The position numbers were made by a program, and so were the translations under genes. DNA of 64,000 nt from Mucilaginibacter rubeus (GTDB taxonomy: Bacteria; Bacteroidota; Bacteroidia; Sphingobacteriales; Sphingobacteriaceae): the NCBI RefSeq assembly GCF_014643835.1, contig NZ_BMKD01000006.1:124001-188000 (forward strand). The letters run 5' to 3'. The notes below the pieces were generated by a model that made no database searches, was not told the DNA's origin, and saw nothing but the letters and a program-made list of their open reading frames with translations. This document shows, one piece after another, positions 1-64,000 of the stretch. Numbering within the stretch: position 1 is the stretch's first letter; each line of letters starts with the position of its first letter.

Positions 1-1486
1 GTATTGGGCGGCGTTCCAATACCCGGTGCCATGTTTCTTCATGCCCGGTTGTGCTTAAAGCGGGCAACGGCATAGCCTGGGCAGGCTCATTTGCAACGAG
101 TTTGCCCTGCAGCGCGGTGCGGCAAAGGTTATAAGCCATTACAATAACACCCAGCAGGTATAATCCACCGCCTACAGAACGCATAACGTGCATAGGCAAT
201 ATGCGCATGGTGGTTTCCAAAAATGCCGGATATTTCAGAATTCCTTCGGGTGTAAACTCTTTAAGCATTAAACCCTGGGTAAAACCGGCCCAATACATTG
301 GCACGGCGTAAAACAGGATCCCGAGCGTGCCTATCCAAAAATGGAACGAGGCCATCTTCTTTGAATATAACTGCGTTTTATAAATACGCGGAATAAGCCA
401 GTAAAGGATGGCAAAGGTTAAAAAGCCGTTCCAGCCCAAAGCGCCAACGTGTACGTGAGCAATTATCCAATCGGTAAAGTGGCCTATGGCGTTCACCTGT
501 TTCAATGAAAGCATAGGACCTTCAAACGTGGCCATACCGTAAGCAGTTAAGCCAACTACCATAAACTTCAGGATCACATCATCGCGAACTTTATCCCAGG
601 CCCCTCGCAAGGTGAGCAAGCCATTGATCATGCCGCCCCAGCTTGGTGCTAACAGCATAATAGAAAAGGCCACACCTAATGACTGCGCCCAACCGGGTAG
701 CGTAGTGTATAGTAAATGGTGCGGGCCGGCCCAGATATATATAAAAATGAGCGCCCAAAAGTGCAGAATACTTAATTTATAGGAATAGATAGGCCTGTTG
801 GCCATTTTGGGCAAAAAGTAATACATCATGCCCAGGTATGGGGTGGTCAGGAAAAATGCCACCGCATTGTGGCCATACCACCATTGTACCAATGCATCCT
901 GTACGCCGGCATATACCATGTAGCTTTTAAAGGCTGATACCGGCAGTTCAAATGAATTTACAATGTGCAATACGGCTATGGTGACAAAGGTGGCTATGTA
1001 AAACCATATGGCCACATATAAATGCCGTTCGCGGCGTTTAAATATGGTACCAAACATATTAATGCCGAACACAACCCAGATAAGGGTAATGGCAATATCT
1101 ATTGGCCATTCAAGTTCGGCATATTCATGCGAGGTGGTTAAACCTAAGGGCAACGTAATAACAGCCGAAACAATGATGAGCTGCCAGCCCCAAAAGTGAA
1201 TTTGACTAAGAGCATCGCTAAACATCCGCGCTTTTAACAGCCGCTGTAATGAATAGTAAACACCCATAAAAATAGCGTTACCCACAAAAGCGAAGATCAC
1301 CGCATTGGTGTGTAAGGGCCTGATGCGGCCAAATGTAGTGTATTGGTTGCCCATGTTCATCCCCGGGCTATACAATTGTATGGCTACGATGAGGCCTACG
1401 GTCATCCCAATTATACCCCAGATCACCGTGGCGATACCAAAATTCCGGACGATCTTGTTGTCATAGTAAAAATTTTCGGGCTGCAT
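1..1486 (-). CDS. ccoN: cbb3-type cytochrome c oxidase subunit I, probably CcoNO fusion (partial, cut by left edge)
   Basis: This is the haem-copper subunit of the high-affinity terminal oxidase that reduces O2 at the inner membrane under low oxygen. About 495 residues are visible from the ATG at 1486 (MQPENFYYDNKIVRNFG). The translation is strongly hydrophobic, with the membrane segments and conserved histidines of CcoN (QWWYGHNAV, GPHHLLY, DWIIAHVHVGALGWNG). The frame is still open at base 1 and ends in WHRVLERRPI. In Bacteroidota the CcoO cytochrome c domain is commonly fused at this point, so a fusion is likely but lies outside the window. The gene sits downstream of ccoS and ccoI on the same strand, consistent with one ccoI-ccoS-ccoNO operon. 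Confidence 0.95.
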   Translation of the reverse strand, partial: MQPENFYYDNKIVRNFGIATVIWGIIGMTVGLIVAIQLYSPGMNMGNQYTTFGRIRPLHTNAVIFAFVGNAIFMGVYYSLQRLLKARMFSDALSQIHFWGWQLIIVSAVITLPLGLTTSHEYAELEWPIDIAITLIWVVFGINMFGTIFKRRERHLYVAIWFYIATFVTIAVLHIVNSFELPVSAFKSYMVYAGVQDALVQWWYGHNAVAFFLTTPYLGMMYYFLPKMANRPIYSYKLSILHFWALIFIYIWAGPHHLLYTTLPGWAQSLGVAFSIMLLAPSWGGMINGLLTLRGAWDKVRDDVILKFMVVGLTAYGMATFEGPMLSLKQVNAIGHFTDWIIAHVHVGALGWNGFLTFAILYWLIPRIYKTQLYSKKMASFHFWIGTLGILFYAVPMYWAGFTQGLMLKEFTPEGILKYPAFLETTMRILPMHVMRSVGGGLYLLGVIVMAYNLCRTALQGKLVANEPAQAMPLPALSTTGHEETWHRVLERRPI

Positions 1487-1572
1487 ATGATATTAAATAA
1501 TTTAATGGTGTAAAAGTATTGAGAGGCTGCCGCCGACAGAATGATGACGGTTTGCCTGAATAATGACATTGG

Positions 1573-1734
1573 TCATTTTTTATCTTTATCGGCCGGTTCA
1601 TCATCCAGCAGGATCCTTACCGATGGGGTATACAGATCATCATGCTGGCCGTTACGCTGCGCCCAAAAAAAAGCGCCTAAAAACACGAGTGCAAGCAGCA
1701 CGCTGCACCCGATCAGGAAATAAATAATGTTCAT
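1573..1734 (-). CDS. ccoS: cbb3 oxidase maturation protein CcoS (FixS family)
   Basis: A 53-residue protein starting MNIIYFLIGCSVLLALVF, with one N-terminal membrane segment, then a WAQRNGQHDDL stretch and an acidic/lysine tail. This is the size and layout of CcoS, which is needed to insert haem and copper into the cbb3 oxidase. Its ATG overlaps the stop codon of the upstream copper ATPase gene in an ATGA arrangement (1731-1734), so the two are translationally coupled. The oxidase subunit gene begins 87 bases further on. Position and length make the assignment firm although the sequence is short. Confidence 0.88.
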   Translation of the reverse strand: MNIIYFLIGCSVLLALVFLGAFFWAQRNGQHDDLYTPSVRILLDDEPADKDKK

Positions 1735-4115
1735 GATAATTTTCTTTTTTTAGCGGCGAGGTGTGTTGCTATGCTTGTGAACGAAATGATGGTTGCAGTA
1801 CTTAAAGGCATCAATATGGCCGCTATAAGCGGTGAAAGCCTGCCGCTTACAGCATAGCTTAATCCTAATAGGTTATAGCAAAGCGATATAAAAAACGAGA
1901 TGTGGATAATGGTGATACTATCCTTTGATAATTTAAGAAATGCGGGCAGCAACCTGAGCGAACGCCCATCTAAAATAGCATCGCTGCCGGGCGAAAAATT
2001 GTTAACGTTATCCGTAATAGCTATCCCCAAATCACTTTGTTTTAAAGCACCCGAATCATTCAAGCCATCACCTATCATCATTACCTTTTTACCGGCCAGC
2101 TGTAAAGCCTTTATAAAATCAAGCTTTTGCTGCGGCGATTGGTTAAACAGCATATATCCCTCCCCCTTAAAATAAGGCAGTAAATTTTTCCGCTCCCGGT
2201 CCTGGTCGCCTGATAACAAGTAAATTTTATAATCCGCGGCCAGCCGCGCAATATCTTCAAGCCCTTCGCGATACTTGTTAACAAAGCTGAAATAACCGGC
2301 GTATCGCCCGTTAATCATCAGGTGTACTTCGGTTGATTTTGCGATGTCTACTCCTCCTGTTAAAAACGACTGGCTGCCCACCTGAACATTATGCCCATCA
2401 ACCCAGGCAGTGATACCTTTTCCGGCTATTTCCCGGTAATTACTTACCCGAAGTTTTTCTGCGCCCTTGAGGTAATCGCAAATCTGAACGCTTAAGGGAT
2501 GCGCCGAATTACTGCAAATGCTGTATATGAGTTGTTCATCGTAACTGCTTAGCTGCGCATTGTTGCTTACACCGTTTTCGCCGCCAATAGTAATGGTGCC
2601 GGTTTTATCTAAAACGATGGTATTGATACGGGCCAGCTGTTCAACAACGGCGGTGTTTTTGAGGTAGAAAAAATTACGATCAAAAACGCTGAGCGCCGCC
2701 GACATAGTGAACGGAGTACTTAAGGCCAGTGCACAGGGGCAGGCAACAATCAACACAGCTGTAAATGCCGAAAAAGCACGGTAAACATCGACCGGCAGCC
2801 AAAAAACTAATGAACCCAATGCAATCACCAGTAAAACAATGCTGAAATACTTACTTACCTTTTGGTTAAAGGTTTGCATCCGGTTGTCCTGGCTACGGCT
2901 AAAAGCTTCATTGTTCCACAATTGGGTAAGGTAGCTTTGTGATACTGGTTTAATTACCTCCAATTCAATAGCTTCGCCCATTTGCCGGCCACCGGCATAA
3001 ACCACTTCGCCCCAAACCTTTGTCACGGGAGCTGATTCGCCGGTAACAAAGCTAAAATCAATCCGCGCTTCGCCATTTAGTAATATCGCATCGGCCGGAA
3101 TAATCTCATTACTACGAATGCGGATCCGCTGACCTACTTTCAGGGCTGATAAGGGCAGCGGCTTTTCGATACCGTTCTCAACAATCTGTACGGCAACAGG
3201 GAAAAACGAACGGTAGTCACGCTCAAAAGAGATATGGTAATAGGTTTTTCGCTGAACAAATTTACCTACCAGTAAAAAAAACACCAGCCCACAAAGCGTA
3301 TCGGCAAACCCAGCCCCCGCATGGGTTAGTACCTCAATCAGCGTACGCAAAAAAAGCACGGCTATGCCCAGCGCCAGCGGAAAATCGATATTCAATATCT
3401 TATTACGCAGATTTGTGTAGGCCGATTGGAAATATTCCCTACCGCAGTAAAAAACAACCGGCAACGAAAACAGCACGTTCAACCAGCCAAAAAAATGCCT
3501 GAAAGTTTGCTCATATTCCGACAATCCCAAATACTCGGGAAAACTAAGCAGCATCACATTTCCAAAACAAAACCCAGCTACTGCTATCTTTTTTACAAGA
3601 TTATCGCCAGCACCGGTTTGTTGTTTTTTAATAACATCCTGGAGGTTAATAAGTGGCTCATAGCCGATATCAACCAACAGCTCCACAACCTGCCTTAAAC
3701 TTATCTCCCTGTTATTAAAGCGCAGGTTTACCTGTTTCTTTAAAAAGTCAATCCGGCTGTAATAAATGGCAGGGTTAAACCTATGTAACTGCTCAAGCAG
3801 CCAAATACAGGAGCTGCAATGGATATAAGGAATATAAAGCGTTAGTATAGTAATATTTTCGTCTGTAAAATCAACCAGGTCGGCCATGATCGAAGGATCA
3901 TCAAGGTATTCAAATCGCTTTTCCACAAGGGTCCGGGTTGCGCCGGGGTGTTCATTATAACTGTAGTAGTTACATAACCCACTATTGGATAGCACTTTAT
4001 AAACACCTTTACAGCCAGCACAGCAAAAATCTTTGCCATCTAATACATAATGATCTTTATCACAATCATTACCACAGTGGTAACAGGTAGTTTGGGTAAG
4101 TATATTTACAGCCAT
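1731..4115 (-). CDS. ccoI: copper-translocating P-type ATPase CcoI/FixI
   Basis: Inner-membrane P1B-type ATPase that supplies copper for cbb3 oxidase assembly. From the start chosen here (MAVNILTQTTCYHCG) it has a cysteine-rich N-terminal metal region (CYHCGNDC, FCCAGCKGVY), an HMA-like domain with HCSSC, paired membrane helices, the VACPCALALS ion-channel motif, the phosphorylation motif DKTGTIT and the hinge GDGLNDSGAL. The frame stays open to an ATG at 4208. I prefer 4115 because residues upstream of it do not resemble the family and because an Fnr-like palindrome lies at 4189-4200, inside the longer version. The order ccoI-ccoS-ccoN supports the role. Confidence 0.93.
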   Translation of the reverse strand: MAVNILTQTTCYHCGNDCDKDHYVLDGKDFCCAGCKGVYKVLSNSGLCNYYSYNEHPGATRTLVEKRFEYLDDPSIMADLVDFTDENITILTLYIPYIHCSSCIWLLEQLHRFNPAIYYSRIDFLKKQVNLRFNNREISLRQVVELLVDIGYEPLINLQDVIKKQQTGAGDNLVKKIAVAGFCFGNVMLLSFPEYLGLSEYEQTFRHFFGWLNVLFSLPVVFYCGREYFQSAYTNLRNKILNIDFPLALGIAVLFLRTLIEVLTHAGAGFADTLCGLVFFLLVGKFVQRKTYYHISFERDYRSFFPVAVQIVENGIEKPLPLSALKVGQRIRIRSNEIIPADAILLNGEARIDFSFVTGESAPVTKVWGEVVYAGGRQMGEAIELEVIKPVSQSYLTQLWNNEAFSRSQDNRMQTFNQKVSKYFSIVLLVIALGSLVFWLPVDVYRAFSAFTAVLIVACPCALALSTPFTMSAALSVFDRNFFYLKNTAVVEQLARINTIVLDKTGTITIGGENGVSNNAQLSSYDEQLIYSICSNSAHPLSVQICDYLKGAEKLRVSNYREIAGKGITAWVDGHNVQVGSQSFLTGGVDIAKSTEVHLMINGRYAGYFSFVNKYREGLEDIARLAADYKIYLLSGDQDRERKNLLPYFKGEGYMLFNQSPQQKLDFIKALQLAGKKVMMIGDGLNDSGALKQSDLGIAITDNVNNFSPGSDAILDGRSLRLLPAFLKLSKDSITIIHISFFISLCYNLLGLSYAVSGRLSPLIAAILMPLSTATIISFTSIATHLAAKKRKLS

Positions 4116-4187
4116 TGATGATCTATTTATAAGATCAAAAATGGCTGTAATCCGGCACCTGAAAAATGATGGCTGTTGGATGGAAAA

Positions 4188-4201
4188 GTGATGAGTATCA
4201 T
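4188..4201. promoter_or_regulatory. Fnr/Crp-like palindrome upstream of ccoI
   Basis: The sequence g-TGAT-gagt-ATCA-t matches the Fnr core half sites (TGAT-N4-ATCA) exactly. Its centre is about 80 bases upstream of the preferred ccoI start. The same core occurs before queD, adhP and ompW. A further exact match at 4051-4062 lies inside the ccoI coding region and may be chance. Confidence 0.6.
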
Positions 4202-4273
4202 TTTTCACAGCTAAAAAACAAAGAGTAACACGCGTTACTATGTGATCTTATACGCTCCCTCCCATCTCCTGTT

Positions 4274-5152
4274 TTAGAAATGCAACGGCGGAAGCCCTTC
4301 AGGCAACACCAGCAGAGGTATTTCAATATGATGCGAAAGTTTTTTAGTATAACTGATACCAAACAAACGCTCAAGGGGATTAACTTTACGGTGTACCATC
4401 ACCAGCATATCGATCACTCCGTGTTCGCTGAGCCAATCGAGCCCGCGCATTATACCCGTACCTTTAATGTGCCTGTAATAAATTTTAGGATAGTTGGCTT
4501 TACAGGTAACTTCATTTAAAAAAGCTTCTGCCTCCTTTTTTTCATCACCTGTTTCATATTTCTCGTCGGTTACATGGGCTATCAATAGCTCTGCATTAAA
4601 ATAACGTGCCAGGCTTGCCACCGAATGGATCATTTCTATATCGCTGTTGTTCAAATCGGTAGCGAAAGCTATTTTGGTTACAGGGTGATATTTTGCTTGC
4701 GATGGGATGAGTAAAACCGGAAAGGCGGCATCGCTGATCATATCCTGCGTGTTGCTGCCCAAAAAAAATCTGCTCATAGCCCCCGCTCCCGACATGCCCA
4801 TAACAACCATTACGCTCTTTTCTTCATCTATTTTGCCTGTTACTACATCAATTACCTCGCCTACGTCACAACAGGTATTAATAACACTATGGCCCGCACC
4901 CGCTTTGGCGTAAGGAGTTTCCTGTTGTAAGGTTACAGAAAGTTGTTCCAATTCCTTATCTGCATCTGCTTTGAGCGATGTATAATCCTCTAAAGGCCAG
5001 GCTACCTGCGCTGCCATGGGCGTTTCTGAAGGTATTTTAATGGCATGACATAATATCAAGCCCGCTTTTATATTTTGCGCAAGGTTTATAGCATAGCTCG
5101 CGGCGTTTTTTGCAGGTTCCGAAAAATCGGTGGGTACTAAAATAGTTTTCAT
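4274..5152 (-). CDS. universal stress protein, tandem UspA domains
   Basis: A 292-residue cytoplasmic protein of two tandem UspA domains (MKTILVPTDFSEPAKNAA begins the first). The first domain ends with the ATP-binding signature G-2x-G-9x-G-S, seen as GMSGAGAMSRFFLGS. The second domain (from about residue 155, KIAFATDLNNSD) ends MVHRKVNPLERLFG, which lacks the glycine-rich signature, so only the first half is likely to bind nucleotide. It lies between the cbb3 operon and a small gene that starts just upstream and may be cotranscribed. Bacteroidota often place Usp genes among oxygen-limitation genes, which fits here. Exact function is unknown. Confidence 0.92.
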   Translation of the reverse strand: MKTILVPTDFSEPAKNAASYAINLAQNIKAGLILCHAIKIPSETPMAAQVAWPLEDYTSLKADADKELEQLSVTLQQETPYAKAGAGHSVINTCCDVGEVIDVVTGKIDEEKSVMVVMGMSGAGAMSRFFLGSNTQDMISDAAFPVLLIPSQAKYHPVTKIAFATDLNNSDIEMIHSVASLARYFNAELLIAHVTDEKYETGDEKKEAEAFLNEVTCKANYPKIYYRHIKGTGIMRGLDWLSEHGVIDMLVMVHRKVNPLERLFGISYTKKLSHHIEIPLLVLPEGLPPLHF

Positions 5153-5167
5153 GGCTTAAAGGATTGA

Positions 5168-5359
5168 TTAATGGATATGATTAATGTTTTCTATGATTCG
5201 TTCGATATTGTATAGCTGGCTCTCAACTCGGTTATCAAGGTTATATATGCCGTAATATTTAACCGGCTGCCCGTCAATAATAACCGCTGTATAACTATCA
5301 TTTTTTTGCAGGTGTATTCTAAAAACAACAGGTATTTTATCGCTTTCAAGTGTTTTCAT
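5168..5359 (-). CDS. small hypothetical protein upstream of usp
   Basis: I do not recognise a family. From the ATG at 5359 it encodes 63 residues beginning MKTLESDKIPVVFRIH, with alternating hydrophobic and charged residues and no signal peptide or membrane segment. An in-frame ATG at 5422 would add 21 residues. The shorter form leaves room for a palindrome TGAC-gatt-GTCA at 5410-5421 that could be an operator. It ends 15 bases before the universal stress protein start, so cotranscription is likely. Confidence 0.55.
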   Translation of the reverse strand: MKTLESDKIPVVFRIHLQKNDSYTAVIIDGQPVKYYGIYNLDNRVESQLYNIERIIENINHIH

Positions 5360-5605
5360 AACATCGTTCCTGACGATGTAAAGTTGCAGCACAGCGGGTG
5401 TTAAAATAGTGACGATTGTCATTTATCAATCTGATTGTCAACATCTATAAAACAACATCTAACCCCAAAAACCAATAATAAGAAACTATTTGCCGCGTAA
5501 AAAACTTGTACCGCATTGTGAACTTAAGGATACGGGTAAGTACTTCGAAAATCATTGCTGCCGGTATAGTAAATATAACCCGGAGATATTTTAACCAATG
5601 CGCGA

Positions 5606-5619
5606 GTGATTTCAATCAA
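5606..5619. promoter_or_regulatory. Fnr/Crp-like palindrome upstream of queD
   Basis: g-TGAT-ttca-ATCA-a, an exact TGAT-N4-ATCA core. It is centred about 92 bases before the queD ATG at 5705 and has no gene over it. It belongs to the set before ccoI, adhP and ompW. Confidence 0.55.
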
Positions 5620-5704
5620 CGAATAAAGAAATACAGATCATTTTATCAGAGTACTCTCCGCGCTTCTTTTGCCCGCAAACTAAAAACCGCAAAAAGCGTA
5701 TTAT

Positions 5705-6061
5705 ATGATCATTTACAAAAGCTTCACTTTCGATTCTGCACATTTTTTACCCAACGTTCCGCCGCACCACAAATGCAGGAACATACATGGCCATACCTAC
5801 CATTTAACAGTTTATTTTGAAGGCGAGGTAACAACACCCGAAGGATGGGTGCTTGACTTCGCCCTGATCAAAAACGCGGTTAAACCAATGGTTGATCAGT
5901 TGGACCATACCATTCTGAACGAGGTCCCTGGTTTGGAAAACCCCACGGCCGAAAACCTGGCCGTATGGATCTGGAACAGCATAACAGGAAAATTGGATGG
6001 GCTTACTAAAATTGAATTGAAAGAAACGCCGACATCCGGCGTAATTTATGAAGGAAAATAG
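5705..6061 (+). CDS. queD: 6-carboxytetrahydropterin synthase QueD
   Basis: Converts dihydroneopterin triphosphate to 6-carboxy-5,6,7,8-tetrahydropterin, the second step of queuosine/7-deazapurine synthesis (family knowledge). The protein is 118 residues, typical for QueD. Visible zinc ligands are H13 (FDSAHFL), H28 and H30 (NIHGH). Catalytic residues are C24, D67, H68 (LDH) and E107 (KETPTSG). The NPTAENLA motif is also present. The start is the first ATG matching the family N-terminus. No other queuosine gene is adjacent. Its placement among low-oxygen genes with an Fnr-like box is unusual. Confidence 0.94.
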   Translation: MIIYKSFTFDSAHFLPNVPPHHKCRNIHGHTYHLTVYFEGEVTTPEGWVLDFALIKNAVKPMVDQLDHTILNEVPGLENPTAENLAVWIWNSITGKLDGLTKIELKETPTSGVIYEGK

Positions 6062-6133
6062 CGTAGTTATCTATCCCATCTTGTATTTTCATGCAATCTC
6101 CCTCAGGTTGAATGTGCCATATCATAACAGCAG

Positions 6134-6147
6134 GTGATTTTGATCAC
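6134..6147. promoter_or_regulatory. Fnr/Crp-like palindrome upstream of adhP
   Basis: g-TGAT-tttg-ATCA-c, an exact Fnr-type core with an additional g/c pair outside, centred about 76 bases before the adhP ATG. Part of the four-site set in 4-7.5 kb. Confidence 0.6.
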
Positions 6148-6216
6148 TATTTAAGCGGCTAAATTCCGCAAGCTTTGTATTAATAAAAAAATCATTAGTC
6201 ATAAGCCATTGAAAAT

Positions 6217-7251
6217 ATGATACCTAAAAAAATGAAAGCCGCCGTAGTGCACGAATTTGGCCAGCCTTTGCAAATAGAAGAAATGCCGGTACGCGAACCG
6301 GGCCGGCACGAGATACTGGTTAAAGTAATAGCCAGTGGTGTTTGCCATACCGACCTGCACGCGGCAGACGGCGACTGGCCGGTTAAACCCAAAATGCCGC
6401 TGATTCCCGGCCATGAGGCTATTGGTTATGTAGTAGCGCTTGGCCCTGATGTTAAAGGCCTGAAGGAAGGTGATATTGTGGGTGTACCCTGGCTGTACAG
6501 CGCCTGTGGATGCTGCGAATTTTGTATTACGGGTTGGGAAACCTTATGTAACGACCAGCGAAATGGCGGCTATAGCGTTGACGGCGGTTATGCAGAATAT
6601 GTGGTGGCCGATTCCCGTTATGTTGGGCATTTCCCGGCAGGCTCGGATTGTACCGCGATGGCACCGATCATTTGCGCAGGTGTTACCGTTTACAAAGGCC
6701 TTAAAGAAACGGAAACCAAACCCGGCGAATGGGTAGCTATTTCCGGCATAGGTGGCCTTGGGCACTTAGCTGTACAATATGCCAAAGCCATGGGCATGCA
6801 TGTTGCGGCTATTGATGTAGACGATACAAAACTGGAATTAGCTAAAAACCTTGGCGCCGAGTTAACAGTTAATGCCAGAACTACCGACCCTGGCGCGTTT
6901 TTACAAAAAGAAACAGGGGGGATGCATGGCGTGTTGGTTACCGCTGTATCACCCATCGCGTTTAAACAAGGCATATCCGCGTTAAGAAGAAAAGGGACTA
7001 TCGCGCTGAATGGATTACCGCCCGGTAGTTTCGACCTCCCCATATTTGAAACCGTGTTGAACCGCTATACCATCAGGGGATCAATTGTAGGCACTCGTAA
7101 AGATCTGCAGGAAGCTATCGAGTTCGCCGTGGAAGGAAAAGTTAAAGCCACCATACATACCGCGAAGTTAGAAGACATCAATACAGTTTTGGCCGACCTG
7201 AAAAATGGTAAGGTAGACGGCCGGGTTGTACTTGAAATAGCTAAACCCTAA
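6217..7251 (+). CDS. adhP: zinc-dependent alcohol dehydrogenase AdhP
   Basis: A 344-residue cytosolic medium-chain dehydrogenase that interconverts primary alcohols and aldehydes with NAD(H). Catalytic zinc ligands are C43 (SGVCHTD) and H66/E67 (GHEAIG). The structural zinc site is C97, C100, C103 and C111. The Rossmann glycine motif GIGGLGHLAVQYA follows. Length and motifs match the AdhP group. It is monocistronic: a strong hairpin terminator follows and an Fnr-like box precedes it. Together with the neighbouring cbb3 oxidase this suggests ethanol/aldehyde metabolism under oxygen limitation (inference). Confidence 0.94.
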   Translation: MIPKKMKAAVVHEFGQPLQIEEMPVREPGRHEILVKVIASGVCHTDLHAADGDWPVKPKMPLIPGHEAIGYVVALGPDVKGLKEGDIVGVPWLYSACGCCEFCITGWETLCNDQRNGGYSVDGGYAEYVVADSRYVGHFPAGSDCTAMAPIICAGVTVYKGLKETETKPGEWVAISGIGGLGHLAVQYAKAMGMHVAAIDVDDTKLELAKNLGAELTVNARTTDPGAFLQKETGGMHGVLVTAVSPIAFKQGISALRRKGTIALNGLPPGSFDLPIFETVLNRYTIRGSIVGTRKDLQEAIEFAVEGKVKATIHTAKLEDINTVLADLKNGKVDGRVVLEIAKP

Positions 7252-7346
7252 TCTGCAAATAACAAAAACTTTTACCGCAGGCCGGATCAAACTGCTCATT
7301 GACGCAATATACCGTACCTAAGCGCCTCCTCAAACTAAGTTACAAT

Positions 7347-7377
7347 AAAAAGATCCGCTCCCTGGGCGGATCTTTTT
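7347..7377. terminator. intrinsic terminator after adhP
   Basis: A perfect 12-base stem (AAAAAGATCCGC pairing with GCGGATCTTTTT) around a 7-base loop, ending in a T run. A-tract and T-tract flank both sides. Confidence 0.9.
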
Positions 7378-7446
7378 ATTGCGGGCAACGTCAGCATTAT
7401 ACTCGTTTCCGGGTTGCTATCCGGTAATAAACCGGGTAAACGTGAA

Positions 7447-7460
7447 ATGATAAGTATCAT
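7447..7460. promoter_or_regulatory. Fnr/Crp-like palindrome upstream of the OmpW-like gene
   Basis: a-TGAT-aagt-ATCA-t, palindromic including the outer a/t pair, centred about 83 bases before the preferred ATG at 7537. In E. coli ompW is Fnr-dependent (established), which makes the site plausible. Confidence 0.6.
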
Positions 7461-7536
7461 GAGAACAACTGTTTCCTGTCAGGCAAAATTTATCACCTGC
7501 GGGATACATTTGACCCATAATTTAATACAAATCATT

Positions 7537-8226
7537 ATGAAAAAGATTTTCTTTACTACCGTAATCTTATTTTTATTAAACGGGATAACCGCTTTCGCTC
7601 AGCAAAAAAATGAATGGGACATCCGCATCAGGGCAATTGGGGTTATCCCCCAGGAAAGCGCGGCGATAGGCGTCATCGGCGGAGATATAAACATTTCCAA
7701 TACTGTTGTTCCCGAGCTCGATTTCACCTACTTTTTTGCCAAAAATTTTTCTGCAGAATTAATCCTGGCGACAACAAAACACCAGGTAAAAACAAAAGGC
7801 TCCAACCTGAGTGCTATTGGTGCCGGCTCTTCGGCCGATGTTGATCTCGGTAAAGTATGGTTGCTTCCGCCTACGCTTACTTTGCAATATCATTTGCCCA
7901 CAGGTACCCTTTTTAAACCCTATATCGGCGCGGGGCTTAACTACACTATTTTTTACAATGCCGATAAAGGTCCAACCGTAGGCGGCATTGATTACAACAA
8001 CAGTTTTGCTTTTGCAACTCAGTTGGGTGCTGATTTCGATATCAGTAAAAAAGTATTCTTGAATATTGATCTGAAGAAAATATTTCTCTCTACCGATGTA
8101 AAGGTTGATGCATCCAATTTAACGCCTGCGGGCAAACCCGAACTTGCGCCGGTTTTGAAAAACATACCGGCTGATGTAAAAATCAGGCCATGGATCATCG
8201 GCGTAGGTATGGGTTACCGTTTTTAA
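7537..8226 (+). CDS. OmpW family outer-membrane protein
   Basis: A 229-residue secreted protein with a clear signal peptide (MKKIFFTTVILFLLNG, cleavage after AFAQ), then a small beta-barrel with OmpW features: VIPQESAAIG near the N-terminus, KVWLLPPTLTLQYHLP, KPYIGAGLNYT in the middle, and a terminal strand ending GVGMGYRF. The frame is open further upstream to 7414, but the signal peptide fixes the start at 7537. OmpW proteins form narrow hydrophobic channels in the outer membrane. An Fnr-like site lies upstream. Confidence 0.9.
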   Translation: MKKIFFTTVILFLLNGITAFAQQKNEWDIRIRAIGVIPQESAAIGVIGGDINISNTVVPELDFTYFFAKNFSAELILATTKHQVKTKGSNLSAIGAGSSADVDLGKVWLLPPTLTLQYHLPTGTLFKPYIGAGLNYTIFYNADKGPTVGGIDYNNSFAFATQLGADFDISKKVFLNIDLKKIFLSTDVKVDASNLTPAGKPELAPVLKNIPADVKIRPWIIGVGMGYRF

Positions 8227-8334
8227 TCCCTTATAGCAAGGGATACCCTGCGAAAGCCTGGTGTATGAAGACCACACCCAATCAAGAAAGAAATACGATT
8301 TCACGAAGCTAAGGGCAGAACAACTGTCTTATTA

Positions 8335-8538
8335 TTATATCGCCCAGTCATCGCTGTCTGTTTTGTTTATACGAAAAAGAATGCCCGATATCCAAAGCAA
8401 GGCGCCGGTGAGCAATAATTTCTGATTCATTTCGGGCAAGCGGTGACCTGGGCTGGTTAACCATAAAAACAATTCTGTCAATAACACCAGTATCGTGAGC
8501 ATACCGATGAGCATTTCACTCCATTGTTGCCTGTCCAT
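8335..8538 (-). CDS. small membrane protein, hypothetical
   Basis: A 67-residue protein starting MDRQQWSEMLIGML, with two predicted membrane segments (LIGMLTILVLLTELFLWL and KLLLTGALLWISGILF) joined by a polar loop; short charged tail. The start at 8538 overlaps the end of the upstream gene (stop at 8516) by 23 bases, so the two are probably coupled. An upstream ATG at 8586 is possible but would lie deep inside the neighbour. Function unknown. Confidence 0.6.
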   Translation of the reverse strand: MDRQQWSEMLIGMLTILVLLTELFLWLTSPGHRLPEMNQKLLLTGALLWISGILFRINKTDSDDWAI

Positions 8539-8830
8539 ATCCGTTAAATTCTGTGAGGTTTTTCTGCCGGAAGATACCCCGGACAATCAATTTGATATTG
8601 CAGGTTAGCTCCTCAAGAGTACAGGATATCGACTTAATTTTTACCGGGATTTCACCCGTCGTTTCCATCAGGTCGATATGAAGTAAATCGGAGCCCGAAT
8701 GTTCTCTGCCCTTAAAGCTGTCAAAAAGCAGGTCGGCGAAATTTCGGTCATTACCTAAAAAATACTGTCCATAACTATCAAATCCTGCCGGTGTTCTAAC
8801 GCTCAGCAAAATATAAAACCCGAGTTCCAT
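8516..8830 (-). CDS. conserved hypothetical protein
   Basis: 104 residues, soluble, beginning MELGFYILLSVRTPAGFD. The GQYFLGNDRNFADLLFDSFKG stretch looks like a short globular domain I have seen only as a hypothetical in Bacteroidota, and the second half is beta-rich (IPVKIKSISC, CNIKLIVRGIF). No signal peptide. It lies directly downstream of hsp20, separated by a hairpin, and overlaps the small membrane protein gene that follows. Confidence 0.65.
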   Translation of the reverse strand: MELGFYILLSVRTPAGFDSYGQYFLGNDRNFADLLFDSFKGREHSGSDLLHIDLMETTGEIPVKIKSISCTLEELTCNIKLIVRGIFRQKNLTEFNGYGQATME

Positions 8831-8843
8831 AGCTATAAATTAA

Positions 8844-8867
8844 AGGCTCCTGCTTTAACAGGAGCCT
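8844..8867 (-). terminator. terminator hairpin after hsp20
   Basis: A 9-base perfect stem AGGCTCCTG / CAGGAGCCT with a 6-base loop. On the minus strand it is followed by TTTAATTT. It lies between hsp20 and the downstream hypothetical gene. Confidence 0.7.
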
Positions 8868-8887
8868 CATTTAAAAAACTAATCCAC

Positions 8888-9331
8888 TTATTTAATTTCA
8901 ATTTGCCTGCGTATAGCCTTAGCTTCTTCGCGTTTAGCAATATCGATCTTCAGGACGCCGTCTGTATAAGACGCCTCAATATTTTCGGCATTGGCGCTGT
9001 CGGGCAACGTAAACGAACGTACAAATGAACTGTAACTATACTCACGTTTACTGTAATTTTTTTGAACGTCGCTGCTTTCGTTTTGTCGTTCTACCGAAAT
9101 GTGCAGCACATTGCGGTCAAGGTTAATTTTGAAATCTTCTTTTTTCAGGCCGGGCGCAGCCAGTTCAACATGATAATGATCCTCGGTTTCGCTGATGTTA
9201 GCTGCTGGAACGCGCGCTACCAGGCGGTCATTGAAAAAAGAATCGTTTAAGATTGATTCAAAAACATCATTAAATGACGGTAATAACGAACTGTTATTCT
9301 TTTTGTCGGCATTAAATTTAACCAATGTCAT
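8888..9331 (-). CDS. Hsp20/alpha-crystallin small heat-shock protein
   Basis: A 147-residue ATP-independent chaperone that holds unfolding proteins. An N-terminal arm (residues 1-40) contains FNDVFESILNDSFF. The alpha-crystallin domain has HYHVELAAPGLKKEDFKINL and DGVLKIDIAKREE; in place of the usual A-x-x-x-N-G-V-L it reads ASYTDGVLKI. The tail includes IRRQIEIK. An unusually good Shine-Dalgarno sequence precedes the start, rare in Bacteroidota, suggesting strong translation. Confidence 0.95.
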   Translation of the reverse strand: MTLVKFNADKKNNSSLLPSFNDVFESILNDSFFNDRLVARVPAANISETEDHYHVELAAPGLKKEDFKINLDRNVLHISVERQNESSDVQKNYSKREYSYSSFVRSFTLPDSANAENIEASYTDGVLKIDIAKREEAKAIRRQIEIK

Positions 9332-9338
9332 AGGTCTT

Positions 9339-9345
9339 CCTCCTT
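9339..9345 (-). promoter_or_regulatory. strong Shine-Dalgarno for hsp20
   Basis: AAGGAGG, seven bases upstream of the hsp20 ATG (minus strand). Most genes in this window have only A/T-rich leaders, so this site is exceptional and confirms the start at 9331. Confidence 0.8.
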
Positions 9346-9670
9346 AAATAAATTAATGATTAAAACTTATATTAATTAAACCGGTTCATTCAATTCAAAG
9401 CTAATGCCAGTGTAATAAATACTTGAGATCACTGAAAAAATTTCACAAAAAATGCTTTTTTTTCAGTTCGACCTGACAAATATTCAATATGCCATTGCTT
9501 TTTAACATTCGTATTAAAGCAAAGCAATAATGGTTGATATTTTTACGACGTGTACCGCTTTGTTCAAGCTAAAAAAGCATTGGTAGAATCGCGGCCAATT
9601 ACCCCCCTCCGTTCTTTGGGGCCTAAAACAATAACTATTTTATTTTGGTTTAAATCATAAAGTACAAATC
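9346..9670. other. intergenic region between divergent hsp20 and a membrane protein gene
   Basis: About 325 bases, A/T-rich, no open frame of note. It must hold the divergent promoters. I find no CIRCE element (TTAGCACTC inverted repeat) and no exact TGAT-N4-ATCA palindrome in it. Confidence 0.6.
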
Positions 9671-10186
9671 ATGGTGCCTATCAGGTTAATAACAGATGAT
9701 GTGAGCAGAAGAATCACTTATTTTTATTCCAAACCCTTTTATACCAGTTTTGGATTGATGTTTAATCTTTGCTTTGGAGCACCCTTAATAGTCTTTTTTG
9801 GCAGCATGGGCGGCTGGATAATATTTGTACCATTGTTGCTGGCCTGGGCTGGCATTTTTTACCTGATCCTTTCCGTTAAATCAAAAAAGATCAAAAAGGC
9901 CAAAGAGGTTTATGAATTCGGTTATGAAACAACTATCTATTTTCAGGGGATAGATTATAATTACAGCGTACAGGTAAACGGAGCGCCGCAACCGGTGATC
10001 CTCCTCCGCATAAACAGCGAAACTATCAGGGTTAAAACATTTAACCAGCGCGTGATCAGGGCATTTGACGTTCCCGTTCAAAAGGCTTATATGATGGATA
10101 AATACCCGGATATCATACTGCCTGAAAATCTTTTTTCGATGAATATGGCTAACCCATCGACTAAATTAAGATCGATTGACATGTAG
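9671..10186 (+). CDS. hypothetical protein with two N-terminal membrane segments
   Basis: 171 residues. A short cytoplasmic N-terminus is followed by two close hydrophobic segments at about residues 28-45 and 47-68 (SFGLMFNLCFGAPLIVFF, IIFVPLLLAWAGIFYLIL). A lysine-rich stretch (KSKKIKKAKEV) and a soluble C-terminal beta-rich domain of about 90 residues complete it. No recognised family. Start is the first ATG of the frame. It faces an ankyrin gene convergently with only 36 bases between. Confidence 0.75.
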   Translation: MVPIRLITDDVSRRITYFYSKPFYTSFGLMFNLCFGAPLIVFFGSMGGWIIFVPLLLAWAGIFYLILSVKSKKIKKAKEVYEFGYETTIYFQGIDYNYSVQVNGAPQPVILLRINSETIRVKTFNQRVIRAFDVPVQKAYMMDKYPDIILPENLFSMNMANPSTKLRSIDM

Positions 10187-10222
10187 GAAAATTGCCATGC
10201 AAGCTCCTTTCATAGGGTCAGG

Positions 10223-11377
10223 CTATGTTTCAGCTCTTTTTTCATCGATATAAATTTGCCAGTCATCCTTAATAACTGCACCCGAGGCTATCAGTATTTC
10301 CATGATTTCCAGGTGGCCCGGCCTCCGGCTGTTGTACAGCGCCCAAAGCGTGGAGCCCAATACAGTGCCCCCGTATCCATTCAATGCTTCCATGTCTGCG
10401 CCTTCGTTCAGCAGCATCTTTACCAATTCTACCTGCCCCCCGTAGGCCGCCGAATGGAGTGGCGTGGTATTGTCCCAAACGGTGCGCACGCCGCAGCCGT
10501 GGTTCAGTAAAAATTCAACTACCGGGCGATGACCGCAAACACAAGCCCAGATCAGGCAGCCATCGCGCTTCGCAGCCATGCTTTTATTAATAAGTTCTCC
10601 CTGTTCATTAAAATAAGATTTAACCTTTTCCAGGTCGCCAATACCACCGGCACCTTCCAATTCAACTTCCGCGCCTTTGGAAGCAAGATAACGGACAGGT
10701 TCATAACGGCCATTATGCAGACAGGCCAGGATCAGGTTGCCATCGGTATAATCCGCAGCTACCGCATGATTGGGGTCGGCACCATGCCTGATCAGGATAT
10801 CCATCAGCTCTTCCTGTATTCCTTTGATAACCGGGTGCACACTGGTGGCAACAAGTCCGAGTGTAGATGTTCCCCGGTACATATCGCCCCAGGCATCAAC
10901 TTCTGCGCCTGCGTCTAAAATTATAGCCGCAATTTCCACGGCATTTTGTGGTGTTTTCTGGCGCCATGCTTCAAAGCCATTTGCACCAACATAATTTAAC
11001 AATGTGCTGTGATGATTGCGCCGCGAACGCTCATTTATCAGGCCTGGCCTTTGTGCCAGCAGCTTTTTGAGCGTATCCGCATCTCCGGCAGCTATAGCGT
11101 CGGCGGCCTGCTCAAATTGCTGCAAGGACGGATTTGTTGATAACCCGGTTTTAAATTTTTCATAATCTGCCCAGCTATCAAAATAGTTTGCATGAGATAT
11201 AATTAACCGGGCATTCTCCTCGGGGCTATTTTCCGGTTGATAACCCGTATCCCCAAACCACTGCGACAACTGTGACCTATCGCCATAATTCAGTATAAAA
11301 TCAGCCAGGGTAGTAACATTGCCATCGCGGGATGCCTGGCCTGCTATACTCTTTTGGGTTATAGATATGTCAGTCAT
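10223..11377 (-). CDS. ankyrin-repeat protein
   Basis: 384 residues without signal peptide. The N-terminal 120 residues carry a short helical region; from about residue 85 ankyrin-like units follow, the clearest being DTLKKLLAQRPGLINERSR, HPVIKGIQEELMDILIRHGADPNH, RPVVEFLLNHGCG and TTPLHSAAYGGQVELVKMLL. The last three form canonical loops (TPLHSAA, GADME). Such repeats mediate protein binding; no enzymatic domain is visible. A ten-codon frame with a strong ribosome-binding sequence lies 118 bases upstream on the same strand. Confidence 0.88.
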   Translation of the reverse strand: MTDISITQKSIAGQASRDGNVTTLADFILNYGDRSQLSQWFGDTGYQPENSPEENARLIISHANYFDSWADYEKFKTGLSTNPSLQQFEQAADAIAAGDADTLKKLLAQRPGLINERSRRNHHSTLLNYVGANGFEAWRQKTPQNAVEIAAIILDAGAEVDAWGDMYRGTSTLGLVATSVHPVIKGIQEELMDILIRHGADPNHAVAADYTDGNLILACLHNGRYEPVRYLASKGAEVELEGAGGIGDLEKVKSYFNEQGELINKSMAAKRDGCLIWACVCGHRPVVEFLLNHGCGVRTVWDNTTPLHSAAYGGQVELVKMLLNEGADMEALNGYGGTVLGSTLWALYNSRRPGHLEIMEILIASGAVIKDDWQIYIDEKRAET

Positions 11378-11494
11378 GATTTTATTCGTTAAAACTTCAT
11401 TTTTTTAGAAGTATAAAACTGGCAATCTTAAAGCCTGATTTAAGTGATTTATATATTGGCAATTGTTTATCAAATATACATTAGTCAAATCTTG

Positions 11495-11527
11495 TTAGCT
11501 ATTCTTTTTCGGCCGGTAAGCGGTCAT
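11495..11527 (-). other. possible ten-codon leader ORF with strong Shine-Dalgarno
   Basis: Minus-strand AAGGAGG lies a few bases before ATG, encoding MTAYRPKKNS and a stop. It sits between the ankyrin gene and the divergent epoxide hydrolase gene. The ribosome-binding match is much better than at most genes here, but ten codons may arise by chance. Confidence 0.25.
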
Positions 11528-11659
11528 TTTCTCCTCCTTAACCTGATTTTTGCATCCGTTAATGTCTGTCTGAAGGATTAGTTAGTCCGCTTCACCATAA
11601 AGGAGCTTCATAACGGATAGCTACTGCTGTAGTTTTACCAAAAATTAGAAACTCAAACA

Positions 11660-12958
11660 ATGAAAACTGTAAAAAACCTTCTTGTAAGTACCAGTATTGC
11701 AGGAACCTTTCTGGTGCAGGGCACAACCGGCTATGCGCAAACTGGAACTCCTGCCGAAGTACAATCCAATGAAGCCATTCGCCCTTTCAAGGTTTATATT
11801 CCTCAAAAAGAACTCACTGATCTTAAACGCCGCATAGCAGCAACGCGCTGGCCAGATCATGAAACCGTTGCCGACCGTTCACAAGGTGCTCAGCTTGAAA
11901 AGCTACAGGAACTTGTTAATTATTGGGGCAAGGGCTACGATTGGCGCAAAGCTGAAGAAAAACTAAATGCTTTGCCACAATTTACAACTACAATTGATGG
12001 CGTTAACATCCACTTTATTCATGTACGCTCACCATACAAAAATGCATTGCCGCTCATTATTTCACATGGCTGGCCTGGTTCTGTGTTTGAATTACTTAAG
12101 ATCATTGGCCCGCTTACTAATCCGACCGCATTTGGAGGCCGGGCAGAAGATGCTTTTGATGTAGTGATCCCATCCCTACCGGGTTATGGCTTCTCTGGCA
12201 AACCAACCGAAGCTGGCTGGGGCCCAGAGCGCATTGCCCGCGTATGGGATGTGCTTATGAAACGACTTGGATACACCCATTACGCGGCACAAGGCGGCGA
12301 TTGGGGCGCAGTTATCACCGAAGCAATGGGCAGGCAGGCGCCGGCAGGTTTGGCAGGCATTCACCTCAATTTACCGGCCACAATACCTGTTGAAGTAGAT
12401 GCGGCGCTTACCACCGGCAGCCCCGCTCCTGCCGGACTTTCAGGTAAAGAACTTGATGTATTTAATGCCTTAAGCAAATACAGAAAAACAGGCGCCGCTG
12501 CATACAACGTAATAATGACTGCCAGGCCACAGGCCATTGGCTATGGCTTAACAGATTCACCTGCCGGCCTTGCAGCCTGGTTACTAATTCATCCCGGTTT
12601 TTCACAATGGACTTATGATGATGACCCAGACAAATACCCAACAAAAGATGAAGTACTCGACGACTTTACTTTGTACTGGCTTACAAACAGCAGTACTTCT
12701 GCAGCGCGCCTTTATTGGGAAAATGCCGGACGCGGACCCATAAGCGCCACTGCGCAAAAAACCACCGAGATCAAATTGCCGGTAGCTATTACCGTGTTTC
12801 CGGAAGATGTTTATCGCGCTCCCGAAACCTGGGCCCGGCGTGCATACCCTAACCTTACTTATTTTCATGAGGTTGACAAGGGTGGTCACTTCGCAGCGTG
12901 GGAACAACCACAATTATTTACTGAAGAGTTGCGTGCAGCATTCAAACAACTGCGTTAA
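11660..12958 (+). CDS. secreted epoxide hydrolase (EHN/alpha-beta hydrolase)
   Basis: A 432-residue protein with a signal peptide (about residues 1-27, ending GYAQ). The epoxide hydrolase N-terminal (EHN) domain begins IRPFKVYIPQKELTDLKRRI and an alpha/beta-hydrolase fold follows. Visible catalytic elements are the oxyanion motif HGWPG at 136-140, the nucleophile D214 in QGGDWGAV, and the histidine in KGGHFAAWEQP near the C-terminus. The family opens epoxides to diols (established); the substrate is unknown. It is followed 74 bases later by a secreted cupin gene and may be cotranscribed with it. Confidence 0.93.
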   Translation: MKTVKNLLVSTSIAGTFLVQGTTGYAQTGTPAEVQSNEAIRPFKVYIPQKELTDLKRRIAATRWPDHETVADRSQGAQLEKLQELVNYWGKGYDWRKAEEKLNALPQFTTTIDGVNIHFIHVRSPYKNALPLIISHGWPGSVFELLKIIGPLTNPTAFGGRAEDAFDVVIPSLPGYGFSGKPTEAGWGPERIARVWDVLMKRLGYTHYAAQGGDWGAVITEAMGRQAPAGLAGIHLNLPATIPVEVDAALTTGSPAPAGLSGKELDVFNALSKYRKTGAAAYNVIMTARPQAIGYGLTDSPAGLAAWLLIHPGFSQWTYDDDPDKYPTKDEVLDDFTLYWLTNSSTSAARLYWENAGRGPISATAQKTTEIKLPVAITVFPEDVYRAPETWARRAYPNLTYFHEVDKGGHFAAWEQPQLFTEELRAAFKQLR

Positions 12959-13032
12959 TTTACTTTAGGGTAATGGAGTAATCACATTGCCTGCTTTTAA
13001 ATAAATTACAAACAACTAAATTCAAAAAAAAC

Positions 13033-13443
13033 ATGAAAACTAATAAAAACAAATTGGCTACTGCCATTATTATCACAGCTCTTGCAGTACTTACACTTCC
13101 ATCATCTGTCCTGGCTCAGCAAACGGTAACTGGTCGCACGGAGTTACAGCGACATGACCTTAGTGTTCCTGGCCGCGAAATGGTGCAGATCCGTGTAGAT
13201 ATTGAAAAAGGGAAGGCTTATCCTGAGCATAAACACCCCGGCGAAGAAATTATTTATGTACTTGAAGGGTTACTGGAATACCAGGTAGCAGGCCAACAAC
13301 CGGTAACACTTAAAGCAGGCGATGTTTTGTTCATTCCTTACGGAACCGTGCATTCGGTAAAAAATGTGGGTACTACTAAGGCGAGTGAGCTTGCCACCTA
13401 TATTGTTGAAAAAGATAAACCACTTGTTACATTGATCAAGTAA
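13033..13443 (+). CDS. secreted single-domain cupin protein
   Basis: 136 residues with a signal peptide (MKTNKNKLATAIIITALAVL, cleavage near VLAQQ) and one cupin_2 barrel. Cupin motif 1 is seen as YPEHKHPGEEIIYVLEG, supplying two histidines and a glutamate for metal binding. Motif 2 is GDVLFIPYGTVHSV, supplying the third histidine. It is most likely a periplasmic metal-binding cupin; whether it is enzymatic or only a binding protein cannot be told. It lies behind the epoxide hydrolase gene on the same strand. Confidence 0.88.
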   Translation: MKTNKNKLATAIIITALAVLTLPSSVLAQQTVTGRTELQRHDLSVPGREMVQIRVDIEKGKAYPEHKHPGEEIIYVLEGLLEYQVAGQQPVTLKAGDVLFIPYGTVHSVKNVGTTKASELATYIVEKDKPLVTLIK

Positions 13444-13455
13444 GGTCCATTATAG

Positions 13456-13515
13456 ATTTTGGAAGTATCGATCCCCAATCTCATCAATAATCATTGCGAT
13501 CAATACTTCCAAAAT
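13456..13515. terminator. long inverted repeat between convergent cupin and rhamnosidase genes
   Basis: ATTTTGGAAGTAT (13456-13468) pairs perfectly with ATACTTCCAAAAT (13503-13515), with 34 bases between. It lies between two convergent genes and probably ends transcription from both sides. There is no clean T run. Confidence 0.55.
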
Positions 13516-13531
13516 TGCTTCGGGCACAGCT

Positions 13532-16500
13532 TTATAAGCTTGATTTAAACCGGTAAGCTCCCGGCATCAAACGATAAATTGCTTTCTTTCCTTCAAACCT
13601 GATAAAGCTGATACCCTTTGCCCTCGCCACAGGCTTACCGCCTTCTGTTATCCCTTTAACAGTACTTGCCGGAAGAAACAATGTAGCTGTGGTATTCGCC
13701 GGAACAGTTGCATCATAGGTCAATGTTTTACCGCTTACGGACCAGCTACTGTTTATCCGTCCATAAGGCGAATCATAAGATCCTTTAGCCCAGCTCATCT
13801 CCCCGGTCGGGTCAGGTTCAGGCTGCAAAATAAATTTCTTAAAACCAGGTTCATCACGCTGAATCCCGATAGAATAAGCAATCATCCATTGACCAACAGC
13901 ACCAAATGAATAGTGGTTAAAAGAATTCATGCTGTTATTACCGCCAAAGCCGTTTTCTACAGTATACCCGTTCAGCCTTTCCCAGATAGTTGTAGCGCCT
14001 TGATTAATAGCATACAGCCACGATGGATAATGCTCGTTCTGCAACATTTTATAAGCAAGGTCCGAGTGCCCGTTATCTGAAAGGGCTTTACTGATCGCGC
14101 CCGTACCTACAAATCCGGTCATGAGGGAATAAGACGGACGGACGATCCCCTGATCATCTTTATTCTCGTGTTCAACGGCAGCCTCAAGGTTCTTTGCCAT
14201 ATAACTGATATTTTCGTTGCTAAATACGCCAAGTGCCAAACCTGTTGCATAGGCCGTTTGCGTATCCGAAACTTTAAACTCTTTTTTGCCGGGCTCGCCA
14301 AACATCCCACCACCAACAACACCTACGGCTTTTTTATCAGCGTTAACAAATGTTTTGTTGAAGAAGGCTTTTCGCTCTTCATATTTTTTCCTGAATTTCT
14401 CAGCATCATCTTTCTTTCCTAAAATGCCAGCCACCTTTGCCATAATGCCCAAATCATAAACATGATAAGCCGTAACCGGGAAAGCAGTGCCAAGCTGCAT
14501 ATACTGTGGCCCAAGCCAATCGCCCAACACACCGTCCGTACTGAAGCCGGTTTTAGGATCAATGGTTGAGTCGATGTAATCCATATACCTGCTCATTGCT
14601 TCATAATGTTCGGCAAGTAATGATACATCATTATATTGCTGATAAGTTTCCCATGCAACGGTAATGCCTGCGCTTCCCCAAATCACACCACCAAAGCCAC
14701 CGCCAACTGGTGCTATATCGGTAAATCGCCCTTGCTCAGTTTGCAAATCACGCATGGCCAGCATATGCCTGCGCAGAAACTGATCGGCATTGGATACATA
14801 GGTTGCAGTACGTGAAAATATACTGATATCGCCCGACCAACCCATCCGCTCATTCCTTTGCGGGCAATCGGTTGGTATGGTGAGGAAGTTATCGATATTT
14901 GACCACGTTAGGTTGGACCATAGTTTGTTCACCTTTGGATTGGAGGTAGTGTAATCGGCAGTGAGTTTTTTTACGGAACTTATAACCAAGCCCTGTACAT
15001 CCTCTAACGGCAGCGGCTTGTCAATGCCGGTAATTTCGATATATTGATAACCATGCGATGTAAAATGCGGTTGGATCACCTGATCGCCATCCTTCATGAT
15101 ATAGAGATCCTGACTTAAAGCTGCACGGTAATTTTCGGTCATGATCATACCTACATTTTTACCAGACTCCTTCAGGTTGGGATACAGGATTTCGGCATAA
15201 CGCAAGGTCAGTTTTTTTCCGGCGATACCATTTTTGATGCTGATCTTGGGCACACCTACAAAATTCTGTCCCATGTCATATACATAAACACCTTTTCTAA
15301 CTTCCCTCACTCCTTTTGCAGTAAGGGTTTTATAAATTCCTGCCGATGTTCCGATCTGCCCGATTATCGAAATATGATCAAAATCCAGCGGGATCTTTTT
15401 CCCGAAATAGTCGACGTCATCCCCCGTATATGTTGTTCCTTTTAGAGATACTTCCTGCGCTTTTTGCCAGTTGTGATCATCATAAGCTACCGTGTTCCAG
15501 TCTTTAATTGCAACTTCCTTTGTGGCATCGTCAACCTCGCCCATATCCAGACTGCTGTAAACAACAGGGCCATCGTTAAAATATTTCCAGTTTTTGTTAT
15601 TGGTTTTGATCACTTCCTCCGAACCATCGGTATAAGTAATAACCAGTTTGGCTAATAAGGATTGCCTGTCGCCAAAATGGTTCCAAACAGATCCGTAGCT
15701 TAACAACCCACTCCACCAGCCTTCACCAAGCATAGCTCCGATAGCGTTTTTACCTTTGGCTATCATATTGGTAACATCATAGGTTTGATAAAGATGAGTT
15801 TTGTTGTATTGTGTAAGGCCGGGGTTGTAATAATCGTTACCTACCCGTTTACCATTAAGATAAATTTCATAGATGCCTCTTGCAGTGACATAAAGCCTTG
15901 CTTTCGAAATAGCTTTATTCGCACTAAACACCGACCGCAGCATGGGCATAGCGTTATGACTGGGATCGGCAAGGATAAATGCGCCTGCACTTCCGCCATC
16001 TACCTCATATTTCCCATCTTTTATAACTAAACCGGATGAAGGGGTAATAACAGCTTCTTTAAAAATCCCTTTGTAATTATGTTCTTCGGGCTTTTCGCTG
16101 AATAAATTGTTGCGCGGCGACCTGAAATTGGAAACCGTCAGCTCAGAAAATTCGGCTTTCTGACCTTTATCTACAGAAAAACCTATCTCCCCAAGCATTC
16201 CAAAAGAGATTACATCATGGAGGCCAAGCGGATTAAGTGTTATCACGGCGTCGCGGTTTGCAGGCACAGGCTGGGCTATAGCAGTTGCATCTTTCTCATC
16301 GGCTAAAAATATTTTATTATCATCAACAGTGAATGTAAGTGTACCAAGCTCATTATTGATCAATATGGAGTGCTGTTTGTTCTTATTACCGTTGCCAATC
16401 AGGTCGGTTTTTATTGGAAAGCTTTTAAATACTTTACCCAATGTATCTTTTTCCGAATACCCTGCTCTGTATACGTTGATCCGTGCATTGCCTCCCTGAT

Positions 16501-17170
16501 CCAGCCCTGAAATATCCACCTCCACTTTAAAATAAGATTGGTTCTTTTTATTGGCAAGCTGAAAAATGTTCCTGTTACTATCCATCAGCCGTGGGTCATT
16601 AGCGGCAAAAATCAGGCTTGCCCTGGAGCTCCCTGGCGCGATAGCCACTTTATATTTCAGGTTATACAGCGGCAGGTAATGTGCATAAAGCACCAGGTCA
16701 TTATCTCCTCCCCCTATCCATTGCGCGCCATCCCAGGCCGACATTCCCGTGTCCATGAGCCCCATTTCAAACCAGGAGCCCGAGGAAGAAACACCGCCTG
16801 CCTGATCCCAAACATTTACCGTCCAGCTATAGCGGGTTGCGGCTTTAAGCGGCGAGCCTGCGTAAACCACAGCTAAGGCTGTTCCACTTTTTATTCTGGT
16901 GCTATTCCATACCACTTTTCCCTGTGTATCTTTTACGATGATCTGATAAGCAACCTGGTTATAGCCTCTCGATCCTTCAGGGGCCAGCATTTGCCAGCTA
17001 AACCGGGGCAGTTTAACATCAATCCCAATAGGATGATCTGTATACTCCACCTGCAGGTTAACTATCCTGGTCCCTTTTACAGCACCGTAAAGGTTAATTT
17101 GTATAAATGAAAATAACAGTAATAAAATCAGGATAGCCGGTTTAGTTATCGGGGCAGGATTTTTTGTCAT
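13532..17170 (-). CDS. alpha-L-rhamnosidase, GH78 family
   Basis: A 1212-residue secreted enzyme that removes terminal alpha-L-rhamnose from plant glycosides or pectin side chains. A signal peptide or membrane anchor occupies residues 1-30. A fibronectin-type N-domain (LQVEYTDHPIGIDVKLPRFSW) and a beta-sandwich region (about 165-370) not found in the shortest GH78 enzymes follow. Then come the Bac_rhamnosid_N domain (ARLYVTARGIYEIYLNGKRV) and the (alpha/alpha)6 barrel with the catalytic-region motif DCPQRNERMGWSGD around residue 765, and a C-terminal beta-domain. No SusC/D pair lies near it, so it is not in a classical polysaccharide locus within this window. Confidence 0.95.
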   Translation of the reverse strand: MTKNPAPITKPAILILLLLFSFIQINLYGAVKGTRIVNLQVEYTDHPIGIDVKLPRFSWQMLAPEGSRGYNQVAYQIIVKDTQGKVVWNSTRIKSGTALAVVYAGSPLKAATRYSWTVNVWDQAGGVSSSGSWFEMGLMDTGMSAWDGAQWIGGGDNDLVLYAHYLPLYNLKYKVAIAPGSSRASLIFAANDPRLMDSNRNIFQLANKKNQSYFKVEVDISGLDQGGNARINVYRAGYSEKDTLGKVFKSFPIKTDLIGNGNKNKQHSILINNELGTLTFTVDDNKIFLADEKDATAIAQPVPANRDAVITLNPLGLHDVISFGMLGEIGFSVDKGQKAEFSELTVSNFRSPRNNLFSEKPEEHNYKGIFKEAVITPSSGLVIKDGKYEVDGGSAGAFILADPSHNAMPMLRSVFSANKAISKARLYVTARGIYEIYLNGKRVGNDYYNPGLTQYNKTHLYQTYDVTNMIAKGKNAIGAMLGEGWWSGLLSYGSVWNHFGDRQSLLAKLVITYTDGSEEVIKTNNKNWKYFNDGPVVYSSLDMGEVDDATKEVAIKDWNTVAYDDHNWQKAQEVSLKGTTYTGDDVDYFGKKIPLDFDHISIIGQIGTSAGIYKTLTAKGVREVRKGVYVYDMGQNFVGVPKISIKNGIAGKKLTLRYAEILYPNLKESGKNVGMIMTENYRAALSQDLYIMKDGDQVIQPHFTSHGYQYIEITGIDKPLPLEDVQGLVISSVKKLTADYTTSNPKVNKLWSNLTWSNIDNFLTIPTDCPQRNERMGWSGDISIFSRTATYVSNADQFLRRHMLAMRDLQTEQGRFTDIAPVGGGFGGVIWGSAGITVAWETYQQYNDVSLLAEHYEAMSRYMDYIDSTIDPKTGFSTDGVLGDWLGPQYMQLGTAFPVTAYHVYDLGIMAKVAGILGKKDDAEKFRKKYEERKAFFNKTFVNADKKAVGVVGGGMFGEPGKKEFKVSDTQTAYATGLALGVFSNENISYMAKNLEAAVEHENKDDQGIVRPSYSLMTGFVGTGAISKALSDNGHSDLAYKMLQNEHYPSWLYAINQGATTIWERLNGYTVENGFGGNNSMNSFNHYSFGAVGQWMIAYSIGIQRDEPGFKKFILQPEPDPTGEMSWAKGSYDSPYGRINSSWSVSGKTLTYDATVPANTTATLFLPASTVKGITEGGKPVARAKGISFIRFEGKKAIYRLMPGAYRFKSSL

Positions 17171-17318
17171 AATTGGGTTTACAGTAAAAATAATTGGTAA
17201 AGCAATATGCTAATAAAATGATACTTAACTGTCCCTTACTTACCCCTTTGATTGCAAATACTTTTTTATAGGACTAAAAGCAGAATACGAAGCTTAAAGC
17301 TAATAAATTATCACGGCA

Positions 17319-18395
17319 TCAACGCATCAACGCCCAGGCCAAACCATCAGCCCCGCGAATATCAATATGCCCGGTCACTTCTAATTTATTAAGGTCGATC
17401 ACTGCCACATAATTATCACCAGTGCAGCCGATAAATGCACGTGATCCGTCGTCGTTTACCAGAATCCCTGCCGCCCCATGGCCTGTATTTATACGTTTTA
17501 TTTCCTGATGCGAAGTAGCATCAAAAACGAACAAGTCGCCGGTACGAAGACTGGTAACCAATACACGTTTGCCATCAGGCGTAAATTTAAGCCGGTTGGC
17601 ACCTGCCACCTTTGCATCAATTGTGGCAGTTACCTTTTTGGCCGCGATATCGACGATTGAAATATTGCCATCCTCAGCACCTGCAGTCCACAATTCGCGC
17701 CCATTGGGTGATACGTCAAAACCCTCAGAACCTTTAGCTACCGGGACAACAGTTTGTACCCAGTCATGGCGTGCCGGAGGTGCAAAACCGCCCGGAGGCC
17801 CCATTGGCTTCAGCAAACTATCCTCCAAAATGCTTACCGTTGCTGAAGATACATTTGTGGTAAACACCTTTTTCCCATCATCGGTTACATAGATCATGTG
17901 CGTTCTATCCTGGCCTGTTCCCATGGCCCAGTCAAATTTGCCGGTTGCAGGATCATAGCGGCCAACAGCTTTAGCGCCTTCGGCCGAGAACCAAACTTTT
18001 CCTCCTGCAAATGTTAATCCATGCGGCCCCATCAATGGTTTGGTATCAATGGCGGGCAGCGCTTTTTGCGCCACAAGATCAATTACGCTCAGCTCGTGCA
18101 GGCTTCCTCCACCGTAGATGGAAACATAAGCCGTCTTTCCATCGGCTGAGGCAATAACTTCATGAGGATCGGATCCCACAGGAATACGCGCGATAACCTT
18201 TAAAGTCACCGGATTGATGATCGCCAAATTATGATCGCTTTTTGAAAGTGCAAGTAAAACCCGCGAGGGTGTGGCCTGCGCTGAACATTTGTTTGAAATA
18301 AAAACCATCGGAATCCATAATATGCTTACGACGAGTAATTTGACCATGTCAAATCTCATCGCTTTAAAATTGGGGGCGAATGCAGTTTTATTCAT
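17319..18395 (-). CDS. secreted YVTN-type beta-propeller protein
   Basis: 358 residues. Repeated blades of the YVTN/cytochrome d1-like type are visible: HNLAIINPVTLKVIARIPVG, GKTAYVSIYGGGSLHELSVI, NGRELWTAGAEDGNISIVDI, TPDGKRVLVTSLRTGDLFVF and NDDGSRAFIGCTGDNYVAVI. A signal peptide (VKLLVVSILWIPMVFIS, ending CSAQA) directs export. An internal ATG at 18359 gives an equally good signal peptide. No catalytic residues are evident; such propellers usually bind ligands or partners. It is separated from the rhamnosidase by about 150 bases. Confidence 0.85.
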   Translation of the reverse strand: MNKTAFAPNFKAMRFDMVKLLVVSILWIPMVFISNKCSAQATPSRVLLALSKSDHNLAIINPVTLKVIARIPVGSDPHEVIASADGKTAYVSIYGGGSLHELSVIDLVAQKALPAIDTKPLMGPHGLTFAGGKVWFSAEGAKAVGRYDPATGKFDWAMGTGQDRTHMIYVTDDGKKVFTTNVSSATVSILEDSLLKPMGPPGGFAPPARHDWVQTVVPVAKGSEGFDVSPNGRELWTAGAEDGNISIVDIAAKKVTATIDAKVAGANRLKFTPDGKRVLVTSLRTGDLFVFDATSHQEIKRINTGHGAAGILVNDDGSRAFIGCTGDNYVAVIDLNKLEVTGHIDIRGADGLAWALMR

Positions 18396-18606
18396 GCGAT
18401 TTGTTAATTGAAGGGCGGTTTATAATTCGTTTAAAAGTAACGAAGCCGATCATTAGAGTGATCTCTCCTTAAAACAAATATACTGATCACAGCTTTGCTA
18501 CCTCTGCCGGTGGCAAACAAATCGACGAAGACCAGATTGTTATCTATCGCGGTTTGTTTTTAATAGATTAACTATAATAACACCCAAATTTCTGATAACA
18601 TTATTA

Positions 18607-19254
18607 TCAACCTGCATTGATTTTATGCATCACATAATTAACGATCACATCACAACGAGTAAGGTTAAATTCCAGAAGTTCTCCGGGCTGCCAATAACTA
18701 TTTAACTCGGTGCGTAACATTTCTTTGGCCCGGTTCAATCTTATTTTAACATTAGACTCCCCTATTTCCAGCGCTTCCATTGTTTCATTAGTGGTCATTC
18801 CCTGTATCTCCCTCATTACAAATACCAACCTGTATTTTTCAGGGAGCGTTAATACCGCCTTTTCTAAAATAGCTTTTAATTCTTTGTTCATAAGATTATC
18901 TAAAGGTGTTTCAGGTTGGTGATCAATGCGAATATGTTCCGTAAGTGTTTTTTCTAATTGAGCTTTCCTCTTTTTGTGCAACAGGCTCTCGTTAATCAGG
19001 ATCCGGATTAGCCAGGTGCTAAAACTCGATTGATATTTGAAATTAGACAACTGGCGATAGGCGTTTAGGTAGGCCGTTTGCATAATGTCTTCAGCCTCCT
19101 TATCGTCGTTAATGATGGACATGCTGATCCTATACAATCTTTCGTTGAATTTGCGCATTAGTTTTTCGTACAAATGCTTTTCGCCATTAACTACTCGTTT
19201 TACAATCTCCTCGTCACTGAAAGTATCTGTCATTTGATCGGCAGGTAGGTTCAT
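18607..19254 (-). CDS. ECF-type RNA polymerase sigma factor
   Basis: 215 residues. Region 2 (about 20-90) includes YRISMSIINDDKEAEDIMQ and SSFSTWLIRILINE, which recognises the -10 element. Region 4 (about 130-185) includes LPEKYRLVFVMREIQGMT and the helix-turn-helix ESNVKIRLNRAKEML. A short C-terminal extension of about 30 residues (LLEFNLTRCDVIVNYVMHKI) resembles a zinc-finger anti-sigma start but has only one cysteine. No anti-sigma gene is adjacent, which is unusual for an ECF factor in this phylum. It is divergent from the DoxX-like gene. Confidence 0.93.
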   Translation of the reverse strand: MNLPADQMTDTFSDEEIVKRVVNGEKHLYEKLMRKFNERLYRISMSIINDDKEAEDIMQTAYLNAYRQLSNFKYQSSFSTWLIRILINESLLHKKRKAQLEKTLTEHIRIDHQPETPLDNLMNKELKAILEKAVLTLPEKYRLVFVMREIQGMTTNETMEALEIGESNVKIRLNRAKEMLRTELNSYWQPGELLEFNLTRCDVIVNYVMHKINAG

Positions 19255-19372
19255 AAAATCTGATTTATATAATAGAGTACTGTACAGCTAAAGGGTTACA
19301 GATTACCTCTAATTAAACTTTGTAACCCTTTGTTCAAAGGCAATCTCTAATGGATATTAATTCAAAATAAAC

Positions 19373-19744
19373 ATGGAAGATCAAACTAAAAACACTCAAA
19401 CTCTTTTAAAGTTTACTTATGGCTTAGTGCCTGTTGTAGCGGGAGCCGACAAATTCACCAACCTATTGACTGATTGGTCACATTATCTCAATCCAACAAT
19501 TAAGGCCATGCTTCCTTTCGGCGAACATGTATTTATGATGATTGTTGGCATAATTGAAATTGTGGCCGGAATATTAGTGCTTTTTAATCCGCAAAAAGGA
19601 GCTTATCTTGTTAGTGCCTGGTTAGTATTAATTGCATTGAGTTTATTGGCAAGCGGAACCTATTTAGATGTGGCTGTGCGTGACATTGTAATGGCAATCG
19701 GTGCCTTCTCATTAGCAAAACTATCTACTACAGTCAAAAATTAA
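19373..19744 (+). CDS. DoxX-like small integral membrane protein
   Basis: 123 residues with four hydrophobic segments: FTYGLVPVVAGADKF, HVFMMIVGIIEIVAGILVLF, YLVSAWLVLIALSLLAS and DIVMAIGAFSLAKL. The arrangement and length fit the DoxX/DoxD-like superfamily, whose biochemical role is mostly undefined. It faces away from the ECF sigma gene and is followed by a hairpin. Confidence 0.75.
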   Translation: MEDQTKNTQTLLKFTYGLVPVVAGADKFTNLLTDWSHYLNPTIKAMLPFGEHVFMMIVGIIEIVAGILVLFNPQKGAYLVSAWLVLIALSLLASGTYLDVAVRDIVMAIGAFSLAKLSTTVKN

Positions 19745-19812
19745 CATCATAAGCACTTTACTGTGTTGTACAATTATTTATAACGGGCCATAAAGGACAT
19801 TGCGATGCAAAT

Positions 19813-19839
19813 CTGTCGGATAAGACTTATATCCGACAG
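19813..19839. terminator. hairpin after DoxX-like gene
   Basis: A perfect 10-base stem CTGTCGGATA / TATCCGACAG with a 7-base loop, followed by an AT-rich stretch but only short T runs. A weak terminator or transcript-end structure. Confidence 0.55.
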
Positions 19840-19946
19840 ACTTATTTATATATTCACATTATTCAGGAAGGAGAAACATATTTCACATATTGCCAATCCA
19901 GTACCTGCTTCATATATTTATATCTGTAGTCTTGTAAAATCAACTT

Positions 19947-20333
19947 ATGAATCAGCCACATATAGCCGGCATTGCTCCATTCTTCATTGTACGCAATGTC
20001 ACAACGGCAATATCCTTTTATCTGGAGAAACTCGGTTTTGATACCGTTTTCCAGGAGCCGGATCATGATCCGTTTTTTGCTATTGTACAGCGGGATGGGG
20101 CAACGATCTTCCTGAAATCTGTAGGCGAGGACCCGCTTCCGAACTACAAGCAAGCCCCGGATGCCCGGTGGGACGCGTATGTTAGTGTACCTGACCCGGA
20201 TACGCTGTCCGCAGAGTTTATATCGCGCGGTGTTAGTTTCACTGTACCGTTACAAAATGCTCCTGATGGCTTGCGCGGCTTTGAATTGGCAGATGCTGAT
20301 GGTTATATTTTATTTTTCGGTCATCCCCGTTGA
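19947..20333 (+). CDS. VOC family (glyoxalase/bleomycin-resistance-like) protein
   Basis: 128 residues in the VOC fold. It starts with a beta strand and helix (APFFIVRNVTTAISFYLEKLGF), then FAIVQRDGATIFLKSVG, and a second module DAYVSVPDPDTLSAEFISRG ending in RGFELADADGYILFFGHP. The terminal pattern ...D.DGY.L.F is typical of the superfamily. Metal ligand positions cannot be assigned with confidence and the substrate is unknown. A small gene follows 45 bases downstream. Confidence 0.88.
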   Translation: MNQPHIAGIAPFFIVRNVTTAISFYLEKLGFDTVFQEPDHDPFFAIVQRDGATIFLKSVGEDPLPNYKQAPDARWDAYVSVPDPDTLSAEFISRGVSFTVPLQNAPDGLRGFELADADGYILFFGHPR

Positions 20334-20377
20334 TAGAGATAGTTACTAAAGGGGTATACTTTTTGCAAAGGTATAGC

Positions 20378-20623
20378 ATGGATCAAAATTATTTACTAAA
20401 CTCCGTAGGTGGGGTCGAGGTTATCTTAATTCCCGGTTCAGGTAGTAGCGTCTGCGTTTTCGAACCGGAAACGCAAACCAGTGCGGGTTCGTCCCAACTA
20501 TTGCGGGCCACAATACTGGATAAAGAACTGGTTTTCCAGCCCACTGGCAATAATATTATTTCAGAAGATGAGCTATTAAAAGTTATCCGCTGGTACAGTT
20601 ACCGCAAAACTTTCCTGAAATAA
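20378..20623 (+). CDS. small hypothetical protein
   Basis: 81 residues starting MDQNYLLNSVGGVEVILIPG, soluble, ending VIRWYSYRKTFLK. No motif recognised. The frame can be extended upstream to a TTG overlapping the VOC stop, but ATG 20378 is preferred. The close spacing suggests the same transcript as the VOC gene. Confidence 0.5.
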   Translation: MDQNYLLNSVGGVEVILIPGSGSSVCVFEPETQTSAGSSQLLRATILDKELVFQPTGNNIISEDELLKVIRWYSYRKTFLK

Positions 20624-20835
20624 CACGGGAGTTTTACAGATAAACCAACTTTTATACTTGCCCATAAGCCCAGTTGGCGTATACAAACTTTCCCGAACCG
20701 GGGAAGAATTAACCCTGCCATGACGCTGCCTCGGCCAACCCTCACTATCTATCTTCATTGTATTGATATTGTTACAGATAGGCTTTTACTAAAATTATTC
20801 CTTCATCGGGTAGTTGAATAGATGATTAGAGGTAT

Positions 20836-20865
20836 AAAAAAGCCTCTCCCTGGATAGGGAAAGGC
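20836..20865 (-). terminator. intrinsic terminator after tRNA-Gly
   Basis: On the minus strand GCCTTTCCCT / AGGGAGAGGC forms a 10-base stem with one mismatch and a 4-base loop, followed by six T. Confidence 0.85.
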
Positions 20866-20870
20866 GTAAG

Positions 20871-20943
<73 letters not shown>

Positions 20944-21256
20944 ATTGGTGGCCGCAAATATATAACTTCCACCAGGTGCTGGCAAAATATTTTTAAAAAT
21001 TTTGCAAATTAAATTTAACATACTTTTAATCAAATACTTACACCCGTCGCCAGACCTATTATAGTTTGTAATTAATGTCCGTGTAAGAAACAGGCACTTA
21101 AAAAAAGGCAAAGAAGGTAATTAATTTATCCTTTTGGGTGTGTTTTATTTAAAGTCGTTTTCTGATATGTTGACAAACAGTTTCCAGCACTATCGCACCT
21201 AATTATTAAATTTGAAGATAATTTCCTGATCCGGGGAGCGATAATATAACAAGTGT
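20944..21256. other. intergenic region between tRNA-Gly and helicase gene
   Basis: 313 bases holding the tRNA promoter on the minus strand and the helicase promoter on the plus strand. It is A/T-rich; I see no open frame or repeat. Confidence 0.5.
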
Positions 21257-23362
21257 ATGGTGTTGGAGTCTTTTCATGAACTCGTCCTTAAATTTATTGA
21301 AAATACTAACCGGCCGATATTTTTAACAGGTAAGGCAGGCACCGGTAAAACCACTTTTCTCCGCTGGATCAGGGCAAACGTTACCAAAAATCTGGCGGTT
21401 GTAGCCCCTACCGCAGTAGCGGCTATTAACGCCGGCGGCGTAACCATTCATTCTTTTTTCCAGGTGCCTTTCGGGCCGCAGGTGCCTGTAACCGATTATA
21501 ACAATCACAGCACCCTGCTCAGGCAGGTAAGCCTCGAAAAATCAAACATATTAAAATGCCTCGATCTGCTCATTATTGATGAGATCAGTATGGTACGCGC
21601 CGATACCCTTGATTATATTGATACTGTATTGCGCCAGGTTAAAGGATCGGCGCGACCTTTTGGCGGTGTACAGTTATTGATGATCGGCGACTTGTTTCAG
21701 CTCCCCCCTGTTTATGAAAAAGACTGGCCGGTACTCAGAAACTTTTACAAAGGGCCTTATTTTTTTGATAGCCTTGCATTCCAAAAATTTCCGGTGTTAA
21801 CATTTGAACTTACACAGGTTTACCGCCAAAAAGATCCGGTATTTGTGGAGATCCTGAACAGTATTCGCAATGGCTACGCCAACAACGAAATACTGAACAA
21901 GCTTAACGCACATTATAACCCTAATCTGAATGCCAACTGGCTTAAAGATTATGTAACCCTATCTACCCATAACCAACTTGTTAACGAAATTAACCAGCAG
22001 CGTTTAATGGAGCTTGATGGTGAAGCCCACACTTTTAAAGCCACCGTAACCGGCGATTTCCCCAAAGATGCCTACCCCGCCGAAGATGAGCTTGTTTTGA
22101 AAGTTGGGGCACAAGTAATGTTCATTAAAAATGACAGCTCTGGTAAAAAGCAATATTATAACGGCCGCACGGGGCGCATCGTTGCAATGGGACCGGGTAA
22201 TATTCGCCTTAGTTTCCTTGACGACGGTACCGAGTATGAAGTGATCCCAGAAACCTGGCAAAACGTAAAATATGCATTGGCCGAAAATGAGCAGAAAGTA
22301 AATGAACAAAATAACGGTTCGTTTAGCCAATATCCGCTTAGGCTGGCCTGGGCCATCACCATACACAAAAGCCAGGGACTTACATTTGAAAAAGCGGTTA
22401 TTGATGTCGACGCCGCCTTTGCTTTCGGGCAAGCTTATGTTGCGCTAAGCCGTTGCCGTTCGCTTGAGGGCATGATCCTGAAATCGCCGGTACGCCCCGA
22501 AAATATCCGCACCGATCGAGAGATCATCAGCTTTATGCAAAATGCAGCTATCTCCATACCCGATGAAAATCTGCTGGAAAGTACTATCCGGCAAATAGCC
22601 CTGGAAGAAATGAAGGACATCTTCGATTTTTCGATGCTCACGGGTGCATGGAGGCAGCTTAAAACCATCATGCTAAACAGCGCGATTAAAAATAGCCCCT
22701 TATCCGAACATATCAGCAAAACCGATCACAGCTGGGAAACTGAAATTAAAACTATTGGCGACCGTTTTATCAGGAAGGAACTGGGCGCTTTACCCGATGA
22801 TCAGCTTATCTGGACCAATGCCCCGTTTATAAGCAGGCTAAAAAATGCTGCTAACTATTTTCTGCCTAAATTAAATACTTTTTCGGAGGCTATTAACAGT
22901 TTTTATACTGTCATAAATAACACCAACCCTCCTGCCGAGTTTTACGACAGCTTAAATCACTTATTGGTTAACCTGAAAGCAAAAACGGCAGCATTTGTAC
23001 GTCTGCCCATTGCCACATCGGGCAGGGACGTTTTATCATCAGTACAGGAGGCCGGGATAAGTTACAAACCTGTATATAAAAACTGGAACCCTAAAGCGCT
23101 GCCAAAAGAGAAGGAAATTGTTAACCCCGAACTATACAAGCAATTACTCAACTGGCGTAAAGAAACCAGTCTCGAACGTAAAATCCCCGAACATACGCTG
23201 GTGTCTGAAAACATGCTGCGCGATATCACTGCTAAGCTACCACGGTCATTAAACCAGCTTTCGCAATTAAAAAGTTTTGGTGATGCAAAAGCAACAGACC
23301 TGGGCGAACCCATTCTAAAAATGATCAGGAGTTATTTAGGCGAAAACGACTTATTTTCCTAA
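21257..23362 (+). CDS. Pif1/RecD-like DNA helicase with C-terminal HRDC-like domain
   Basis: A 701-residue superfamily 1B helicase. Walker A is GKAGTGKT at 25-32 and Walker B is LLIIDEIS near 105-112. Motif III-like GDLFQLPPV and the UvrD_C_2 motif WAITIHKSQGLTFEKAVIDV with YVALSRCRS complete the motor core. The C-terminal 70 residues (HTLVSENMLRDITAKLPRSL, LKSFGDAKATDLGEPIL) look like an HRDC nucleic-acid-binding domain. Such proteins unwind 5'-tailed DNA, often G-quadruplexes or replication intermediates (family knowledge). The gene stands alone. Confidence 0.92.
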   Translation: MVLESFHELVLKFIENTNRPIFLTGKAGTGKTTFLRWIRANVTKNLAVVAPTAVAAINAGGVTIHSFFQVPFGPQVPVTDYNNHSTLLRQVSLEKSNILKCLDLLIIDEISMVRADTLDYIDTVLRQVKGSARPFGGVQLLMIGDLFQLPPVYEKDWPVLRNFYKGPYFFDSLAFQKFPVLTFELTQVYRQKDPVFVEILNSIRNGYANNEILNKLNAHYNPNLNANWLKDYVTLSTHNQLVNEINQQRLMELDGEAHTFKATVTGDFPKDAYPAEDELVLKVGAQVMFIKNDSSGKKQYYNGRTGRIVAMGPGNIRLSFLDDGTEYEVIPETWQNVKYALAENEQKVNEQNNGSFSQYPLRLAWAITIHKSQGLTFEKAVIDVDAAFAFGQAYVALSRCRSLEGMILKSPVRPENIRTDREIISFMQNAAISIPDENLLESTIRQIALEEMKDIFDFSMLTGAWRQLKTIMLNSAIKNSPLSEHISKTDHSWETEIKTIGDRFIRKELGALPDDQLIWTNAPFISRLKNAANYFLPKLNTFSEAINSFYTVINNTNPPAEFYDSLNHLLVNLKAKTAAFVRLPIATSGRDVLSSVQEAGISYKPVYKNWNPKALPKEKEIVNPELYKQLLNWRKETSLERKIPEHTLVSENMLRDITAKLPRSLNQLSQLKSFGDAKATDLGEPILKMIRSYLGENDLFS

Positions 23363-23371
23363 ACAGAACAT

Positions 23372-23593
23372 CTAAAACCTCGGAATTTCCGGGCCGTTAT
23401 ATGGATTTTCGAGGGCATTTTTGATCCTCATTAACTGGTATTGGTGACGCCAATTATCAGGATAGTTTTTCATGTTCTTCAATAATTGTTTAACAAAATC
23501 GGCAACATGGAGCTGAGTTGTAGCGCGATCTAACCTTAATTCCTGGGGTAATGTAACATTAGTAAAGTATTCACTCAATTCTTCGTAGCTCAT
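23372..23593 (-). CDS. small conserved hypothetical protein
   Basis: 73 residues, helical and charged, beginning MSYEELSEYFTNVTLPQEL and ending NALENPYNGPEIPRF. It resembles short Bacteroidota proteins annotated DUF6965, though I cannot confirm this. No signal peptide or cysteines. Convergent with the helicase gene with 9 bases between, so transcripts from both strands likely overlap. Confidence 0.65.
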   Translation of the reverse strand: MSYEELSEYFTNVTLPQELRLDRATTQLHVADFVKQLLKNMKNYPDNWRHQYQLMRIKNALENPYNGPEIPRF

Positions 23594-23642
23594 AGTGCAA
23601 AAGTAAAAGATTTTAGTGTATCTGTGCTAAAAACTCCTGCTG

Positions 23643-24101
23643 TTACTTTCCTTGCGGGAATTTATCTTCCATCAAATTTAAATGGATCCCGTACTCCAGC
23701 CAGGCTTTCAATCCATCTAATACCGTTGTGAAACCTCCTGTAGAATCTTTGATAGCAGCAATTAATTCATCTCCCGTTTGATTGAACCCATAATTCTGAA
23801 TCTCTACATAGGTAGCATCCCCGCCCATAGGTTTAAAATTAAAATCAACAGTTGTAGCAGGCGATCCCCATTCAACGGTGATCAATTCGTTTTCTTTAAT
23901 AACTATCGGAACCACTACCGATGATACACCATACATTTCCCATGACCAGATAACTTGTTTTCCGGTTTCCAGTTTACCTGTTGATTGGGTAAACCAAAAT
24001 TGCGTGGTAACATACGGATCAATAAAAGCGTTAAACACTTCAGCAACAGGCTTGCGAATCAGCATTTGCGCTTCGGCGCTCTTTGATTTTTCAACTTTCA
24101 T
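23643..24101 (-). CDS. SRPBCC/AHSA1-like protein
   Basis: 152 residues of the START-like fold (activator of Hsp90 ATPase homologue 1 group). It opens EAQMLIRKPVAEVFNAFIDP, with FWFTQSTGKLETGKQVIWSW and the terminal helix TTVLDGLKAWLEYG. These domains bind hydrophobic ligands. No partner such as an ArsR regulator is next to it. Start is the first ATG; the next gene is divergent. Confidence 0.88.
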   Translation of the reverse strand: MKVEKSKSAEAQMLIRKPVAEVFNAFIDPYVTTQFWFTQSTGKLETGKQVIWSWEMYGVSSVVVPIVIKENELITVEWGSPATTVDFNFKPMGGDATYVEIQNYGFNQTGDELIAAIKDSTGGFTTVLDGLKAWLEYGIHLNLMEDKFPQGK

Positions 24102-24246
24102 ATTAATTAAATATTAAAGGACCTAAAATGTAATAAATCCGTGCTCCAGGATAATTAGTTTTAAAATAACATTTATCATATTTTAAATGTTTTATAGCAG
24201 GCAAGTCAAATGCAAACTGCTTCATATTATCCTCATTTAGGATTTG

Positions 24247-24254
24247 TATCTTTG
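24247..24254 (+). promoter_or_regulatory. Bacteroidota -7 box upstream of Reg_prop gene
   Basis: TATCTTTG matches the TAnnTTTG consensus exactly, about 65 bases before the ATG at 24320. I see no good TTTG -33 element at the expected distance. Confidence 0.4.
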
Positions 24255-24319
24255 TTTAACATTATTTAACTATCATTCGCTTGGAGTTTCGGGTTTGCTT
24301 TCTTTTATTTATAAGCGTA

Positions 24320-25804
24320 ATGCTGGCATTGTTATCCCCAACTAAAATCCGCAGAGTTTTATTTATCTGCCTGTTTATCTTTATTTTACCATCGGCCCTG
24401 TTTGCACAAAATCTTTTTTTGCAAAAGGTTGAGATGTGCAATATCACCAATTATTGCATGGACTGCGGCGATCCCAAGGCCAGTTGCGACCAGCTTGCCA
24501 TTGATTTTGTTTCTGCGAGGATCAATAACCGTTATCTGCTAAAAGAAGCTACGGGTTCCATAACGTTCCAGGTTTTGGTGGATGAACGGGGTTTTAGCTG
24601 CGTGCTTAGCCATAATGATGCGAGCAAAAGCGCCCTCACCAACGAGTTGATCACCTACCTGAACGGTTGTATCTGGAAGCCGGCCAAGGTAGATGGCAAG
24701 CCGGTGGCCTCATCTGTAAATGTGATCTTTCGCTTTATAAGCGGCGGCGTTTATGGCCAGGTTCAGAGGTTGGATCTTGCCGAAATGAAACCACCCGGCG
24801 ACCCAACCATTTACAATAAAACTTTCACCTACACCAATCCATCATTAAAAAACTACGACTTTACGGTATGGACAAAATATAACTCGCCCCTGGTTGATAA
24901 CATCGCCAAATCAGCTGCTATGGATCAATCGGATCTGTTATGGTATGCTACCGAAAAAGGAATGACCCGCTTTGAGGGAACAACGTTTATCCCGGTTAAT
25001 GAATATAATTCGCCATTCCCGTCAGATGCAAACATAAAGGAAGTCACCATCGACAGGGATAATAATAAATGGGTTTATTACGATAATAAAATATTTATGT
25101 ACGGCAGTGGCGGCTGGCAGCTGTTTGATTTTAAGCAATTTTTGGCAGGTGGGGTTAACCAGGTGCTGAACAGCCGCAATGGCGAATTACTTTTCACCAC
25201 CCAAAACGGTCTTGTTGTAAAAAGGAAAGATAAAGTAGTAGTAATAAACAAAAAATCGATGCCTGAAATGCCCTCAAGCAATGTGCTTTTTGCTTATGTA
25301 GATAGTCAAAAACGGCTTTGGATAGGTACGTCAAAAGGCACCATCATGATTGATAAAAGCGTTATCACCTCATTTAACAGCCTTAACAACACTCCGCTGA
25401 AAAATGCCAGTATTTCGGGCGCGGTGGAGGATGAAAAAGGAAATGTTTACTTCTCACTGGTTGATTGTAATAAACAAACAGGTGAAAATGATAGTGACAA
25501 AGAAGGTATAGCCGTACTAAAGTTTAATGGCAACTGGCTGCATTATAATGATAAAAACTCGGGCATGCCTGCTAACCATGTTAATACCATGTTGTATGAT
25601 AAGTTTGAGCATGTTTTGTGGCTGGGTATAGACGAATCGGGCATTGCCAGGTTTGACTTGAATAGTGGTTGGGAAAATTACCACAACAACAATTCGCCGC
25701 TCCCTGGTTTTACTATTTACCAGATTGTACAAGATTCAAAAGGTATTATTTATGCCACCACTGCTAATGGTTTGTTAAGGATCAGGAAAAAGACGGGAGC
25801 TTAA
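24320..25804 (+). CDS. exported protein: TonB-C-like domain plus two-component-regulator propeller repeats
   Basis: 494 residues from ATG 24320 (a TTG at 24281 is the only upstream option). A signal peptide covers about 1-30 (VLFICLFIFILPSALFAQ). Next is a cysteine-rich patch (CNITNYCMDCGDPKASC). A domain resembling the C-terminal region of TonB follows, SITFQVLVDERGFSC to SSVNVIFRF. Then come about five Reg_prop blades (SDLLWYATEKGMTRFEG, KRLWIGTSKGTIMI, HVLWLGIDESGIARFD, GIIYATTANGLLRI). Reg_prop blades normally form the periplasmic sensor of hybrid two-component systems; here no kinase follows, so it may be a free-standing sensor or binding protein. Confidence 0.85.
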   Translation: MLALLSPTKIRRVLFICLFIFILPSALFAQNLFLQKVEMCNITNYCMDCGDPKASCDQLAIDFVSARINNRYLLKEATGSITFQVLVDERGFSCVLSHNDASKSALTNELITYLNGCIWKPAKVDGKPVASSVNVIFRFISGGVYGQVQRLDLAEMKPPGDPTIYNKTFTYTNPSLKNYDFTVWTKYNSPLVDNIAKSAAMDQSDLLWYATEKGMTRFEGTTFIPVNEYNSPFPSDANIKEVTIDRDNNKWVYYDNKIFMYGSGGWQLFDFKQFLAGGVNQVLNSRNGELLFTTQNGLVVKRKDKVVVINKKSMPEMPSSNVLFAYVDSQKRLWIGTSKGTIMIDKSVITSFNSLNNTPLKNASISGAVEDEKGNVYFSLVDCNKQTGENDSDKEGIAVLKFNGNWLHYNDKNSGMPANHVNTMLYDKFEHVLWLGIDESGIARFDLNSGWENYHNNNSPLPGFTIYQIVQDSKGIIYATTANGLLRIRKKTGA

Positions 25805-26132
25805 CATTAAGCAACTGTATATTATCAAAATGGCCTGAAGCTTATAAATAAGCCGTTTACGTTTGTTTGCTGATTGCCATCAGATTCCCTTTTAGCAAAC
25901 GTTAATATGGCAAGCAATCAAACACAATCTAACCTAATCAAAGGATATAACTCAATAGTCTCTATTGGGTCTTAAATTTACCTGGTAAGTTCATCTATGT
26001 TTAATTTGGCATATTCCTTTTCTTGTCCCACCCCCGTAATTGTCATCTTTCCCCTTCCCTCAAACATCATTTACAATTAGTTTTGTTATGTAGCCGGTGT
26101 TTTTAAAACTATCTTTAAATAAAACTACAATC
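25805..26132. other. intergenic region before SDR gene
   Basis: 328 bases, no convincing gene. A -7-like box TAGTTTTG lies at 26078-26085, about 48 bases before the SDR start. Confidence 0.4.
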
Positions 26133-26933
26133 ATGATGCTCCAAAATAAAAACGCGGTAATTTACGGTGCTGGCGGTTCATTAGGCGGTGCTGTTGCAAA
26201 GGCACTGGCCGGCGCCGGCGCGCGCGTATTTCTAACCGGACCTAACCCCGGGTCAATTAGAAAGATATTCGATGAAATTATTGCTGCAGGGGGATTGGCT
26301 GAAATAGCAATTGTAGATGCATTTGACGAAAAAGCAATTGATCGGCATTTACAGCAAGTGGTAAGCAGCGCAGGGACGATTGATATCTCGTTTAACGCCG
26401 TTGGAGTTGACGTTGTGCAGAATGTACCGCTTACCGAAATATCAGCCGAAGACTTTGTAAAGCCCATTACCCTTACTATGCAAACCCGTTTCATGACCGC
26501 TATTGCAGCAGGCAAAGTAATGATGAAACAAAAATCAGGAGTAATTTTATCGCTTACAGCTACGCCGGGAGGTATAGGCTATCCTCACACAGGTGGCTTT
26601 GGCCCCGCTTGCAGCAGTGTTGAAAGTTTTTCGCGCACACTGGCATCCGAATTGGGTGCTTACGGCATCCGCGTGGTTAATATCCGATCGGGAGGCTCGC
26701 GCGATTCGCGCGTGTTCAAAAACGCAATTGACGCCATGCCCGATGTTATGGACCCTATCCTCAAAAAAATGGAAGCTGATACCATGCTCAAAAAACTACC
26801 ATTAATGGCCGATATTGCTAATACCGCGGTTTTTCTGGCATCGGATCTGGCTGGCCAGATTACAGGCGTTACCATTGATGTAACCGGAGGTACAACTGCA
26901 GCATTAAATTACAGAGTAAACAGGCTTGATTAA
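26133..26933 (+). CDS. atypical short-chain dehydrogenase/reductase
   Basis: 266 residues. The N-terminal Rossmann motif is YGAGGSLGGAVAKAL (about 11-25) in place of the usual TGxxxGIG. FNAVGV stands where NNAG normally is, and the tail LASDLAGQITGVTIDVTGG is the classical SDR C-terminal motif. At the active site the Tyr and Lys of YxxxK are replaced: F156-G-P-A-C160. The fold and cofactor site are kept, but catalysis by the usual mechanism is doubtful. In-frame ATGs at 26133 and 26136 fit the family; an upstream ATG at 26097 is less likely. Monocistronic. Confidence 0.87.
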   Translation: MMLQNKNAVIYGAGGSLGGAVAKALAGAGARVFLTGPNPGSIRKIFDEIIAAGGLAEIAIVDAFDEKAIDRHLQQVVSSAGTIDISFNAVGVDVVQNVPLTEISAEDFVKPITLTMQTRFMTAIAAGKVMMKQKSGVILSLTATPGGIGYPHTGGFGPACSSVESFSRTLASELGAYGIRVVNIRSGGSRDSRVFKNAIDAMPDVMDPILKKMEADTMLKKLPLMADIANTAVFLASDLAGQITGVTIDVTGGTTAALNYRVNRLD

Positions 26934-27011
26934 ACGGGTTTAGGAAAGAAACGCCATTAATTGATCCCAAAAAAGACAAGCATAAAAATCAGGTCGGGGC
27001 ATTACAGTTAA

Positions 27012-27263
27012 CTACTTTCCGCCCATAAATCCTATCGATTTTGCCGGGACCTGTTTCGTTACTACGCCTTCAATGTAAAGCTGACCATCCTTAATTTTAT
27101 AATCGAGGGCACGTTCATCAACTTTATAGTCATCATCGTTAAAAAGGTCCTTCAATTTGCTCAGCAATTCTTTGCGATCAAATACCGGGCTGATACTTAA
27201 CTGATCGTCAACCGGGGCAAGTATAATGCCATCTGCTCTGTATGAAAATATTTTAGATTCCAT
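27012..27263 (-). CDS. small hypothetical protein
   Basis: 83 residues beginning MESKIFSYRADGIILAPVDD. It is acidic in the middle (LKDLFNDDDYKVDERALDYK), ends VPAKSIGFMGGK, and has no membrane segment. Unrecognised. It is 221 bases from a second short gene on the same strand and may share its transcript. Confidence 0.6.
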   Translation of the reverse strand: MESKIFSYRADGIILAPVDDQLSISPVFDRKELLSKLKDLFNDDDYKVDERALDYKIKDGQLYIEGVVTKQVPAKSIGFMGGK

Positions 27264-27308
27264 TTGATAAAGATAGGCTTATATGCCGAACATCAACAAA
27301 GCGATCTC

Positions 27309-27485
27309 CTATGATTTTCGCCGGTAAACCTTGTGCTTTGCAAAGCCTTTGCCGCTTTGATAAATCCCGTTTATAGGTTGTGTTTGTTTAAGCTTATCAG
27401 CCGATGTATCGTTAAAGCCATGTTTTGCTATTCCGCTATAGGCGGCAGGAATCCATTCCAACTTTAGTTTACAGGAGTTATCCAT
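27309..27485 (-). CDS. small basic hypothetical protein
   Basis: 58 residues from the ATG at 27485 (MDNSCKLKLEWIPAAYSG), basic C-terminus KGFAKHKVYRRKS, no cysteine cluster. The composition looks coding (WIPAAYSGIAKHGF, NGIYQSGKGFAKH) but I know no family. A TTG at 27497 is an alternative start. Confidence 0.5.
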   Translation of the reverse strand: MDNSCKLKLEWIPAAYSGIAKHGFNDTSADKLKQTQPINGIYQSGKGFAKHKVYRRKS

Positions 27486-27555
27486 AGCTATATTCAAATA
27501 AATATAAATTTACAAAACAAGAAGCATTCATATCACGGACAAACCATACAATAGT

Positions 27556-28494
27556 TTATGCCAGCGCATCGGCAGCAAATTGGCGACAAATTTTCACCTC
27601 CTTTACCGCGTCTGACCCTTCAGGGATTTTATACTCCAGCTCAATGGTGGCCGGGAATTTATAGTGGTTATTTTTAAGCAGTTGCAGTACTTCTTTTATC
27701 GGAGTATCGCCCTGTCCCCAGGGTTGGTTGGGACCGTCATGAAACTTACGATCTTTGATGTGCATGCTGATTATACGGTCATGATATTTTTCAATAAAGG
27801 GAACCGGGCTGCTGCTGGTACCCGCTACATAATGGCCGATATCCAAATTAATTCCGTTATACTTTGACTGGGCCAGGGCCGCGTCCCAAAGGGTTGGCGT
27901 GGCCTGGGTGTGGGCATGGTAGCCAACCATCATTTTATGTTTGGCGGCTATATCACCAAGGCGTTTGGTTTGAACCTCATCAGGCAACTCAACAGTTACG
28001 TGATTTACACCCAAAGCTTTCCCTGCATTAAAGGCATAATCAATTTCGGCATCGCTGTTTTTAGTACCGAGGGCATTCGGTTTCCAGGCATAAATATTGA
28101 TCCCGGCATCATGGTACATCTTCCTGATCTCCTTAAATTTATCCATTGGAGCCGAGACACGCCATTCGGCTATCTTTTTTCCAAATGTAGCCCAGTCTTC
28201 GCCGGTTTCATGTTTAGGGGCGCCGGCATACATTTCGGCGGCATCGCCCATAAGTTCAATGGCGTTAATATTACAGTCGATACAGTACTTCAGTAAATCT
28301 TCAATTGTGCCCGGCATGCTCCGGAATGAGTACGTGATCACGCCTATTTGTACGCCATTGATAAGCGAGTTGGGTTTATCAACCCTGCCTGAAACCACGC
28401 CGGCGAATGATGATTTTGAAAATGCTAAAAGCCCCGCTGCGGCAAGTGCGCTGCTGCCAATAAACCTGCGCCTTGATAAGTTATGCTGCTTCAT
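27556..28494 (-). CDS. Tat-exported sugar phosphate isomerase/epimerase (TIM barrel)
   Basis: 312 residues. A twin-arginine signal (LSRRRFIGSSALAAAGLLAF) at 5-25 implies folded export to the periplasm. The body is an AP-endonuclease-2-like TIM barrel: GVITYSFRSM, CNINAIELMG, HVTVELPDEVQ, MVGYHAHTQA, NLDIGHYVAG, HIKDRK and ATIELEYKIP contribute the usual metal ligands (Glu, His, Asp, Glu). Such exported xylose-isomerase-like proteins are abundant in Sphingobacteriaceae; their substrates are mostly unknown, often keto-glycosides or inositols. A paralogue lies at 34.9 kb. Confidence 0.9.
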   Translation of the reverse strand: MKQHNLSRRRFIGSSALAAAGLLAFSKSSFAGVVSGRVDKPNSLINGVQIGVITYSFRSMPGTIEDLLKYCIDCNINAIELMGDAAEMYAGAPKHETGEDWATFGKKIAEWRVSAPMDKFKEIRKMYHDAGINIYAWKPNALGTKNSDAEIDYAFNAGKALGVNHVTVELPDEVQTKRLGDIAAKHKMMVGYHAHTQATPTLWDAALAQSKYNGINLDIGHYVAGTSSSPVPFIEKYHDRIISMHIKDRKFHDGPNQPWGQGDTPIKEVLQLLKNNHYKFPATIELEYKIPEGSDAVKEVKICRQFAADALA

Positions 28495-28636
28495 AAATTT
28501 TATAGGAAATACATTGGTTTACACCAAAGTTATCAATTAATTGATGCCTGCAAATTGTGTATTGAAAGTGTTACTAACAAAGTTAATTTGTAGCGTTTTG
28601 CCTGGTATTAACGTAAAGTATTATAAACCTTATGCT

Positions 28637-29032
28637 ATGAAAAAGCTGTTTTTATTTGGCGTGCTCGCCGTTTTATCAGGCTGTAAAAAAGACAATACCC
28701 CTAATAATGATCAGTTGATTGGCAGGTGGGAGTACCGCGGCACCAGTTGTTATTGCGAACCTCCTAAAGATCCCAATTCGATAAAGGCAGGCAACGGCAA
28801 CATTATTGTTTTTACCGCCAGTGCCTACAAACGATTTAAAAAAGACACCCTGATAAACAGCGGCACTTACCGTACCCGTAAATATGACAATGCACATGAG
28901 CAGATCATGTATGACAATGATACCTCGAGCAACAGCACCACATTTTTCAGGATAGAAGGCAAAATACTCACTTTCTACGGAACAGTTCCCCTTGCAGCAG
29001 ACGGGCCGGAATCTCACTATGAGCGGTTATAA
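28637..29032 (+). CDS. hypothetical lipoprotein
   Basis: 131 residues with a lipoprotein signal (MKKLFLFGVLAVLSGCKKD, lipobox LSGC with Cys 16), so anchored to an envelope membrane. The rest resembles small lipocalin-like Bacteroidota lipoproteins: LIGRWEYRGTSCYC, a strand VFTASAYKRFKKD, SGTYRTRKYDN, FFRIEGKILTFYG. No catalytic motif. The open frame extends upstream, but the lipobox fixes this start. Confidence 0.78.
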   Translation: MKKLFLFGVLAVLSGCKKDNTPNNDQLIGRWEYRGTSCYCEPPKDPNSIKAGNGNIIVFTASAYKRFKKDTLINSGTYRTRKYDNAHEQIMYDNDTSSNSTTFFRIEGKILTFYGTVPLAADGPESHYERL

Positions 29033-29034
29033 TA

Positions 29035-29450
29035 TTATTGTACAGGCCAGTGGAAGCACAACTGATATCCATCCGGATCAAGCAGATAAATGGCTTTCCA
29101 GCCATAACCTGTAATTTGAGGTTGTTTAAGGTGCATGCCCTTACTTAATAAATAGCTATATAGCATATCAATGTCGGGGTGGCCGAAATAAAGTGAAGTA
29201 TCGGCATGGGCAGAAACACGCTGTTCATTGGGCTCGAAAGGGCGGCCTGGCTTTTCGTACGCGGTGTTGAGCATTAGTTTATACCATTAAGTTTCAATAA
29301 AACCCAATCAACATCATCTCCTTCGCCCGATGCCTGCACTATTTCAAAACCCAGCACATCGCGGTAAAATCCTAAGGCCACGGGCATATCAAAAACCTGA
29401 AGCAAGGGGGCTATGCCCTGTATTTGTTTTGTGGTAGTGCTATCGCTCAT
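29035..29450 (-). pseudogene. VOC family gene split by a one-base frameshift
   Basis: Two halves of one VOC (glyoxalase-like) protein. The first (29450-29274, 58 residues) begins MSDSTTTKQIQG and contains APLLQVFDMPVALGFYRDVL and WVLLKLNGIN before TAA. The second (29274-29035) begins MLNTAYEKPGRPFEP and ends WKAIYLLDPDGYQLCFHWP. Stop and start share a base (TAATG). Restoring one base at 29274-29277 joins ...KLNGIN-x-MLNTAYEK, which is the continuous family sequence. So this is a frameshifted gene, a sequencing error, or a coupled two-piece protein. The start overlaps the upstream gene by 11 bases. Confidence 0.8.
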
Positions 29451-29943
29451 AATCTCCTTCTAATAATTCTAATAAAAAAGATTTACAGCTATTACTTTCC
29501 GAGTTGAAGCCATATATCATAATAAGATAAATGAATACCAACATACCAAATGGAGTTATTGATAAGGGATCAAACCTATCAGACATTGAAGAATGTATCC
29601 AACCGCCAAAACCCGCGACCATTAAAAAAGCAGCCATTCCAATGATAATATATTCTATTTCCTGGTGCATAGCCATGGTTATATAAAGACAACTTCCCGT
29701 TTCCGCAAACTCCACGCGCCCCTTTATCAAAGGTATAAACGAATTCCGGCCAACAACTACGGGTTCAATTTTAAACTCACTAATATTTACATACCCTTTA
29801 AAAGGAGTGGGATACCTGTTGGTTAATTGTTCAAAGAAACTTCCTGTGAAAGCAGGGCTTACTTGTTCTGTCAATCTTAATCTTACCTCTTCGGGGTTGA
29901 GCGGACTTATAATGGAAAATTTTTCATATGGCCACCAATTCAT
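29440..29943 (-). CDS. hypothetical membrane protein
   Basis: 167 residues. A soluble N-terminal domain (about 1-95; LNPEEVRLRLTEQVS, NRYPTPFKGYVNISEFKIEP, FIPLIKGRVEF) is followed by two membrane helices (IEYIIIGMAAFLMVAGFGGW and PFGMLVFIYLIMIYGF) and a short tail. I do not recognise the family. It overlaps the start of the downstream VOC gene by 11 bases, so the two form one transcript. Confidence 0.7.
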   Translation of the reverse strand: MNWWPYEKFSIISPLNPEEVRLRLTEQVSPAFTGSFFEQLTNRYPTPFKGYVNISEFKIEPVVVGRNSFIPLIKGRVEFAETGSCLYITMAMHQEIEYIIIGMAAFLMVAGFGGWIHSSMSDRFDPLSITPFGMLVFIYLIMIYGFNSESNSCKSFLLELLEGDYER

Positions 29944-30147
29944 AACTAACAGATATTTACGTTAAAAGTACCAATGCGGCTCATCAAAACCTATTTAAAT
30001 AATAGATACCCCTGCACGAAAACGAACAATAAATGTATCATAACGATGCACATTATCGCATTAAAAACAATAGCAATTAATTGAATATCAATATCATAAA
30101 TACATGGCACTTAATTTGAGTTCATAACAAAGATTACTGTATATATC

Positions 30148-30465
30148 ATGAGACACGGCAAACAACTGGAAAGGCGTACTTTTAACCAGGACCGTTTTGA
30201 AATACTTATTAAGCGGCAAAAAAACGGTATAGCCACCTTTAACGAGCTCACCGAATTGGATGAGATCGTAAACCGTGATCCTGAGATCCGTGAAATTGTT
30301 TTGGAGGAAATGCAGGATGCCGATACCCCAAATCCTCCGAACGATGATCAAATTCAAATGGTTGAAAAACCGGTCAGGAAAAGTTTCATCGAAAAGATAA
30401 AGGCGTTCATTAATCGCCTGTTCACAGTTGAAAGCGATGATCTGAATCCCGCCATCGCTGCATAG
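30148..30465 (+). CDS. hypothetical protein
   Basis: 105 residues, basic then acidic. MRHGKQLERRTFNQDRFEIL leads to a helix FNELTELDEIVNRDPEIREI, and a basic amphipathic helix near the C-terminus (KSFIEKIKAFINRLF) could touch a membrane. No signal peptide, no recognised domain. It is followed by the truncated yjbQ. Confidence 0.6.
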   Translation: MRHGKQLERRTFNQDRFEILIKRQKNGIATFNELTELDEIVNRDPEIREIVLEEMQDADTPNPPNDDQIQMVEKPVRKSFIEKIKAFINRLFTVESDDLNPAIAA

Positions 30466-30568
30466 GCAATGTAAACCTGTAAACAATTTTTAATTGGCAC
30501 ACCATTCAAAACAAAACGGAACAATCTTTATAGATATGTTCGCAACACTGTTATGAAGCAAACTATTT

Positions 30569-30748
30569 ATGAAAATATTTCAGCAAATGCTTCAGCTAAG
30601 GGAGCGCAAAAGAAGCTCCCATCTTGTGACAGCCGAAGTAATGAATACACTGCCTCAAATACAAGAGTTAAAAACCGGTATTTGCCAGGTATTTATTCAG
30701 CATACTTCGGCATCATTAACCATTAATGAAAATGCCGACCCAACCGTT
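30569..30748 (+). pseudogene. yjbQ: N-terminal half of YjbQ (UPF0047), truncated
   Basis: The first 60 residues match the YjbQ family well: MKIFQQMLQLRERKRSSHLV, then CQVFIQHTSASLTINENADP at 39-58 and TV. The normal protein continues for about 80 more residues, with EGxDDMPAH and QGIYLCEHR motifs. Here the frame turns into unrelated sequence (ILCRLKLYGRC) and stops at 30784. The matching C-terminal 23 residues are found at 52305-52376 on the other strand. YjbQ proteins have weak thiamine-phosphate synthase activity in the literature. This copy is non-functional. Confidence 0.85.
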
Positions 30749-30770
30749 ATTTTATGCAGATTAAAATTAT

Positions 30771-30830
30771 ATGGCCGTTGTTGAAGCTGGTACCTATGTA
30801 CAGCTAAGACTTGGCTACAGGTTCAGATAG
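30771..30830 (+). pseudogene. probable C-terminal strand of an outer-membrane protein (remnant)
   Basis: In one frame this encodes MAVVEAGTYVQLRLGYRFR followed by a stop. VQLRLGYRF has the alternating pattern and terminal aromatic of a last beta-barrel strand. It directly follows the broken end of yjbQ and has an in-frame stop just upstream. I propose it is the missing end of the decayed barrel gene at 52.4-52.8 kb; the match is inferred from type, not sequence overlap. Confidence 0.45.
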
Positions 30831-30831
30831 C

Positions 30832-32001
30832 TTATTCAGAATAAACGCTGCCAACCCTGTCGCGCAGGTTATAGCCTGATGCCATCACCTCACCATAAGC
30901 GCCAGCGGTACGTACAGCTATCAGGTCGCCGCGGAATGACTCGGGCAGGCTCACATCCCTCTGAAAACAATCCGTGCTTTCACATATCGGCCCAACAACG
31001 TCATACTTTAAACTTTCGGACTTTCCGGCTTCCGAACTTTCCGACTTCCGGCTTAAATTCTCTATCTGGTGATAAGCCTGATAAAGCATCGGACGAATCA
31101 GCTCGGTCATGCCGGCGTCAAGGATCAGGAAGTTCTTTTTCTGCCCGTTTTTAACATACAATACACGCGATATAAGCGACGCACTTTGGGCTACCAGTGC
31201 ACGGCCAAGCTCAAAATGAACTTCTTGCCCCGGCTTAACGTTCAGGAAGTTTTTAAACACCTGGAAGTAGGCTTCAAAATCGGCTATGTTGTTATCCGGG
31301 CTGTAATAATCAACCCCGAGGCCACCGCCGGTATTAAGCACTTTTATCGGGAAGCCACGATCTTCAAACCAATCCTGCATTTCATTAATGCGGGTACACA
31401 GGTTTTTGTAAACTTCAAGGTCGGTAATTTGTGAACCAATATGGAAGTGGATACCTAAAAATTGCAGGTTATCACATTTGCGCAAAGCAGTGGCAACATC
31501 AGGTAATTGCCAGGTATTGATGCCGAACTTGTTTTCATCAAGTCCGGTGGTGATGAAATGGTGAGTATGTGCATCAACATTCGGGTTAATGCGGATAGCC
31601 ACGCCAGCTTTTTTGTTTTTTGCTTTAGCAAGGCCATCAATAATGAAAAGCTCCTGAATGGATTCGACATTGAAGCAGAAGATATCCGCATCAAGGGCCA
31701 GGTTTATTTCACGGTCTGATTTGCCTACACCTGCAAATACAACTTTGCTTTTATCAAAGCCATGATCAATAGCTGCCCGAACTTCATTACCGCTCACGCA
31801 ATCGGCGCCAAAGCCATAGGTTTGTATGGTGTCAATGACTTTTGGGTTAAAGTTGGCCTTCATGGCATAATGCACATGGAAACCATGCTTTGCAGATGCA
31901 TCGCGGCAGGCACTCAGGGTATTTTTAAGCACCTCGAGATCGTAGTAATAAAACGGAGTTTCTAAGCCGTTGAATTTATCTATAGTTTTACTTGTGAACA
32001 T
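30832..32001 (-). CDS. lysA: diaminopimelate decarboxylase LysA
   Basis: Last step of lysine synthesis: meso-diaminopimelate to lysine with PLP. 389 residues of the fold-III decarboxylase family. The PLP lysine is K48 in HYAMKANFNP. Also seen: GIHFHIGSQI, NTGGGLGVDYY, ELGRALVAQS, DAGMTELIRPMLY and the active-site CES in VGPICESTDCF, ending AGAYGEVMASGYN. Residues about 317-331 (SRKSESSEAGKSES) are an in-frame insertion made by a repetitive DNA element, not family sequence. lysC is upstream on the same strand, 126 bases away, making a lysC-lysA unit. Confidence 0.95.
   Translation of the reverse strand: MFTSKTIDKFNGLETPFYYYDLEVLKNTLSACRDASAKHGFHVHYAMKANFNPKVIDTIQTYGFGADCVSGNEVRAAIDHGFDKSKVVFAGVGKSDREINLALDADIFCFNVESIQELFIIDGLAKAKNKKAGVAIRINPNVDAHTHHFITTGLDENKFGINTWQLPDVATALRKCDNLQFLGIHFHIGSQITDLEVYKNLCTRINEMQDWFEDRGFPIKVLNTGGGLGVDYYSPDNNIADFEAYFQVFKNFLNVKPGQEVHFELGRALVAQSASLISRVLYVKNGQKKNFLILDAGMTELIRPMLYQAYHQIENLSRKSESSEAGKSESLKYDVVGPICESTDCFQRDVSLPESFRGDLIAVRTAGAYGEVMASGYNLRDRVGSVYSE
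31010..31052. repeat. short repeat inside lysA
   Basis: Tandem-like units of ACTTTCCGG/ACTTCCGG type (aactttcgga ctttccggct). The same kind of unit lies in the spacer at 36577-36612. It is in frame, adding about 15 residues to LysA between the IENL and YDVVGPICES blocks. Confidence 0.6.
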
Positions 32002-32042
32002 GGGTAATATTTCATCAAATCATGCTGAACTATTGCATATCA

Positions 32043-32069
32043 GGGATTGCTTCGTTCCTCGCGATGACG
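32043..32069. repeat. intergenic repeat, GATTGCTTCGTTCCTCGC type
   Basis: ggattgcttcgttcctcgc followed by gatgacg is a widely scattered intergenic motif in many bacterial genomes, including Bacteroidota. It lies between lysA and lysC; no second copy was seen in this window. Confidence 0.4.
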
Positions 32070-32095
32070 TTTTAAATTAAAAATTTCAAATAAGG

Positions 32096-32130
32096 TAATT
32101 CCGAAATCGAAAATCCGATATCCGGAATTA
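32096..32130. terminator. inverted repeat overlapping the lysC stop codon
   Basis: TAATTCCG at 32096-32103 pairs with CGGAATTA at 32123-32130, which includes the lysC stop. The loop reads aaatcgaaaatccgatatc and resembles the AAATCGAAAATCCG family of Sphingobacteriaceae spacer repeats. Possibly a weak terminator or processing site. Confidence 0.4.
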
Positions 32131-33438
32131 AAACAGCCTGTTGTGTAAACTCCTTAAAGTCTCAACCTTATCCTCTGTTTTTACCAGCAACGACAGGTTG
32201 TGATCGCTGCCGCCGTATGATATCATCCTTAACGGGATATGTTTAACTGCTTCCAGTACCCGGGCCGCATAGCCATGTTTTTCAGCCCCAAAATCACCTA
32301 CCACGCAAATGATGGTATGGTTCACGTCTATCTCAACCGAGCCGTATGCATTCAGCTCTTTAGTGATATCCCCCAAATAAGTAGTGTCATCGATAGTTAC
32401 CGAAACCGCTACTTCCGATGTGGTGATCATATCGATAGATGTTTTATAGCGTTCAAACACTTCAAATACCTTACGCAGGAAGCCATGGGCCAAAAGCATT
32501 CTGCTCGATTGGATCTTGATAGCTGTAATGGCATCTTTAGCGGCGATGGATTTGATCTTATCCTTTTCGCTGGTGATAGTGATCAGGGTACCTTTTGCCT
32601 GCGGATCCATGGTATTCAATAAACGAACGGGGATCTTATATTTTTGGGCAGGGAAAACACTTTGCGGGTGCAGGATCTTAGCGCCAAAATAAGCTAGCTC
32701 TGCAGCTTCATCAAACGATAGCTGAGCAATAGGCTGTGTACCTTTTACAATCCGCGGGTCGTTATTGTGCATGCCGTCGATATCTGTCCAGATCTGGACT
32801 TCCTCGCTGCGGATGCCGGCACCAATCAATGAAGCGGTATAATCGCTGCCGCCGCGGCGCAGGTTATCTATCTCGCCATAAGCATTGCGGCAAATATATC
32901 CCTGGGTAATAAACAAGTTTACTTCGGGGTGCTTATCAAGCAGCGGGAGCAGGTTTTCGGTAATATGATCAACAATGGGCTCATTATCCTCATCTATCTT
33001 CATAAAATCCAGGGCAGGCAGCAATACCGATGGGATACCTATCTCCTTTAAATAAACATGATAGAGGGTAGTTGAAAGCAGTTCGCCCTGTGCAACGATG
33101 ATCTTATCTTCAATATGGGTGAAAAGATCATTCGCCAGGTTGCTGAGCAACGAAAAATGGTAGTCGATAACCTCTTTGCCCTGGGCTAAAAATTCGGGTT
33201 TCGCAAACAATTCCTTAATAAAAATTTCGTACTTATCCTTTAGGATAGTAATAAGCTGCACTGCCTTCTTCTTATCGCCGGCGAGATATGCTTGTCCAAT
33301 TTCTACGAGGCTGTTTGTTGTGCCTGACACTGCCGATAGCACCACTACCTGGCGCTCGGCCGGGTTAATGATATCAAGCAGCGCTTTCATCCGGGCGGGG
33401 CTACCTACTGATGTCCCACCAAATTTTAAAACTTTCAT
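32128..33438 (-). CDS. lysC: aspartate kinase LysC
   Basis: First step of the aspartate family pathway: phosphorylates aspartate with ATP. 436 residues, starting MKVLKFGGTSVGSPARMKAL (kinase motif KFGGTS). It contains VVLSAVSGTTNSL, RRGGSDYTASLIGAG, QIWTDIDGM and AAELAYFGAKILHP, followed by two ACT domains (from about 300; HGFLRKVFEVFERYKTSIDM and TIICVVGDFGAEKHGYAARV) for lysine/threonine feedback. Not fused to homoserine dehydrogenase. Precedes lysA in the same orientation. Confidence 0.96.
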   Translation of the reverse strand: MKVLKFGGTSVGSPARMKALLDIINPAERQVVVLSAVSGTTNSLVEIGQAYLAGDKKKAVQLITILKDKYEIFIKELFAKPEFLAQGKEVIDYHFSLLSNLANDLFTHIEDKIIVAQGELLSTTLYHVYLKEIGIPSVLLPALDFMKIDEDNEPIVDHITENLLPLLDKHPEVNLFITQGYICRNAYGEIDNLRRGGSDYTASLIGAGIRSEEVQIWTDIDGMHNNDPRIVKGTQPIAQLSFDEAAELAYFGAKILHPQSVFPAQKYKIPVRLLNTMDPQAKGTLITITSEKDKIKSIAAKDAITAIKIQSSRMLLAHGFLRKVFEVFERYKTSIDMITTSEVAVSVTIDDTTYLGDITKELNAYGSVEIDVNHTIICVVGDFGAEKHGYAARVLEAVKHIPLRMISYGGSDHNLSLLVKTEDKVETLRSLHNRLF

Positions 33439-33682
33439 TTTTATGTTGCTGTTAACCGTATATGATCGGTGTTCCTGAACATCATTTTACTGATATTCAA
33501 GCACCAATATTTGAGGCGCTAAAAATAGTGTTTTAAAACGCTTTAATGTAATGTGATTGGAATTTAAATTTGACGGGCATATCGCTTCTGAGTTTTGAAA
33601 TTCGTTGGGCTTTGATTGAGAAATGACATCTCCGTTCCGTCATTCGGTATAAAATGTCGGGATCGTAATAAACCCAATTTTA

Positions 33683-34813
33683 TCACTTTCCCCTCAACAT
33701 ATCAAGCGAGTAAAAACTCTCGCGCCAGTAAATGCCGCCCTGTACAACTGTTATTATTGATGCTTTTAAAAAATGCCAGGCCAGAAATAGCCCCGAAAAG
33801 GGTATCATGAATGCATACCACCACTTATTTGGTGGCACTATCATCATATAAATAATATGGGATACCAGCATAATAGCAGCCATGATGCGGATACCTGCAG
33901 TGCCGAAAATAAACATCAACGGCATGGGCAGAGCTACTGTTAATAACATATTCAGCACGTTAATAATGGCTTGCACAAGATTATAGTTGGCAACAGCAAA
34001 TGAGTTTTTCTGCACACCGCGCCCAAGCTCACCAAGATTTTTATACCATTCCAGGCAAACGTAACCCTTACCGGCTAAAACATCCTGCCGTAAACCTTCT
34101 TTTTTTATCAATTGACCAAGTTGAAGATCATCATCCGGGCGCAGTTTTATGCGTACATGCGTGCCAATTTTTTCATAAGCTGTACGTCTGACCAAATTGA
34201 AAGCCCCTATGCCCGACGATGCTTTTGATTTCGGTTTTTTTGCCTCCCATGGTTTCATGGCAATCATGAGCATAATGCTTAATGTGGCAAATACACTGTT
34301 TAAAATTGACGACCGGGAGATCAACTCAGGTAACATGGTTAAATGATCAACCTCGTGCTTAACGGCATAACCGACAGCCTTGTTAATAGCATCAGGATGA
34401 AAAACGATATCAGCATCGGCAAAAAGCATCCATTCCTCAGTACTGCTAAGGTAACCCTGGTAAAGTGCGTTGTTTTTACCAAGCCATCCGTCGGGTAAAG
34501 TGTCTATCGTAGTTACCTGAAGCTTTGGATAGTGTAAGCTAAAATCTTTCAGGATGTCGGTGGTACGGTCGGTTGAGCGGTCGTTCACTACAATAAGGCG
34601 ATGGTTAGGATAATTGATATGGCAAACGCTTTGCAAGGCTTTTTCAAGGTCTTCCTCCTCGTTTCGCACAGCTATAATGATGGCAAGGGGTGGGGGATTA
34701 TCCATCACAGGTTGTCGGCTTACCTGTTTAATTTGTTTAAAGCCGATAAGCAGATAAAAGTTAAGCGCTAAAGTGGATACAAACAGTATTACGCTGTACC
34801 AGAATAATATCAT
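33683..34813 (-). CDS. membrane glycosyltransferase family 2
   Basis: 376 residues. One N-terminal membrane segment (ILFWYSVILFVSTLALNFYL) anchors a GT-A domain: PLAIIIAVRNEEEDLEKAL, VVNDRSTDRT, DXD-type motif LFADADIVFHP and the acceptor region RPDDDLQLGQLIKKEG. Three or four C-terminal helices (LLTVALPMPLMFIFG, MIPFSGLFLAWHFL) follow. This is the layout of CrtQ/HpnB-like transferases that glycosylate lipids or carotenoids. Acceptor unknown. Confidence 0.9.
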   Translation of the reverse strand: MILFWYSVILFVSTLALNFYLLIGFKQIKQVSRQPVMDNPPPLAIIIAVRNEEEDLEKALQSVCHINYPNHRLIVVNDRSTDRTTDILKDFSLHYPKLQVTTIDTLPDGWLGKNNALYQGYLSSTEEWMLFADADIVFHPDAINKAVGYAVKHEVDHLTMLPELISRSSILNSVFATLSIMLMIAMKPWEAKKPKSKASSGIGAFNLVRRTAYEKIGTHVRIKLRPDDDLQLGQLIKKEGLRQDVLAGKGYVCLEWYKNLGELGRGVQKNSFAVANYNLVQAIINVLNMLLTVALPMPLMFIFGTAGIRIMAAIMLVSHIIYMMIVPPNKWWYAFMIPFSGLFLAWHFLKASIITVVQGGIYWRESFYSLDMLRGK

Positions 34814-34898
34814 GATAAATAGGTTTGGATAAAGGTGGGCAAAATCAGGAAATAATCACAACAAAAAATGGCATATTGCATTACCAATTTTAACACCT

Positions 34899-35882
34899 AT
34901 GAAAAACATCAGCCGCAAAAAATTTATTGCTTCGGCCGCAATAGCTGCTGCCGGTTTACCTTTTGGTTTAAGTGCTTTGGCTAAGCAATCACCCTTAAAT
35001 ACTGACGTTGCCACAGGTAACCCCTCTGCGGGTGAAAAAATAAAAGTGAGCATATTTTCCAAACATATGCACTGGCTTAATTATGCCGATATGGCCGCTT
35101 TAACGGTACAGCTTGGTTTTGACGGAATTGACCTTACTGTAAGGCCCGATGGCCACGTGCTGCCCGAACGTGTTGCCGATGACCTGCCTAAAGCGGTTGA
35201 AGCTATTGAAAAAGCCGGGCTCAAGGTTTATACCATAGTAACCAATATTAAAACTGCTGATGAAAAATACGCCGAACCGATCCTGAAAACAGCATCGGCA
35301 TTGGGCATTAAATATTATCGTACCGCCTGGTTTAATTATGATAAGGCTACCAGTGTACCGGCCAATATCAGGGCTATCAATAAGCAACTGGCCGGTCTTG
35401 CCCAGCTCAACAAAAGGTATGGCATGCACGGCGGCTATCAAAACCACTCCGGCGACTTGTTTGGAGCATCACAATGGGATTTATGGCTGAGCCTTGAAGG
35501 GCTTGATCCTAATAACATCGGTTGTCAGTACGATGTAAGGCATGCAACAACTGAAGGTGCCGATACCTGGCCTGTTACACTTGACCTGTTGAAGGCTTAT
35601 TCCAAAACAATCAATGTAAAAGATTTTTACTGGGAGAAAAAGGGCGACAAATGGCGGGTGAAAAGTGTGCCATTAGGCGAGGGTATGGTTGATTATAAAA
35701 AATACTTCAGCCTGCTAAAACAATACAATATCAATGGCCCCATGAGCCTGCACTGCGAATATCCCTTAGGCGGGGCAGAGGATGGTAAACGTGAGCTGAC
35801 TATTAGTAAGGATGAGTTTTCGGCCGCTTTAAAAAAGGATTTGACCAGATTGCGTGGATGGCTGGCAGAGTATGACCTGTAG
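34899..35882 (+). CDS. exported sugar phosphate isomerase/epimerase (TIM barrel)
   Basis: 327 residues with a Tat-like signal (ISRKKFIASAAIAAAGLPF; the second arginine is a lysine). The xylose-isomerase-like barrel shows LGFDGIDLTVRPDGHV, YTIVTNIKTAD, MHGGYQNHSGD, IGCQYDVRHATTEG, INVKDFYWEKKG and MSLHCEYPLGGAEDG. Like the gene at 27.6 kb it belongs to the exported TIM-barrel family typical of this group, but the two are only distantly alike. Monocistronic; divergent from the glycosyltransferase. Confidence 0.9.
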   Translation: MKNISRKKFIASAAIAAAGLPFGLSALAKQSPLNTDVATGNPSAGEKIKVSIFSKHMHWLNYADMAALTVQLGFDGIDLTVRPDGHVLPERVADDLPKAVEAIEKAGLKVYTIVTNIKTADEKYAEPILKTASALGIKYYRTAWFNYDKATSVPANIRAINKQLAGLAQLNKRYGMHGGYQNHSGDLFGASQWDLWLSLEGLDPNNIGCQYDVRHATTEGADTWPVTLDLLKAYSKTINVKDFYWEKKGDKWRVKSVPLGEGMVDYKKYFSLLKQYNINGPMSLHCEYPLGGAEDGKRELTISKDEFSAALKKDLTRLRGWLAEYDL

Positions 35883-36051
35883 GTCTCGTTCAACGCATTA
35901 CAGGTTTAAGTATCCGCGCTTCAACCTGTCATTTTTTTTACTCCCCTAAAACTTGTTTTATAACAAATTTGTTACTAAATTTAATAACAGCATGCCCGTC
36001 GCTTGATCTCCCTGATCGCCCCGGGTTGCTCATAACCAATTATTAAACTAA

Positions 36052-36058
36052 AAGGAGG
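36052..36058 (+). promoter_or_regulatory. strong Shine-Dalgarno of DoxX gene
   Basis: AAGGAGG five bases before the ATG at 36064, one of only three such sites I see in the window. Confidence 0.75.
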
Positions 36059-36063
36059 GCTTT

Positions 36064-36501
36064 ATGAATCTGGTTCATAAAATTGAACACTGGGGCGACA
36101 CTCATCACCCTAAAGTTTTGGATATTGTGCGTATTGTTCTTGGCGTATTTTTATTAGTGAAAGGCATAACTTTTATGGAAAATACATCATACCTGCGAGG
36201 TATTATTACCGATCAGGATGTTATTAACGTATCGCCAGATATGCTGATGATCCTGGTATACTATGTATCATTTGCCCACATGGTTGGTGGTATACTCATA
36301 GCCATGGGTATATTAACCCGTTTGGGCTGCATTATTCAGATCCCTATATTGGTGGGCGCAGTATTTTTAACAGGGATTTTCCAGGAACCTATCAATACCA
36401 TGTTATGGCCATCAATTACAGCTCTGGCTCTGCTTATACTATTTACCATTTTAGGCTCCGGTCCATGGTCATTGGATAAAGTACTGTCGTTTAAGGGATA
36501 A
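36064..36501 (+). CDS. DoxX family membrane protein
   Basis: 145 residues with four membrane helices: LDIVRIVLGVFLLVKGITF, MILVYYVSFAHMVGGILIAM, CIIQIPILVGAVFLTGIF and SITALALLILFTILGSG. The GGILIAMGILTRLG stretch is typical of DoxX. Cytoplasmic N-terminus with a His-rich start (HKIEHWGDTHHPK). Function of the family is largely unknown, with links to thiosulfate oxidation or redox stress. A strong ribosome-binding site suggests high expression. Confidence 0.85.
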   Translation: MNLVHKIEHWGDTHHPKVLDIVRIVLGVFLLVKGITFMENTSYLRGIITDQDVINVSPDMLMILVYYVSFAHMVGGILIAMGILTRLGCIIQIPILVGAVFLTGIFQEPINTMLWPSITALALLILFTILGSGPWSLDKVLSFKG

Positions 36502-36576
36502 TGGAGAGATAAGAAATCAAGAGCCAGGAAAGGAATTTCTTTTAACTAACACCAAAACTGTAAAACTCCCAATTTG

Positions 36577-36612
36577 GGACTTAAAACTTCGAACTCAAAA
36601 CTTCCGACTTCC
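36577..36612. repeat. spacer repeat, ACTTCGAACTC/ACTTCCGACTTCC type
   Basis: Degenerate units aaaacttcgaactc, aaaacttccgacttcc in the 110-base spacer between DoxX and the UBP-finger gene. Resembles the element inserted in lysA. Confidence 0.5.
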
Positions 36613-36614
36613 AA

Positions 36615-36881
36615 TTAATATCCTTTAACGGCTTCATCTACATAACACCATAGCCAGCGCTCACCTGGTTCGGCAGATATAACTACGGGATGGCCTGTAG
36701 CGTGGAAATGCTTAGTCATATGCGTATTGGGTGAACTATCGCAGCAAAGCGTAACGCCGCAGGTTTGGCAGGTACGCAGGTGCAGCCATGAACCGTGATG
36801 TTTTATGCATTCCTCACAAACGTAGCCTTTGGGCTCGGTTATGCTTTCAACAGCTTCGATGTGGGCACAGGTTTCTTCCAT
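36615..36881 (-). CDS. UBP-type zinc-finger protein
   Basis: 88 residues forming one ZnF-UBP domain: C5 and H7 (CAHIE), GYVCEECIKHHGSWLHLRTC, TCGVTLCCDSS, HMTKHFHATGHPVVIS and ERWLWCYVDEAV. These give the Cys/His set that binds zinc. In eukaryotes the fold binds ubiquitin C-termini; bacterial copies have no known ligand. It is the last gene of a three-gene unit with the receiver/reductase and CNBD kinase genes, 23 bases from the former. Confidence 0.9.
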   Translation of the reverse strand: MEETCAHIEAVESITEPKGYVCEECIKHHGSWLHLRTCQTCGVTLCCDSSPNTHMTKHFHATGHPVVISAEPGERWLWCYVDEAVKGY

Positions 36882-36904
36882 AGGTGTATGTAGTGATTAA
36901 TAAT

Positions 36905-38566
36905 TTAAACTTCGGCAAGATATTTATGTACGAAACTTATAGCCATTGAGCCTTCGCCTACGGCAGATGCCACGCGGTTCATAGCCCCGGCACGCACATC
37001 GCCGGCTGCAAATATACCCGGGCAACTGGTTTCTAACAGGAACGGATCACGTTTAAGCTTCCAAACTTTGTTAAAGTTCTCGTAACTGCGCAACTCCCGG
37101 CCGGTTTCAATAAAGTCTTTATTATTTTTAATGATGTCCAGCTTTATCCAGTCGGTATACGGCTTGGCACCAATAAATATATATAATGCGTTAGCAGTTT
37201 TAACTTCGCTTTCCTTGGTTTTGCAGTTTTGTATCGTAAGCTTTTCAAGGCAGTTAGTGCCTTCGGCCTCAATTACCTCGGTATTTGGCATAACCTTTAT
37301 ATTGGGCGTATCGGCAATCTGGTTGATCAGGTAGGCAGACATGGTTGCCGTCAAATCATCCCTGCGGATAATAATATGCACGTTTTTTGCAAATTTGGAA
37401 AGGTACATAGCTGCCTGTCCGGCCGAGTTACCTCCGCCAATTACAAACACCTCTTTACCTGTACATGCCGAAGCTTCGGTAGTAGCCGCGCCATAGTAAA
37501 TGCCGGCTCCGGTAAAGTTATCAACGCCTTTAACTTCCAGTTTACGGTAATCAACACCGGTAGTAATTACTACTGTACGGCTGATGATCTCGGGCCCGTC
37601 ATCCAAAATAATGGTTTTGTAGCCATCTTTTTGTTTGATATCGCTTACAGATTGGGGTGATAAAAATTCGGCGCCTAAACGCATAGCCTGACTTATGGCG
37701 CGACGGGTAAGATCGGCGCCGCTTAAACCTGCCGGGAAACCCAGATAATTTTCAATACGGGAGCTGGTACCGGCCTGTCCGCCCGGTGCTTTACGCTCAA
37801 TCAATAAAGTTTTTAAGCCTTCTGATGAACCATATACGGCAGCAGCCAACCCTGCAGGGCCGGCACCAATGATCACCACGTCATAAACATCAGTGAGCTG
37901 GGTTGGATTTTTACCCATTTTATCGGCAATGTCCCTGATGGTTGGTTTTGTTAAACAACTGCCATCCTCAAATATCACCATCGGCAAATCATCGGTTGTG
38001 CGGTTATTGATGGTAAGCAAACTGGCCGAATCGATATTTTTTTCAATATCAAACCAACGGTAAGGGATCAGGTTACCGGCTAAAAAATCTTTTATAACGT
38101 GCGATTGAGGCGAAAACTGGTAGCCAACGAGCTTCATACCCACAAATTCGGGTATGTAGTGGCTATGCCAGTCATCGAGCAAGTCATTTATTACAGGATA
38201 AAGTTTTTCCTCTGGCGGGTTCCAGGGCTTCATCAGGTAATAATCAAGCTGTACATCGTTAATGGCTTTAATGGCGGCATCAGTATCGGAGTAGGCGGTA
38301 AGCAGTACCCGTTTAGCCTCGGGGAATACTTTTTTTGCCTTCTCCAAAAATTTAACGCCTTCCATTTCGGGCATGCGCTGGTCGCACAAAAATAAGGCGA
38401 CCACCTCCGAACTGTTTTTCAGTTCGATAAGGGTATCATATGCCTCATTTGCCGATGTTGTGCTTAGTATTTTATATTCTTTGCCATACTGCGACTTTAA
38501 ATCGCGGCTTATTGACCGCAGTACCTGCGGATCATCATCTATGGAAAATATTATCGGACGGCTCAT
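36905..38566 (-). CDS. response-regulator receiver fused to thioredoxin-reductase-like flavoprotein
   Basis: 553 residues. Receiver domain 1-125: acidic DDD at 10-12, phospho-acceptor D62 (CDQRMPEMEG), K113 (LMKPW). A glutaredoxin-like linker occupies about 145-220 (GYQFSPQSHVIKDFLAG, NLIPYRWFDIEK) with no CxxC. A two-dinucleotide flavoprotein runs from 228: FAD motif GAGPAG at 234-239, NAD(P)H motif GGGNSA at 377-382, FAD motif GIFAAGDVR at 517-525. Where thioredoxin reductase has CxxC the sequence reads GAATTEASACTGK, with a single cysteine. So it is phosphorylation-controlled and probably reduces something other than thioredoxin by dithiol exchange. The kinase upstream is the likely phosphodonor. 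Confidence 0.93.
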   Translation of the reverse strand: MSRPIIFSIDDDPQVLRSISRDLKSQYGKEYKILSTTSANEAYDTLIELKNSSEVVALFLCDQRMPEMEGVKFLEKAKKVFPEAKRVLLTAYSDTDAAIKAINDVQLDYYLMKPWNPPEEKLYPVINDLLDDWHSHYIPEFVGMKLVGYQFSPQSHVIKDFLAGNLIPYRWFDIEKNIDSASLLTINNRTTDDLPMVIFEDGSCLTKPTIRDIADKMGKNPTQLTDVYDVVIIGAGPAGLAAAVYGSSEGLKTLLIERKAPGGQAGTSSRIENYLGFPAGLSGADLTRRAISQAMRLGAEFLSPQSVSDIKQKDGYKTIILDDGPEIISRTVVITTGVDYRKLEVKGVDNFTGAGIYYGAATTEASACTGKEVFVIGGGNSAGQAAMYLSKFAKNVHIIIRRDDLTATMSAYLINQIADTPNIKVMPNTEVIEAEGTNCLEKLTIQNCKTKESEVKTANALYIFIGAKPYTDWIKLDIIKNNKDFIETGRELRSYENFNKVWKLKRDPFLLETSCPGIFAAGDVRAGAMNRVASAVGEGSMAISFVHKYLAEV

Positions 38567-38619
38567 AGGGTAAATATGCAGGCAAATTAACTAATATTTT
38601 TGGTAAAATCAGTTTTTTG

Positions 38620-40038
38620 CTAACCATTTATCGGGAAGCAAACTATAAACTCGGTATGCCCGGGTCTTGATTTTACCTTTATTGAACCGCGGTGCTGCTT
38701 CACAATACGCTGCACCACTTCAAGGCCCATACCAGTGCCTTTGCCCATTTCTTTTGTGGTAAAGAACGGATCGTAGATCTGGCTGATATTATCTTCGGGT
38801 ATACCGGGCCCATCATCAATGATTCTTACTTCAACAAAGTCGTTATCTTTTTTTGTGCGGATGGTAAGTGTGCCTCTCTCATTTATTTCCATGGCATCAA
38901 GGGCATTATCAACCAGGTTGGTCCAAACCTGGTTAAGTTCGCCGATAAGCGCTTTCACTTCGGGCAGGGTTTCATCAAACTCTTCAATTACGGTAATATT
39001 TTCCTTCCTGATCTTGTAACCCAACATGGTAATCGTGTTACGGATCCCTACGTGGATATCGGCATACTGCTTATCCTGCGCGCGATCCATATGGGTAAAT
39101 GTTTTAACGGAACTTACCAATTCGGCAATACGTCGTGCAGACTCCTGGATATCTTCAATCATCTTTTCGCCCATAAGCTTGGCACTAAGCCAGCCCATAA
39201 TGATTGGTACCGCATGTTCTGGAATGTGCGATTTTAGTGCCTCCAGATTTTCGGTAGTAAAGCTAAAGTCAACAAAGCTTTCGGCTATATCATAGGCATC
39301 CTCAACACCGTTATCTTCCAGCCATTCTGATATTTCGTCTTCAAGTTGGGTGCGCTGTTTTAGTGTAAGGCGGGTATAGCATTCCTTTTTATTCAGGATC
39401 CTGAAAAGTTCGTCTGTCAAACCATCAACCTGCTCATCACTCGCCCTTATGGCAAACATATTTTTTAGGTGGGCAGGCACCATACGCAGGTGTTTTCTTA
39501 ATGACAGCGAGTCGCGCACAATGGCCGATGCCGGGTTATTAAGCTCATGCGCTAAACCGGCAGATAGCTTACCTAAAGCCATCATTTTATCATTTTGCTG
39601 CTGCATGGCCGTAAAATCGCGTACGCGGGTAGTCATGATATGTACCAGCGCCTGCGTAAGCTCAAAATGGTTCCGAATCATCTCCATGATTTCGGCTGTA
39701 GGGTAACTCAACACCGTCAGTTCGCCAACAGCCTGGGCATAGCCTTTGGCTATGAGACCGCGGGAATAGGGCATATAACCCGTGATACTTCCTTTTTCAA
39801 CCATGGTATAGTCGCGACGCGAACCCTGCTGCATCATAAAGAAGCGCATGTTGCCTTCTATTATAAAATGTGGGCCTGTAAGATCCTGCCCCGGCTCCAT
39901 TAGGTATTCACCATCTTCAAATGTTAAGATCTCACTTTTATCAATCAGCCATTGCAGCTGATCGTCGGGTATATTGGCCAAAGCTTCAAAAGCTTTTAAG
40001 TCTGATACGCTTACCTGTAGTTCACTTACCTTTTGCAT
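38620..40038 (-). CDS. cyclic-nucleotide-binding-domain histidine kinase
   Basis: 472 residues, no membrane segment. A cNMP-binding-like domain occupies about 15-135 (LTFEDGEYLMEPGQDLTGPH, FIIEGNMRFFMMQQ, AVGELTVLSYPTAEI). The DHp helix carries phospho-histidine H164 in LSAGLAHELNNP. HATPase motifs are VWTNLVDNALDAM (N box), IIDDGPGIPED (G1) and GKGTGMGLEVVQRIV (G2). Soluble sensor kinase, first gene of the unit that continues with the receiver/reductase fusion and the UBP finger. Its ligand is unknown. Confidence 0.93.
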   Translation of the reverse strand: MQKVSELQVSVSDLKAFEALANIPDDQLQWLIDKSEILTFEDGEYLMEPGQDLTGPHFIIEGNMRFFMMQQGSRRDYTMVEKGSITGYMPYSRGLIAKGYAQAVGELTVLSYPTAEIMEMIRNHFELTQALVHIMTTRVRDFTAMQQQNDKMMALGKLSAGLAHELNNPASAIVRDSLSLRKHLRMVPAHLKNMFAIRASDEQVDGLTDELFRILNKKECYTRLTLKQRTQLEDEISEWLEDNGVEDAYDIAESFVDFSFTTENLEALKSHIPEHAVPIIMGWLSAKLMGEKMIEDIQESARRIAELVSSVKTFTHMDRAQDKQYADIHVGIRNTITMLGYKIRKENITVIEEFDETLPEVKALIGELNQVWTNLVDNALDAMEINERGTLTIRTKKDNDFVEVRIIDDGPGIPEDNISQIYDPFFTTKEMGKGTGMGLEVVQRIVKQHRGSIKVKSRPGHTEFIVCFPING

Positions 40039-40147
40039 AATTTAAAAGTAGGGAATATTATTTAATGATGTAAAAATGAGGCAAAAAATTGCAATTAGGT
40101 GAACCTGTGCAGGATGGATTTTGTTTGTCTGTACCAGGATTTTGTCT

Positions 40148-40184
40148 GAACCGGGATTTAGGGGATTATTGGATTCCCTGGATT
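40148..40184. repeat. left arm of an imperfect inverted repeat
   Basis: Reads gaaccgggatttaggggatt and continues to tggatt. The inverted partner is at 40305-40341, with about 26 of 37 positions shared. It looks like the degenerate GGATTT-rich spacer repeats of Sphingobacteriaceae. Confidence 0.55.
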
Positions 40185-40234
40185 CGTGTCCTCATGAAAC
40201 GCTTTGTTAATATGGAAAGTTGATGGCTTTGAAG

Positions 40235-40256
40235 GCGATCGTGGAGACACGATCGC
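40235..40256. repeat. perfect hairpin inside the repeat-bounded element
   Basis: GCGATCGTG-GAGA-CACGATCGC: a 9-base GC-rich stem with a GAGA tetraloop. No T run, so not a terminator. It may be a REP-type palindrome. Confidence 0.65.
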
Positions 40257-40304
40257 AGGGGCAGAATATCGAATGGCTCGGTTAATCTTCAGGCAGCATT
40301 CAAA

Positions 40305-40341
40305 AATCCAGTAATCAGGAAAATCCTATAAATCCGGGTTC
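40305..40341. repeat. right arm of an imperfect inverted repeat
   Basis: Inverted relative of 40148-40184 (reverse complement reads gaacccggatttataggatt and continues to tggatt). It runs into the LytTR regulator stop codon at 40340. Confidence 0.55.
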
Positions 40342-41083
40342 AATTCCATTTGCTCAAAAATACCCCGAAGGCTTCTTTATACTGATCCCCAACGGTAATG
40401 TTCACTTTACCTATCTGTAAAGCGTTGCGGGTAATGGAGTTGATTTTATTGAGCGATACAATGAATGAACGATGTACACGCATAAAACGTTTGGATGGCA
40501 GTTTTTCTTCCAAAGCTTTTAAACTGGTGAGGGAAAGCAATGGTTTTTCCTTATCCTGAAGATAGATTTTTACATAATCTTTCAAACCTTCAATGTACAA
40601 GATGTCATTAAGAGCGATCCTTACTAACTGGTATTCTATCTTTAAAAACAAGTACTCTTCCTCTTCGGGTTCAGCGGCAATTACGGTTGCAGGGCTGTTC
40701 GAGCGGTTCACCAGTTCAAAATAATTCAGGGCTTTGTTTGAAGCATGCAAAAATTCTTCATAGTTAAAGGGTTTGAGCAGGTAATCGAGAGCATCAACCC
40801 GGTAGCCTTCAATAGCAAACTGGTTGTAGGCGGTGGTAAAAATAATGCGGGGTTTAGTTGCTCCGCGGCTGTCAAGCACCCGGGCCAGCTCCATGCCATT
40901 AAGGTTAGGCATTTGGATGTCCAAAAAAATAAGATCAACCTTTTGATCCTGCAAGCCGACAAGCGCCTCTACGGCACTGCTATAACGGCCAATCAGTTTC
41001 AGGAAGGGGGTTTGCTCGATAAAAGCACAAACCAGGCCCAGCGCAAGCGGCTCATCATCAATCGCTATGCAGTTAATTATCAT
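40340..41083 (-). CDS. LytTR-family response regulator
   Basis: 247 residues. Receiver domain 1-120 with the phospho-acceptor D55 (LIFLDIQMPN) and KPF (LLKPFNYEEF). The LytTR DNA-binding domain (about 145-247) has LNDILYIEGLKDYVKIYLQD, LKALEEKLPSKRFMRVHRSF and IVSLNKINSI. Its start overlaps the stop of the kinase gene by 4 bases, so they form one coupled pair. The divergent TonB-type barrel gene is a plausible target. Confidence 0.95.
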   Translation of the reverse strand: MIINCIAIDDEPLALGLVCAFIEQTPFLKLIGRYSSAVEALVGLQDQKVDLIFLDIQMPNLNGMELARVLDSRGATKPRIIFTTAYNQFAIEGYRVDALDYLLKPFNYEEFLHASNKALNYFELVNRSNSPATVIAAEPEEEEYLFLKIEYQLVRIALNDILYIEGLKDYVKIYLQDKEKPLLSLTSLKALEEKLPSKRFMRVHRSFIVSLNKINSITRNALQIGKVNITVGDQYKEAFGVFLSKWN

Positions 41084-42150
41084 GACAGGTTAAGGGTTAA
41101 GTGAACAGTATAGATATTGGCGGTTACATCCTCAGTAATATCCAGTTTATATTTTCCTGCATAGAGCAAATCAAGCCGGCGAATGGTATTGGTTAAACCG
41201 ATACCTTTATTTTCGCCAATGTTTAGGTTATGATCTTTATAGATGCCATTCTCTACCTTTAACTCCAGCTGGTTATCATGCTGATCGATATTGATGTGGA
41301 TAGCACTCGGCTCTGTAGCGCTGATGCCGTGTTTAAAGGCGTTTTCTACAAAAGGTAAAAAAATCATTGGGGCAACGGTTACATCATTGGTATGCGCCGG
41401 CGGAGTAAAAATAACGGTTACTTTTTCGGTAAGGCGCAACTCCATAAGACTGATGTAATCTTTGATAAAAGCTATTTCCTGGCTTAATAATGCAGTGCCA
41501 TGTTGTGTATCATATAACACATATCGCATCATGCGCGAAAGCTGGTGCAGCGCCTTGCGCGATGTTTCGGCGTTAACATGGGTAAGCGCATAAATGTTAT
41601 TAAGCGTATTGAAAAAGAAATGCGGGTTAATCTGGGCTTTCAGAAAAGATAATTCAGAACTGATCTTGTCCTGCTCCAGGGCCTGGCGCAGGCGGATATC
41701 CATCTGCCATTTTTGGATAGCCGTAATACTGGTGCTGATCCCTAAAACCAACGCCACTATAACGGTACCAAAAATATCCCAGCCGCCGCGGTCTTTTGGT
41801 TTTGGCGGGCGGTGCTGCCGGTGAAAAACCGCCTCCATGTGCTCATGCATATGCAGCGCTTTATCGGCCCAATTGTTAAGTAATAGAAAAACTATTACTA
41901 CACCTACAACGGCTATAAAGTACATGCCGGTGCGGTCATGCAACAAAAATCGCGGAACAAGTAATTTGCTGTTAAAGTAATAGGCAGCAACCAGTATAAA
42001 AAAAGTAACCGCCTGTTTGATCCAAAACTGGTACGGAAATTCAACATTCCAGGTAAGCGGCTGGTAAAAGAACAACAGCAGTCCAAACACCACCCATATT
42101 AAGATATGAATGAGGACGGTAATGGTATTGCTTTTTGATTTAAGGCTCAT
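41080..42150 (-). CDS. LytS-type sensor histidine kinase
   Basis: 356 residues. Four membrane helices in about 1-145 (VLIHILIWVVFGLLLFFY, FILVAAYYFNSKLLV, FIAVVGVVIVFLLLNNW, GTVIVALVLGISTSI). A His_kinase domain follows with QINPHFFFNTLNNIYALT and a HATPase_c with IFLPFVENAFKHGIS and GIGLTNTIRRLDLLY. A histidine/proline-rich loop (HEHMEAVFHRQHRPPKPKDRG) lies between helices three and four and could bind a metal. Cotranscribed with the LytTR regulator. Confidence 0.94.
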   Translation of the reverse strand: MSLKSKSNTITVLIHILIWVVFGLLLFFYQPLTWNVEFPYQFWIKQAVTFFILVAAYYFNSKLLVPRFLLHDRTGMYFIAVVGVVIVFLLLNNWADKALHMHEHMEAVFHRQHRPPKPKDRGGWDIFGTVIVALVLGISTSITAIQKWQMDIRLRQALEQDKISSELSFLKAQINPHFFFNTLNNIYALTHVNAETSRKALHQLSRMMRYVLYDTQHGTALLSQEIAFIKDYISLMELRLTEKVTVIFTPPAHTNDVTVAPMIFLPFVENAFKHGISATEPSAIHINIDQHDNQLELKVENGIYKDHNLNIGENKGIGLTNTIRRLDLLYAGKYKLDITEDVTANIYTVHLTLNLS

Positions 42151-42434
42151 TTAGGGGATTTACGCTACGGTGCACGGCAAATAAATTTACAGATATAATT
42201 CAGCAATATTACAAATCAATAAGACTATAAGACAATTATAATCGCCCGGGAGGCAAAAATCACCGATGAACGCTTTGATCTGATCTTTAAAGACTTCTAT
42301 CAACCTTTCGTAGGATAACAGTCAGTGTTTATAGGCAAAAAGCTGTATCCCGTCTATACATAAACAACGCCCGTCTATTCCCTTTTTTTCACTAAAAATA
42401 ATGCTATTGTTTTGGGGCTGTTAATCAGCATAAA

Positions 42435-45284
42435 ATGAAAATCCTATACTCCTTGGCAGTAATTATTGCCTTAGCGTTTATCAAACCGTTTAACGCAAAA
42501 GCCGACCCTGGCCGTACGGTTAAAGGTGTCGTAAAAGACTCTACCGGTTACGTGGTTGCGGGTACGAGCGTAAAAATGCTTACCGGTACCGACAGCACTA
42601 CCGTTATTACGGGTGCCGATGGTACCTTTACATTTAACAATGTGACAGTAAGCCAGTTTAGTTTAGTTTTTAGCTCGATAGGTTATGAACCACTCAGGCG
42701 CAGGTTTGTGTTGGCTAATGATAATAAGCCGGCTAATTTGCCGCCGGTTATCCTGAAAATAGAAACTACGATGTTAAAAACCGTAGTTATTGCGGATGTG
42801 AACCCGGTAAAGCTTAAGGAAGATACCATTGAATTTAACGCCGATGCTTACAAAGTACGCGATAATGCCCCTGTTGAAGATGTGATTAAAAAACTGCCTG
42901 GTATGGATGTTGATAAAGATGGCAATATTACCGCCCAGGGCAAAAGTGTAACCAAGGTGCGTGTTAATGGAAAGGATTTTTTTGGAGGCGACGTTAAAAC
43001 AGCTACAAAAAACCTGCCTGCCGATATCGTACAAAATATCCAGATCATAGATGATTATGGCGATCAGGCAAATCTTACCGGTGTAAAAATCGGCGAACCG
43101 GATAAGGTACTGAACATAACTATTAAGCAAAATAAAAACTATGGTTACTTTGGGCAGGCCAGCATAGGTGGCGGGCGGGATGCTATTCCCGGTGTCTCAA
43201 GCGATAAGGAGAGCAACAGGCATGTGGCTTCGGCCAATGTGTTTAGCTTTAATGGCAACAGACAGCTGGCTTTTTTGGGTAACCTTAACAACACCAATAC
43301 CAATCTGTTTAGTTTTGGAGGTGGTGGTCCAAGAGGTGGCGGACCGGGTGGCCCTCCGGGATCAAACAGCAGCTCATCAAACGGGATCACTACAGCACGT
43401 TCGTTCGGGTTCAATTATCGCGATAGCTGGGGCAAAAAAATTACCGCTTATGGCAGTTACAGTTTTGCCGATAATTCGGTGAACACCATCAGCAGCACTA
43501 TTCAAAATAATCTTTCGTCAACCAATCCCAGTACCAATACGCAAACCAATAACCAGCAAGACGAAAAGCTGAACCACCGGATTAATTTCAACATTGAGTA
43601 TAAACCCGATACCGTAAACTATATAAAGATTACCCCAACATATGCTTACGCCAGCACCAATACTACATCCGACGCAACCAGTTTACTGCTCAGAAATTCG
43701 GAAACGGTATCAAATTATAGCCTCGCAAACCTCAGTAAATCAACCGAGCCCAATTATGGTGTTAATGTGTTGCTTAACCACAGGTTTAACAGTCACGGGC
43801 GCAACTTCAGTGTAAATGTTGGGGCAGGCAGCTATACCATTAACAAATATCAAAACCCGGTTTACACTTATATTGACGGGGCCCGCAACGCACCTTTAAA
43901 CCAGTTCATCAATACTGATAGCCGTACCGATAGTGTGGGGACTACGGTATCATACATGGAACCTATCAGCAAAAAAGGATACCTGGAGCTTAACTACGCT
44001 TACCATTACTCCTACACCACTGCCGACAGGGCCACCGATACCCTGGCCGATGATGGAAATATCAACCGATACGATTTGTTAAGCAATAACTATAATTCGA
44101 CCTTTGTTACCAACAGGTTCGGGCTTAACTATCGTTTTATCGACAAAAAATACAATTATACCCTGGGCCTGGTAGCGCAACCTACGCTATTAAAAGGATC
44201 GTCGATAGTTGATGGCACACCATTTACTACTAATAACAATACGTTTAATTGGGCGCCTACTGCAAGGTTCATTTATAACTTTTCGCGCAGTCAGTCACTT
44301 AGTTTAAACTATAATGGCAGCAGCAACCAGCCTACTTATACCGAGTTGCAGCCGGTTACCGATTTTAGTAACGCATCATACCCGGTACAAGGTAACCCCG
44401 ATCTGAAACCGGAGTTCAACAACACGCTGTCGTTAAAATACAATAAATTCAATTTTGAAAGCGGGAACGTGTTTTTCAGTAACCTGTCGTTCATTAAAAC
44501 AGATAATAAGATAGTAGCCAACACCATTACCTACCCCAGAAATTATGCACCAAACAGTAAACTTGCGGGAAGTATCTTAACCCAATATTTAAATGCCGAT
44601 GGCTATTATTCGGCCCAGGGGTTTTACGTGTTCGCCAAGCCATGGCAAAAAAGAAAATATAATTTATTCATGATCGGTAACATTTCGTACAATAACAACG
44701 TCTCATATATTAGTAACGTTGACTCTGCTACCTATAACATGACAACCGAAAAGAATATAGCCAAAAATTTGGTATTATCTCAAGGCGCGCGCTTTAGGGT
44801 AAGCATTACCGACGTTATTGATGCCGAAGCAAGCACTACTTACAGCGTTAACACCTCAAGCAATTCTATCAAACAGGCAAATGTTAACAGTAACTTCCAA
44901 ACGCTTAATCTTGGCCTTAATGGCAAAAGCTATTTTAAAGACTGGACCCTGAGCTATGATTATTCAAAAATGATCTACTATGGTTATACGGGCGCTACCA
45001 ATCCTAATATATTGAATACCTATGTTGAGCGTCGCTTTTTGAAAGGCAATGCCGGTACGTTACGCTTTTCGGTGATGGATGTGTTTAATGAAAATACCGG
45101 GTATACTACCACTCAGAACGGCAGCTATATCACTCAAACCAACAGTAATCGTTTGGGGCGTTACTACTTGTTAACCTTTACGCTTAAGCTACAGAAATTT
45201 GCCGGCAAAAGGCCAACCATGGAGCGTGGCGGACCGGGTGCTCCACCTCCGGGCGGCGGCCCCGGCGGACCGCCGCCATTTTAA
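42435..45284 (+). CDS. TonB-dependent outer-membrane beta-barrel protein
   Basis: 949 residues with a signal peptide (MKILYSLAVIIALAFIKPF, to about 23). A CarboxypepD_reg-like domain (RTVKGVVKDSTGYVVAGTS) and a plug (DAYKVRDNAPVEDVIKKLPG, GKSVTKVRVNGKDFFGGD) precede a large barrel of outer_membrane beta-barrel type (SLNYNGSSNQPTYTELQPV, GNPDLKPEFNNTLSLKYN). A Gly/Pro-rich loop (FGGGGPRGGGPGGPPG) lies in the barrel region and the protein ends in a Pro/Gly-rich tail after the last strand (TFTLKLQKFAG). No SusD partner follows. It is divergent from the LytS/LytTR pair, likely its regulator. Confidence 0.92.
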   Translation: MKILYSLAVIIALAFIKPFNAKADPGRTVKGVVKDSTGYVVAGTSVKMLTGTDSTTVITGADGTFTFNNVTVSQFSLVFSSIGYEPLRRRFVLANDNKPANLPPVILKIETTMLKTVVIADVNPVKLKEDTIEFNADAYKVRDNAPVEDVIKKLPGMDVDKDGNITAQGKSVTKVRVNGKDFFGGDVKTATKNLPADIVQNIQIIDDYGDQANLTGVKIGEPDKVLNITIKQNKNYGYFGQASIGGGRDAIPGVSSDKESNRHVASANVFSFNGNRQLAFLGNLNNTNTNLFSFGGGGPRGGGPGGPPGSNSSSSNGITTARSFGFNYRDSWGKKITAYGSYSFADNSVNTISSTIQNNLSSTNPSTNTQTNNQQDEKLNHRINFNIEYKPDTVNYIKITPTYAYASTNTTSDATSLLLRNSETVSNYSLANLSKSTEPNYGVNVLLNHRFNSHGRNFSVNVGAGSYTINKYQNPVYTYIDGARNAPLNQFINTDSRTDSVGTTVSYMEPISKKGYLELNYAYHYSYTTADRATDTLADDGNINRYDLLSNNYNSTFVTNRFGLNYRFIDKKYNYTLGLVAQPTLLKGSSIVDGTPFTTNNNTFNWAPTARFIYNFSRSQSLSLNYNGSSNQPTYTELQPVTDFSNASYPVQGNPDLKPEFNNTLSLKYNKFNFESGNVFFSNLSFIKTDNKIVANTITYPRNYAPNSKLAGSILTQYLNADGYYSAQGFYVFAKPWQKRKYNLFMIGNISYNNNVSYISNVDSATYNMTTEKNIAKNLVLSQGARFRVSITDVIDAEASTTYSVNTSSNSIKQANVNSNFQTLNLGLNGKSYFKDWTLSYDYSKMIYYGYTGATNPNILNTYVERRFLKGNAGTLRFSVMDVFNENTGYTTTQNGSYITQTNSNRLGRYYLLTFTLKLQKFAGKRPTMERGGPGAPPPGGGPGGPPPF

Positions 45285-45730
45285 AGAACAGCAAAGGTTC
45301 ATAAAATATTAAAAACCTTCCCATCCCTGAGAACGATGGTGAGTTCAGATCAAAAAGCATGATGATCTGAGATTTAGTTGATGTTATCATCAGATAACTG
45401 CAGGGCGTTCCGGGGTGAGATACGGGACGCCCCTTTTTTATTAATTATACGTTAATGCACTTATTTAGGTTTCGATTTTTGGCTTAAACCAATTTATTAT
45501 TCAATCAATCTGAATATCAACGCAGTAGTATGAGATATTATTCTCATTTTTTTTATTATTTAATTAAACTACACAAACCAAAGATTAAACTTTTATGTGT
45601 TAATTTACCTGGACCGTTTTTGCGGGGGTACTTCGTAGCCCGAATATTTGTTAATTTAGCCCTTTATAAAAAATAAGCTTTTTTTACAGTTTTTAATTAC
45701 ATTTAACCCATTATTTGTAAATAAAACTGA
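45285..45730. other. 446-base intergenic region
   Basis: The terminator of the TonB-type barrel gene occupies 45403-45440; the rest, up to the AraC gene, is A/T-rich and has no open frame. It must contain the araC-type promoter. No clear operator was seen. Confidence 0.5.
45403..45440 (+). terminator. intrinsic terminator after TonB-type barrel gene
   Basis: Stem GGGCGTTCC / GGGACGCCC (9 base pairs with one G-T) with a 12-base loop, then a C and a T run (TTTTTT). Confidence 0.8.
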
Positions 45731-46606
45731 ATGAAGCCGCTTTTACTTAAAGTTTCTGCCGATCCTGCGCATTCCTTTAGCGTAAGGCATGATGTATCAC
45801 CGGATATCAATAACCGCTGGCACTGCCATCCCGAATTGGAGCTGATTTATTTCATCAAAGGTGGCGGAACGCAATTTATAGGCGATAGTATTAAGCAGTT
45901 TGAAGACGGCGATATGGTGTTGGTTGGATCAAACCTGCCTCATTACTGGCGCTTTGACGACATGTACTTTAATAATGGCAACGAACAGGTGCCGGTTGAT
46001 ACCATCGTGGTACATTTTTGCGAAAACTTTTGGGGCGATCAGTTTCTTCAGCTTCCAGAAAACAAGCTAATAAAAGTATTGCTTGAACGTTCAAAACGTG
46101 GCTTGCAAATAACAGGTGAAATAAAAAAGCAGGTGGCCTCTATTTTAGCCACTATGCTTAATACTGATGGTGCCGAAAGGATCATCATGCTGCTCAAAGC
46201 ATTGAATACCATAGCGGGCAGTTCACCGCTTAATTATCTAACTTCTATAGGTTTTAAGTACGATCATAATGAATCGGAAAGCGACAGGCTCAATAATATT
46301 TATGAATACTCGGTACGTAACTTCCGCAAAAAGATTTACCTGGAAGAAATTGCCGATATAGCCGGTGTGAGCGCGAACTCGTTTTGCCGGTACTTTAAAT
46401 CAAAAACCCGCAAAACCTACTCACAGTTTGTGATCGAAATAAAGGTAGGCTATGCCTGCAAACTCCTCATTGAAAATAAGCTCAACATCAAGCAGCTTTG
46501 TTACGACAGCGGCTTCAATAATTTCTCCACTTTTCACAAGCATTTTAAACAGGTAACAGGTAAAAGCCCACTCATGTACCAAAAGGAGTTTACGAAGAAA
46601 ACATAA
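45731..46606 (+). CDS. AraC-family transcriptional regulator with cupin sensor
   Basis: 291 residues. The N-terminal cupin sensor (RWHCHPELELIYFIKGGGTQ, GDSIKQFEDGDMVLVG, LPHYWRF) is followed by two helix-turn-helix motifs in the C-terminal 100 residues (YLEEIADIAGVSANSFCRYF and KQLCYDSGFNNFSTFHKHFK), ending GKSPLMYQKEF. It probably responds to a sugar-like ligand and controls nearby carbohydrate genes (inference). Confidence 0.94.
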   Translation: MKPLLLKVSADPAHSFSVRHDVSPDINNRWHCHPELELIYFIKGGGTQFIGDSIKQFEDGDMVLVGSNLPHYWRFDDMYFNNGNEQVPVDTIVVHFCENFWGDQFLQLPENKLIKVLLERSKRGLQITGEIKKQVASILATMLNTDGAERIIMLLKALNTIAGSSPLNYLTSIGFKYDHNESESDRLNNIYEYSVRNFRKKIYLEEIADIAGVSANSFCRYFKSKTRKTYSQFVIEIKVGYACKLLIENKLNIKQLCYDSGFNNFSTFHKHFKQVTGKSPLMYQKEFTKKT

Positions 46607-46821
46607 TTTTTTGCTATCCCCGAGTGGTTTTAATTGTATTGAAAATAACTCGGGATGGGCTGACCTTTAGAAAAAAGGCAGTTCATGACAGGGCAGCAGC
46701 CCCTTCAATATCCTTTTCCATAAGGCTGAAAATAATTCTATTATCCTATCCTGGGAATAATTTTCTAAATTCACGGTGATATATCTCTCGTTTTGCGCAC
46801 TTACTATTAAACGCACTGATC

Positions 46822-47373
46822 ATGACACATGAGATAGTTTTTGATAAACCGGCCGCCCGAAGGGAAAAACTCATTACGAAGCTTTACCAAAGCGCTTTCC
46901 CAACAGTGGCTAAATATGTAAGCAAAATGGGCGGCTCTTTTGATGACGCGAAAGATATTTTTCAGGATGCCCTTGTTATTTATTATGAAAAGACGTTAAA
47001 CGGTGATCTGTCACCGCATAACGGTGAAAAGGCTTACCTGCTGGGTATTGCCAAACATCTTTGGCTCAAAAAGTTTAAGGGTGACCGCCATAACCTGTCG
47101 CTTGATAATTGTACCAAAGGTTTTGATGTTACAGATGAAACTGAAGATCAGCCATCGGCAGTTAAACTAATGAGATACCTGGAAACGGCGGGTAAAAAAT
47201 GCATGGAGTTGCTAAGCGCTTTTTATTATCATAAGCTGCCCATGAAGGATCTCGCGGATTTGTTTGGCTACGCGGGTGAGCGATCAGCTACTGTGCAGAA
47301 GTATAAATGCATTGAAAAGGTAAGGGAAACAGTTAAAGAACAATCACTGGCCTATGAGGACTTCATTGAATGA
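46822..47373 (+). CDS. ECF-like RNA polymerase sigma factor
   Basis: 183 residues. Region 2: AKYVSKMGGSFDDAKDIFQD, ALVIYYEK and GEKAYLLGIAKHLWLKKFKG. Region 4: GKKCMELLSAFYYHKLPMKD, LADLFGYAGERSATVQKYKC. Diverged but recognisable as the Bacteroidota small sigma-70 type in which the acidic DIFQDALVIYY motif is conserved. The next gene overlaps it by 20 bases and a ClpP gene follows, so all three are probably one operon. Confidence 0.85.
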   Translation: MTHEIVFDKPAARREKLITKLYQSAFPTVAKYVSKMGGSFDDAKDIFQDALVIYYEKTLNGDLSPHNGEKAYLLGIAKHLWLKKFKGDRHNLSLDNCTKGFDVTDETEDQPSAVKLMRYLETAGKKCMELLSAFYYHKLPMKDLADLFGYAGERSATVQKYKCIEKVRETVKEQSLAYEDFIE

Positions 47374-47626
47374 GATCAAGGAAATTGACGATCATGTGCT
47401 TGGGCAAACTGCGCCTGATGAGGCACTGCTGTTCGATGCCAAACTGATCATCAACCCTGGCCTTAAGTATAAGGTGATGCGGCATAAACAAACTCTGGCC
47501 CTTGTGCAGCAATATGGCCATAACAGCCTTAAGGCCGAAATTGAAACCGTACATCAAAAGCTATTCAGCCTGCCTGAGCATGTGGGTTTCAGGCAAAAGA
47601 TCATGCGTTTGTTCAATAAACGCTAA
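47354..47626 (+). CDS. small soluble protein between sigma factor and ClpP
   Basis: 90 residues, helical, no membrane segment. It starts MRTSLNEIKEIDDHVLGQTA, continues DEALLFDAKLIINPGLKYK and ends FRQKIMRLFNKR. Its position directly after the sigma gene, with a 20-base overlap, suggests an anti-sigma or accessory factor. The segment DDHVLGQTAPDEALLFDAKL resembles the short cytoplasmic N-terminus of Bacteroidota anti-sigma proteins but the usual membrane helix is missing. The assignment is tentative. Confidence 0.7.
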   Translation: MRTSLNEIKEIDDHVLGQTAPDEALLFDAKLIINPGLKYKVMRHKQTLALVQQYGHNSLKAEIETVHQKLFSLPEHVGFRQKIMRLFNKR

Positions 47627-47638
47627 ACATTAAATTTT

Positions 47639-48334
47639 ATGAATATCAATCAAAATGAGTTCCGCAAATATGCGGTAAGGCATCGCCGTGTCCAAAGTTT
47701 ACATATTGACAGGTTTATTGCGCAGGTAAATAACAGCCAAATAAGGATGGGCATGACGCCCTATATTATGGAAGAGCGGCAGCTCAATATCTCGCAAATG
47801 GATGTTTTTTCGAGACTGATGATGGACAGGATCATTTTTCTGGGCACTGCGATAGATGAGCAGGTGGCTAACATCATCCAGGCGCAATTGCTTTTCCTGC
47901 AATCGGCCGATGCCAAAAAGGATATCCAGATCTATATCAATTCACCGGGCGGTTCGGTGTATGCCGGACTGGGGATTTATGATACCATGCAGTTTATATC
48001 GCCCGATGTGGCTACTATCTGTACCGGTATGGCTGCCTCAATGGCTTCGACATTACTTTGCGCCGGCGCCAACGGCAAACGGGCCGCGTTGCCGCACTCA
48101 CGGGTGATGCTGCACCAGCCATCAGGCGGAGCGCAGGGGCAGGAATCGGACATTGAAATTGCTGCCCGGCAGATCTCTAAAATGAAACGAGAACTGTATG
48201 AGATCACAGCCAAACACAGCGGGCAAAGCTACGACAGGGTTTATGAAGTATCTGACAGGGACTACTGGATGATAGCTAAAGAAGCGAAAGCTTTTGGTAT
48301 GATAGACGAGGTTTTGGGAGCGAAGGAGGATTGA
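47639..48334 (+). CDS. clpP: ClpP-family serine protease
   Basis: 231 residues of the ClpP fold. The catalytic triad is visible: S134 in GMAASMAS, H159 in MLHQP and D208 in DRDYWM. Oligomer and substrate-channel motifs INSPGGSVYAGLGIYDTMQF are present. The N-terminal 40 residues are longer and more basic than in typical ClpP. It starts 12 bases after the small protein in the sigma operon; no clpX or tig is adjacent, so this may be a second, specialised ClpP rather than the housekeeping copy. Confidence 0.93.
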   Translation: MNINQNEFRKYAVRHRRVQSLHIDRFIAQVNNSQIRMGMTPYIMEERQLNISQMDVFSRLMMDRIIFLGTAIDEQVANIIQAQLLFLQSADAKKDIQIYINSPGGSVYAGLGIYDTMQFISPDVATICTGMAASMASTLLCAGANGKRAALPHSRVMLHQPSGGAQGQESDIEIAARQISKMKRELYEITAKHSGQSYDRVYEVSDRDYWMIAKEAKAFGMIDEVLGAKED

Positions 48335-48346
48335 TTAGCATATTGA

Positions 48347-48378
48347 AGACTTACGAAGTTTAATTGCTTCGTAAGTCT
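48347..48378. terminator. hairpin between convergent clpP and creatininase-like genes
   Basis: AGACTTACGAAG / CTTCGTAAGTCT, a perfect 12-base stem with an 8-base loop. No clear T run. Its core CTTACGAAG is shared with the hairpin at 59753-59783. Confidence 0.6.
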
Positions 48379-48389
48379 GGCTATTTAGA

Positions 48390-49262
48390 TCACTTATTTA
48401 ACGCATCTACCTTATCAAAAAACTCATTTTGCAATTTGATGGTACTGGTATCGGCCTTAATCGCTTTAAGCGCTTGTATAAAACTGGCTATTTCATGCTC
48501 TGCTATAAATTTGCCAAATTCAGGTGTAGCTTTAGCCCCTTCACCTGCATAGTGGTTAGGATAAGCGGCATACCACCATATAGGTGTATAAATATTAGCC
48601 AGGTTTAAACGGCGCTGATTATCGCCTGATTGTGATGCTGCCCGGTCCATCTTCATCAGATCTGGGCGATAGTAAAGCATCGACGCGGTTTCACTTTCGC
48701 CGGCATGCTGATCACCTTCAATAGCTGATTTATGCATTTTGCGGTATTGATCTGTGTATTCCTTATCTGCACTGTGCGGGTTATAAAAATATACTGCATA
48801 GCTGTGACGTTTGTTGAGCAGAGATTGCATAAAGAACTGGATAAACTCGGGATTGCCGCCATGGCCGTTCAGTATTACTATTTTATCAAACCCGTTTCGC
48901 GCAATTTCATCGCAGGTAGCTTCCAGTAAATCCCAGATCACTTTGCTTGGCAGCGCAAACGTTCCGGGCTGATGGCGGGCCTCATTGATCTGCCCATAAA
49001 AATAATCAGGAAATACAACTGCATATTCCGACTTAACAGCGTGGGCAGCCCACTCACGCACATGGATCAGATCGGTGCCTAAAGGGGAGTGAGGGCCGTG
49101 TTTTTCCAGGATCCCAATGGGCAGGATGCAGGTTTTCGACGATTTTTCGAGTGCAGCAGGAAAATCTGAGGCAACAAGCTCGTCCCAGCGCGCAGGTATT
49201 TGCTGGGCAAAGGAATAAGCAGGAAGCAGCAGCGCTACAAACAGTAATAAGTAAGTTTTCAT
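48390..49262 (-). CDS. exported creatininase-family amidohydrolase
   Basis: 290 residues with a signal peptide (MKTYLLLFVALLLPAYSFAQ). Creatininase-fold residues are seen in LPIGILEKHGPHSPLGTDL (metal-binding E and H, D of TDL), NGHGGNPEFIQFF and GDQHAGESETASMLY. The family hydrolyses cyclic or linear amides such as creatinine or aminopyrimidine derivatives. In this periplasmic subgroup the substrate is unknown. Confidence 0.88.
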   Translation of the reverse strand: MKTYLLLFVALLLPAYSFAQQIPARWDELVASDFPAALEKSSKTCILPIGILEKHGPHSPLGTDLIHVREWAAHAVKSEYAVVFPDYFYGQINEARHQPGTFALPSKVIWDLLEATCDEIARNGFDKIVILNGHGGNPEFIQFFMQSLLNKRHSYAVYFYNPHSADKEYTDQYRKMHKSAIEGDQHAGESETASMLYYRPDLMKMDRAASQSGDNQRRLNLANIYTPIWWYAAYPNHYAGEGAKATPEFGKFIAEHEIASFIQALKAIKADTSTIKLQNEFFDKVDALNK

Positions 49263-49368
49263 AAATTATAGGTTTAATAACAGGTTATAGCAAACTGTAT
49301 TTGAACTGAAATTTACGAACTTAAAATGTTGTTTTTCAATAGGTAATTTAAAAATTACAATGAAGAGG

Positions 49369-51237
49369 TTAATGGACATTGGGCAATGAGTAGCAGAAAA
49401 TAGCCCCTTTTTCCTTGTCGTTTTCAACCCAGATCCGGCCATTCATTTTTTCGGTAAAATCTTTGCAGATCATGAGCGCTACGCCCGCGCCTTTTTCCTT
49501 TTCGTTACTGTACTGCATGTTGGCTTTGAAATTAAAGAGCAACTTTAGCTTATCGGGCGAAATACCTTTTCCTTCGTCCTGTACATAAACAGTTACATCG
49601 TTGTCATCGCTTGATGCACCTATAGTAATAGTTGAATTATCTGGCGAAAACTTAATGGCGTTATGTATAAAATTGCGGTGGATAAACTGTACCAACTCTT
49701 TGTCGGCATGAATAACAATGGCCGGGTCCACTTTGATTACGAACCTAAGCCCGCGGTCTTTACCCATTAAGTAAAATGGTTGTATTGCCTCATCTATAAG
49801 GTCCTTTAAAGGCAGGGGAACAGCTTTGTAATTAAAGCCCGACAATTGCTGTTTGATCCATTGCAATATGTTTTCAAAAATCTCCAGCGAAATATTTGAA
49901 GAATGCTCCATGGTATCTACCAATTCCATCAATTCTTCCCGTGTAAAAGTATCGGCGTCTTTAAGTACCGTTGCCAGTGTTTTGAGTGCACCTATTGGCT
50001 GCCTGAAATCATGCGCAAGAATAGATACCAGCCGGTTGTTGAATTCATGATCTATTTGCAGCTTTTCGTTTCGTAGCTGTACGGTGTGATTAAGTTCTTC
50101 CAATGTTTGGCCATGCTTTTTCTTCAGGTTGTACAGTCGGTAAGTAAATATTACGGTAATGGCGGTTATCACAAATAAAACACCAAGTACAATCGCAAGC
50201 ACCTGCCTGTTTTGGCTCCGGATGGTTATAGCTTCCAGTTCCTGGTCTTTCAGGGCATAATCAATATAATCAAAACCTGTTGTATTAGTGTACTTCTCCT
50301 CGTCGTCATATAGTTTCAGCAATTTTGAACTGTAGCGCTGTACTTCGGGCAGATTATTTTGAGCAATATAAATATCATATAATTTTTTCCCGAAGACTTT
50401 TTCATAATAGTGATAGCCGCTTTTTTCGGCGATAAAAAGTCCCTGTTTGTAGTATTCAATAGCTTTGGGAACATTATTTTCGAAGTACAAGTCGCCAAGG
50501 TTCATGACTATATCAAGGCTCAGGTAATAAAGCTCCATGGCCAAACCATTATCTACTGCTTTTTGTAAAAGCGCCACACCTTGTTCACGCTTGTTGCTTT
50601 GAAGGTATAGCAATCCCTGTACCTGGTCTGCTTCAACGAGCATACGTTTATCTTTATATCTTGTGCCAATTTCGCGTGCTTTATTAAGGTAAACTTCAAC
50701 CGAATCTTTGGGGATTTGCTCGGGGTATAGGAGCAGGTAATTGCACAGCACCAACGCCACGATCGAGTCGCGCTGCAGGGTTTTACCAATGTTTAATGCC
50801 CGCTTAAAAAAGTTTATCGCTTTTTTATCTTCCTTGTTCTCGTTAAACACAAGGCCAATGTTCATTAACCCCTGTACAACGTTTGAGGTATCATTTAATT
50901 CTTTGTAAAGGTTATAAGCCTCGTTATAATAGCGCAGTGAAAGCTGTAGATTGCCTTTAAGATCATAAACAATGCCTATAACATTTAGTGCATCGGCCTT
51001 TCCAGCCTTATAGCCAAGCCGTTCAGCTATAGTTCTTGCCTTTTTAGCATAATTGAAAGCACTGTCGATATTTTGCTCATACATAAGCATCCCCAGCCTG
51101 TTAAGCGTATTCACATACTGTATGCTATCATGCGTTAAGGGCAAGTCTTTTTTTAGTTTATTAACCTCCCTGAATTGGCCGAAACATTCAGATACAGCAA
51201 GCAACAGTAATACTAAAAAGCTTACGTTTTTTTTCAT
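49369..51237 (-). CDS. TPR sensor histidine kinase
   Basis: 622 residues. A signal peptide (1-20) precedes about seven tetratricopeptide repeats (AFNYAKKARTIAERLGY, SLRYYNEAYNLYKELNDTSN, INFFKRALNIGKTLQRDSI, AIEYYKQGLFIAEKSGYH). A membrane helix (VLAIVLGVLFVITAITVIFTY) and a coiled coil lead to the HisKA-like domain (SILAHDFRQPIGALKTLATV, H near residue 408). The HATPase has FIHRNFIHNAIKFSPDN and DEGKGISPDKL. The periplasmic TPR array is the likely input. No cognate regulator is adjacent. Confidence 0.93.
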   Translation of the reverse strand: MKKNVSFLVLLLLAVSECFGQFREVNKLKKDLPLTHDSIQYVNTLNRLGMLMYEQNIDSAFNYAKKARTIAERLGYKAGKADALNVIGIVYDLKGNLQLSLRYYNEAYNLYKELNDTSNVVQGLMNIGLVFNENKEDKKAINFFKRALNIGKTLQRDSIVALVLCNYLLLYPEQIPKDSVEVYLNKAREIGTRYKDKRMLVEADQVQGLLYLQSNKREQGVALLQKAVDNGLAMELYYLSLDIVMNLGDLYFENNVPKAIEYYKQGLFIAEKSGYHYYEKVFGKKLYDIYIAQNNLPEVQRYSSKLLKLYDDEEKYTNTTGFDYIDYALKDQELEAITIRSQNRQVLAIVLGVLFVITAITVIFTYRLYNLKKKHGQTLEELNHTVQLRNEKLQIDHEFNNRLVSILAHDFRQPIGALKTLATVLKDADTFTREELMELVDTMEHSSNISLEIFENILQWIKQQLSGFNYKAVPLPLKDLIDEAIQPFYLMGKDRGLRFVIKVDPAIVIHADKELVQFIHRNFIHNAIKFSPDNSTITIGASSDDNDVTVYVQDEGKGISPDKLKLLFNFKANMQYSNEKEKGAGVALMICKDFTEKMNGRIWVENDKEKGAIFCYSLPNVH

Positions 51238-51434
51238 TAATTAATATTTGCAAAACGGACTAACGGTTCATGATATAGCCTAAAGCTATTATACGGATAA
51301 AAAGTGGTATGGTTGAAGAATGTTAAATAAAATAGGCTCAGGTACAGTTAGTTTTGACTGTTATTCAAAAATATTAAACCTTCTGCAGGTAATATAGGCA
51401 TAAAGGTGAAATAAAAAAACGATTCAGAAAAATG

Positions 51435-52136
51435 TTATAACGAATCGGGATTAGGAATAAAGTTCATAAATGCCTGGAACTTGGCATAATAGTTTTGCAT
51501 ATTTAACTGGTAATAATAAGCACCGCGTTTTGAGCCTGCTTTATCCTTATCGGCCAGTTTAATGAGTAAACCGGTTGCCAGCACTCTTTTACTAAAATTA
51601 CGTTTATCAATAGTGGTATTAAACACGCTTTCGTAAAGAGTTTGCAATTGCGGGATAGTAAACTTGGTGGGCAAAAGCTCAAACAGGATAGGGTGCATAG
51701 CTGCTTTGTAGCGGATGCGTTTGCGGGCCTGCTCAACCATTTCCTGCTGGTCAAATATCAATTTAGGGGCGCGTTTAAGCTGAAACCATTCGGCATGGTA
51801 ATCATCACTAATCTGGGCTTCATATTTATGGATGTCAACCAGTGCAAAGTATGCTACAGATACTGTACGCTCAATAGGGTCACGCTGGGGTTGCCCAAAA
51901 GTATATAATTGTTCAAGGTACACGCCCTCCAAACCGGTTAATTGCTTTAAAATGCGGTTGGCACTTTGATCAAGACTTTCATCTGGCTGAACAAAGCCAC
52001 CCATCAGGCTCCAGTTTCCCTTTTCGGGTTGAAAGCCTCTTTTTATCAATAGGATCTTTAAAACTTCGCCATCAAAGCCAAAAATGATACAATCAACAGC
52101 TAATAATAACCTTGTTTGCTTGGAGTACTTGAGCAT
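51435..52136 (-). CDS. NrtR-like Nudix-domain transcriptional regulator
   Basis: 233 residues. The Nudix domain (1-145; LLAVDCIIFGFDGEVLKILL, NWSLMGGFVQPDESLDQSAN) is followed by a winged-helix domain (about 150-225; LPTKFTIPQLQTLYESVFNT, DKRNFSKRVLATGLLIKLAD). The Nudix box has G47 and E53 but at the REUxEE core only R61 remains, with I62, Q65 and L66 in place of the glutamates. So it should bind a sugar or nucleotide ligand without hydrolysing it, as in the NrtR/AraR-type repressors known in Bacteroidetes (established). The regulated pathway is not shown here. Confidence 0.9.
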   Translation of the reverse strand: MLKYSKQTRLLLAVDCIIFGFDGEVLKILLIKRGFQPEKGNWSLMGGFVQPDESLDQSANRILKQLTGLEGVYLEQLYTFGQPQRDPIERTVSVAYFALVDIHKYEAQISDDYHAEWFQLKRAPKLIFDQQEMVEQARKRIRYKAAMHPILFELLPTKFTIPQLQTLYESVFNTTIDKRNFSKRVLATGLLIKLADKDKAGSKRGAYYYQLNMQNYYAKFQAFMNFIPNPDSL

Positions 52137-52304
52137 TTATAAACAGTAATAATTTTATGGTAAAAACAAATATAGAATAACATTCGATATAAGCTTGCAA
52201 ATTTGCTATGTTATACCTGTTAAAAACGCATTAATTTACAATTGTTAGTCAAATGTGTAAATTAATTGTGCTTTTTACAATAATAATTGACACTTATTCA
52301 TTAT

Positions 52305-52376
52305 TTATTCGCCCCATGCCGATATTACCAGCATGCGGTTGCCGCCGTGGTTACGATGCTCGCACAAATAAATTCC
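52305..52376 (-). pseudogene. yjbQ: C-terminal end of YjbQ (remnant)
   Basis: The minus-strand frame reads GIYLCEHRNHGGNRMLVISA-WGE and a stop, matching the C-terminal signature of YjbQ/UPF0047. It begins abruptly at about 52377, right after the truncated outer-membrane gene, and lacks everything upstream. Complementary to the N-terminal YjbQ half at 30569-30748. Confidence 0.82.
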
Positions 52377-52378
52377 CT

Positions 52379-52797
52379 CGCCGCTTCAAAATCGATAAAG
52401 CGAAAATCGATACGTCCGCTGCTCACAAAAAAGTTCCCGACAACCTCCCTCCTGCCGTTCCAAAGAACTTATTTTTAAAGTAGTTGGGATCTTGCGGCTC
52501 CAATTCGCTGTTATGATAATTACCTAATGTACCATAGCACCGTAAGCCGGGTTGAAATGATCAAATGCATGTGCGCGGCTAAAATTAAGCTGTCCACTAA
52601 CCAACTCGTCTGAGTAATTAGGGCTTTCATCAACTACTAACGCCCCCGAAATATAATTTGTCGATTTGACAGCATCGGCAGATACCGGTTTAGGCAGATA
52701 AGCAATATCGCTATGGTGCATGGCCGGCGCATAAATATGATCACTGCATGCACATACTGGACAGGAGCAAAAGCAGGCTGAATTTAAGTTTCATCAT
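52379..52797 (-). pseudogene. decayed outer-membrane lipoprotein/beta-barrel gene, 5' part
   Basis: It begins MMKLKFSLLLLLSS, then a frameshift in the signal peptide; the frame continues CACSDHIYAPAMHHSDIAYL, YISGALVVDESPN, QLNFSRAHAFDHFNPAYGA. A second shift follows (LGNYHNSELEPQDPNYFKNK, GTAGGRLSGTF) and a third (VSSGRIDFRFIDFEAA). It ends at 52379, where the YjbQ C-terminus starts. The pattern (lipobox cysteine region, then paired beta strands) is that of a Bacteroidota outer-membrane protein. At least three frame disruptions make it non-functional. Confidence 0.7.
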
Positions 52798-52921
52798 AAA
52801 AGGTCCGGGGCAGGTTTATAAATAGGCACCAAGGGCATTTATATCATAACCTTATTTCGTTAGCTATATTAACAACAAGTCATCATCACTAAATATTAAA
52901 ATGCGTTTGCCCAACTATTTA

Positions 52922-53572
52922 TTATACCAGGCTACCAACAAAGTCATCCGTAAAATCATCGGCAAAATGAATTACGTTTTGCAATTCGGAAAACTCATCT
53001 ATTTGATGGGTAGTAGTAAGTACAACAGCTTTCATACCTGCATTAGCGGCAGCTTCAGCACCTTTAGGTACATCCTCAAACACAATACAATCTGTGGGCA
53101 ATGTATTCAGCAATTCGGCAGCTTTTAAAAATGTTTCTGGATGGGGTTTACTTAGTACTACGTCATCGGCACTTACTATTGCTTTAAAATAATGCCTGAT
53201 GTTAAGGTTATCCAGTACAAAATCAATGTTAAAAGGAATAGCGGCTGAACCGATAGCCATAGGGATACCGTTTTGATAAGCTTTTTCCAAAAACTCATGC
53301 AAACCGGGCAATAGCGCCAGGTGGGGTAAAAACTCATTCTGGTAGCGCTGTTCTTTAAGGTACGAAAGCCTGTTCATTTCCTCGGTAGTAAAGCGATTGG
53401 GGCCAAACATACGTTCCAGTACTTCCTGATTTTTACCGTACATCTGTGGTTTTACTTCATCCCAGGTAAAGCTGCCGCCAAGGTCGGTATTTAAAAGATA
53501 TTGCCATGCTTTGGTATGATAAGGCATGTCATTGATCATAGTGCCGTTAAGGTCGAATATAAAGGCCTTCAT
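52922..53572 (-). CDS. HAD-family phosphatase, beta-phosphoglucomutase-like
   Basis: 216 residues. Motif I is FDLNGTMIND (the usual DxDG reads DLNGT, with N in place of the second D, so the acid/base aspartate is lost or shifted). Motif II is IGSAAIPFN, the motif III region includes SKPHPETFLKAAE, and motif IV is VFEDVPKGAEAAANAGM. A helical cap lies at about 15-80. It normally acts on sugar phosphates. The altered motif I makes mutase activity questionable; phosphatase activity is still possible. Confidence 0.85.
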   Translation of the reverse strand: MKAFIFDLNGTMINDMPYHTKAWQYLLNTDLGGSFTWDEVKPQMYGKNQEVLERMFGPNRFTTEEMNRLSYLKEQRYQNEFLPHLALLPGLHEFLEKAYQNGIPMAIGSAAIPFNIDFVLDNLNIRHYFKAIVSADDVVLSKPHPETFLKAAELLNTLPTDCIVFEDVPKGAEAAANAGMKAVVLTTTHQIDEFSELQNVIHFADDFTDDFVGSLV

Positions 53573-53877
53573 GTATTAATTTTCAATTTATGAAATAAAA
53601 CCGATCCCAGTTTTTTGGCAAACTTAAACCTTTAAAAAACTAAAAGTTGAATTATGCCACATATTCTTTAAACACATGAGCGATTAGTTTTTAACAGCCG
53701 TACGATTAACCAGTTAAATTGTAATAAAATCATTGCCATTATGTCTTTTTATTCTGTAATTTATACAACTATTAGCTAAACTATTGCGTATGTGTTTAAT
53801 AAGCTCATTATTATTATAGTGCGCGTAGGCTCCGTATTGGATATATAAAAAAACTACTAATCCTTATACAATATACA
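53573..53877. other. intergenic region between divergent HAD and GAF/PAS genes
   Basis: 305 bases, A/T-rich, no open frame or strong repeat seen. It must carry both promoters. Confidence 0.45.
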
Positions 53878-55014
53878 ATGAATAACGAACCCCTGCGCCT
53901 GCGTGCCGTTAAGAGATTTAAGGATCTGGATAGTGACATCGCGGTTGATTTAAATGATATAGTAGGATTAGCAGCTCAGATCTGCGGCACTCCCGTCGCC
54001 CTGGTTACTTTGCTCGATACCGACATGCAGTGGTTTAAAGCCGCTACCGGCACCAATATCACCTGTACCCCACGTGATTTATCATTCTGCAATCACACTA
54101 TTATCCAAAAACAGGTATTGGTTGTACCCGACCTGCTTAATGACGAACGCTTTAACACCAACCTTCTTGTTATTGAAGATCCACAGGCAAGGTTTTATGC
54201 AGGTGCCCCTTTGATTACTAAAGATGGCCATGCCCTTGGCAGCCTGTGTGTTATTGACTTTAAGCCCCATGAACTTAACCAGCAACAGATTAAATCATTA
54301 AAAACGCTGGCCAGGCAGGTTATAAACCTCATGGAACTTAATTCAAGTTTACATTCGCTTGAGCAGCAGCACCAGCAGTCGCAATCACAAAAAGCGTTTA
54401 TCAGCGAATCGGAAATGAAGTTGAAAGCAATTTTCGACAGTTCAAAAGATACCCATATCCTGGTTGGCCGTAATCTTGAGGTTATGGCATTCAATAAATC
54501 TGCATCGGTTTTTATCAGAAGCCTATATAATAAAAAACTGGCCAATGGTGATAATATTATCGCTTACACAGAGCCGGCCCTGGTAAACTCATTTTCGAAA
54601 TACTTTGCGATAGCATTAACCGGCCGTTCCGTTAAACGGGAGTGGGAACTGCTGTCGGGAACGCCAAATGCCTGCTGGAAAGAAACCTCATTTATCCCGG
54701 TAAAAAATAGTAGCGGTGAGGTAATTGGGGTAGCTATTAACTCAACAGATATTACTACACGCAAAAGACACGAGGAACAAATCAATATTCAAAAAGAGGC
54801 GCTTAACCGTATAGCTATCATACAATCGCACGAATTACGAAGGCCGGTAGCGTCACTGCTTGGCATATTAGACCTCATGCGGATGGAAAATATTGATTTC
54901 GGTTACTTTAATATAATAGAACATACCGTTAACGAACTGGATGAAAAGATACGGGGAATAGTAAAAGATTCGGAAGATACCATACAGGGAGGGCATTTGG
55001 CAATAGTAGCCTGA
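53878..55014 (+). CDS. GAF-PAS protein with histidine-kinase DHp but no ATPase domain
   Basis: 378 residues. An N-terminal GAF domain (about 15-150; AAQICGTPVALVTLLDTDMQ, DLSFCNHTII, YAGAPLITKDGHALGSLCVI) is followed by a short coiled coil, a PAS domain (185-300; MKLKAIFDSSKDTHILVGRN, IGVAINSTDITTRKRHEEQ) and a DHp-type helix with the H box IQSHELRRPVASLLGILDLM near residue 317. The protein stops about 60 residues later with no HATPase. It is cytoplasmic. A truncated kinase or a phosphotransfer/sensor protein. Confidence 0.87.
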   Translation: MNNEPLRLRAVKRFKDLDSDIAVDLNDIVGLAAQICGTPVALVTLLDTDMQWFKAATGTNITCTPRDLSFCNHTIIQKQVLVVPDLLNDERFNTNLLVIEDPQARFYAGAPLITKDGHALGSLCVIDFKPHELNQQQIKSLKTLARQVINLMELNSSLHSLEQQHQQSQSQKAFISESEMKLKAIFDSSKDTHILVGRNLEVMAFNKSASVFIRSLYNKKLANGDNIIAYTEPALVNSFSKYFAIALTGRSVKREWELLSGTPNACWKETSFIPVKNSSGEVIGVAINSTDITTRKRHEEQINIQKEALNRIAIIQSHELRRPVASLLGILDLMRMENIDFGYFNIIEHTVNELDEKIRGIVKDSEDTIQGGHLAIVA

Positions 55015-55134
55015 CCATCAATTATCTAAAATCCAAATACCATCCCACAGATTTGGTTTACACCTAAATTACGCTTTGGCTATTGCTGATTACGGTAAAT
55101 TATAACTACCTTGGCGGCATTAATAAATAAAAGA

Positions 55135-55329
55135 ATGCAAAATCAAGGAACAGTAAAATTTTTTAATGAAACAAAAGGTTTCGGATTTATAGTACCAAGC
55201 AATGGTGGTCCGGATATTTTTGTTCATTCAACAGGCCTTATTGACGAAGTTCGTGAAAACGACACCGTTGAATACGAAGTTGAAAACGGCCGTAAAGGTC
55301 TTAACGCGGTAAATGTAAAAGTTATATAA
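55135..55329 (+). CDS. cold-shock domain protein
   Basis: 64 residues forming a single S1-like barrel that binds single-stranded RNA or DNA. MQNQGTVKFFNETKGFGFIV carries the RNP1-like KGFGFI; RNP2 is DIFVHST, then EYEVENGRKGLNAVNVKVI. An ATG at 55111 would add eight residues without family resemblance, so 55135 is chosen. A strong terminator follows. Confidence 0.95.
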   Translation: MQNQGTVKFFNETKGFGFIVPSNGGPDIFVHSTGLIDEVRENDTVEYEVENGRKGLNAVNVKVI

Positions 55330-55354
55330 TTATAATATAATCATTAAGCCTACC

Positions 55355-55384
55355 AGGCACTCAATTTTTGAGTGCCTTTTTTTT
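55355..55384 (+). terminator. intrinsic terminator after cold-shock gene
   Basis: AGGCACTCAA / TTGAGTGCCT, a perfect 10-base stem with a 3-base loop and a run of at least eight T. Confidence 0.92.
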
Positions 55385-55517
55385 GCTTTATTTTTTTGTT
55401 AACCTGCTGCGTACATCGGCTTAATATTTGAATGTTACTTTCAAATAAAAACTGGCATTGTTGTTGTTTATTCTAATAATATCATAAATCGACTACACAT
55501 AAAACAAAGAAAAGAAC

Positions 55518-55904
55518 ATGAAAGATCAAGCAAAAATTATAGCAGCACTATTGGTAGGTGCAGCGGCGGGCGCGGCTTTGGGTTTATTGTTAGCTCCTGA
55601 AAAAGGAACTGAATTAAGAGGAGATATTGCAGACTATATAAATGATTTGGTTGATACAGCCAAAACGAAAGCGCAAACAACAGCCGGAGAAATCAAAGAT
55701 TACAGCAACAATGTAATTGATAAAGCAAAAACCAAATTTAGCGGAACCGTTAGCGACCTTTGGGATGCTAAAGATAAAGCTGTTGACACAGTACAATCAA
55801 AAGCCGATGAAATTGCAGGCAAAGCCAGCGACGCCGCCGAAAGCGCAAAAGATAAAGCTAAAGCAACTGCTAATGACTGGAACAATTCTGTACAAAACGC
55901 ATAA
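55518..55904 (+). CDS. YtxH-domain stress protein
   Basis: 128 residues. An N-terminal membrane helix with a glycine-rich YtxH motif (AALLVGAAAGAALGLLLAPE) is followed by a long amphipathic, Ala/Lys/Asp-rich helix region (KDYSNNVIDKAKTKFSGTVS, AADEIAGKASDAAES-like heptads) reminiscent of LEA/apolipoprotein repeats. Envelope-stress proteins of this type are common in Bacteroidota. The start is the only ATG in the right place. Confidence 0.85.
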   Translation: MKDQAKIIAALLVGAAAGAALGLLLAPEKGTELRGDIADYINDLVDTAKTKAQTTAGEIKDYSNNVIDKAKTKFSGTVSDLWDAKDKAVDTVQSKADEIAGKASDAAESAKDKAKATANDWNNSVQNA

Positions 55905-55922
55905 TATTTAGTACTATCATAA

Positions 55923-55960
55923 AATAATAAAACCCTGCCAGTTGGCAGGGTTTTATTATT
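55923..55960. terminator. bidirectional terminator between ytxH and peptidase genes
   Basis: A perfect inverted repeat (AATAATAAAACCCTGCC pairing with GGCAGGGTTTTATTATT) with a 4-base loop, A-rich and T-rich at each side. It serves the convergent genes on both strands. Confidence 0.9.
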
Positions 55961-55977
55961 TATAAGCGTTTTTTTTA

Positions 55978-57843
55978 TTATTTATTCCATGTATTGTTGC
56001 TGTCATCAGCATCCATAAATATACCGCCATCTAAAGTAGCTGATTTAATGGTTTTGGCGGTTTTGATATCTACCGAAATTTGCTTTTGATTTTTTTCCCA
56101 AACCACAGGGGTTTGATGAATGCTTTCGGCCGAACCATCAGCATAAGTAATTTTTACATCAAACGGAATTACAAAACCGCCCACGTTTTTAATTGCTACT
56201 GTATAACCACCGGCTGTTTTGGTTACACCTTTTACCGACAGATCGATATAGTAATTAGTAAAGAACCAGTTATTGAAAAACCAATCAAGGTTTTTACCTG
56301 TAATATTACTCATAGAGTTAAAATAATCCCATGGTATTGGGTGTTTGCCATGCCAGCGGTCCATATATCCATGCAGGGCTTTTTTGAATAGTTGATCGCC
56401 CAGCATGTCTTTCAGAGCTAAATAACTTAATGATGGCTTACCGTATGAGTTATTACCGTACCCACCCCTCAATTCGCTCGATGGTGTAATGACCGGCTGA
56501 TCTTCGGCGGTTGAAGCATCATGGATCCATCTGTCAACACGGAAATTTTTATACAATGCTTCAGCTTTTTCTTTGCCAACTTCTGATGTTCCAATCAACA
56601 GTTCAAAAGTGGTTGCCCAGCCCTCGTCCATAAATGCATAACGGCTTTCGTTAATACCCATATAAAAAGGGAAATAAGTATGCGCTATTTCATGATCCTG
56701 CACAAACTGCGAAAAGCGCACATCGTTGGTATGGCTATCGTTAACCATCATAGGGTATTCCATATCTGCAAAGCCCTGGAACGACGTCATTTTAGGGAAC
56801 GGGTAGGGTACCCCCGGCCAGTTATGTGATAACCAGCTTAATGAATTACGGCCGTTTTGTACCGCATGATGAAAATCTTCCGAGCTATCTAAAAAAGCAG
56901 CCTGCATACTGGCCCGGCGGTTTGTTGCATCATCAACCACAACGCTGGCTGCATCCCATACATAATGATCACTAATACCTACAGCCATATCGCTGATATC
57001 ATTAGCGGTCCAGGTCCAGGTGTTCATCTCCTTTTGAGCCGTTACTTTATGGGCGGCAAGCTCAGCAGCCGATGCAATATTGATAGTTGAATCACTGGTG
57101 AATGAAGCCTTCAATCGTTTTGCATATTCAGGCTGAAGCACCTCTTCAGGGTTTTGCAGGGTACCGGTAGCCCAAACTACGTAGTTTTTAGGCGCGGTAA
57201 CGTGCAGGGTATAGTCGTTAAAGTCGTTGTAAAATTCCTGGGCATCTAAAAAAGGTAGCCTGTCCCAGCCATTGTAATCGTCATAAACCGACACCCGCGG
57301 ATAAAAATAAGCCAGGTAGCAGGTAGTTGAATCGATCATTCCTTCGCGGCCGCTTTCTTTCGAAATTTCAAAATGCCAGCCAATATCAAGCTTAACAGAA
57401 TCATGAGGCATCAACGACTTACTTAAACCAACCATTTGATTTGTTGAACCTGATGCAACTTTTTTTGCTTCGCCATTAATTGAAAAGCTATCAAACTGAA
57501 TGCCCGGTGTAAGATAGTCAGCCCCTGCATCGCCAAAACGGGCGGCACCCGGTTTATGAATGTTCAGGATGAGCTTCATGTTAAGCCTTTTTAAAGTATC
57601 CGGACTATTATTAACATAAGTGATCTGTTCTGTGCCTTTTACAGTACGATTTTGAGGCACAGCCGTAATACTGATATTATAACGGCCATAATTTTGCCAG
57701 TACTTTTTGCCGGGGCGGCCATCAGTCGAGCGCGTTTCGTTTTTAAATGCTTTTTGTATATCGCGTGGCATATACAAGGTTTGGGCCTTAACCTGTATAA
57801 ATGCAATGCAGGCTAATGCAGATAAAATAATGGGTTTGGTCAT
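55978..57843 (-). CDS. exported M1-family zinc metallopeptidase
   Basis: 621 residues with a signal peptide (MTKPIILSALACIAFIQVKA). An aminopeptidase-N-like N-terminal beta-domain precedes the catalytic domain. The zinc site is HEIAHTYFPF around residue 383 and the third ligand is the glutamate in YAFMDEGWAT about 20 residues later. Exopeptidase motif GAMEN is replaced by FADMEYPMM, typical for this exported subgroup. Removes N-terminal amino acids from peptides in the periplasm. Confidence 0.93.
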   Translation of the reverse strand: MTKPIILSALACIAFIQVKAQTLYMPRDIQKAFKNETRSTDGRPGKKYWQNYGRYNISITAVPQNRTVKGTEQITYVNNSPDTLKRLNMKLILNIHKPGAARFGDAGADYLTPGIQFDSFSINGEAKKVASGSTNQMVGLSKSLMPHDSVKLDIGWHFEISKESGREGMIDSTTCYLAYFYPRVSVYDDYNGWDRLPFLDAQEFYNDFNDYTLHVTAPKNYVVWATGTLQNPEEVLQPEYAKRLKASFTSDSTINIASAAELAAHKVTAQKEMNTWTWTANDISDMAVGISDHYVWDAASVVVDDATNRRASMQAAFLDSSEDFHHAVQNGRNSLSWLSHNWPGVPYPFPKMTSFQGFADMEYPMMVNDSHTNDVRFSQFVQDHEIAHTYFPFYMGINESRYAFMDEGWATTFELLIGTSEVGKEKAEALYKNFRVDRWIHDASTAEDQPVITPSSELRGGYGNNSYGKPSLSYLALKDMLGDQLFKKALHGYMDRWHGKHPIPWDYFNSMSNITGKNLDWFFNNWFFTNYYIDLSVKGVTKTAGGYTVAIKNVGGFVIPFDVKITYADGSAESIHQTPVVWEKNQKQISVDIKTAKTIKSATLDGGIFMDADDSNNTWNK

Positions 57844-58077
57844 ACGTCTTAAATTTCGTTGCCAATTTAAATTAATTGGACTAAATAACGATATGCAAGA
57901 AACATTAATCGGAAAATTTAAAACAAAAAATCGTTGATAAATCGCTATATCAGAGCTTATTTTGTAACAAAGCTGTCACAAAGATTATTTATAAATAAAT
58001 ATTTTGCGGTATCGGATATATTTTTTTTTACTTTGTTACCAGTTATTTTAATAGGGGTATTAAATAACTAACATTTA

Positions 58078-58112
58078 AGCCATCTGCGCTATGCGGATGG
58101 CTTTCTTTTTTA
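58078..58112 (+). terminator. orphan plus-strand terminator
   Basis: AGCCATCTGC / GCGGATGGCT forms a 10-base stem (one G-T) with a short loop, followed by TTTCTTTTTT. It lies between two genes both on the minus strand, so nothing annotated on the plus strand feeds it. Confidence 0.7.
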
Positions 58113-58119
58113 TAGATAC

Positions 58120-58626
58120 TTAATCTGCAATTATATATTCTTTGCTAATAAGCGTAAACAGCTCATCGTTGTCAATTGATTCATCTTTACATTCGGTAAG
58201 TAATTGTTGAGCTTCAGTGTAATTAAGCTGTTGAGCCACCATTATTAACATATGGCACGATGTAATATTAATATGCTCAAGTAACTGCAGATACAACATA
58301 ATATCCATATCCAGCAATACAGGTATAGTTTGCTCTTCGTCCAGGCAAAACTCATCCTTAACAATGGACTTTATAGGGTTACAGTTCTTATCCGATGGAA
58401 TTTCATCAATCAGGGTATACACCTTATTCATCCGTTCTATCTGTTTTTTGATATCGTCCCAAAACTCCTGTATCGCTTGCTGCAATGCGGTAAAAGAAGC
58501 GAGGCCTTTCAGGTGCCCAAGATGTTTATCAAGATAACACTTACCAAAATAAATTCTGTTCAGGTTGTGGACAAAAACCTGTTTTAACAAATCGTTATCC
58601 AGTGTTTTAGGGGTATTGTTACTCAT
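58120..58626 (-). CDS. DUF892 (YciE/YciF-like) ferritin-fold protein
   Basis: 168 residues, almost entirely helical. LLKQVFVHNLNRIYFGKCYL and TALQQAIQEFWDDIKKQIER correspond to the first helical pair; LLDMDIMLYLQLLEHINITS and HMLIMVAQQLNYTEAQQLLT to the second. This matches the DUF892/PA2168-like diiron ferritin fold associated with general stress, although a full set of iron ligands cannot be assigned. Monocistronic. Confidence 0.75.
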   Translation of the reverse strand: MSNNTPKTLDNDLLKQVFVHNLNRIYFGKCYLDKHLGHLKGLASFTALQQAIQEFWDDIKKQIERMNKVYTLIDEIPSDKNCNPIKSIVKDEFCLDEEQTIPVLLDMDIMLYLQLLEHINITSCHMLIMVAQQLNYTEAQQLLTECKDESIDNDELFTLISKEYIIAD

Positions 58627-58753
58627 GGTATGAAGTTAAAAGTATATAGTTAGGGTTTATATATTTCTTAAAAGCTGTTTCACGCAATTGCTTATCAAAC
58701 TTACCTTAAAAATAACTAAGTTTTATTAGCCGGACAGATGTGCCGGGATAAAT

Positions 58754-58761
58754 TAACTTTG
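58754..58761 (+). promoter_or_regulatory. Bacteroidota -7 box upstream of DUF2027/Smr gene
   Basis: TAACTTTG fits TAnnTTTG; the gene's ATG lies 20 bases further, giving a very short leader. No strong -33 TTTG seen. Confidence 0.45.
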
Positions 58762-58781
58762 CATTGCAATAACATAATGCT

Positions 58782-59732
58782 ATGAAATATAAATTAGGCG
58801 ATTTTGTTCGGTTTGTTGATGAAAAAATGGAAGGTTTTGTAACGCGCATCATCGACGAACAGATGATAGGCGTTACCGGCGAAGACGATTTTGAGATTCC
58901 GGTACTGGCCAGTAAAGTAACTTACGTTCATGGTTACCAACCGGCAGGGGCGACAAAAAGCAACAATATAACGGCTGAAAAGCCCTTAACACCAGGTGAA
59001 TTTGTAAAAAAAGGCGTTTATATAGGCGTGGTTACTGATACCAGGGCAAGTTCTGTCGTACATTTTCATTTAATCAATGAAACTTCGTTTCAGTTGCTGG
59101 CTACTTTAACCACAGATAAGCAACAGGTATTTAAAGGCGAATTTGCAGGGATCATCGCGCCAAAATCAACCGAAAATATCTACTCCGCCCAACTGGCCGA
59201 TCTGCAGGTTTGGCCAAAGTTTATTTTCAGCGTTTTATTCAGTACCAAACAAAACGTTGAACCACCGGCACCGTTGGCTGTACATGAAAAGTTTAAGGCC
59301 AAGGATTTCTCAACCACTAAAAAGAACATTCCATTCCTTAACCAGGCCGGCTGGCTCATCAGGCTCGACGAGCCTGAACTGATTATTGATGCTCAAAAAC
59401 TGAAGGAAAGCTTTTTTGAAAGCCCTACCGAAAAAGTAGTGATTGAAAAGCCGGTTAGCGAAGTTGACCTGCATATAGAAAAGCTGTGGGACGATTACCA
59501 GTTTTTAAGCAGCGCTGAGATTATGGAGATTCAACTGGCCCATTTTCACAAAGCGCTTGATGCAGCTATTGTTCATCAACTACCTGATATTACTTTTATA
59601 CACGGTGGTGGCAATGGCACGCTGCGTAATGAGCTGCACAAACAATTGGGCAGGCATAAAAAAGTGCAAACCTTTATGGATGCCCGTAAAGAAAAATTTG
59701 GTTACGGCGCTACCAAGGTGTTGTTGAAGTAA
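58782..59732 (+). CDS. DUF2027 plus Smr-domain protein
   Basis: 316 residues. An N-terminal SH3-like region (MKYKLGDFVRFVDEKMEGFV) and a middle DUF2027 domain (VKKGVYIGVVTDTRASSVVH, FHLINETSFQLLATL) lead to a C-terminal Smr domain with the DLHIEKL motif and HGGGNGTLRNELHKQL (about 230-316). The Smr fold is a nuclease found in MutS2; bacterial stand-alone Smr proteins act on nicked or branched DNA or on RNA. MutS-like ATPase parts are absent. A terminator follows. Confidence 0.9.
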   Translation: MKYKLGDFVRFVDEKMEGFVTRIIDEQMIGVTGEDDFEIPVLASKVTYVHGYQPAGATKSNNITAEKPLTPGEFVKKGVYIGVVTDTRASSVVHFHLINETSFQLLATLTTDKQQVFKGEFAGIIAPKSTENIYSAQLADLQVWPKFIFSVLFSTKQNVEPPAPLAVHEKFKAKDFSTTKKNIPFLNQAGWLIRLDEPELIIDAQKLKESFFESPTEKVVIEKPVSEVDLHIEKLWDDYQFLSSAEIMEIQLAHFHKALDAAIVHQLPDITFIHGGGNGTLRNELHKQLGRHKKVQTFMDARKEKFGYGATKVLLK

Positions 59733-59752
59733 CAATTTACGAGAGTAAGTAA

Positions 59753-59790
59753 GCCTTACGAAGTTTTAAAACCTTCGTAAGGCGGTTTTT
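59753..59790 (+). terminator. terminator after Smr gene
   Basis: GCCTTACGAAG / CTTCGTAAGGC, an 11-base stem with a 9-base loop, then GGTTTTT. Same CTTACGAAG core as the hairpin at 48347. Confidence 0.85.
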
Positions 59791-59791
59791 C

Positions 59792-61939
59792 TTACTTTTT
59801 CGCAAACCAGATTTCAAGATTAGGCAACTTTAAAGTTTGATGCGGCGATGCCGGATCATGTAACTTTAAACTCACCGGGTAAAGTTCATTTGCTTCAAAC
59901 GTTAAAGGTTCAAGATCTTTAATATAGAGATTTTGTGGAATACTATGTGTGAGCGCAAAAGGAATGTTCTTTTTAAAGTTGTTGAACACTTTTATCAGTA
60001 ACTGGTTATTGCCGGGCATCAAATCCAAACCGATGACATGACTTACAGAGGCAGCCTTACCCGGATTATTATTGATGAGCAGTTGCCTCCCATTAAGCAA
60101 AACAATTATGCCATCGCCGCTGGTAATCTTAACCTGCGAGTAAATTAAATCCTTGCCTGCGTTGATGTTTTGCAAAATGTAGTAAGCATTATCCATGCCT
60201 GCAGGCAGATCAATCAGCTGCCCGTTTTTATAGTCATTTACAGACCGCCATGGTTTATCGGTGTCTTTGGTAAAAGGTTTTGAGATATCGATTTTATCCG
60301 CGCTGCCATTTAAACCTCCTAAGCCCGCGGAGTATGGGCCGGTTATATATAATGGCCCCCATTTTATTTTAGCCGTATCGGGTTTATACTTCATCTTCCT
60401 GTCGCTGTCGAGTTTGAACGTGGTGGTTACATTATTTACATTTAGGTCAACAATGCTGCCTTTTTCTTCGTCGGTATATTGTATAGCAGGCTGATACCTG
60501 CCTTTGTGTTTGGGCTTAATTGTCCAGCCTTGCTTTACCGTACTTTGATAATTGCTGTTATAATCAATACCCGATGAACTATAATAATTATAAGCGTTGT
60601 GCTCATCCAGTTTTATGTGGTCATAACTGCTGCTCAGGATATGAACAGGTTGCACTTTGTAACCTTCGGCAACGTCAACCGCTATAACTTTTATTTGTTT
60701 TTCACTGTCAAAACCTGCGGGTAAGGTTATCACAGCGGCATCAGTTGCCTGTTTAAAGCTAAGCGATTGTTGTTCACCCAAAACAGAAACATTACTAATC
60801 CTGCCTTCCAGACCGGGTAAAGTGATCAGGCCATCAGCGGGTGCCGAGGTTACAAAAAGATAAAGCTTATTGGGTTTACTGGTTATATTCCCCCAGTCAA
60901 AAGAGGCAAAAAAGGGATCGGCAGTTGTGCCATAAACAGCTTCGGCATTTTTATGGAGCCAGGTCCCTATCTTCAATAAAACATCCTTTTCAAAACCAAC
61001 TACTGAGCCATCTCCTTTGGGCCCGATATTAAGCAGGTAATTCCCTCCCCTGCTAATCACGCGGATCAGGCTTTCCAATTTCTCTTTATACTTTTCATCC
61101 TCGCTTCCGCGTTTTTGCCACGACCGGTAGCCCCAGGTTTCGTCAAAAAATGAAGCGGGCGACTGCCAGGGCACTCCGATGGAATAATCGGGATACTGAT
61201 TATCACCCATTACGGCAAAATCGCCCTGATCATTACCCAAACGGCTGCTTACCATACAATCAGGCTGCAGGCGGTGCACCAATTGATAAAGCTCTTTACT
61301 TTGTTCAGGGCTTTGCGACCCCATATCAAACCAAAGTTCGGATATAGTACCATAGTTTGATAGCAACTCGGTTACCTGCTTCTTGTTATATTCATGATGC
61401 TCGGGTGTTATATAATCAGAATTATGACTTGATATGGGCGACGCTTGCGGATAATGCCAGTCTATCAGCGAAAAATACAAACCAAACCTCAGACCATGCC
61501 TTTTACAGGCTTCGGCCATTTCCTTTACCACATCACGTTTAAATGGAGTAGCATCAACCACATTAAAATCGGTAGTTGCAGTTTTAAACATGCAAAATCC
61601 ATCGTGATGTTTTGAAGTTAATACAACAGAGCGCATCCCAGCCGCTTTAGCCAGCAGGGCAATACTATCAGCATTCCAGTTTATCGGGTTAAAGTTTTTG
61701 GCCAGGTTGGCGTAAGTATCACTGTAAATACCAGCATGGGCCTGGATTTGCTCACTTAAGCCGCGGATAACCGGCTTCCCATCCCAAACACCACCCAAAA
61801 CTGAATAAATACCACCAAAATGGATAAACATGGAAAACTTCTGATCCTGCCATTGCTTTATCGAAGAAGATGGCGGTTGTGCAAATGCAAAATGAATACA
61901 AACTAATAACGATAACAGTGTGCTTATGATTTTTTTCAT
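59792..61939 (-). CDS. exported alpha-L-fucosidase, GH29 family
   Basis: 715 residues with a signal peptide (1-20, FAFAQ). The GH29 TIM barrel at about 25-345 has KFSMFIHFGGIYSVLGGVWD, LTSKHHDGFCMFKT, GLYFSLIDWHYP, and the catalytic nucleophile D205 in ISELWFDMG. GGNYLLNIGPKGDGSV ends the barrel. A C-terminal beta-sandwich and a carbohydrate-binding-type domain (about 600-715, NAGKDLIYSQVKITSGDGII) follow. It removes terminal alpha-L-fucose from glycans. Complements the rhamnosidase at 13.5-17.2 kb in deoxy-sugar release. Confidence 0.95.
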   Translation of the reverse strand: MKKIISTLLSLLVCIHFAFAQPPSSSIKQWQDQKFSMFIHFGGIYSVLGGVWDGKPVIRGLSEQIQAHAGIYSDTYANLAKNFNPINWNADSIALLAKAAGMRSVVLTSKHHDGFCMFKTATTDFNVVDATPFKRDVVKEMAEACKRHGLRFGLYFSLIDWHYPQASPISSHNSDYITPEHHEYNKKQVTELLSNYGTISELWFDMGSQSPEQSKELYQLVHRLQPDCMVSSRLGNDQGDFAVMGDNQYPDYSIGVPWQSPASFFDETWGYRSWQKRGSEDEKYKEKLESLIRVISRGGNYLLNIGPKGDGSVVGFEKDVLLKIGTWLHKNAEAVYGTTADPFFASFDWGNITSKPNKLYLFVTSAPADGLITLPGLEGRISNVSVLGEQQSLSFKQATDAAVITLPAGFDSEKQIKVIAVDVAEGYKVQPVHILSSSYDHIKLDEHNAYNYYSSSGIDYNSNYQSTVKQGWTIKPKHKGRYQPAIQYTDEEKGSIVDLNVNNVTTTFKLDSDRKMKYKPDTAKIKWGPLYITGPYSAGLGGLNGSADKIDISKPFTKDTDKPWRSVNDYKNGQLIDLPAGMDNAYYILQNINAGKDLIYSQVKITSGDGIIVLLNGRQLLINNNPGKAASVSHVIGLDLMPGNNQLLIKVFNNFKKNIPFALTHSIPQNLYIKDLEPLTFEANELYPVSLKLHDPASPHQTLKLPNLEIWFAKK

Positions 61940-62175
61940 GGGAGGACTTCAATACCTCAAAGTGTAAAAAAGTTGTTAATAAACAAAAAACTCACAACTT
62001 AAACTTGCCTGTTATAAACTAACAGCTACACAATTATGCACACAAAATAACTCAACTTTACACTTTTGCTAATAAACATGTTATATAATTGTGAAATACG
62101 CTTCACAAATTGCATTTTTTTAATAAAAATATTATTTGCATCTTTGTAGCAACACAACCCTAACCCTAATTCATA

Positions 62176-62223
62176 ATGAAAAAAATTCTCTTGCTCAGTA
62201 GCAAGGGTTCATTTAACCTTTAA
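62176..62223 (+). other. possible 15-codon leader peptide with a hairpin
   Basis: ATG at 62176 encodes MKKILLLSSKGSFNL and a stop, ending 9 bases before the start of the next gene. CTTGCT-cagt-AGCAAG (62190-62205) forms a stem-loop inside it. The sequence before it, ttgcatctttgtag, resembles a -7 element. Looks like a leader but is unproven. Confidence 0.3.
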
Positions 62224-62232
62224 AAAAACGTA

Positions 62233-62460
62233 ATGTCCGAATCTATTCAAATTCAACCCAATATCCATTGTGAGCCTTGCAAAGAATGTGGTGCACGCCC
62301 GGTAATTAATCAAACCCGTAAAGGTTTTGTGGTTACCTGCCCAACAAATAAAAAGCATTATGAAACTGCTCCCGGTATGGTAAATATTGATGAATGGAAC
62401 AGGTTTAACCAAAAATCGCCCGTGCTTACAGGCACACAATATAAAAGCAAAGCCTCATAA
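62233..62460 (+). CDS. zinc-ribbon small protein (Lar/restriction-alleviation-like motif)
   Basis: 75 residues. A zinc-ribbon-like pattern is seen in CEPCKECGARPVI and FVVTCPTNKKHYETAPG, followed by IDEWNRFNQK. The CxxC...W.R.N layout recalls small Lar-type proteins, but no restriction genes are nearby. Cytoplasmic. It is preceded by a possible leader peptide and followed by another zinc-ribbon gene. Confidence 0.7.
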   Translation: MSESIQIQPNIHCEPCKECGARPVINQTRKGFVVTCPTNKKHYETAPGMVNIDEWNRFNQKSPVLTGTQYKSKAS

Positions 62461-62554
62461 AAACTATTCCATAAAAGTAATAGTTTCAGTTTTGGGTATT
62501 TAATCAATAAAAACCTGCTTATGAGGATACAATGGGTTTAATTGTATTCATGTT

Positions 62555-62746
62555 ATGCATATTGTAGATACTGAAAATGAACCTTCAAAAAAAAGGCACA
62601 GCTATACATTTTGTCCAAAGTGCCAAACCAATACCGGCCAAAGGATCCACCGGCCGGCATTGTTAAAGCTATTGACATTTTGGCTGCCGGTTAAAAGGTA
62701 TTTTTGTTATAGCTGCAACAAAAAATACCTGGTAATTGAAAGGTAA
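62555..62746 (+). CDS. zinc-ribbon small protein
   Basis: 63 residues with two CxxC knuckles: FCPKCQTNTGQRIHRPA and YFCYSCNKKYLVIER. A basic middle part lies between (LLKLLTFWLPVKR). Probably nucleic-acid or metal binding; no family assigned. 94 bases after the previous zinc-ribbon gene, so the two could share a transcript. Confidence 0.65.
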   Translation: MHIVDTENEPSKKRHSYTFCPKCQTNTGQRIHRPALLKLLTFWLPVKRYFCYSCNKKYLVIER

Positions 62747-62814
62747 CGAAACCGTTCGGTAACAACACTTCCTATTGTTCAAAACACAGTATAGCTTAAC
62801 AATATAAGACCCTT

Positions 62815-63612
62815 TCACTTTGCAAAAAGCGGAGCTGTTTGCCTGCTACCCGATTTGAGATACTCGGCATAGCTTTTTTTAATATAACTGATCATATCAT
62901 AATCGCTCATTTTTTTCACTTTTTTAATTTCGGGGTGATATTGGTTCATAAAGTTTTGCAGCGAATCGCCTTTAAGATTAGTTATTGAGCTCACCTTTTC
63001 TGGCGAAAAAAACCTGTCCACATACTCATCTTCTTCATCTTTCAGCAAAATCTTTTGCAGCTTTGATTGCGGAGCTCTGTTTTTATTCAACATGTCGATC
63101 ACCGACAGCAAGTTGATGCTCAAGATAGTTGCTGTACTTTTATCCGCATTTATGTGATTGCTGGGCTTACCAAAATCAAGATCAGCCGGACGTGCTATAA
63201 ACGCATCTTTTATGGTTGAGCTATGATAGGCAAAAACAGAGGCAAACTCCCTCCTGTTACGTAATGAATCGGCCCTGGCATTACGCCTGGCCCTGATCTT
63301 TACCTCACTTAAAACAGTTGCCGCAGGCTCAATGTAACATCTTAAGGTATCAAATTTTAAAAAACTGACTATAAGCTTAAAAGGCTTGTAACCTATGCTG
63401 GTGATCCTTAAAGTATCACCGGGCTTTACGTTGGCCAACACAAACTTCCCTTCGGCATTACTTATACTTTTTGATGCGGGTGTATTGATAAAAGCATTTG
63501 CCACCGGCAAATAGGTAGTTTTATCAATAACGATACCTTTAACACGCTGGGCAAACAGATTTATGGACAAGAGCATCAATATTACTGTTGAGGTAAGTTT
63601 CAATGTTTTCAT
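62815..63612 (-). CDS. exported CarboxypepD_reg-like protein
   Basis: 265 residues with a signal peptide (MKTLKLTSTVILMLLSINLF, cleavage near FAQ). The N-terminal CarboxypepD_reg beta-sandwich is complete (RVKGIVIDKTTYLPVANAFI, SISNAEGKFVLANVKPGDTL, RITSIGYKPFKLIV); the rest is alpha-helical and charged. No TonB plug follows, so it is a small relative of the SusC N-terminal domain, perhaps an envelope assembly factor. Function unknown. Confidence 0.87.
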   Translation of the reverse strand: MKTLKLTSTVILMLLSINLFAQRVKGIVIDKTTYLPVANAFINTPASKSISNAEGKFVLANVKPGDTLRITSIGYKPFKLIVSFLKFDTLRCYIEPAATVLSEVKIRARRNARADSLRNRREFASVFAYHSSTIKDAFIARPADLDFGKPSNHINADKSTATILSINLLSVIDMLNKNRAPQSKLQKILLKDEEDEYVDRFFSPEKVSSITNLKGDSLQNFMNQYHPEIKKVKKMSDYDMISYIKKSYAEYLKSGSRQTAPLFAK

Positions 63613-63746
63613 GACGGGTTCAGTTAACAGGTGAGCAGGTTAACTAAATATACGCATAAATTATTAACCTGTACACTTTTAACAAATATTAACATATGCC
63701 GCATTACGGTCACAAACCTTTTCTTTCCGCTAAAAAAGCCAATAAA

Positions 63747-64000
63747 TTACTTCATCATCGCTTCAAAAATTTCGTCAAAACCTTTGCTTTTAAATTTTTG
63801 GAAGGTTCCGTCAAACTTTTCGCTAATGGGGTTAAGCAATTGAAAGCAAAGCTGTTTATCTTCCTCGCTCAATGCACTGGTCATCATTCGCGCAACTTCA
63901 AGTACACGTACTTTGGCTTTTCCAAGAGTTTCCTCTCCAAGGGCTGTTAATTTTAAACGCTTAATACGTTTATCATCAATATCTTCATACTCGGTTATCA
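63747..64000 (-). CDS. MarR-family transcriptional regulator (partial, cut by right edge)
   Basis: The last 84 residues of a protein read on the minus strand from the right edge: DDKRIKRLKLTALGEETLGK resembles the wing of a MarR winged helix (typically DRR...L T..G), and VLEVARMMTSALSEEDKQ with QKFKSKGFDEIFEAMMK is the dimerisation tail. The N-terminus with the recognition helix lies outside the window, so the call rests on the wing and the tail. Confidence 0.7.
   Translation of the reverse strand, partial: ITEYEDIDDKRIKRLKLTALGEETLGKAKVRVLEVARMMTSALSEEDKQLCFQLLNPISEKFDGTFQKFKSKGFDEIFEAMMK

Follow-up and report, generated by a model that had tools for sequence, protein, structure and literature searches.

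A segment of about 21.6 kb in the chromosome of Mucilaginibacter rubeus was inverted after this lineage split from M. gossypii, breaking both yjbQ and a gene for an outer-membrane barrel lipoprotein, with loss of DNA at both ends. We give this reading, which is drawn from sequence comparison, a probability of about 0.95. It concerns the window, a stretch of 64,000 nucleotides, in which the inverted interval (30748..52380) runs from lysA to nrtR and holds 17 predicted genes (ORFs of at least 90 aa).

Results

Remnants of yjbQ and the barrel gene

On the plus strand, 30569..30747 holds the yjbQ (UPF0047) sequence for the N-terminal residues 1-60, which ends at the left breakpoint. Residues 1-60 of the intact M. 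gossypii YjbQ were placed by tblastn at 30569-30748 (+), and a Pfam search with the ORF at 30569-30784 (+) gives UPF0047/YjbQ (PF01894) with an E-value of 1.6e-10 over profile positions 2-41 of 117. The C-terminal end of yjbQ, comprising the last 24 residues and the stop codon, lies on the minus strand at 52305..52379 with 98.7% nucleotide identity to M. gossypii; residues 117-140 of the M. gossypii protein match 52379-52308 (-). These results bear out the first-pass annotation, which had recognized YjbQ residues 1-60 at 30569-30748 and had placed the YjbQ C terminus directly after the N-terminal part of the barrel gene on the minus strand. The window thus contains two fragments lacking the middle ~56 codons, and a full-length YjbQ domain (TIGR00149/PF01894) in one frame is absent from it. 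Elsewhere in the genus, yjbQ is nearly always present, in one copy.

The C-terminal end of the barrel gene (the last ~28 codons and the stop codon, with a 1-bp deletion) lies at 30748..30830 (+) and is 96.4% identical to the end of the M. gossypii barrel gene, and its N-terminal part, which is decayed, lies at 52381..52797 (-). By tblastn, residues 234-254 of the 254-aa M. gossypii barrel protein match 30765-30827 (+) at 100% identity, which agrees with the earlier proposal that the barrel-type C-terminal strand at 30771-30830 derives from the same gene as the right locus, and residues 16-142 match 52757-52379 (-) as three pieces that differ in reading frame. The stretch that had been noted between the YjbQ fragment and this strand is present, but it is not filler: 30749-30770 is barrel-gene sequence, the homology starting at 30747/30748. 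Similarly, the right locus does carry the N-terminal half of the lipoprotein gene, but the gene is not intact as had been supposed; compared with the three nearest genomes it has one 8-bp and two 1-bp deletions, and its own frame reaches a stop after 'MCMQ'. With the 1-bp deletion of the C-terminal remnant, which falls shortly past the junction, the barrel remnants carry four indels beyond the breakpoint losses. The relatives' barrel protein is predicted to start with an N-terminal helix and an invariant Cys, which about ten long strands follow; a search of Pfam and NCBIfam with the protein returned no family at E 0.01.

Gene order in close relatives

The window belongs to Mucilaginibacter and is sister to M. 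gossypii, with 95.3% nucleotide identity over six genes. In the tree, M. gossypii (G001) is followed by G117 and G122, these being the three genomes nearest to the window, and this topology places the flip on the window's own branch, where it is derived as judged from these sequences. Positions 25908-62328 of the window align, as six pieces with 92-96% identity, to a single M. gossypii contig, so that chance is no issue, and the segment between the breakpoints is reversed while both flanks run forward. In all three nearest genomes the same block is collinear with that of the window but in the opposite orientation, with intact yjbQ at one end and the intact barrel gene at the other. lysA (30832..32001, -), which adjoins the joined yjbQ-barrel fragments in the window, there converges on the intact barrel gene (254 aa, encoding an outer-membrane lipoprotein); the nrtR-type NUDIX regulator gene (51435..52136, -; Pfam NrtR_WHD and NUDIX) is found just downstream of intact yjbQ; and the HAD hydrolase gene (52922..53572, -; Pfam HAD_2), which in the window lies beyond the right breakpoint, flanks the barrel gene.

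The first-pass annotation had proposed an inversion with breakpoints inside both genes and had suggested comparing gene order with relatives. Re-inverting the interval restores the order of the three nearest genomes, and the comparison found intact yjbQ and the intact barrel gene at the implied places. Both genes also occur at these positions in G002, G004, G005 and G006; in G003 the yjbQ side is consistent with the re-inverted order, and a match to the barrel gene was not obtained. Of the two contrary outcomes that had been foreseen, relatives with the window's order and no intact yjbQ, or an unrelated gene matching 30771-30830, neither occurred.

Among the 33 M. gossypii ORFs of at least 90 aa in the region, 30 match the window in one unbroken stretch when pieces below 75% identity are dropped (one of the 30 matches only to residue 185 of 201, its gene apparently being split in M. 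gossypii itself). The three that are broken in the window are yjbQ, the barrel gene and a glyoxalase-like gene. Therefore, the sequence quality looks good, and we rejected the view that the frameshifts are a sign of poor sequence.

Breakpoints and junctions

The left breakpoint lies at 30747/30748 and the right, to within two or three bases, at 52380/52379, and the comparisons with the three nearest genomes agree within 4 bases. All three give the same loss, about 167 bp from yjbQ and about 256 bp from the barrel gene, which confirms that the middle of both genes is missing, as first described; neither lost piece has a match longer than 20 bp anywhere in the window. The junctions are reciprocal, each joining two sequences that are apart in the relatives. 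The overlap is 1 bp at the left junction and at most 3 bp, with one odd base, at the right, and neither joint contains more than one base foreign to both genes.

The ancestral breakpoint regions share inverted words of up to 10 bp, which falls within the 9-15 bp obtained from 180 random pairs, and homologous recombination between inverted repeats was rejected on this basis. A 12-bp direct word is common to both ancestral regions, the random range covering inverted words only. No inverted repeats were found within the left border region itself, and the right border region contains one overlapping palindrome (52188-52215), away from the joint. Across 149 genomes of the genus, all matches listed for the left junction, weak ones not being among them, end by base 181 or start at base 179 or later (joint at 179/180), and all those listed for the right junction end by base 444 or start at base 441 or later (joint at 443/444). 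A plasmid search with the left junction returned two Proteus records, which match the yjbQ part alone.

Window-specific changes

Window-specific nonsynonymous/synonymous (N/S) changes number 5/4 in the yjbQ N-terminal fragment and 11/5 in the barrel N-terminal fragment, against 10/51 in the control genes lysA, lysC, nrtR and histidine kinase taken together; on the M. gossypii branch, the same stretches show 0/4 and 2/3, respectively. For yjbQ alone the signal of relaxed constraint is weak: p is 0.018 when the HAD gene is left out of the controls and 0.11 when it is included, this gene having 7 N and 3 S window-specific changes itself. Furthermore, four of the nine changes in its N-terminal fragment fall inside six adjacent bases. 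The C-terminal yjbQ fragment shows no window-specific change except the junction base. Because the indels are all in the barrel remnants and none is in those of yjbQ, decay of the barrel gene may have begun before the flip.

Discussion

We propose that, after the split from M. gossypii, the chromosome was broken inside yjbQ and inside the barrel gene, about 21.7 kb apart, that the missing DNA was lost at the two break sites, and that the middle segment was rejoined the other way round, so that each junction presents the front of one gene and then the back of the other. Both genes were destroyed in this way, and the barrel remnants at least are decaying. The comparison with relatives shows the inversion itself. 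Non-homologous (illegitimate) end joining makes a known kind of small intrachromosomal inversion with deletions at the breakpoints. End joining of two breaks fits the short overlaps, the lack of shared inverted repeats and the lack of an insertion-sequence remnant; thus the junctions suggest that broken ends were probably joined without homology, by Ku/LigD or a similar pathway, as the most likely mechanism. All six relatives tested have Ku, and all six have an ATP-dependent ligase whose frame is about 900 residues long.

Template switching during replication, at two places, would produce the inversion together with the deletions in a single event that needs no pair of free double-strand breaks. 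It is also compatible with the paired deletions and with overlaps as small as those seen (1 bp at one junction, up to 3 bp at the other); however, with at most one extra base at the joints and no copied-in segment, we consider it unlikely. The sequence does not separate it from end joining. Insertion-sequence recombination is a common route to bacterial inversions, and two copies of one element, in opposite orientation in yjbQ and the barrel gene, could have recombined and later been lost together with flanking DNA, the two deletions being a trace of this loss. Such a history is quite improbable, as it requires two insertions and two imprecise losses, whereas each junction has no more than one base foreign to both genes, the inverted words common to the two borders of the interval (within 300 bp) do not exceed 9 bp, neither an element nor a remnant nor inverted repeats mark both borders, and these sites are free of insertions in G001, G117, G122, G005 and G006.

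A mis-join in the assembly of the window is very improbable, given two reciprocal junctions of matching orientation inside two genes, the sequence lost at both, the further decay of the barrel remnants, the borders devoid of any long repeat that could mislead an assembler, and the predominantly unbroken ORFs (30/33). Programmed inversions are common in Bacteroidota, and a reversible phase switch might come to mind for that reason; it has a negligible probability here, since the borders share no inverted word longer than 9 bp and, among the matches listed in the 149 genomes, none runs across either junction. The DNA missing at both junctions refutes reversibility, as a further flip would be unable to restore either gene.

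The event is ordinary in kind and unusually legible, and it changes no general picture. A soil Bacteroidota lineage has lost yjbQ and an outer-membrane gene in one rearrangement, leaving a cleanly readable scar in which the partner genes, the joints and the lost DNA are all legible against relatives at 90-95% identity. It also offers a natural example with which to ask if Ku/LigD produces such inversions in bacteria. In the library of papers searched for such an event, no listed paper names the locus. It is possible, though doubtful, that the yjbQ-lysA neighbourhood is inversion-prone in the genus, end joining having reversed it repeatedly and independently. Of 80 lysA loci, 11 have yjbQ within the flank covered, and in 5 of these it lies on lysA's other side and points the opposite way; 39 of the 80 have a HAD match, which in 5 has the reversed orientation with respect to lysA. 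If this were true, no case would be fresher or easier to read than the window, in which both joints survive.

Compared with known families, the intact M. gossypii YjbQ passes TIGR00149 (YjbQ/UPF0047, 'secondary thiamine-phosphate synthase enzyme YjbQ') with 149.2 bits against a cut-off of 67.75, whereas the window retains just residues 1-60 and the last 24, on opposite strands and 21.6 kb apart. The barrel protein resembles outer-membrane beta-barrels (OmpW, FapF and autotransporter-barrel folds), as all top Foldseek matches inspected are outer-membrane proteins; however, the best 31 matches have low TM-scores of about 0.3-0.5, and the copy in the window is broken. The rearrangement itself is like known illegitimate end-joining inversions in its reversed collinear block, minimal junction overlap, DNA loss at both ends and reciprocal gene split. 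It does not differ from them in kind; here both breakpoints lie inside genes, and the scar therefore identifies its own partners.

Results

Comparison with relatives bears out the proposal of the first-pass annotation that the interval between two loci of gene fragments is inverted: relative to M. gossypii and the next closest genomes, G117 and G122, the middle segment is reversed and the flanks run forward. Against M. gossypii, window positions 25908-30747 and 52380-62328 align forward, the latter interrupted by a gap of 92 bp at 52.8-52.9 kb, and 30747-52382 aligns in reverse, apart from 195 bp at 40.1-40.3 kb that do not align. The layout is the same against G117 and G122; about 1.2 kb around 33.6-34.8 kb is absent from G117, in which the right-flank match begins four bases later. 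Elsewhere in the genus, the order agrees within the flanks compared in G002, G004, G005 and G006, where the interval is shorter, and on the yjbQ side in G003, for which no barrel match was obtained. yjbQ is present once, without a stop, in each of M. gossypii (G001) and G002-G006, and the second gene involved, for a predicted outer-membrane barrel lipoprotein (the barrel gene), has an open reading frame of 254 amino acids in G001, G002, G004, G005 and G006. Because the relatives carry both genes unbroken at uninverted places, the order in the window is derived.

The best 80 loci from a scan with the window's LysA comprise 71 from Mucilaginibacter and 9 labelled only as Bacteroidetes bacterium, and the top match among them is M. 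gossypii (98% protein identity). In a nine-taxon tree of 6,282 columns, built from lysA, lysC, nrtR, a histidine kinase gene, clpP and a sigma-factor-like gene, the window and M. gossypii are sisters with a support of 1.0 (95.3% identity), and G117 and G122 branch next. The barrel gene lies 3' of lysA on the opposite strand, adjoining it or within about 4 kb, at 42 of these 80 loci, counted as open frames of 200-330 residues; for 4 of these frames, identity is only 32-36% and no initial ATG was located. Between lysC and the sigma-factor-like gene, a 13-kb block (window about 33540-46760, from a glycosyltransferase to an AraC regulator) is common to M. gossypii, G122 and, for the most part, G117; it is unmatched in G002, G003, G004 and G006, in which its neighbours lie within about 0.4 kb, and in G005, which has 2.2 kb of other sequence in its place.

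Both pairs of fragments described in the first-pass annotation are present. At the left locus (30.6-30.8 kb), YjbQ residues 1-60 (30569-30748), which by themselves pass the Pfam YjbQ model (E 1.6e-10), are followed by barrel residues 234-254 (30765-30827, plus strand); this end fragment of the barrel gene has a 1-bp deletion. At the right locus (52.3-52.8 kb), barrel residues 16-142 (52757-52379, minus strand) lie in three pieces in different frames, followed by YjbQ residues 117-140 (52379-52308, minus strand). The N-terminal features of the barrel gene had been called intact, but relative to three relatives this half carries an 8-bp and two 1-bp deletions, and its own frame stops after 'MCMQ'.

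Between the fragments kept in the window, 167 bp of the ancestral yjbQ and 256 bp of the ancestral barrel gene are missing, the same against M. gossypii, G117 and G122, although these lengths vary by a few bases with the assignment of overlap. At the left joint, the two genes share a single base (T). At the right joint, the barrel gene can be followed to the end of GCGGC and yjbQ restarts at AGGGAATTT, with a G from neither gene between them; the joint can be read as overlapping by 3 bp (GGC) with one extra base, or as blunt with one base inserted or substituted. Nothing in the window matches the lost pieces over more than 20 bp (best E 0.07). Between the two ancestral breakpoint regions, shared inverted words reach 10 bp, against 9-15 bp in 180 random pairs from the same contig, and shared direct words reach 12 bp, the chance range having been computed for inverted words only; in the window itself, inverted words located up to 300 bp from the two joints reach 9 bp.

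Among 149 genomes of the genus, 141 match one side or the other of the left joint (a 362-base query, joint at 179/180), the matches listed ending at or before 181 or beginning at or after 179. For the right joint (443/444), 65 genomes have a match, and those listed end at or before 444 or begin at or after 441. YjbQ is found in 129 of the 149, as a single match in each, with the exception of G098 (two overlapping pieces on one contig). The 20 genomes without a match range from 2.5 to 6.3 Mb, their completeness not being given, so yjbQ may have been lost elsewhere too. The largest of these, G030 (6.3 Mb, completeness likewise not given), is possibly an independent loss.

The remnants were also compared for window-specific changes, defined as positions where the window differs from a base common to all three near relatives. 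Nonsynonymous and synonymous changes number 5/4 in the N fragment of yjbQ, 1/0 in its C fragment, where the one change is the base at the joint, and 11/5 and 0/1 in the barrel fragments, compared with 3/12 in lysA, 0/20 in lysC, 0/7 in nrtR and 7/12 in the histidine kinase gene; on the M. gossypii branch, they are 0/4 for yjbQ N and 2/3 for barrel N. The neighbouring HAD hydrolase gene (52922-53572, minus strand) shows 7/3 on the window branch, which weakens the contrast: Fisher p rises from 0.018 to 0.11 for yjbQ N and from 0.0001 to 0.001 for barrel N when it is included. In the yjbQ remnant, four substitutions, all transitions, fall in six adjacent bases (30614-30619, plus strand; RGF to RSS) and may be one event. 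General sequencing error seems an unlikely source of the breaks, as 30 of 33 M. gossypii ORFs of at least 90 amino acids have an uninterrupted match in the window; the three broken are yjbQ, the barrel gene and a presumably glyoxalase-like gene. The last of these (29035-29450, minus strand) lies about 1.1 kb to the left of the yjbQ fragment, and in the window a frameshift divides what is one ORF of 138 aa in M. gossypii. M. gossypii has two ORFs, of 201 and 96 aa, where the window has one of 290 aa (48390-49262, minus strand).

Discussion

The inversion with reciprocal gene breakage is real, derived and irreversible, and it is ordinary in kind. The differing orientations of yjbQ and the HAD gene indicate several rearrangements of the region, at other breakpoints (order was compared among 27 of the best 80 lysA loci). 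At 6 of the 80 (L002-L006, L008), yjbQ is located upstream of lysC-lysA and points the same way, and at 5 (L007, L009, L012, L013, L015) it is on the far side and points the opposite way; the other 69 have no YjbQ match in the stretch compared, which is short in some. At none of the 11 loci with yjbQ does it adjoin the 3' end of lysA, as in the window. The yjbQ-kinase group is in opposite orientation relative to lysC-lysA between the two sets of loci, a difference that, judged from gene order, appears to reflect an older rearrangement at different breakpoints. Relative to lysA, the HAD gene has the reverse orientation at 5 of 39 loci with a HAD match (L018, L046, L048, L058, L070); the break in L018 falls between the barrel gene and the HAD gene's block, near the window's right breakpoint.

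Unbroken M. gossypii YjbQ passes NCBIfam TIGR00149. One source names ThiE or YjbQ as the step joining the thiamine precursors (PMC5613172) and another lists YjbQ under unknown function (PMC7954711). All seven genomes searched contain one to three TMP-synthase/TenI-type (PF02581) matches, so the bacterium may be able to do without YjbQ. For the barrel protein, no Pfam or NCBIfam family matches at E 0.01. The name 'barrel lipoprotein' stands as a prediction: a model built from 34 of 42 homologues (mean pLDDT 84, pTM 0.77) has a helix at the N-terminus and some ten long strands, its best Foldseek matches are outer-membrane barrels with low TM scores, and all 34 homologues share an invariant Cys close to the N-terminus.

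The little or no overlap at the joints and the loss of DNA at both ends, with neither shared repeats nor an element, suggest that broken ends would have been rejoined. Template switching is a possible alternative origin of the inversion; we consider end joining the probable mechanism. All six relatives searched encode Ku and an ATP-dependent ligase, the latter in a frame of about 900 residues, which we take to be the size of LigD. Within the set treated in one paper, all Bacteroidetes with NHEJ are reported to carry the conventional kind (PMC7719229).
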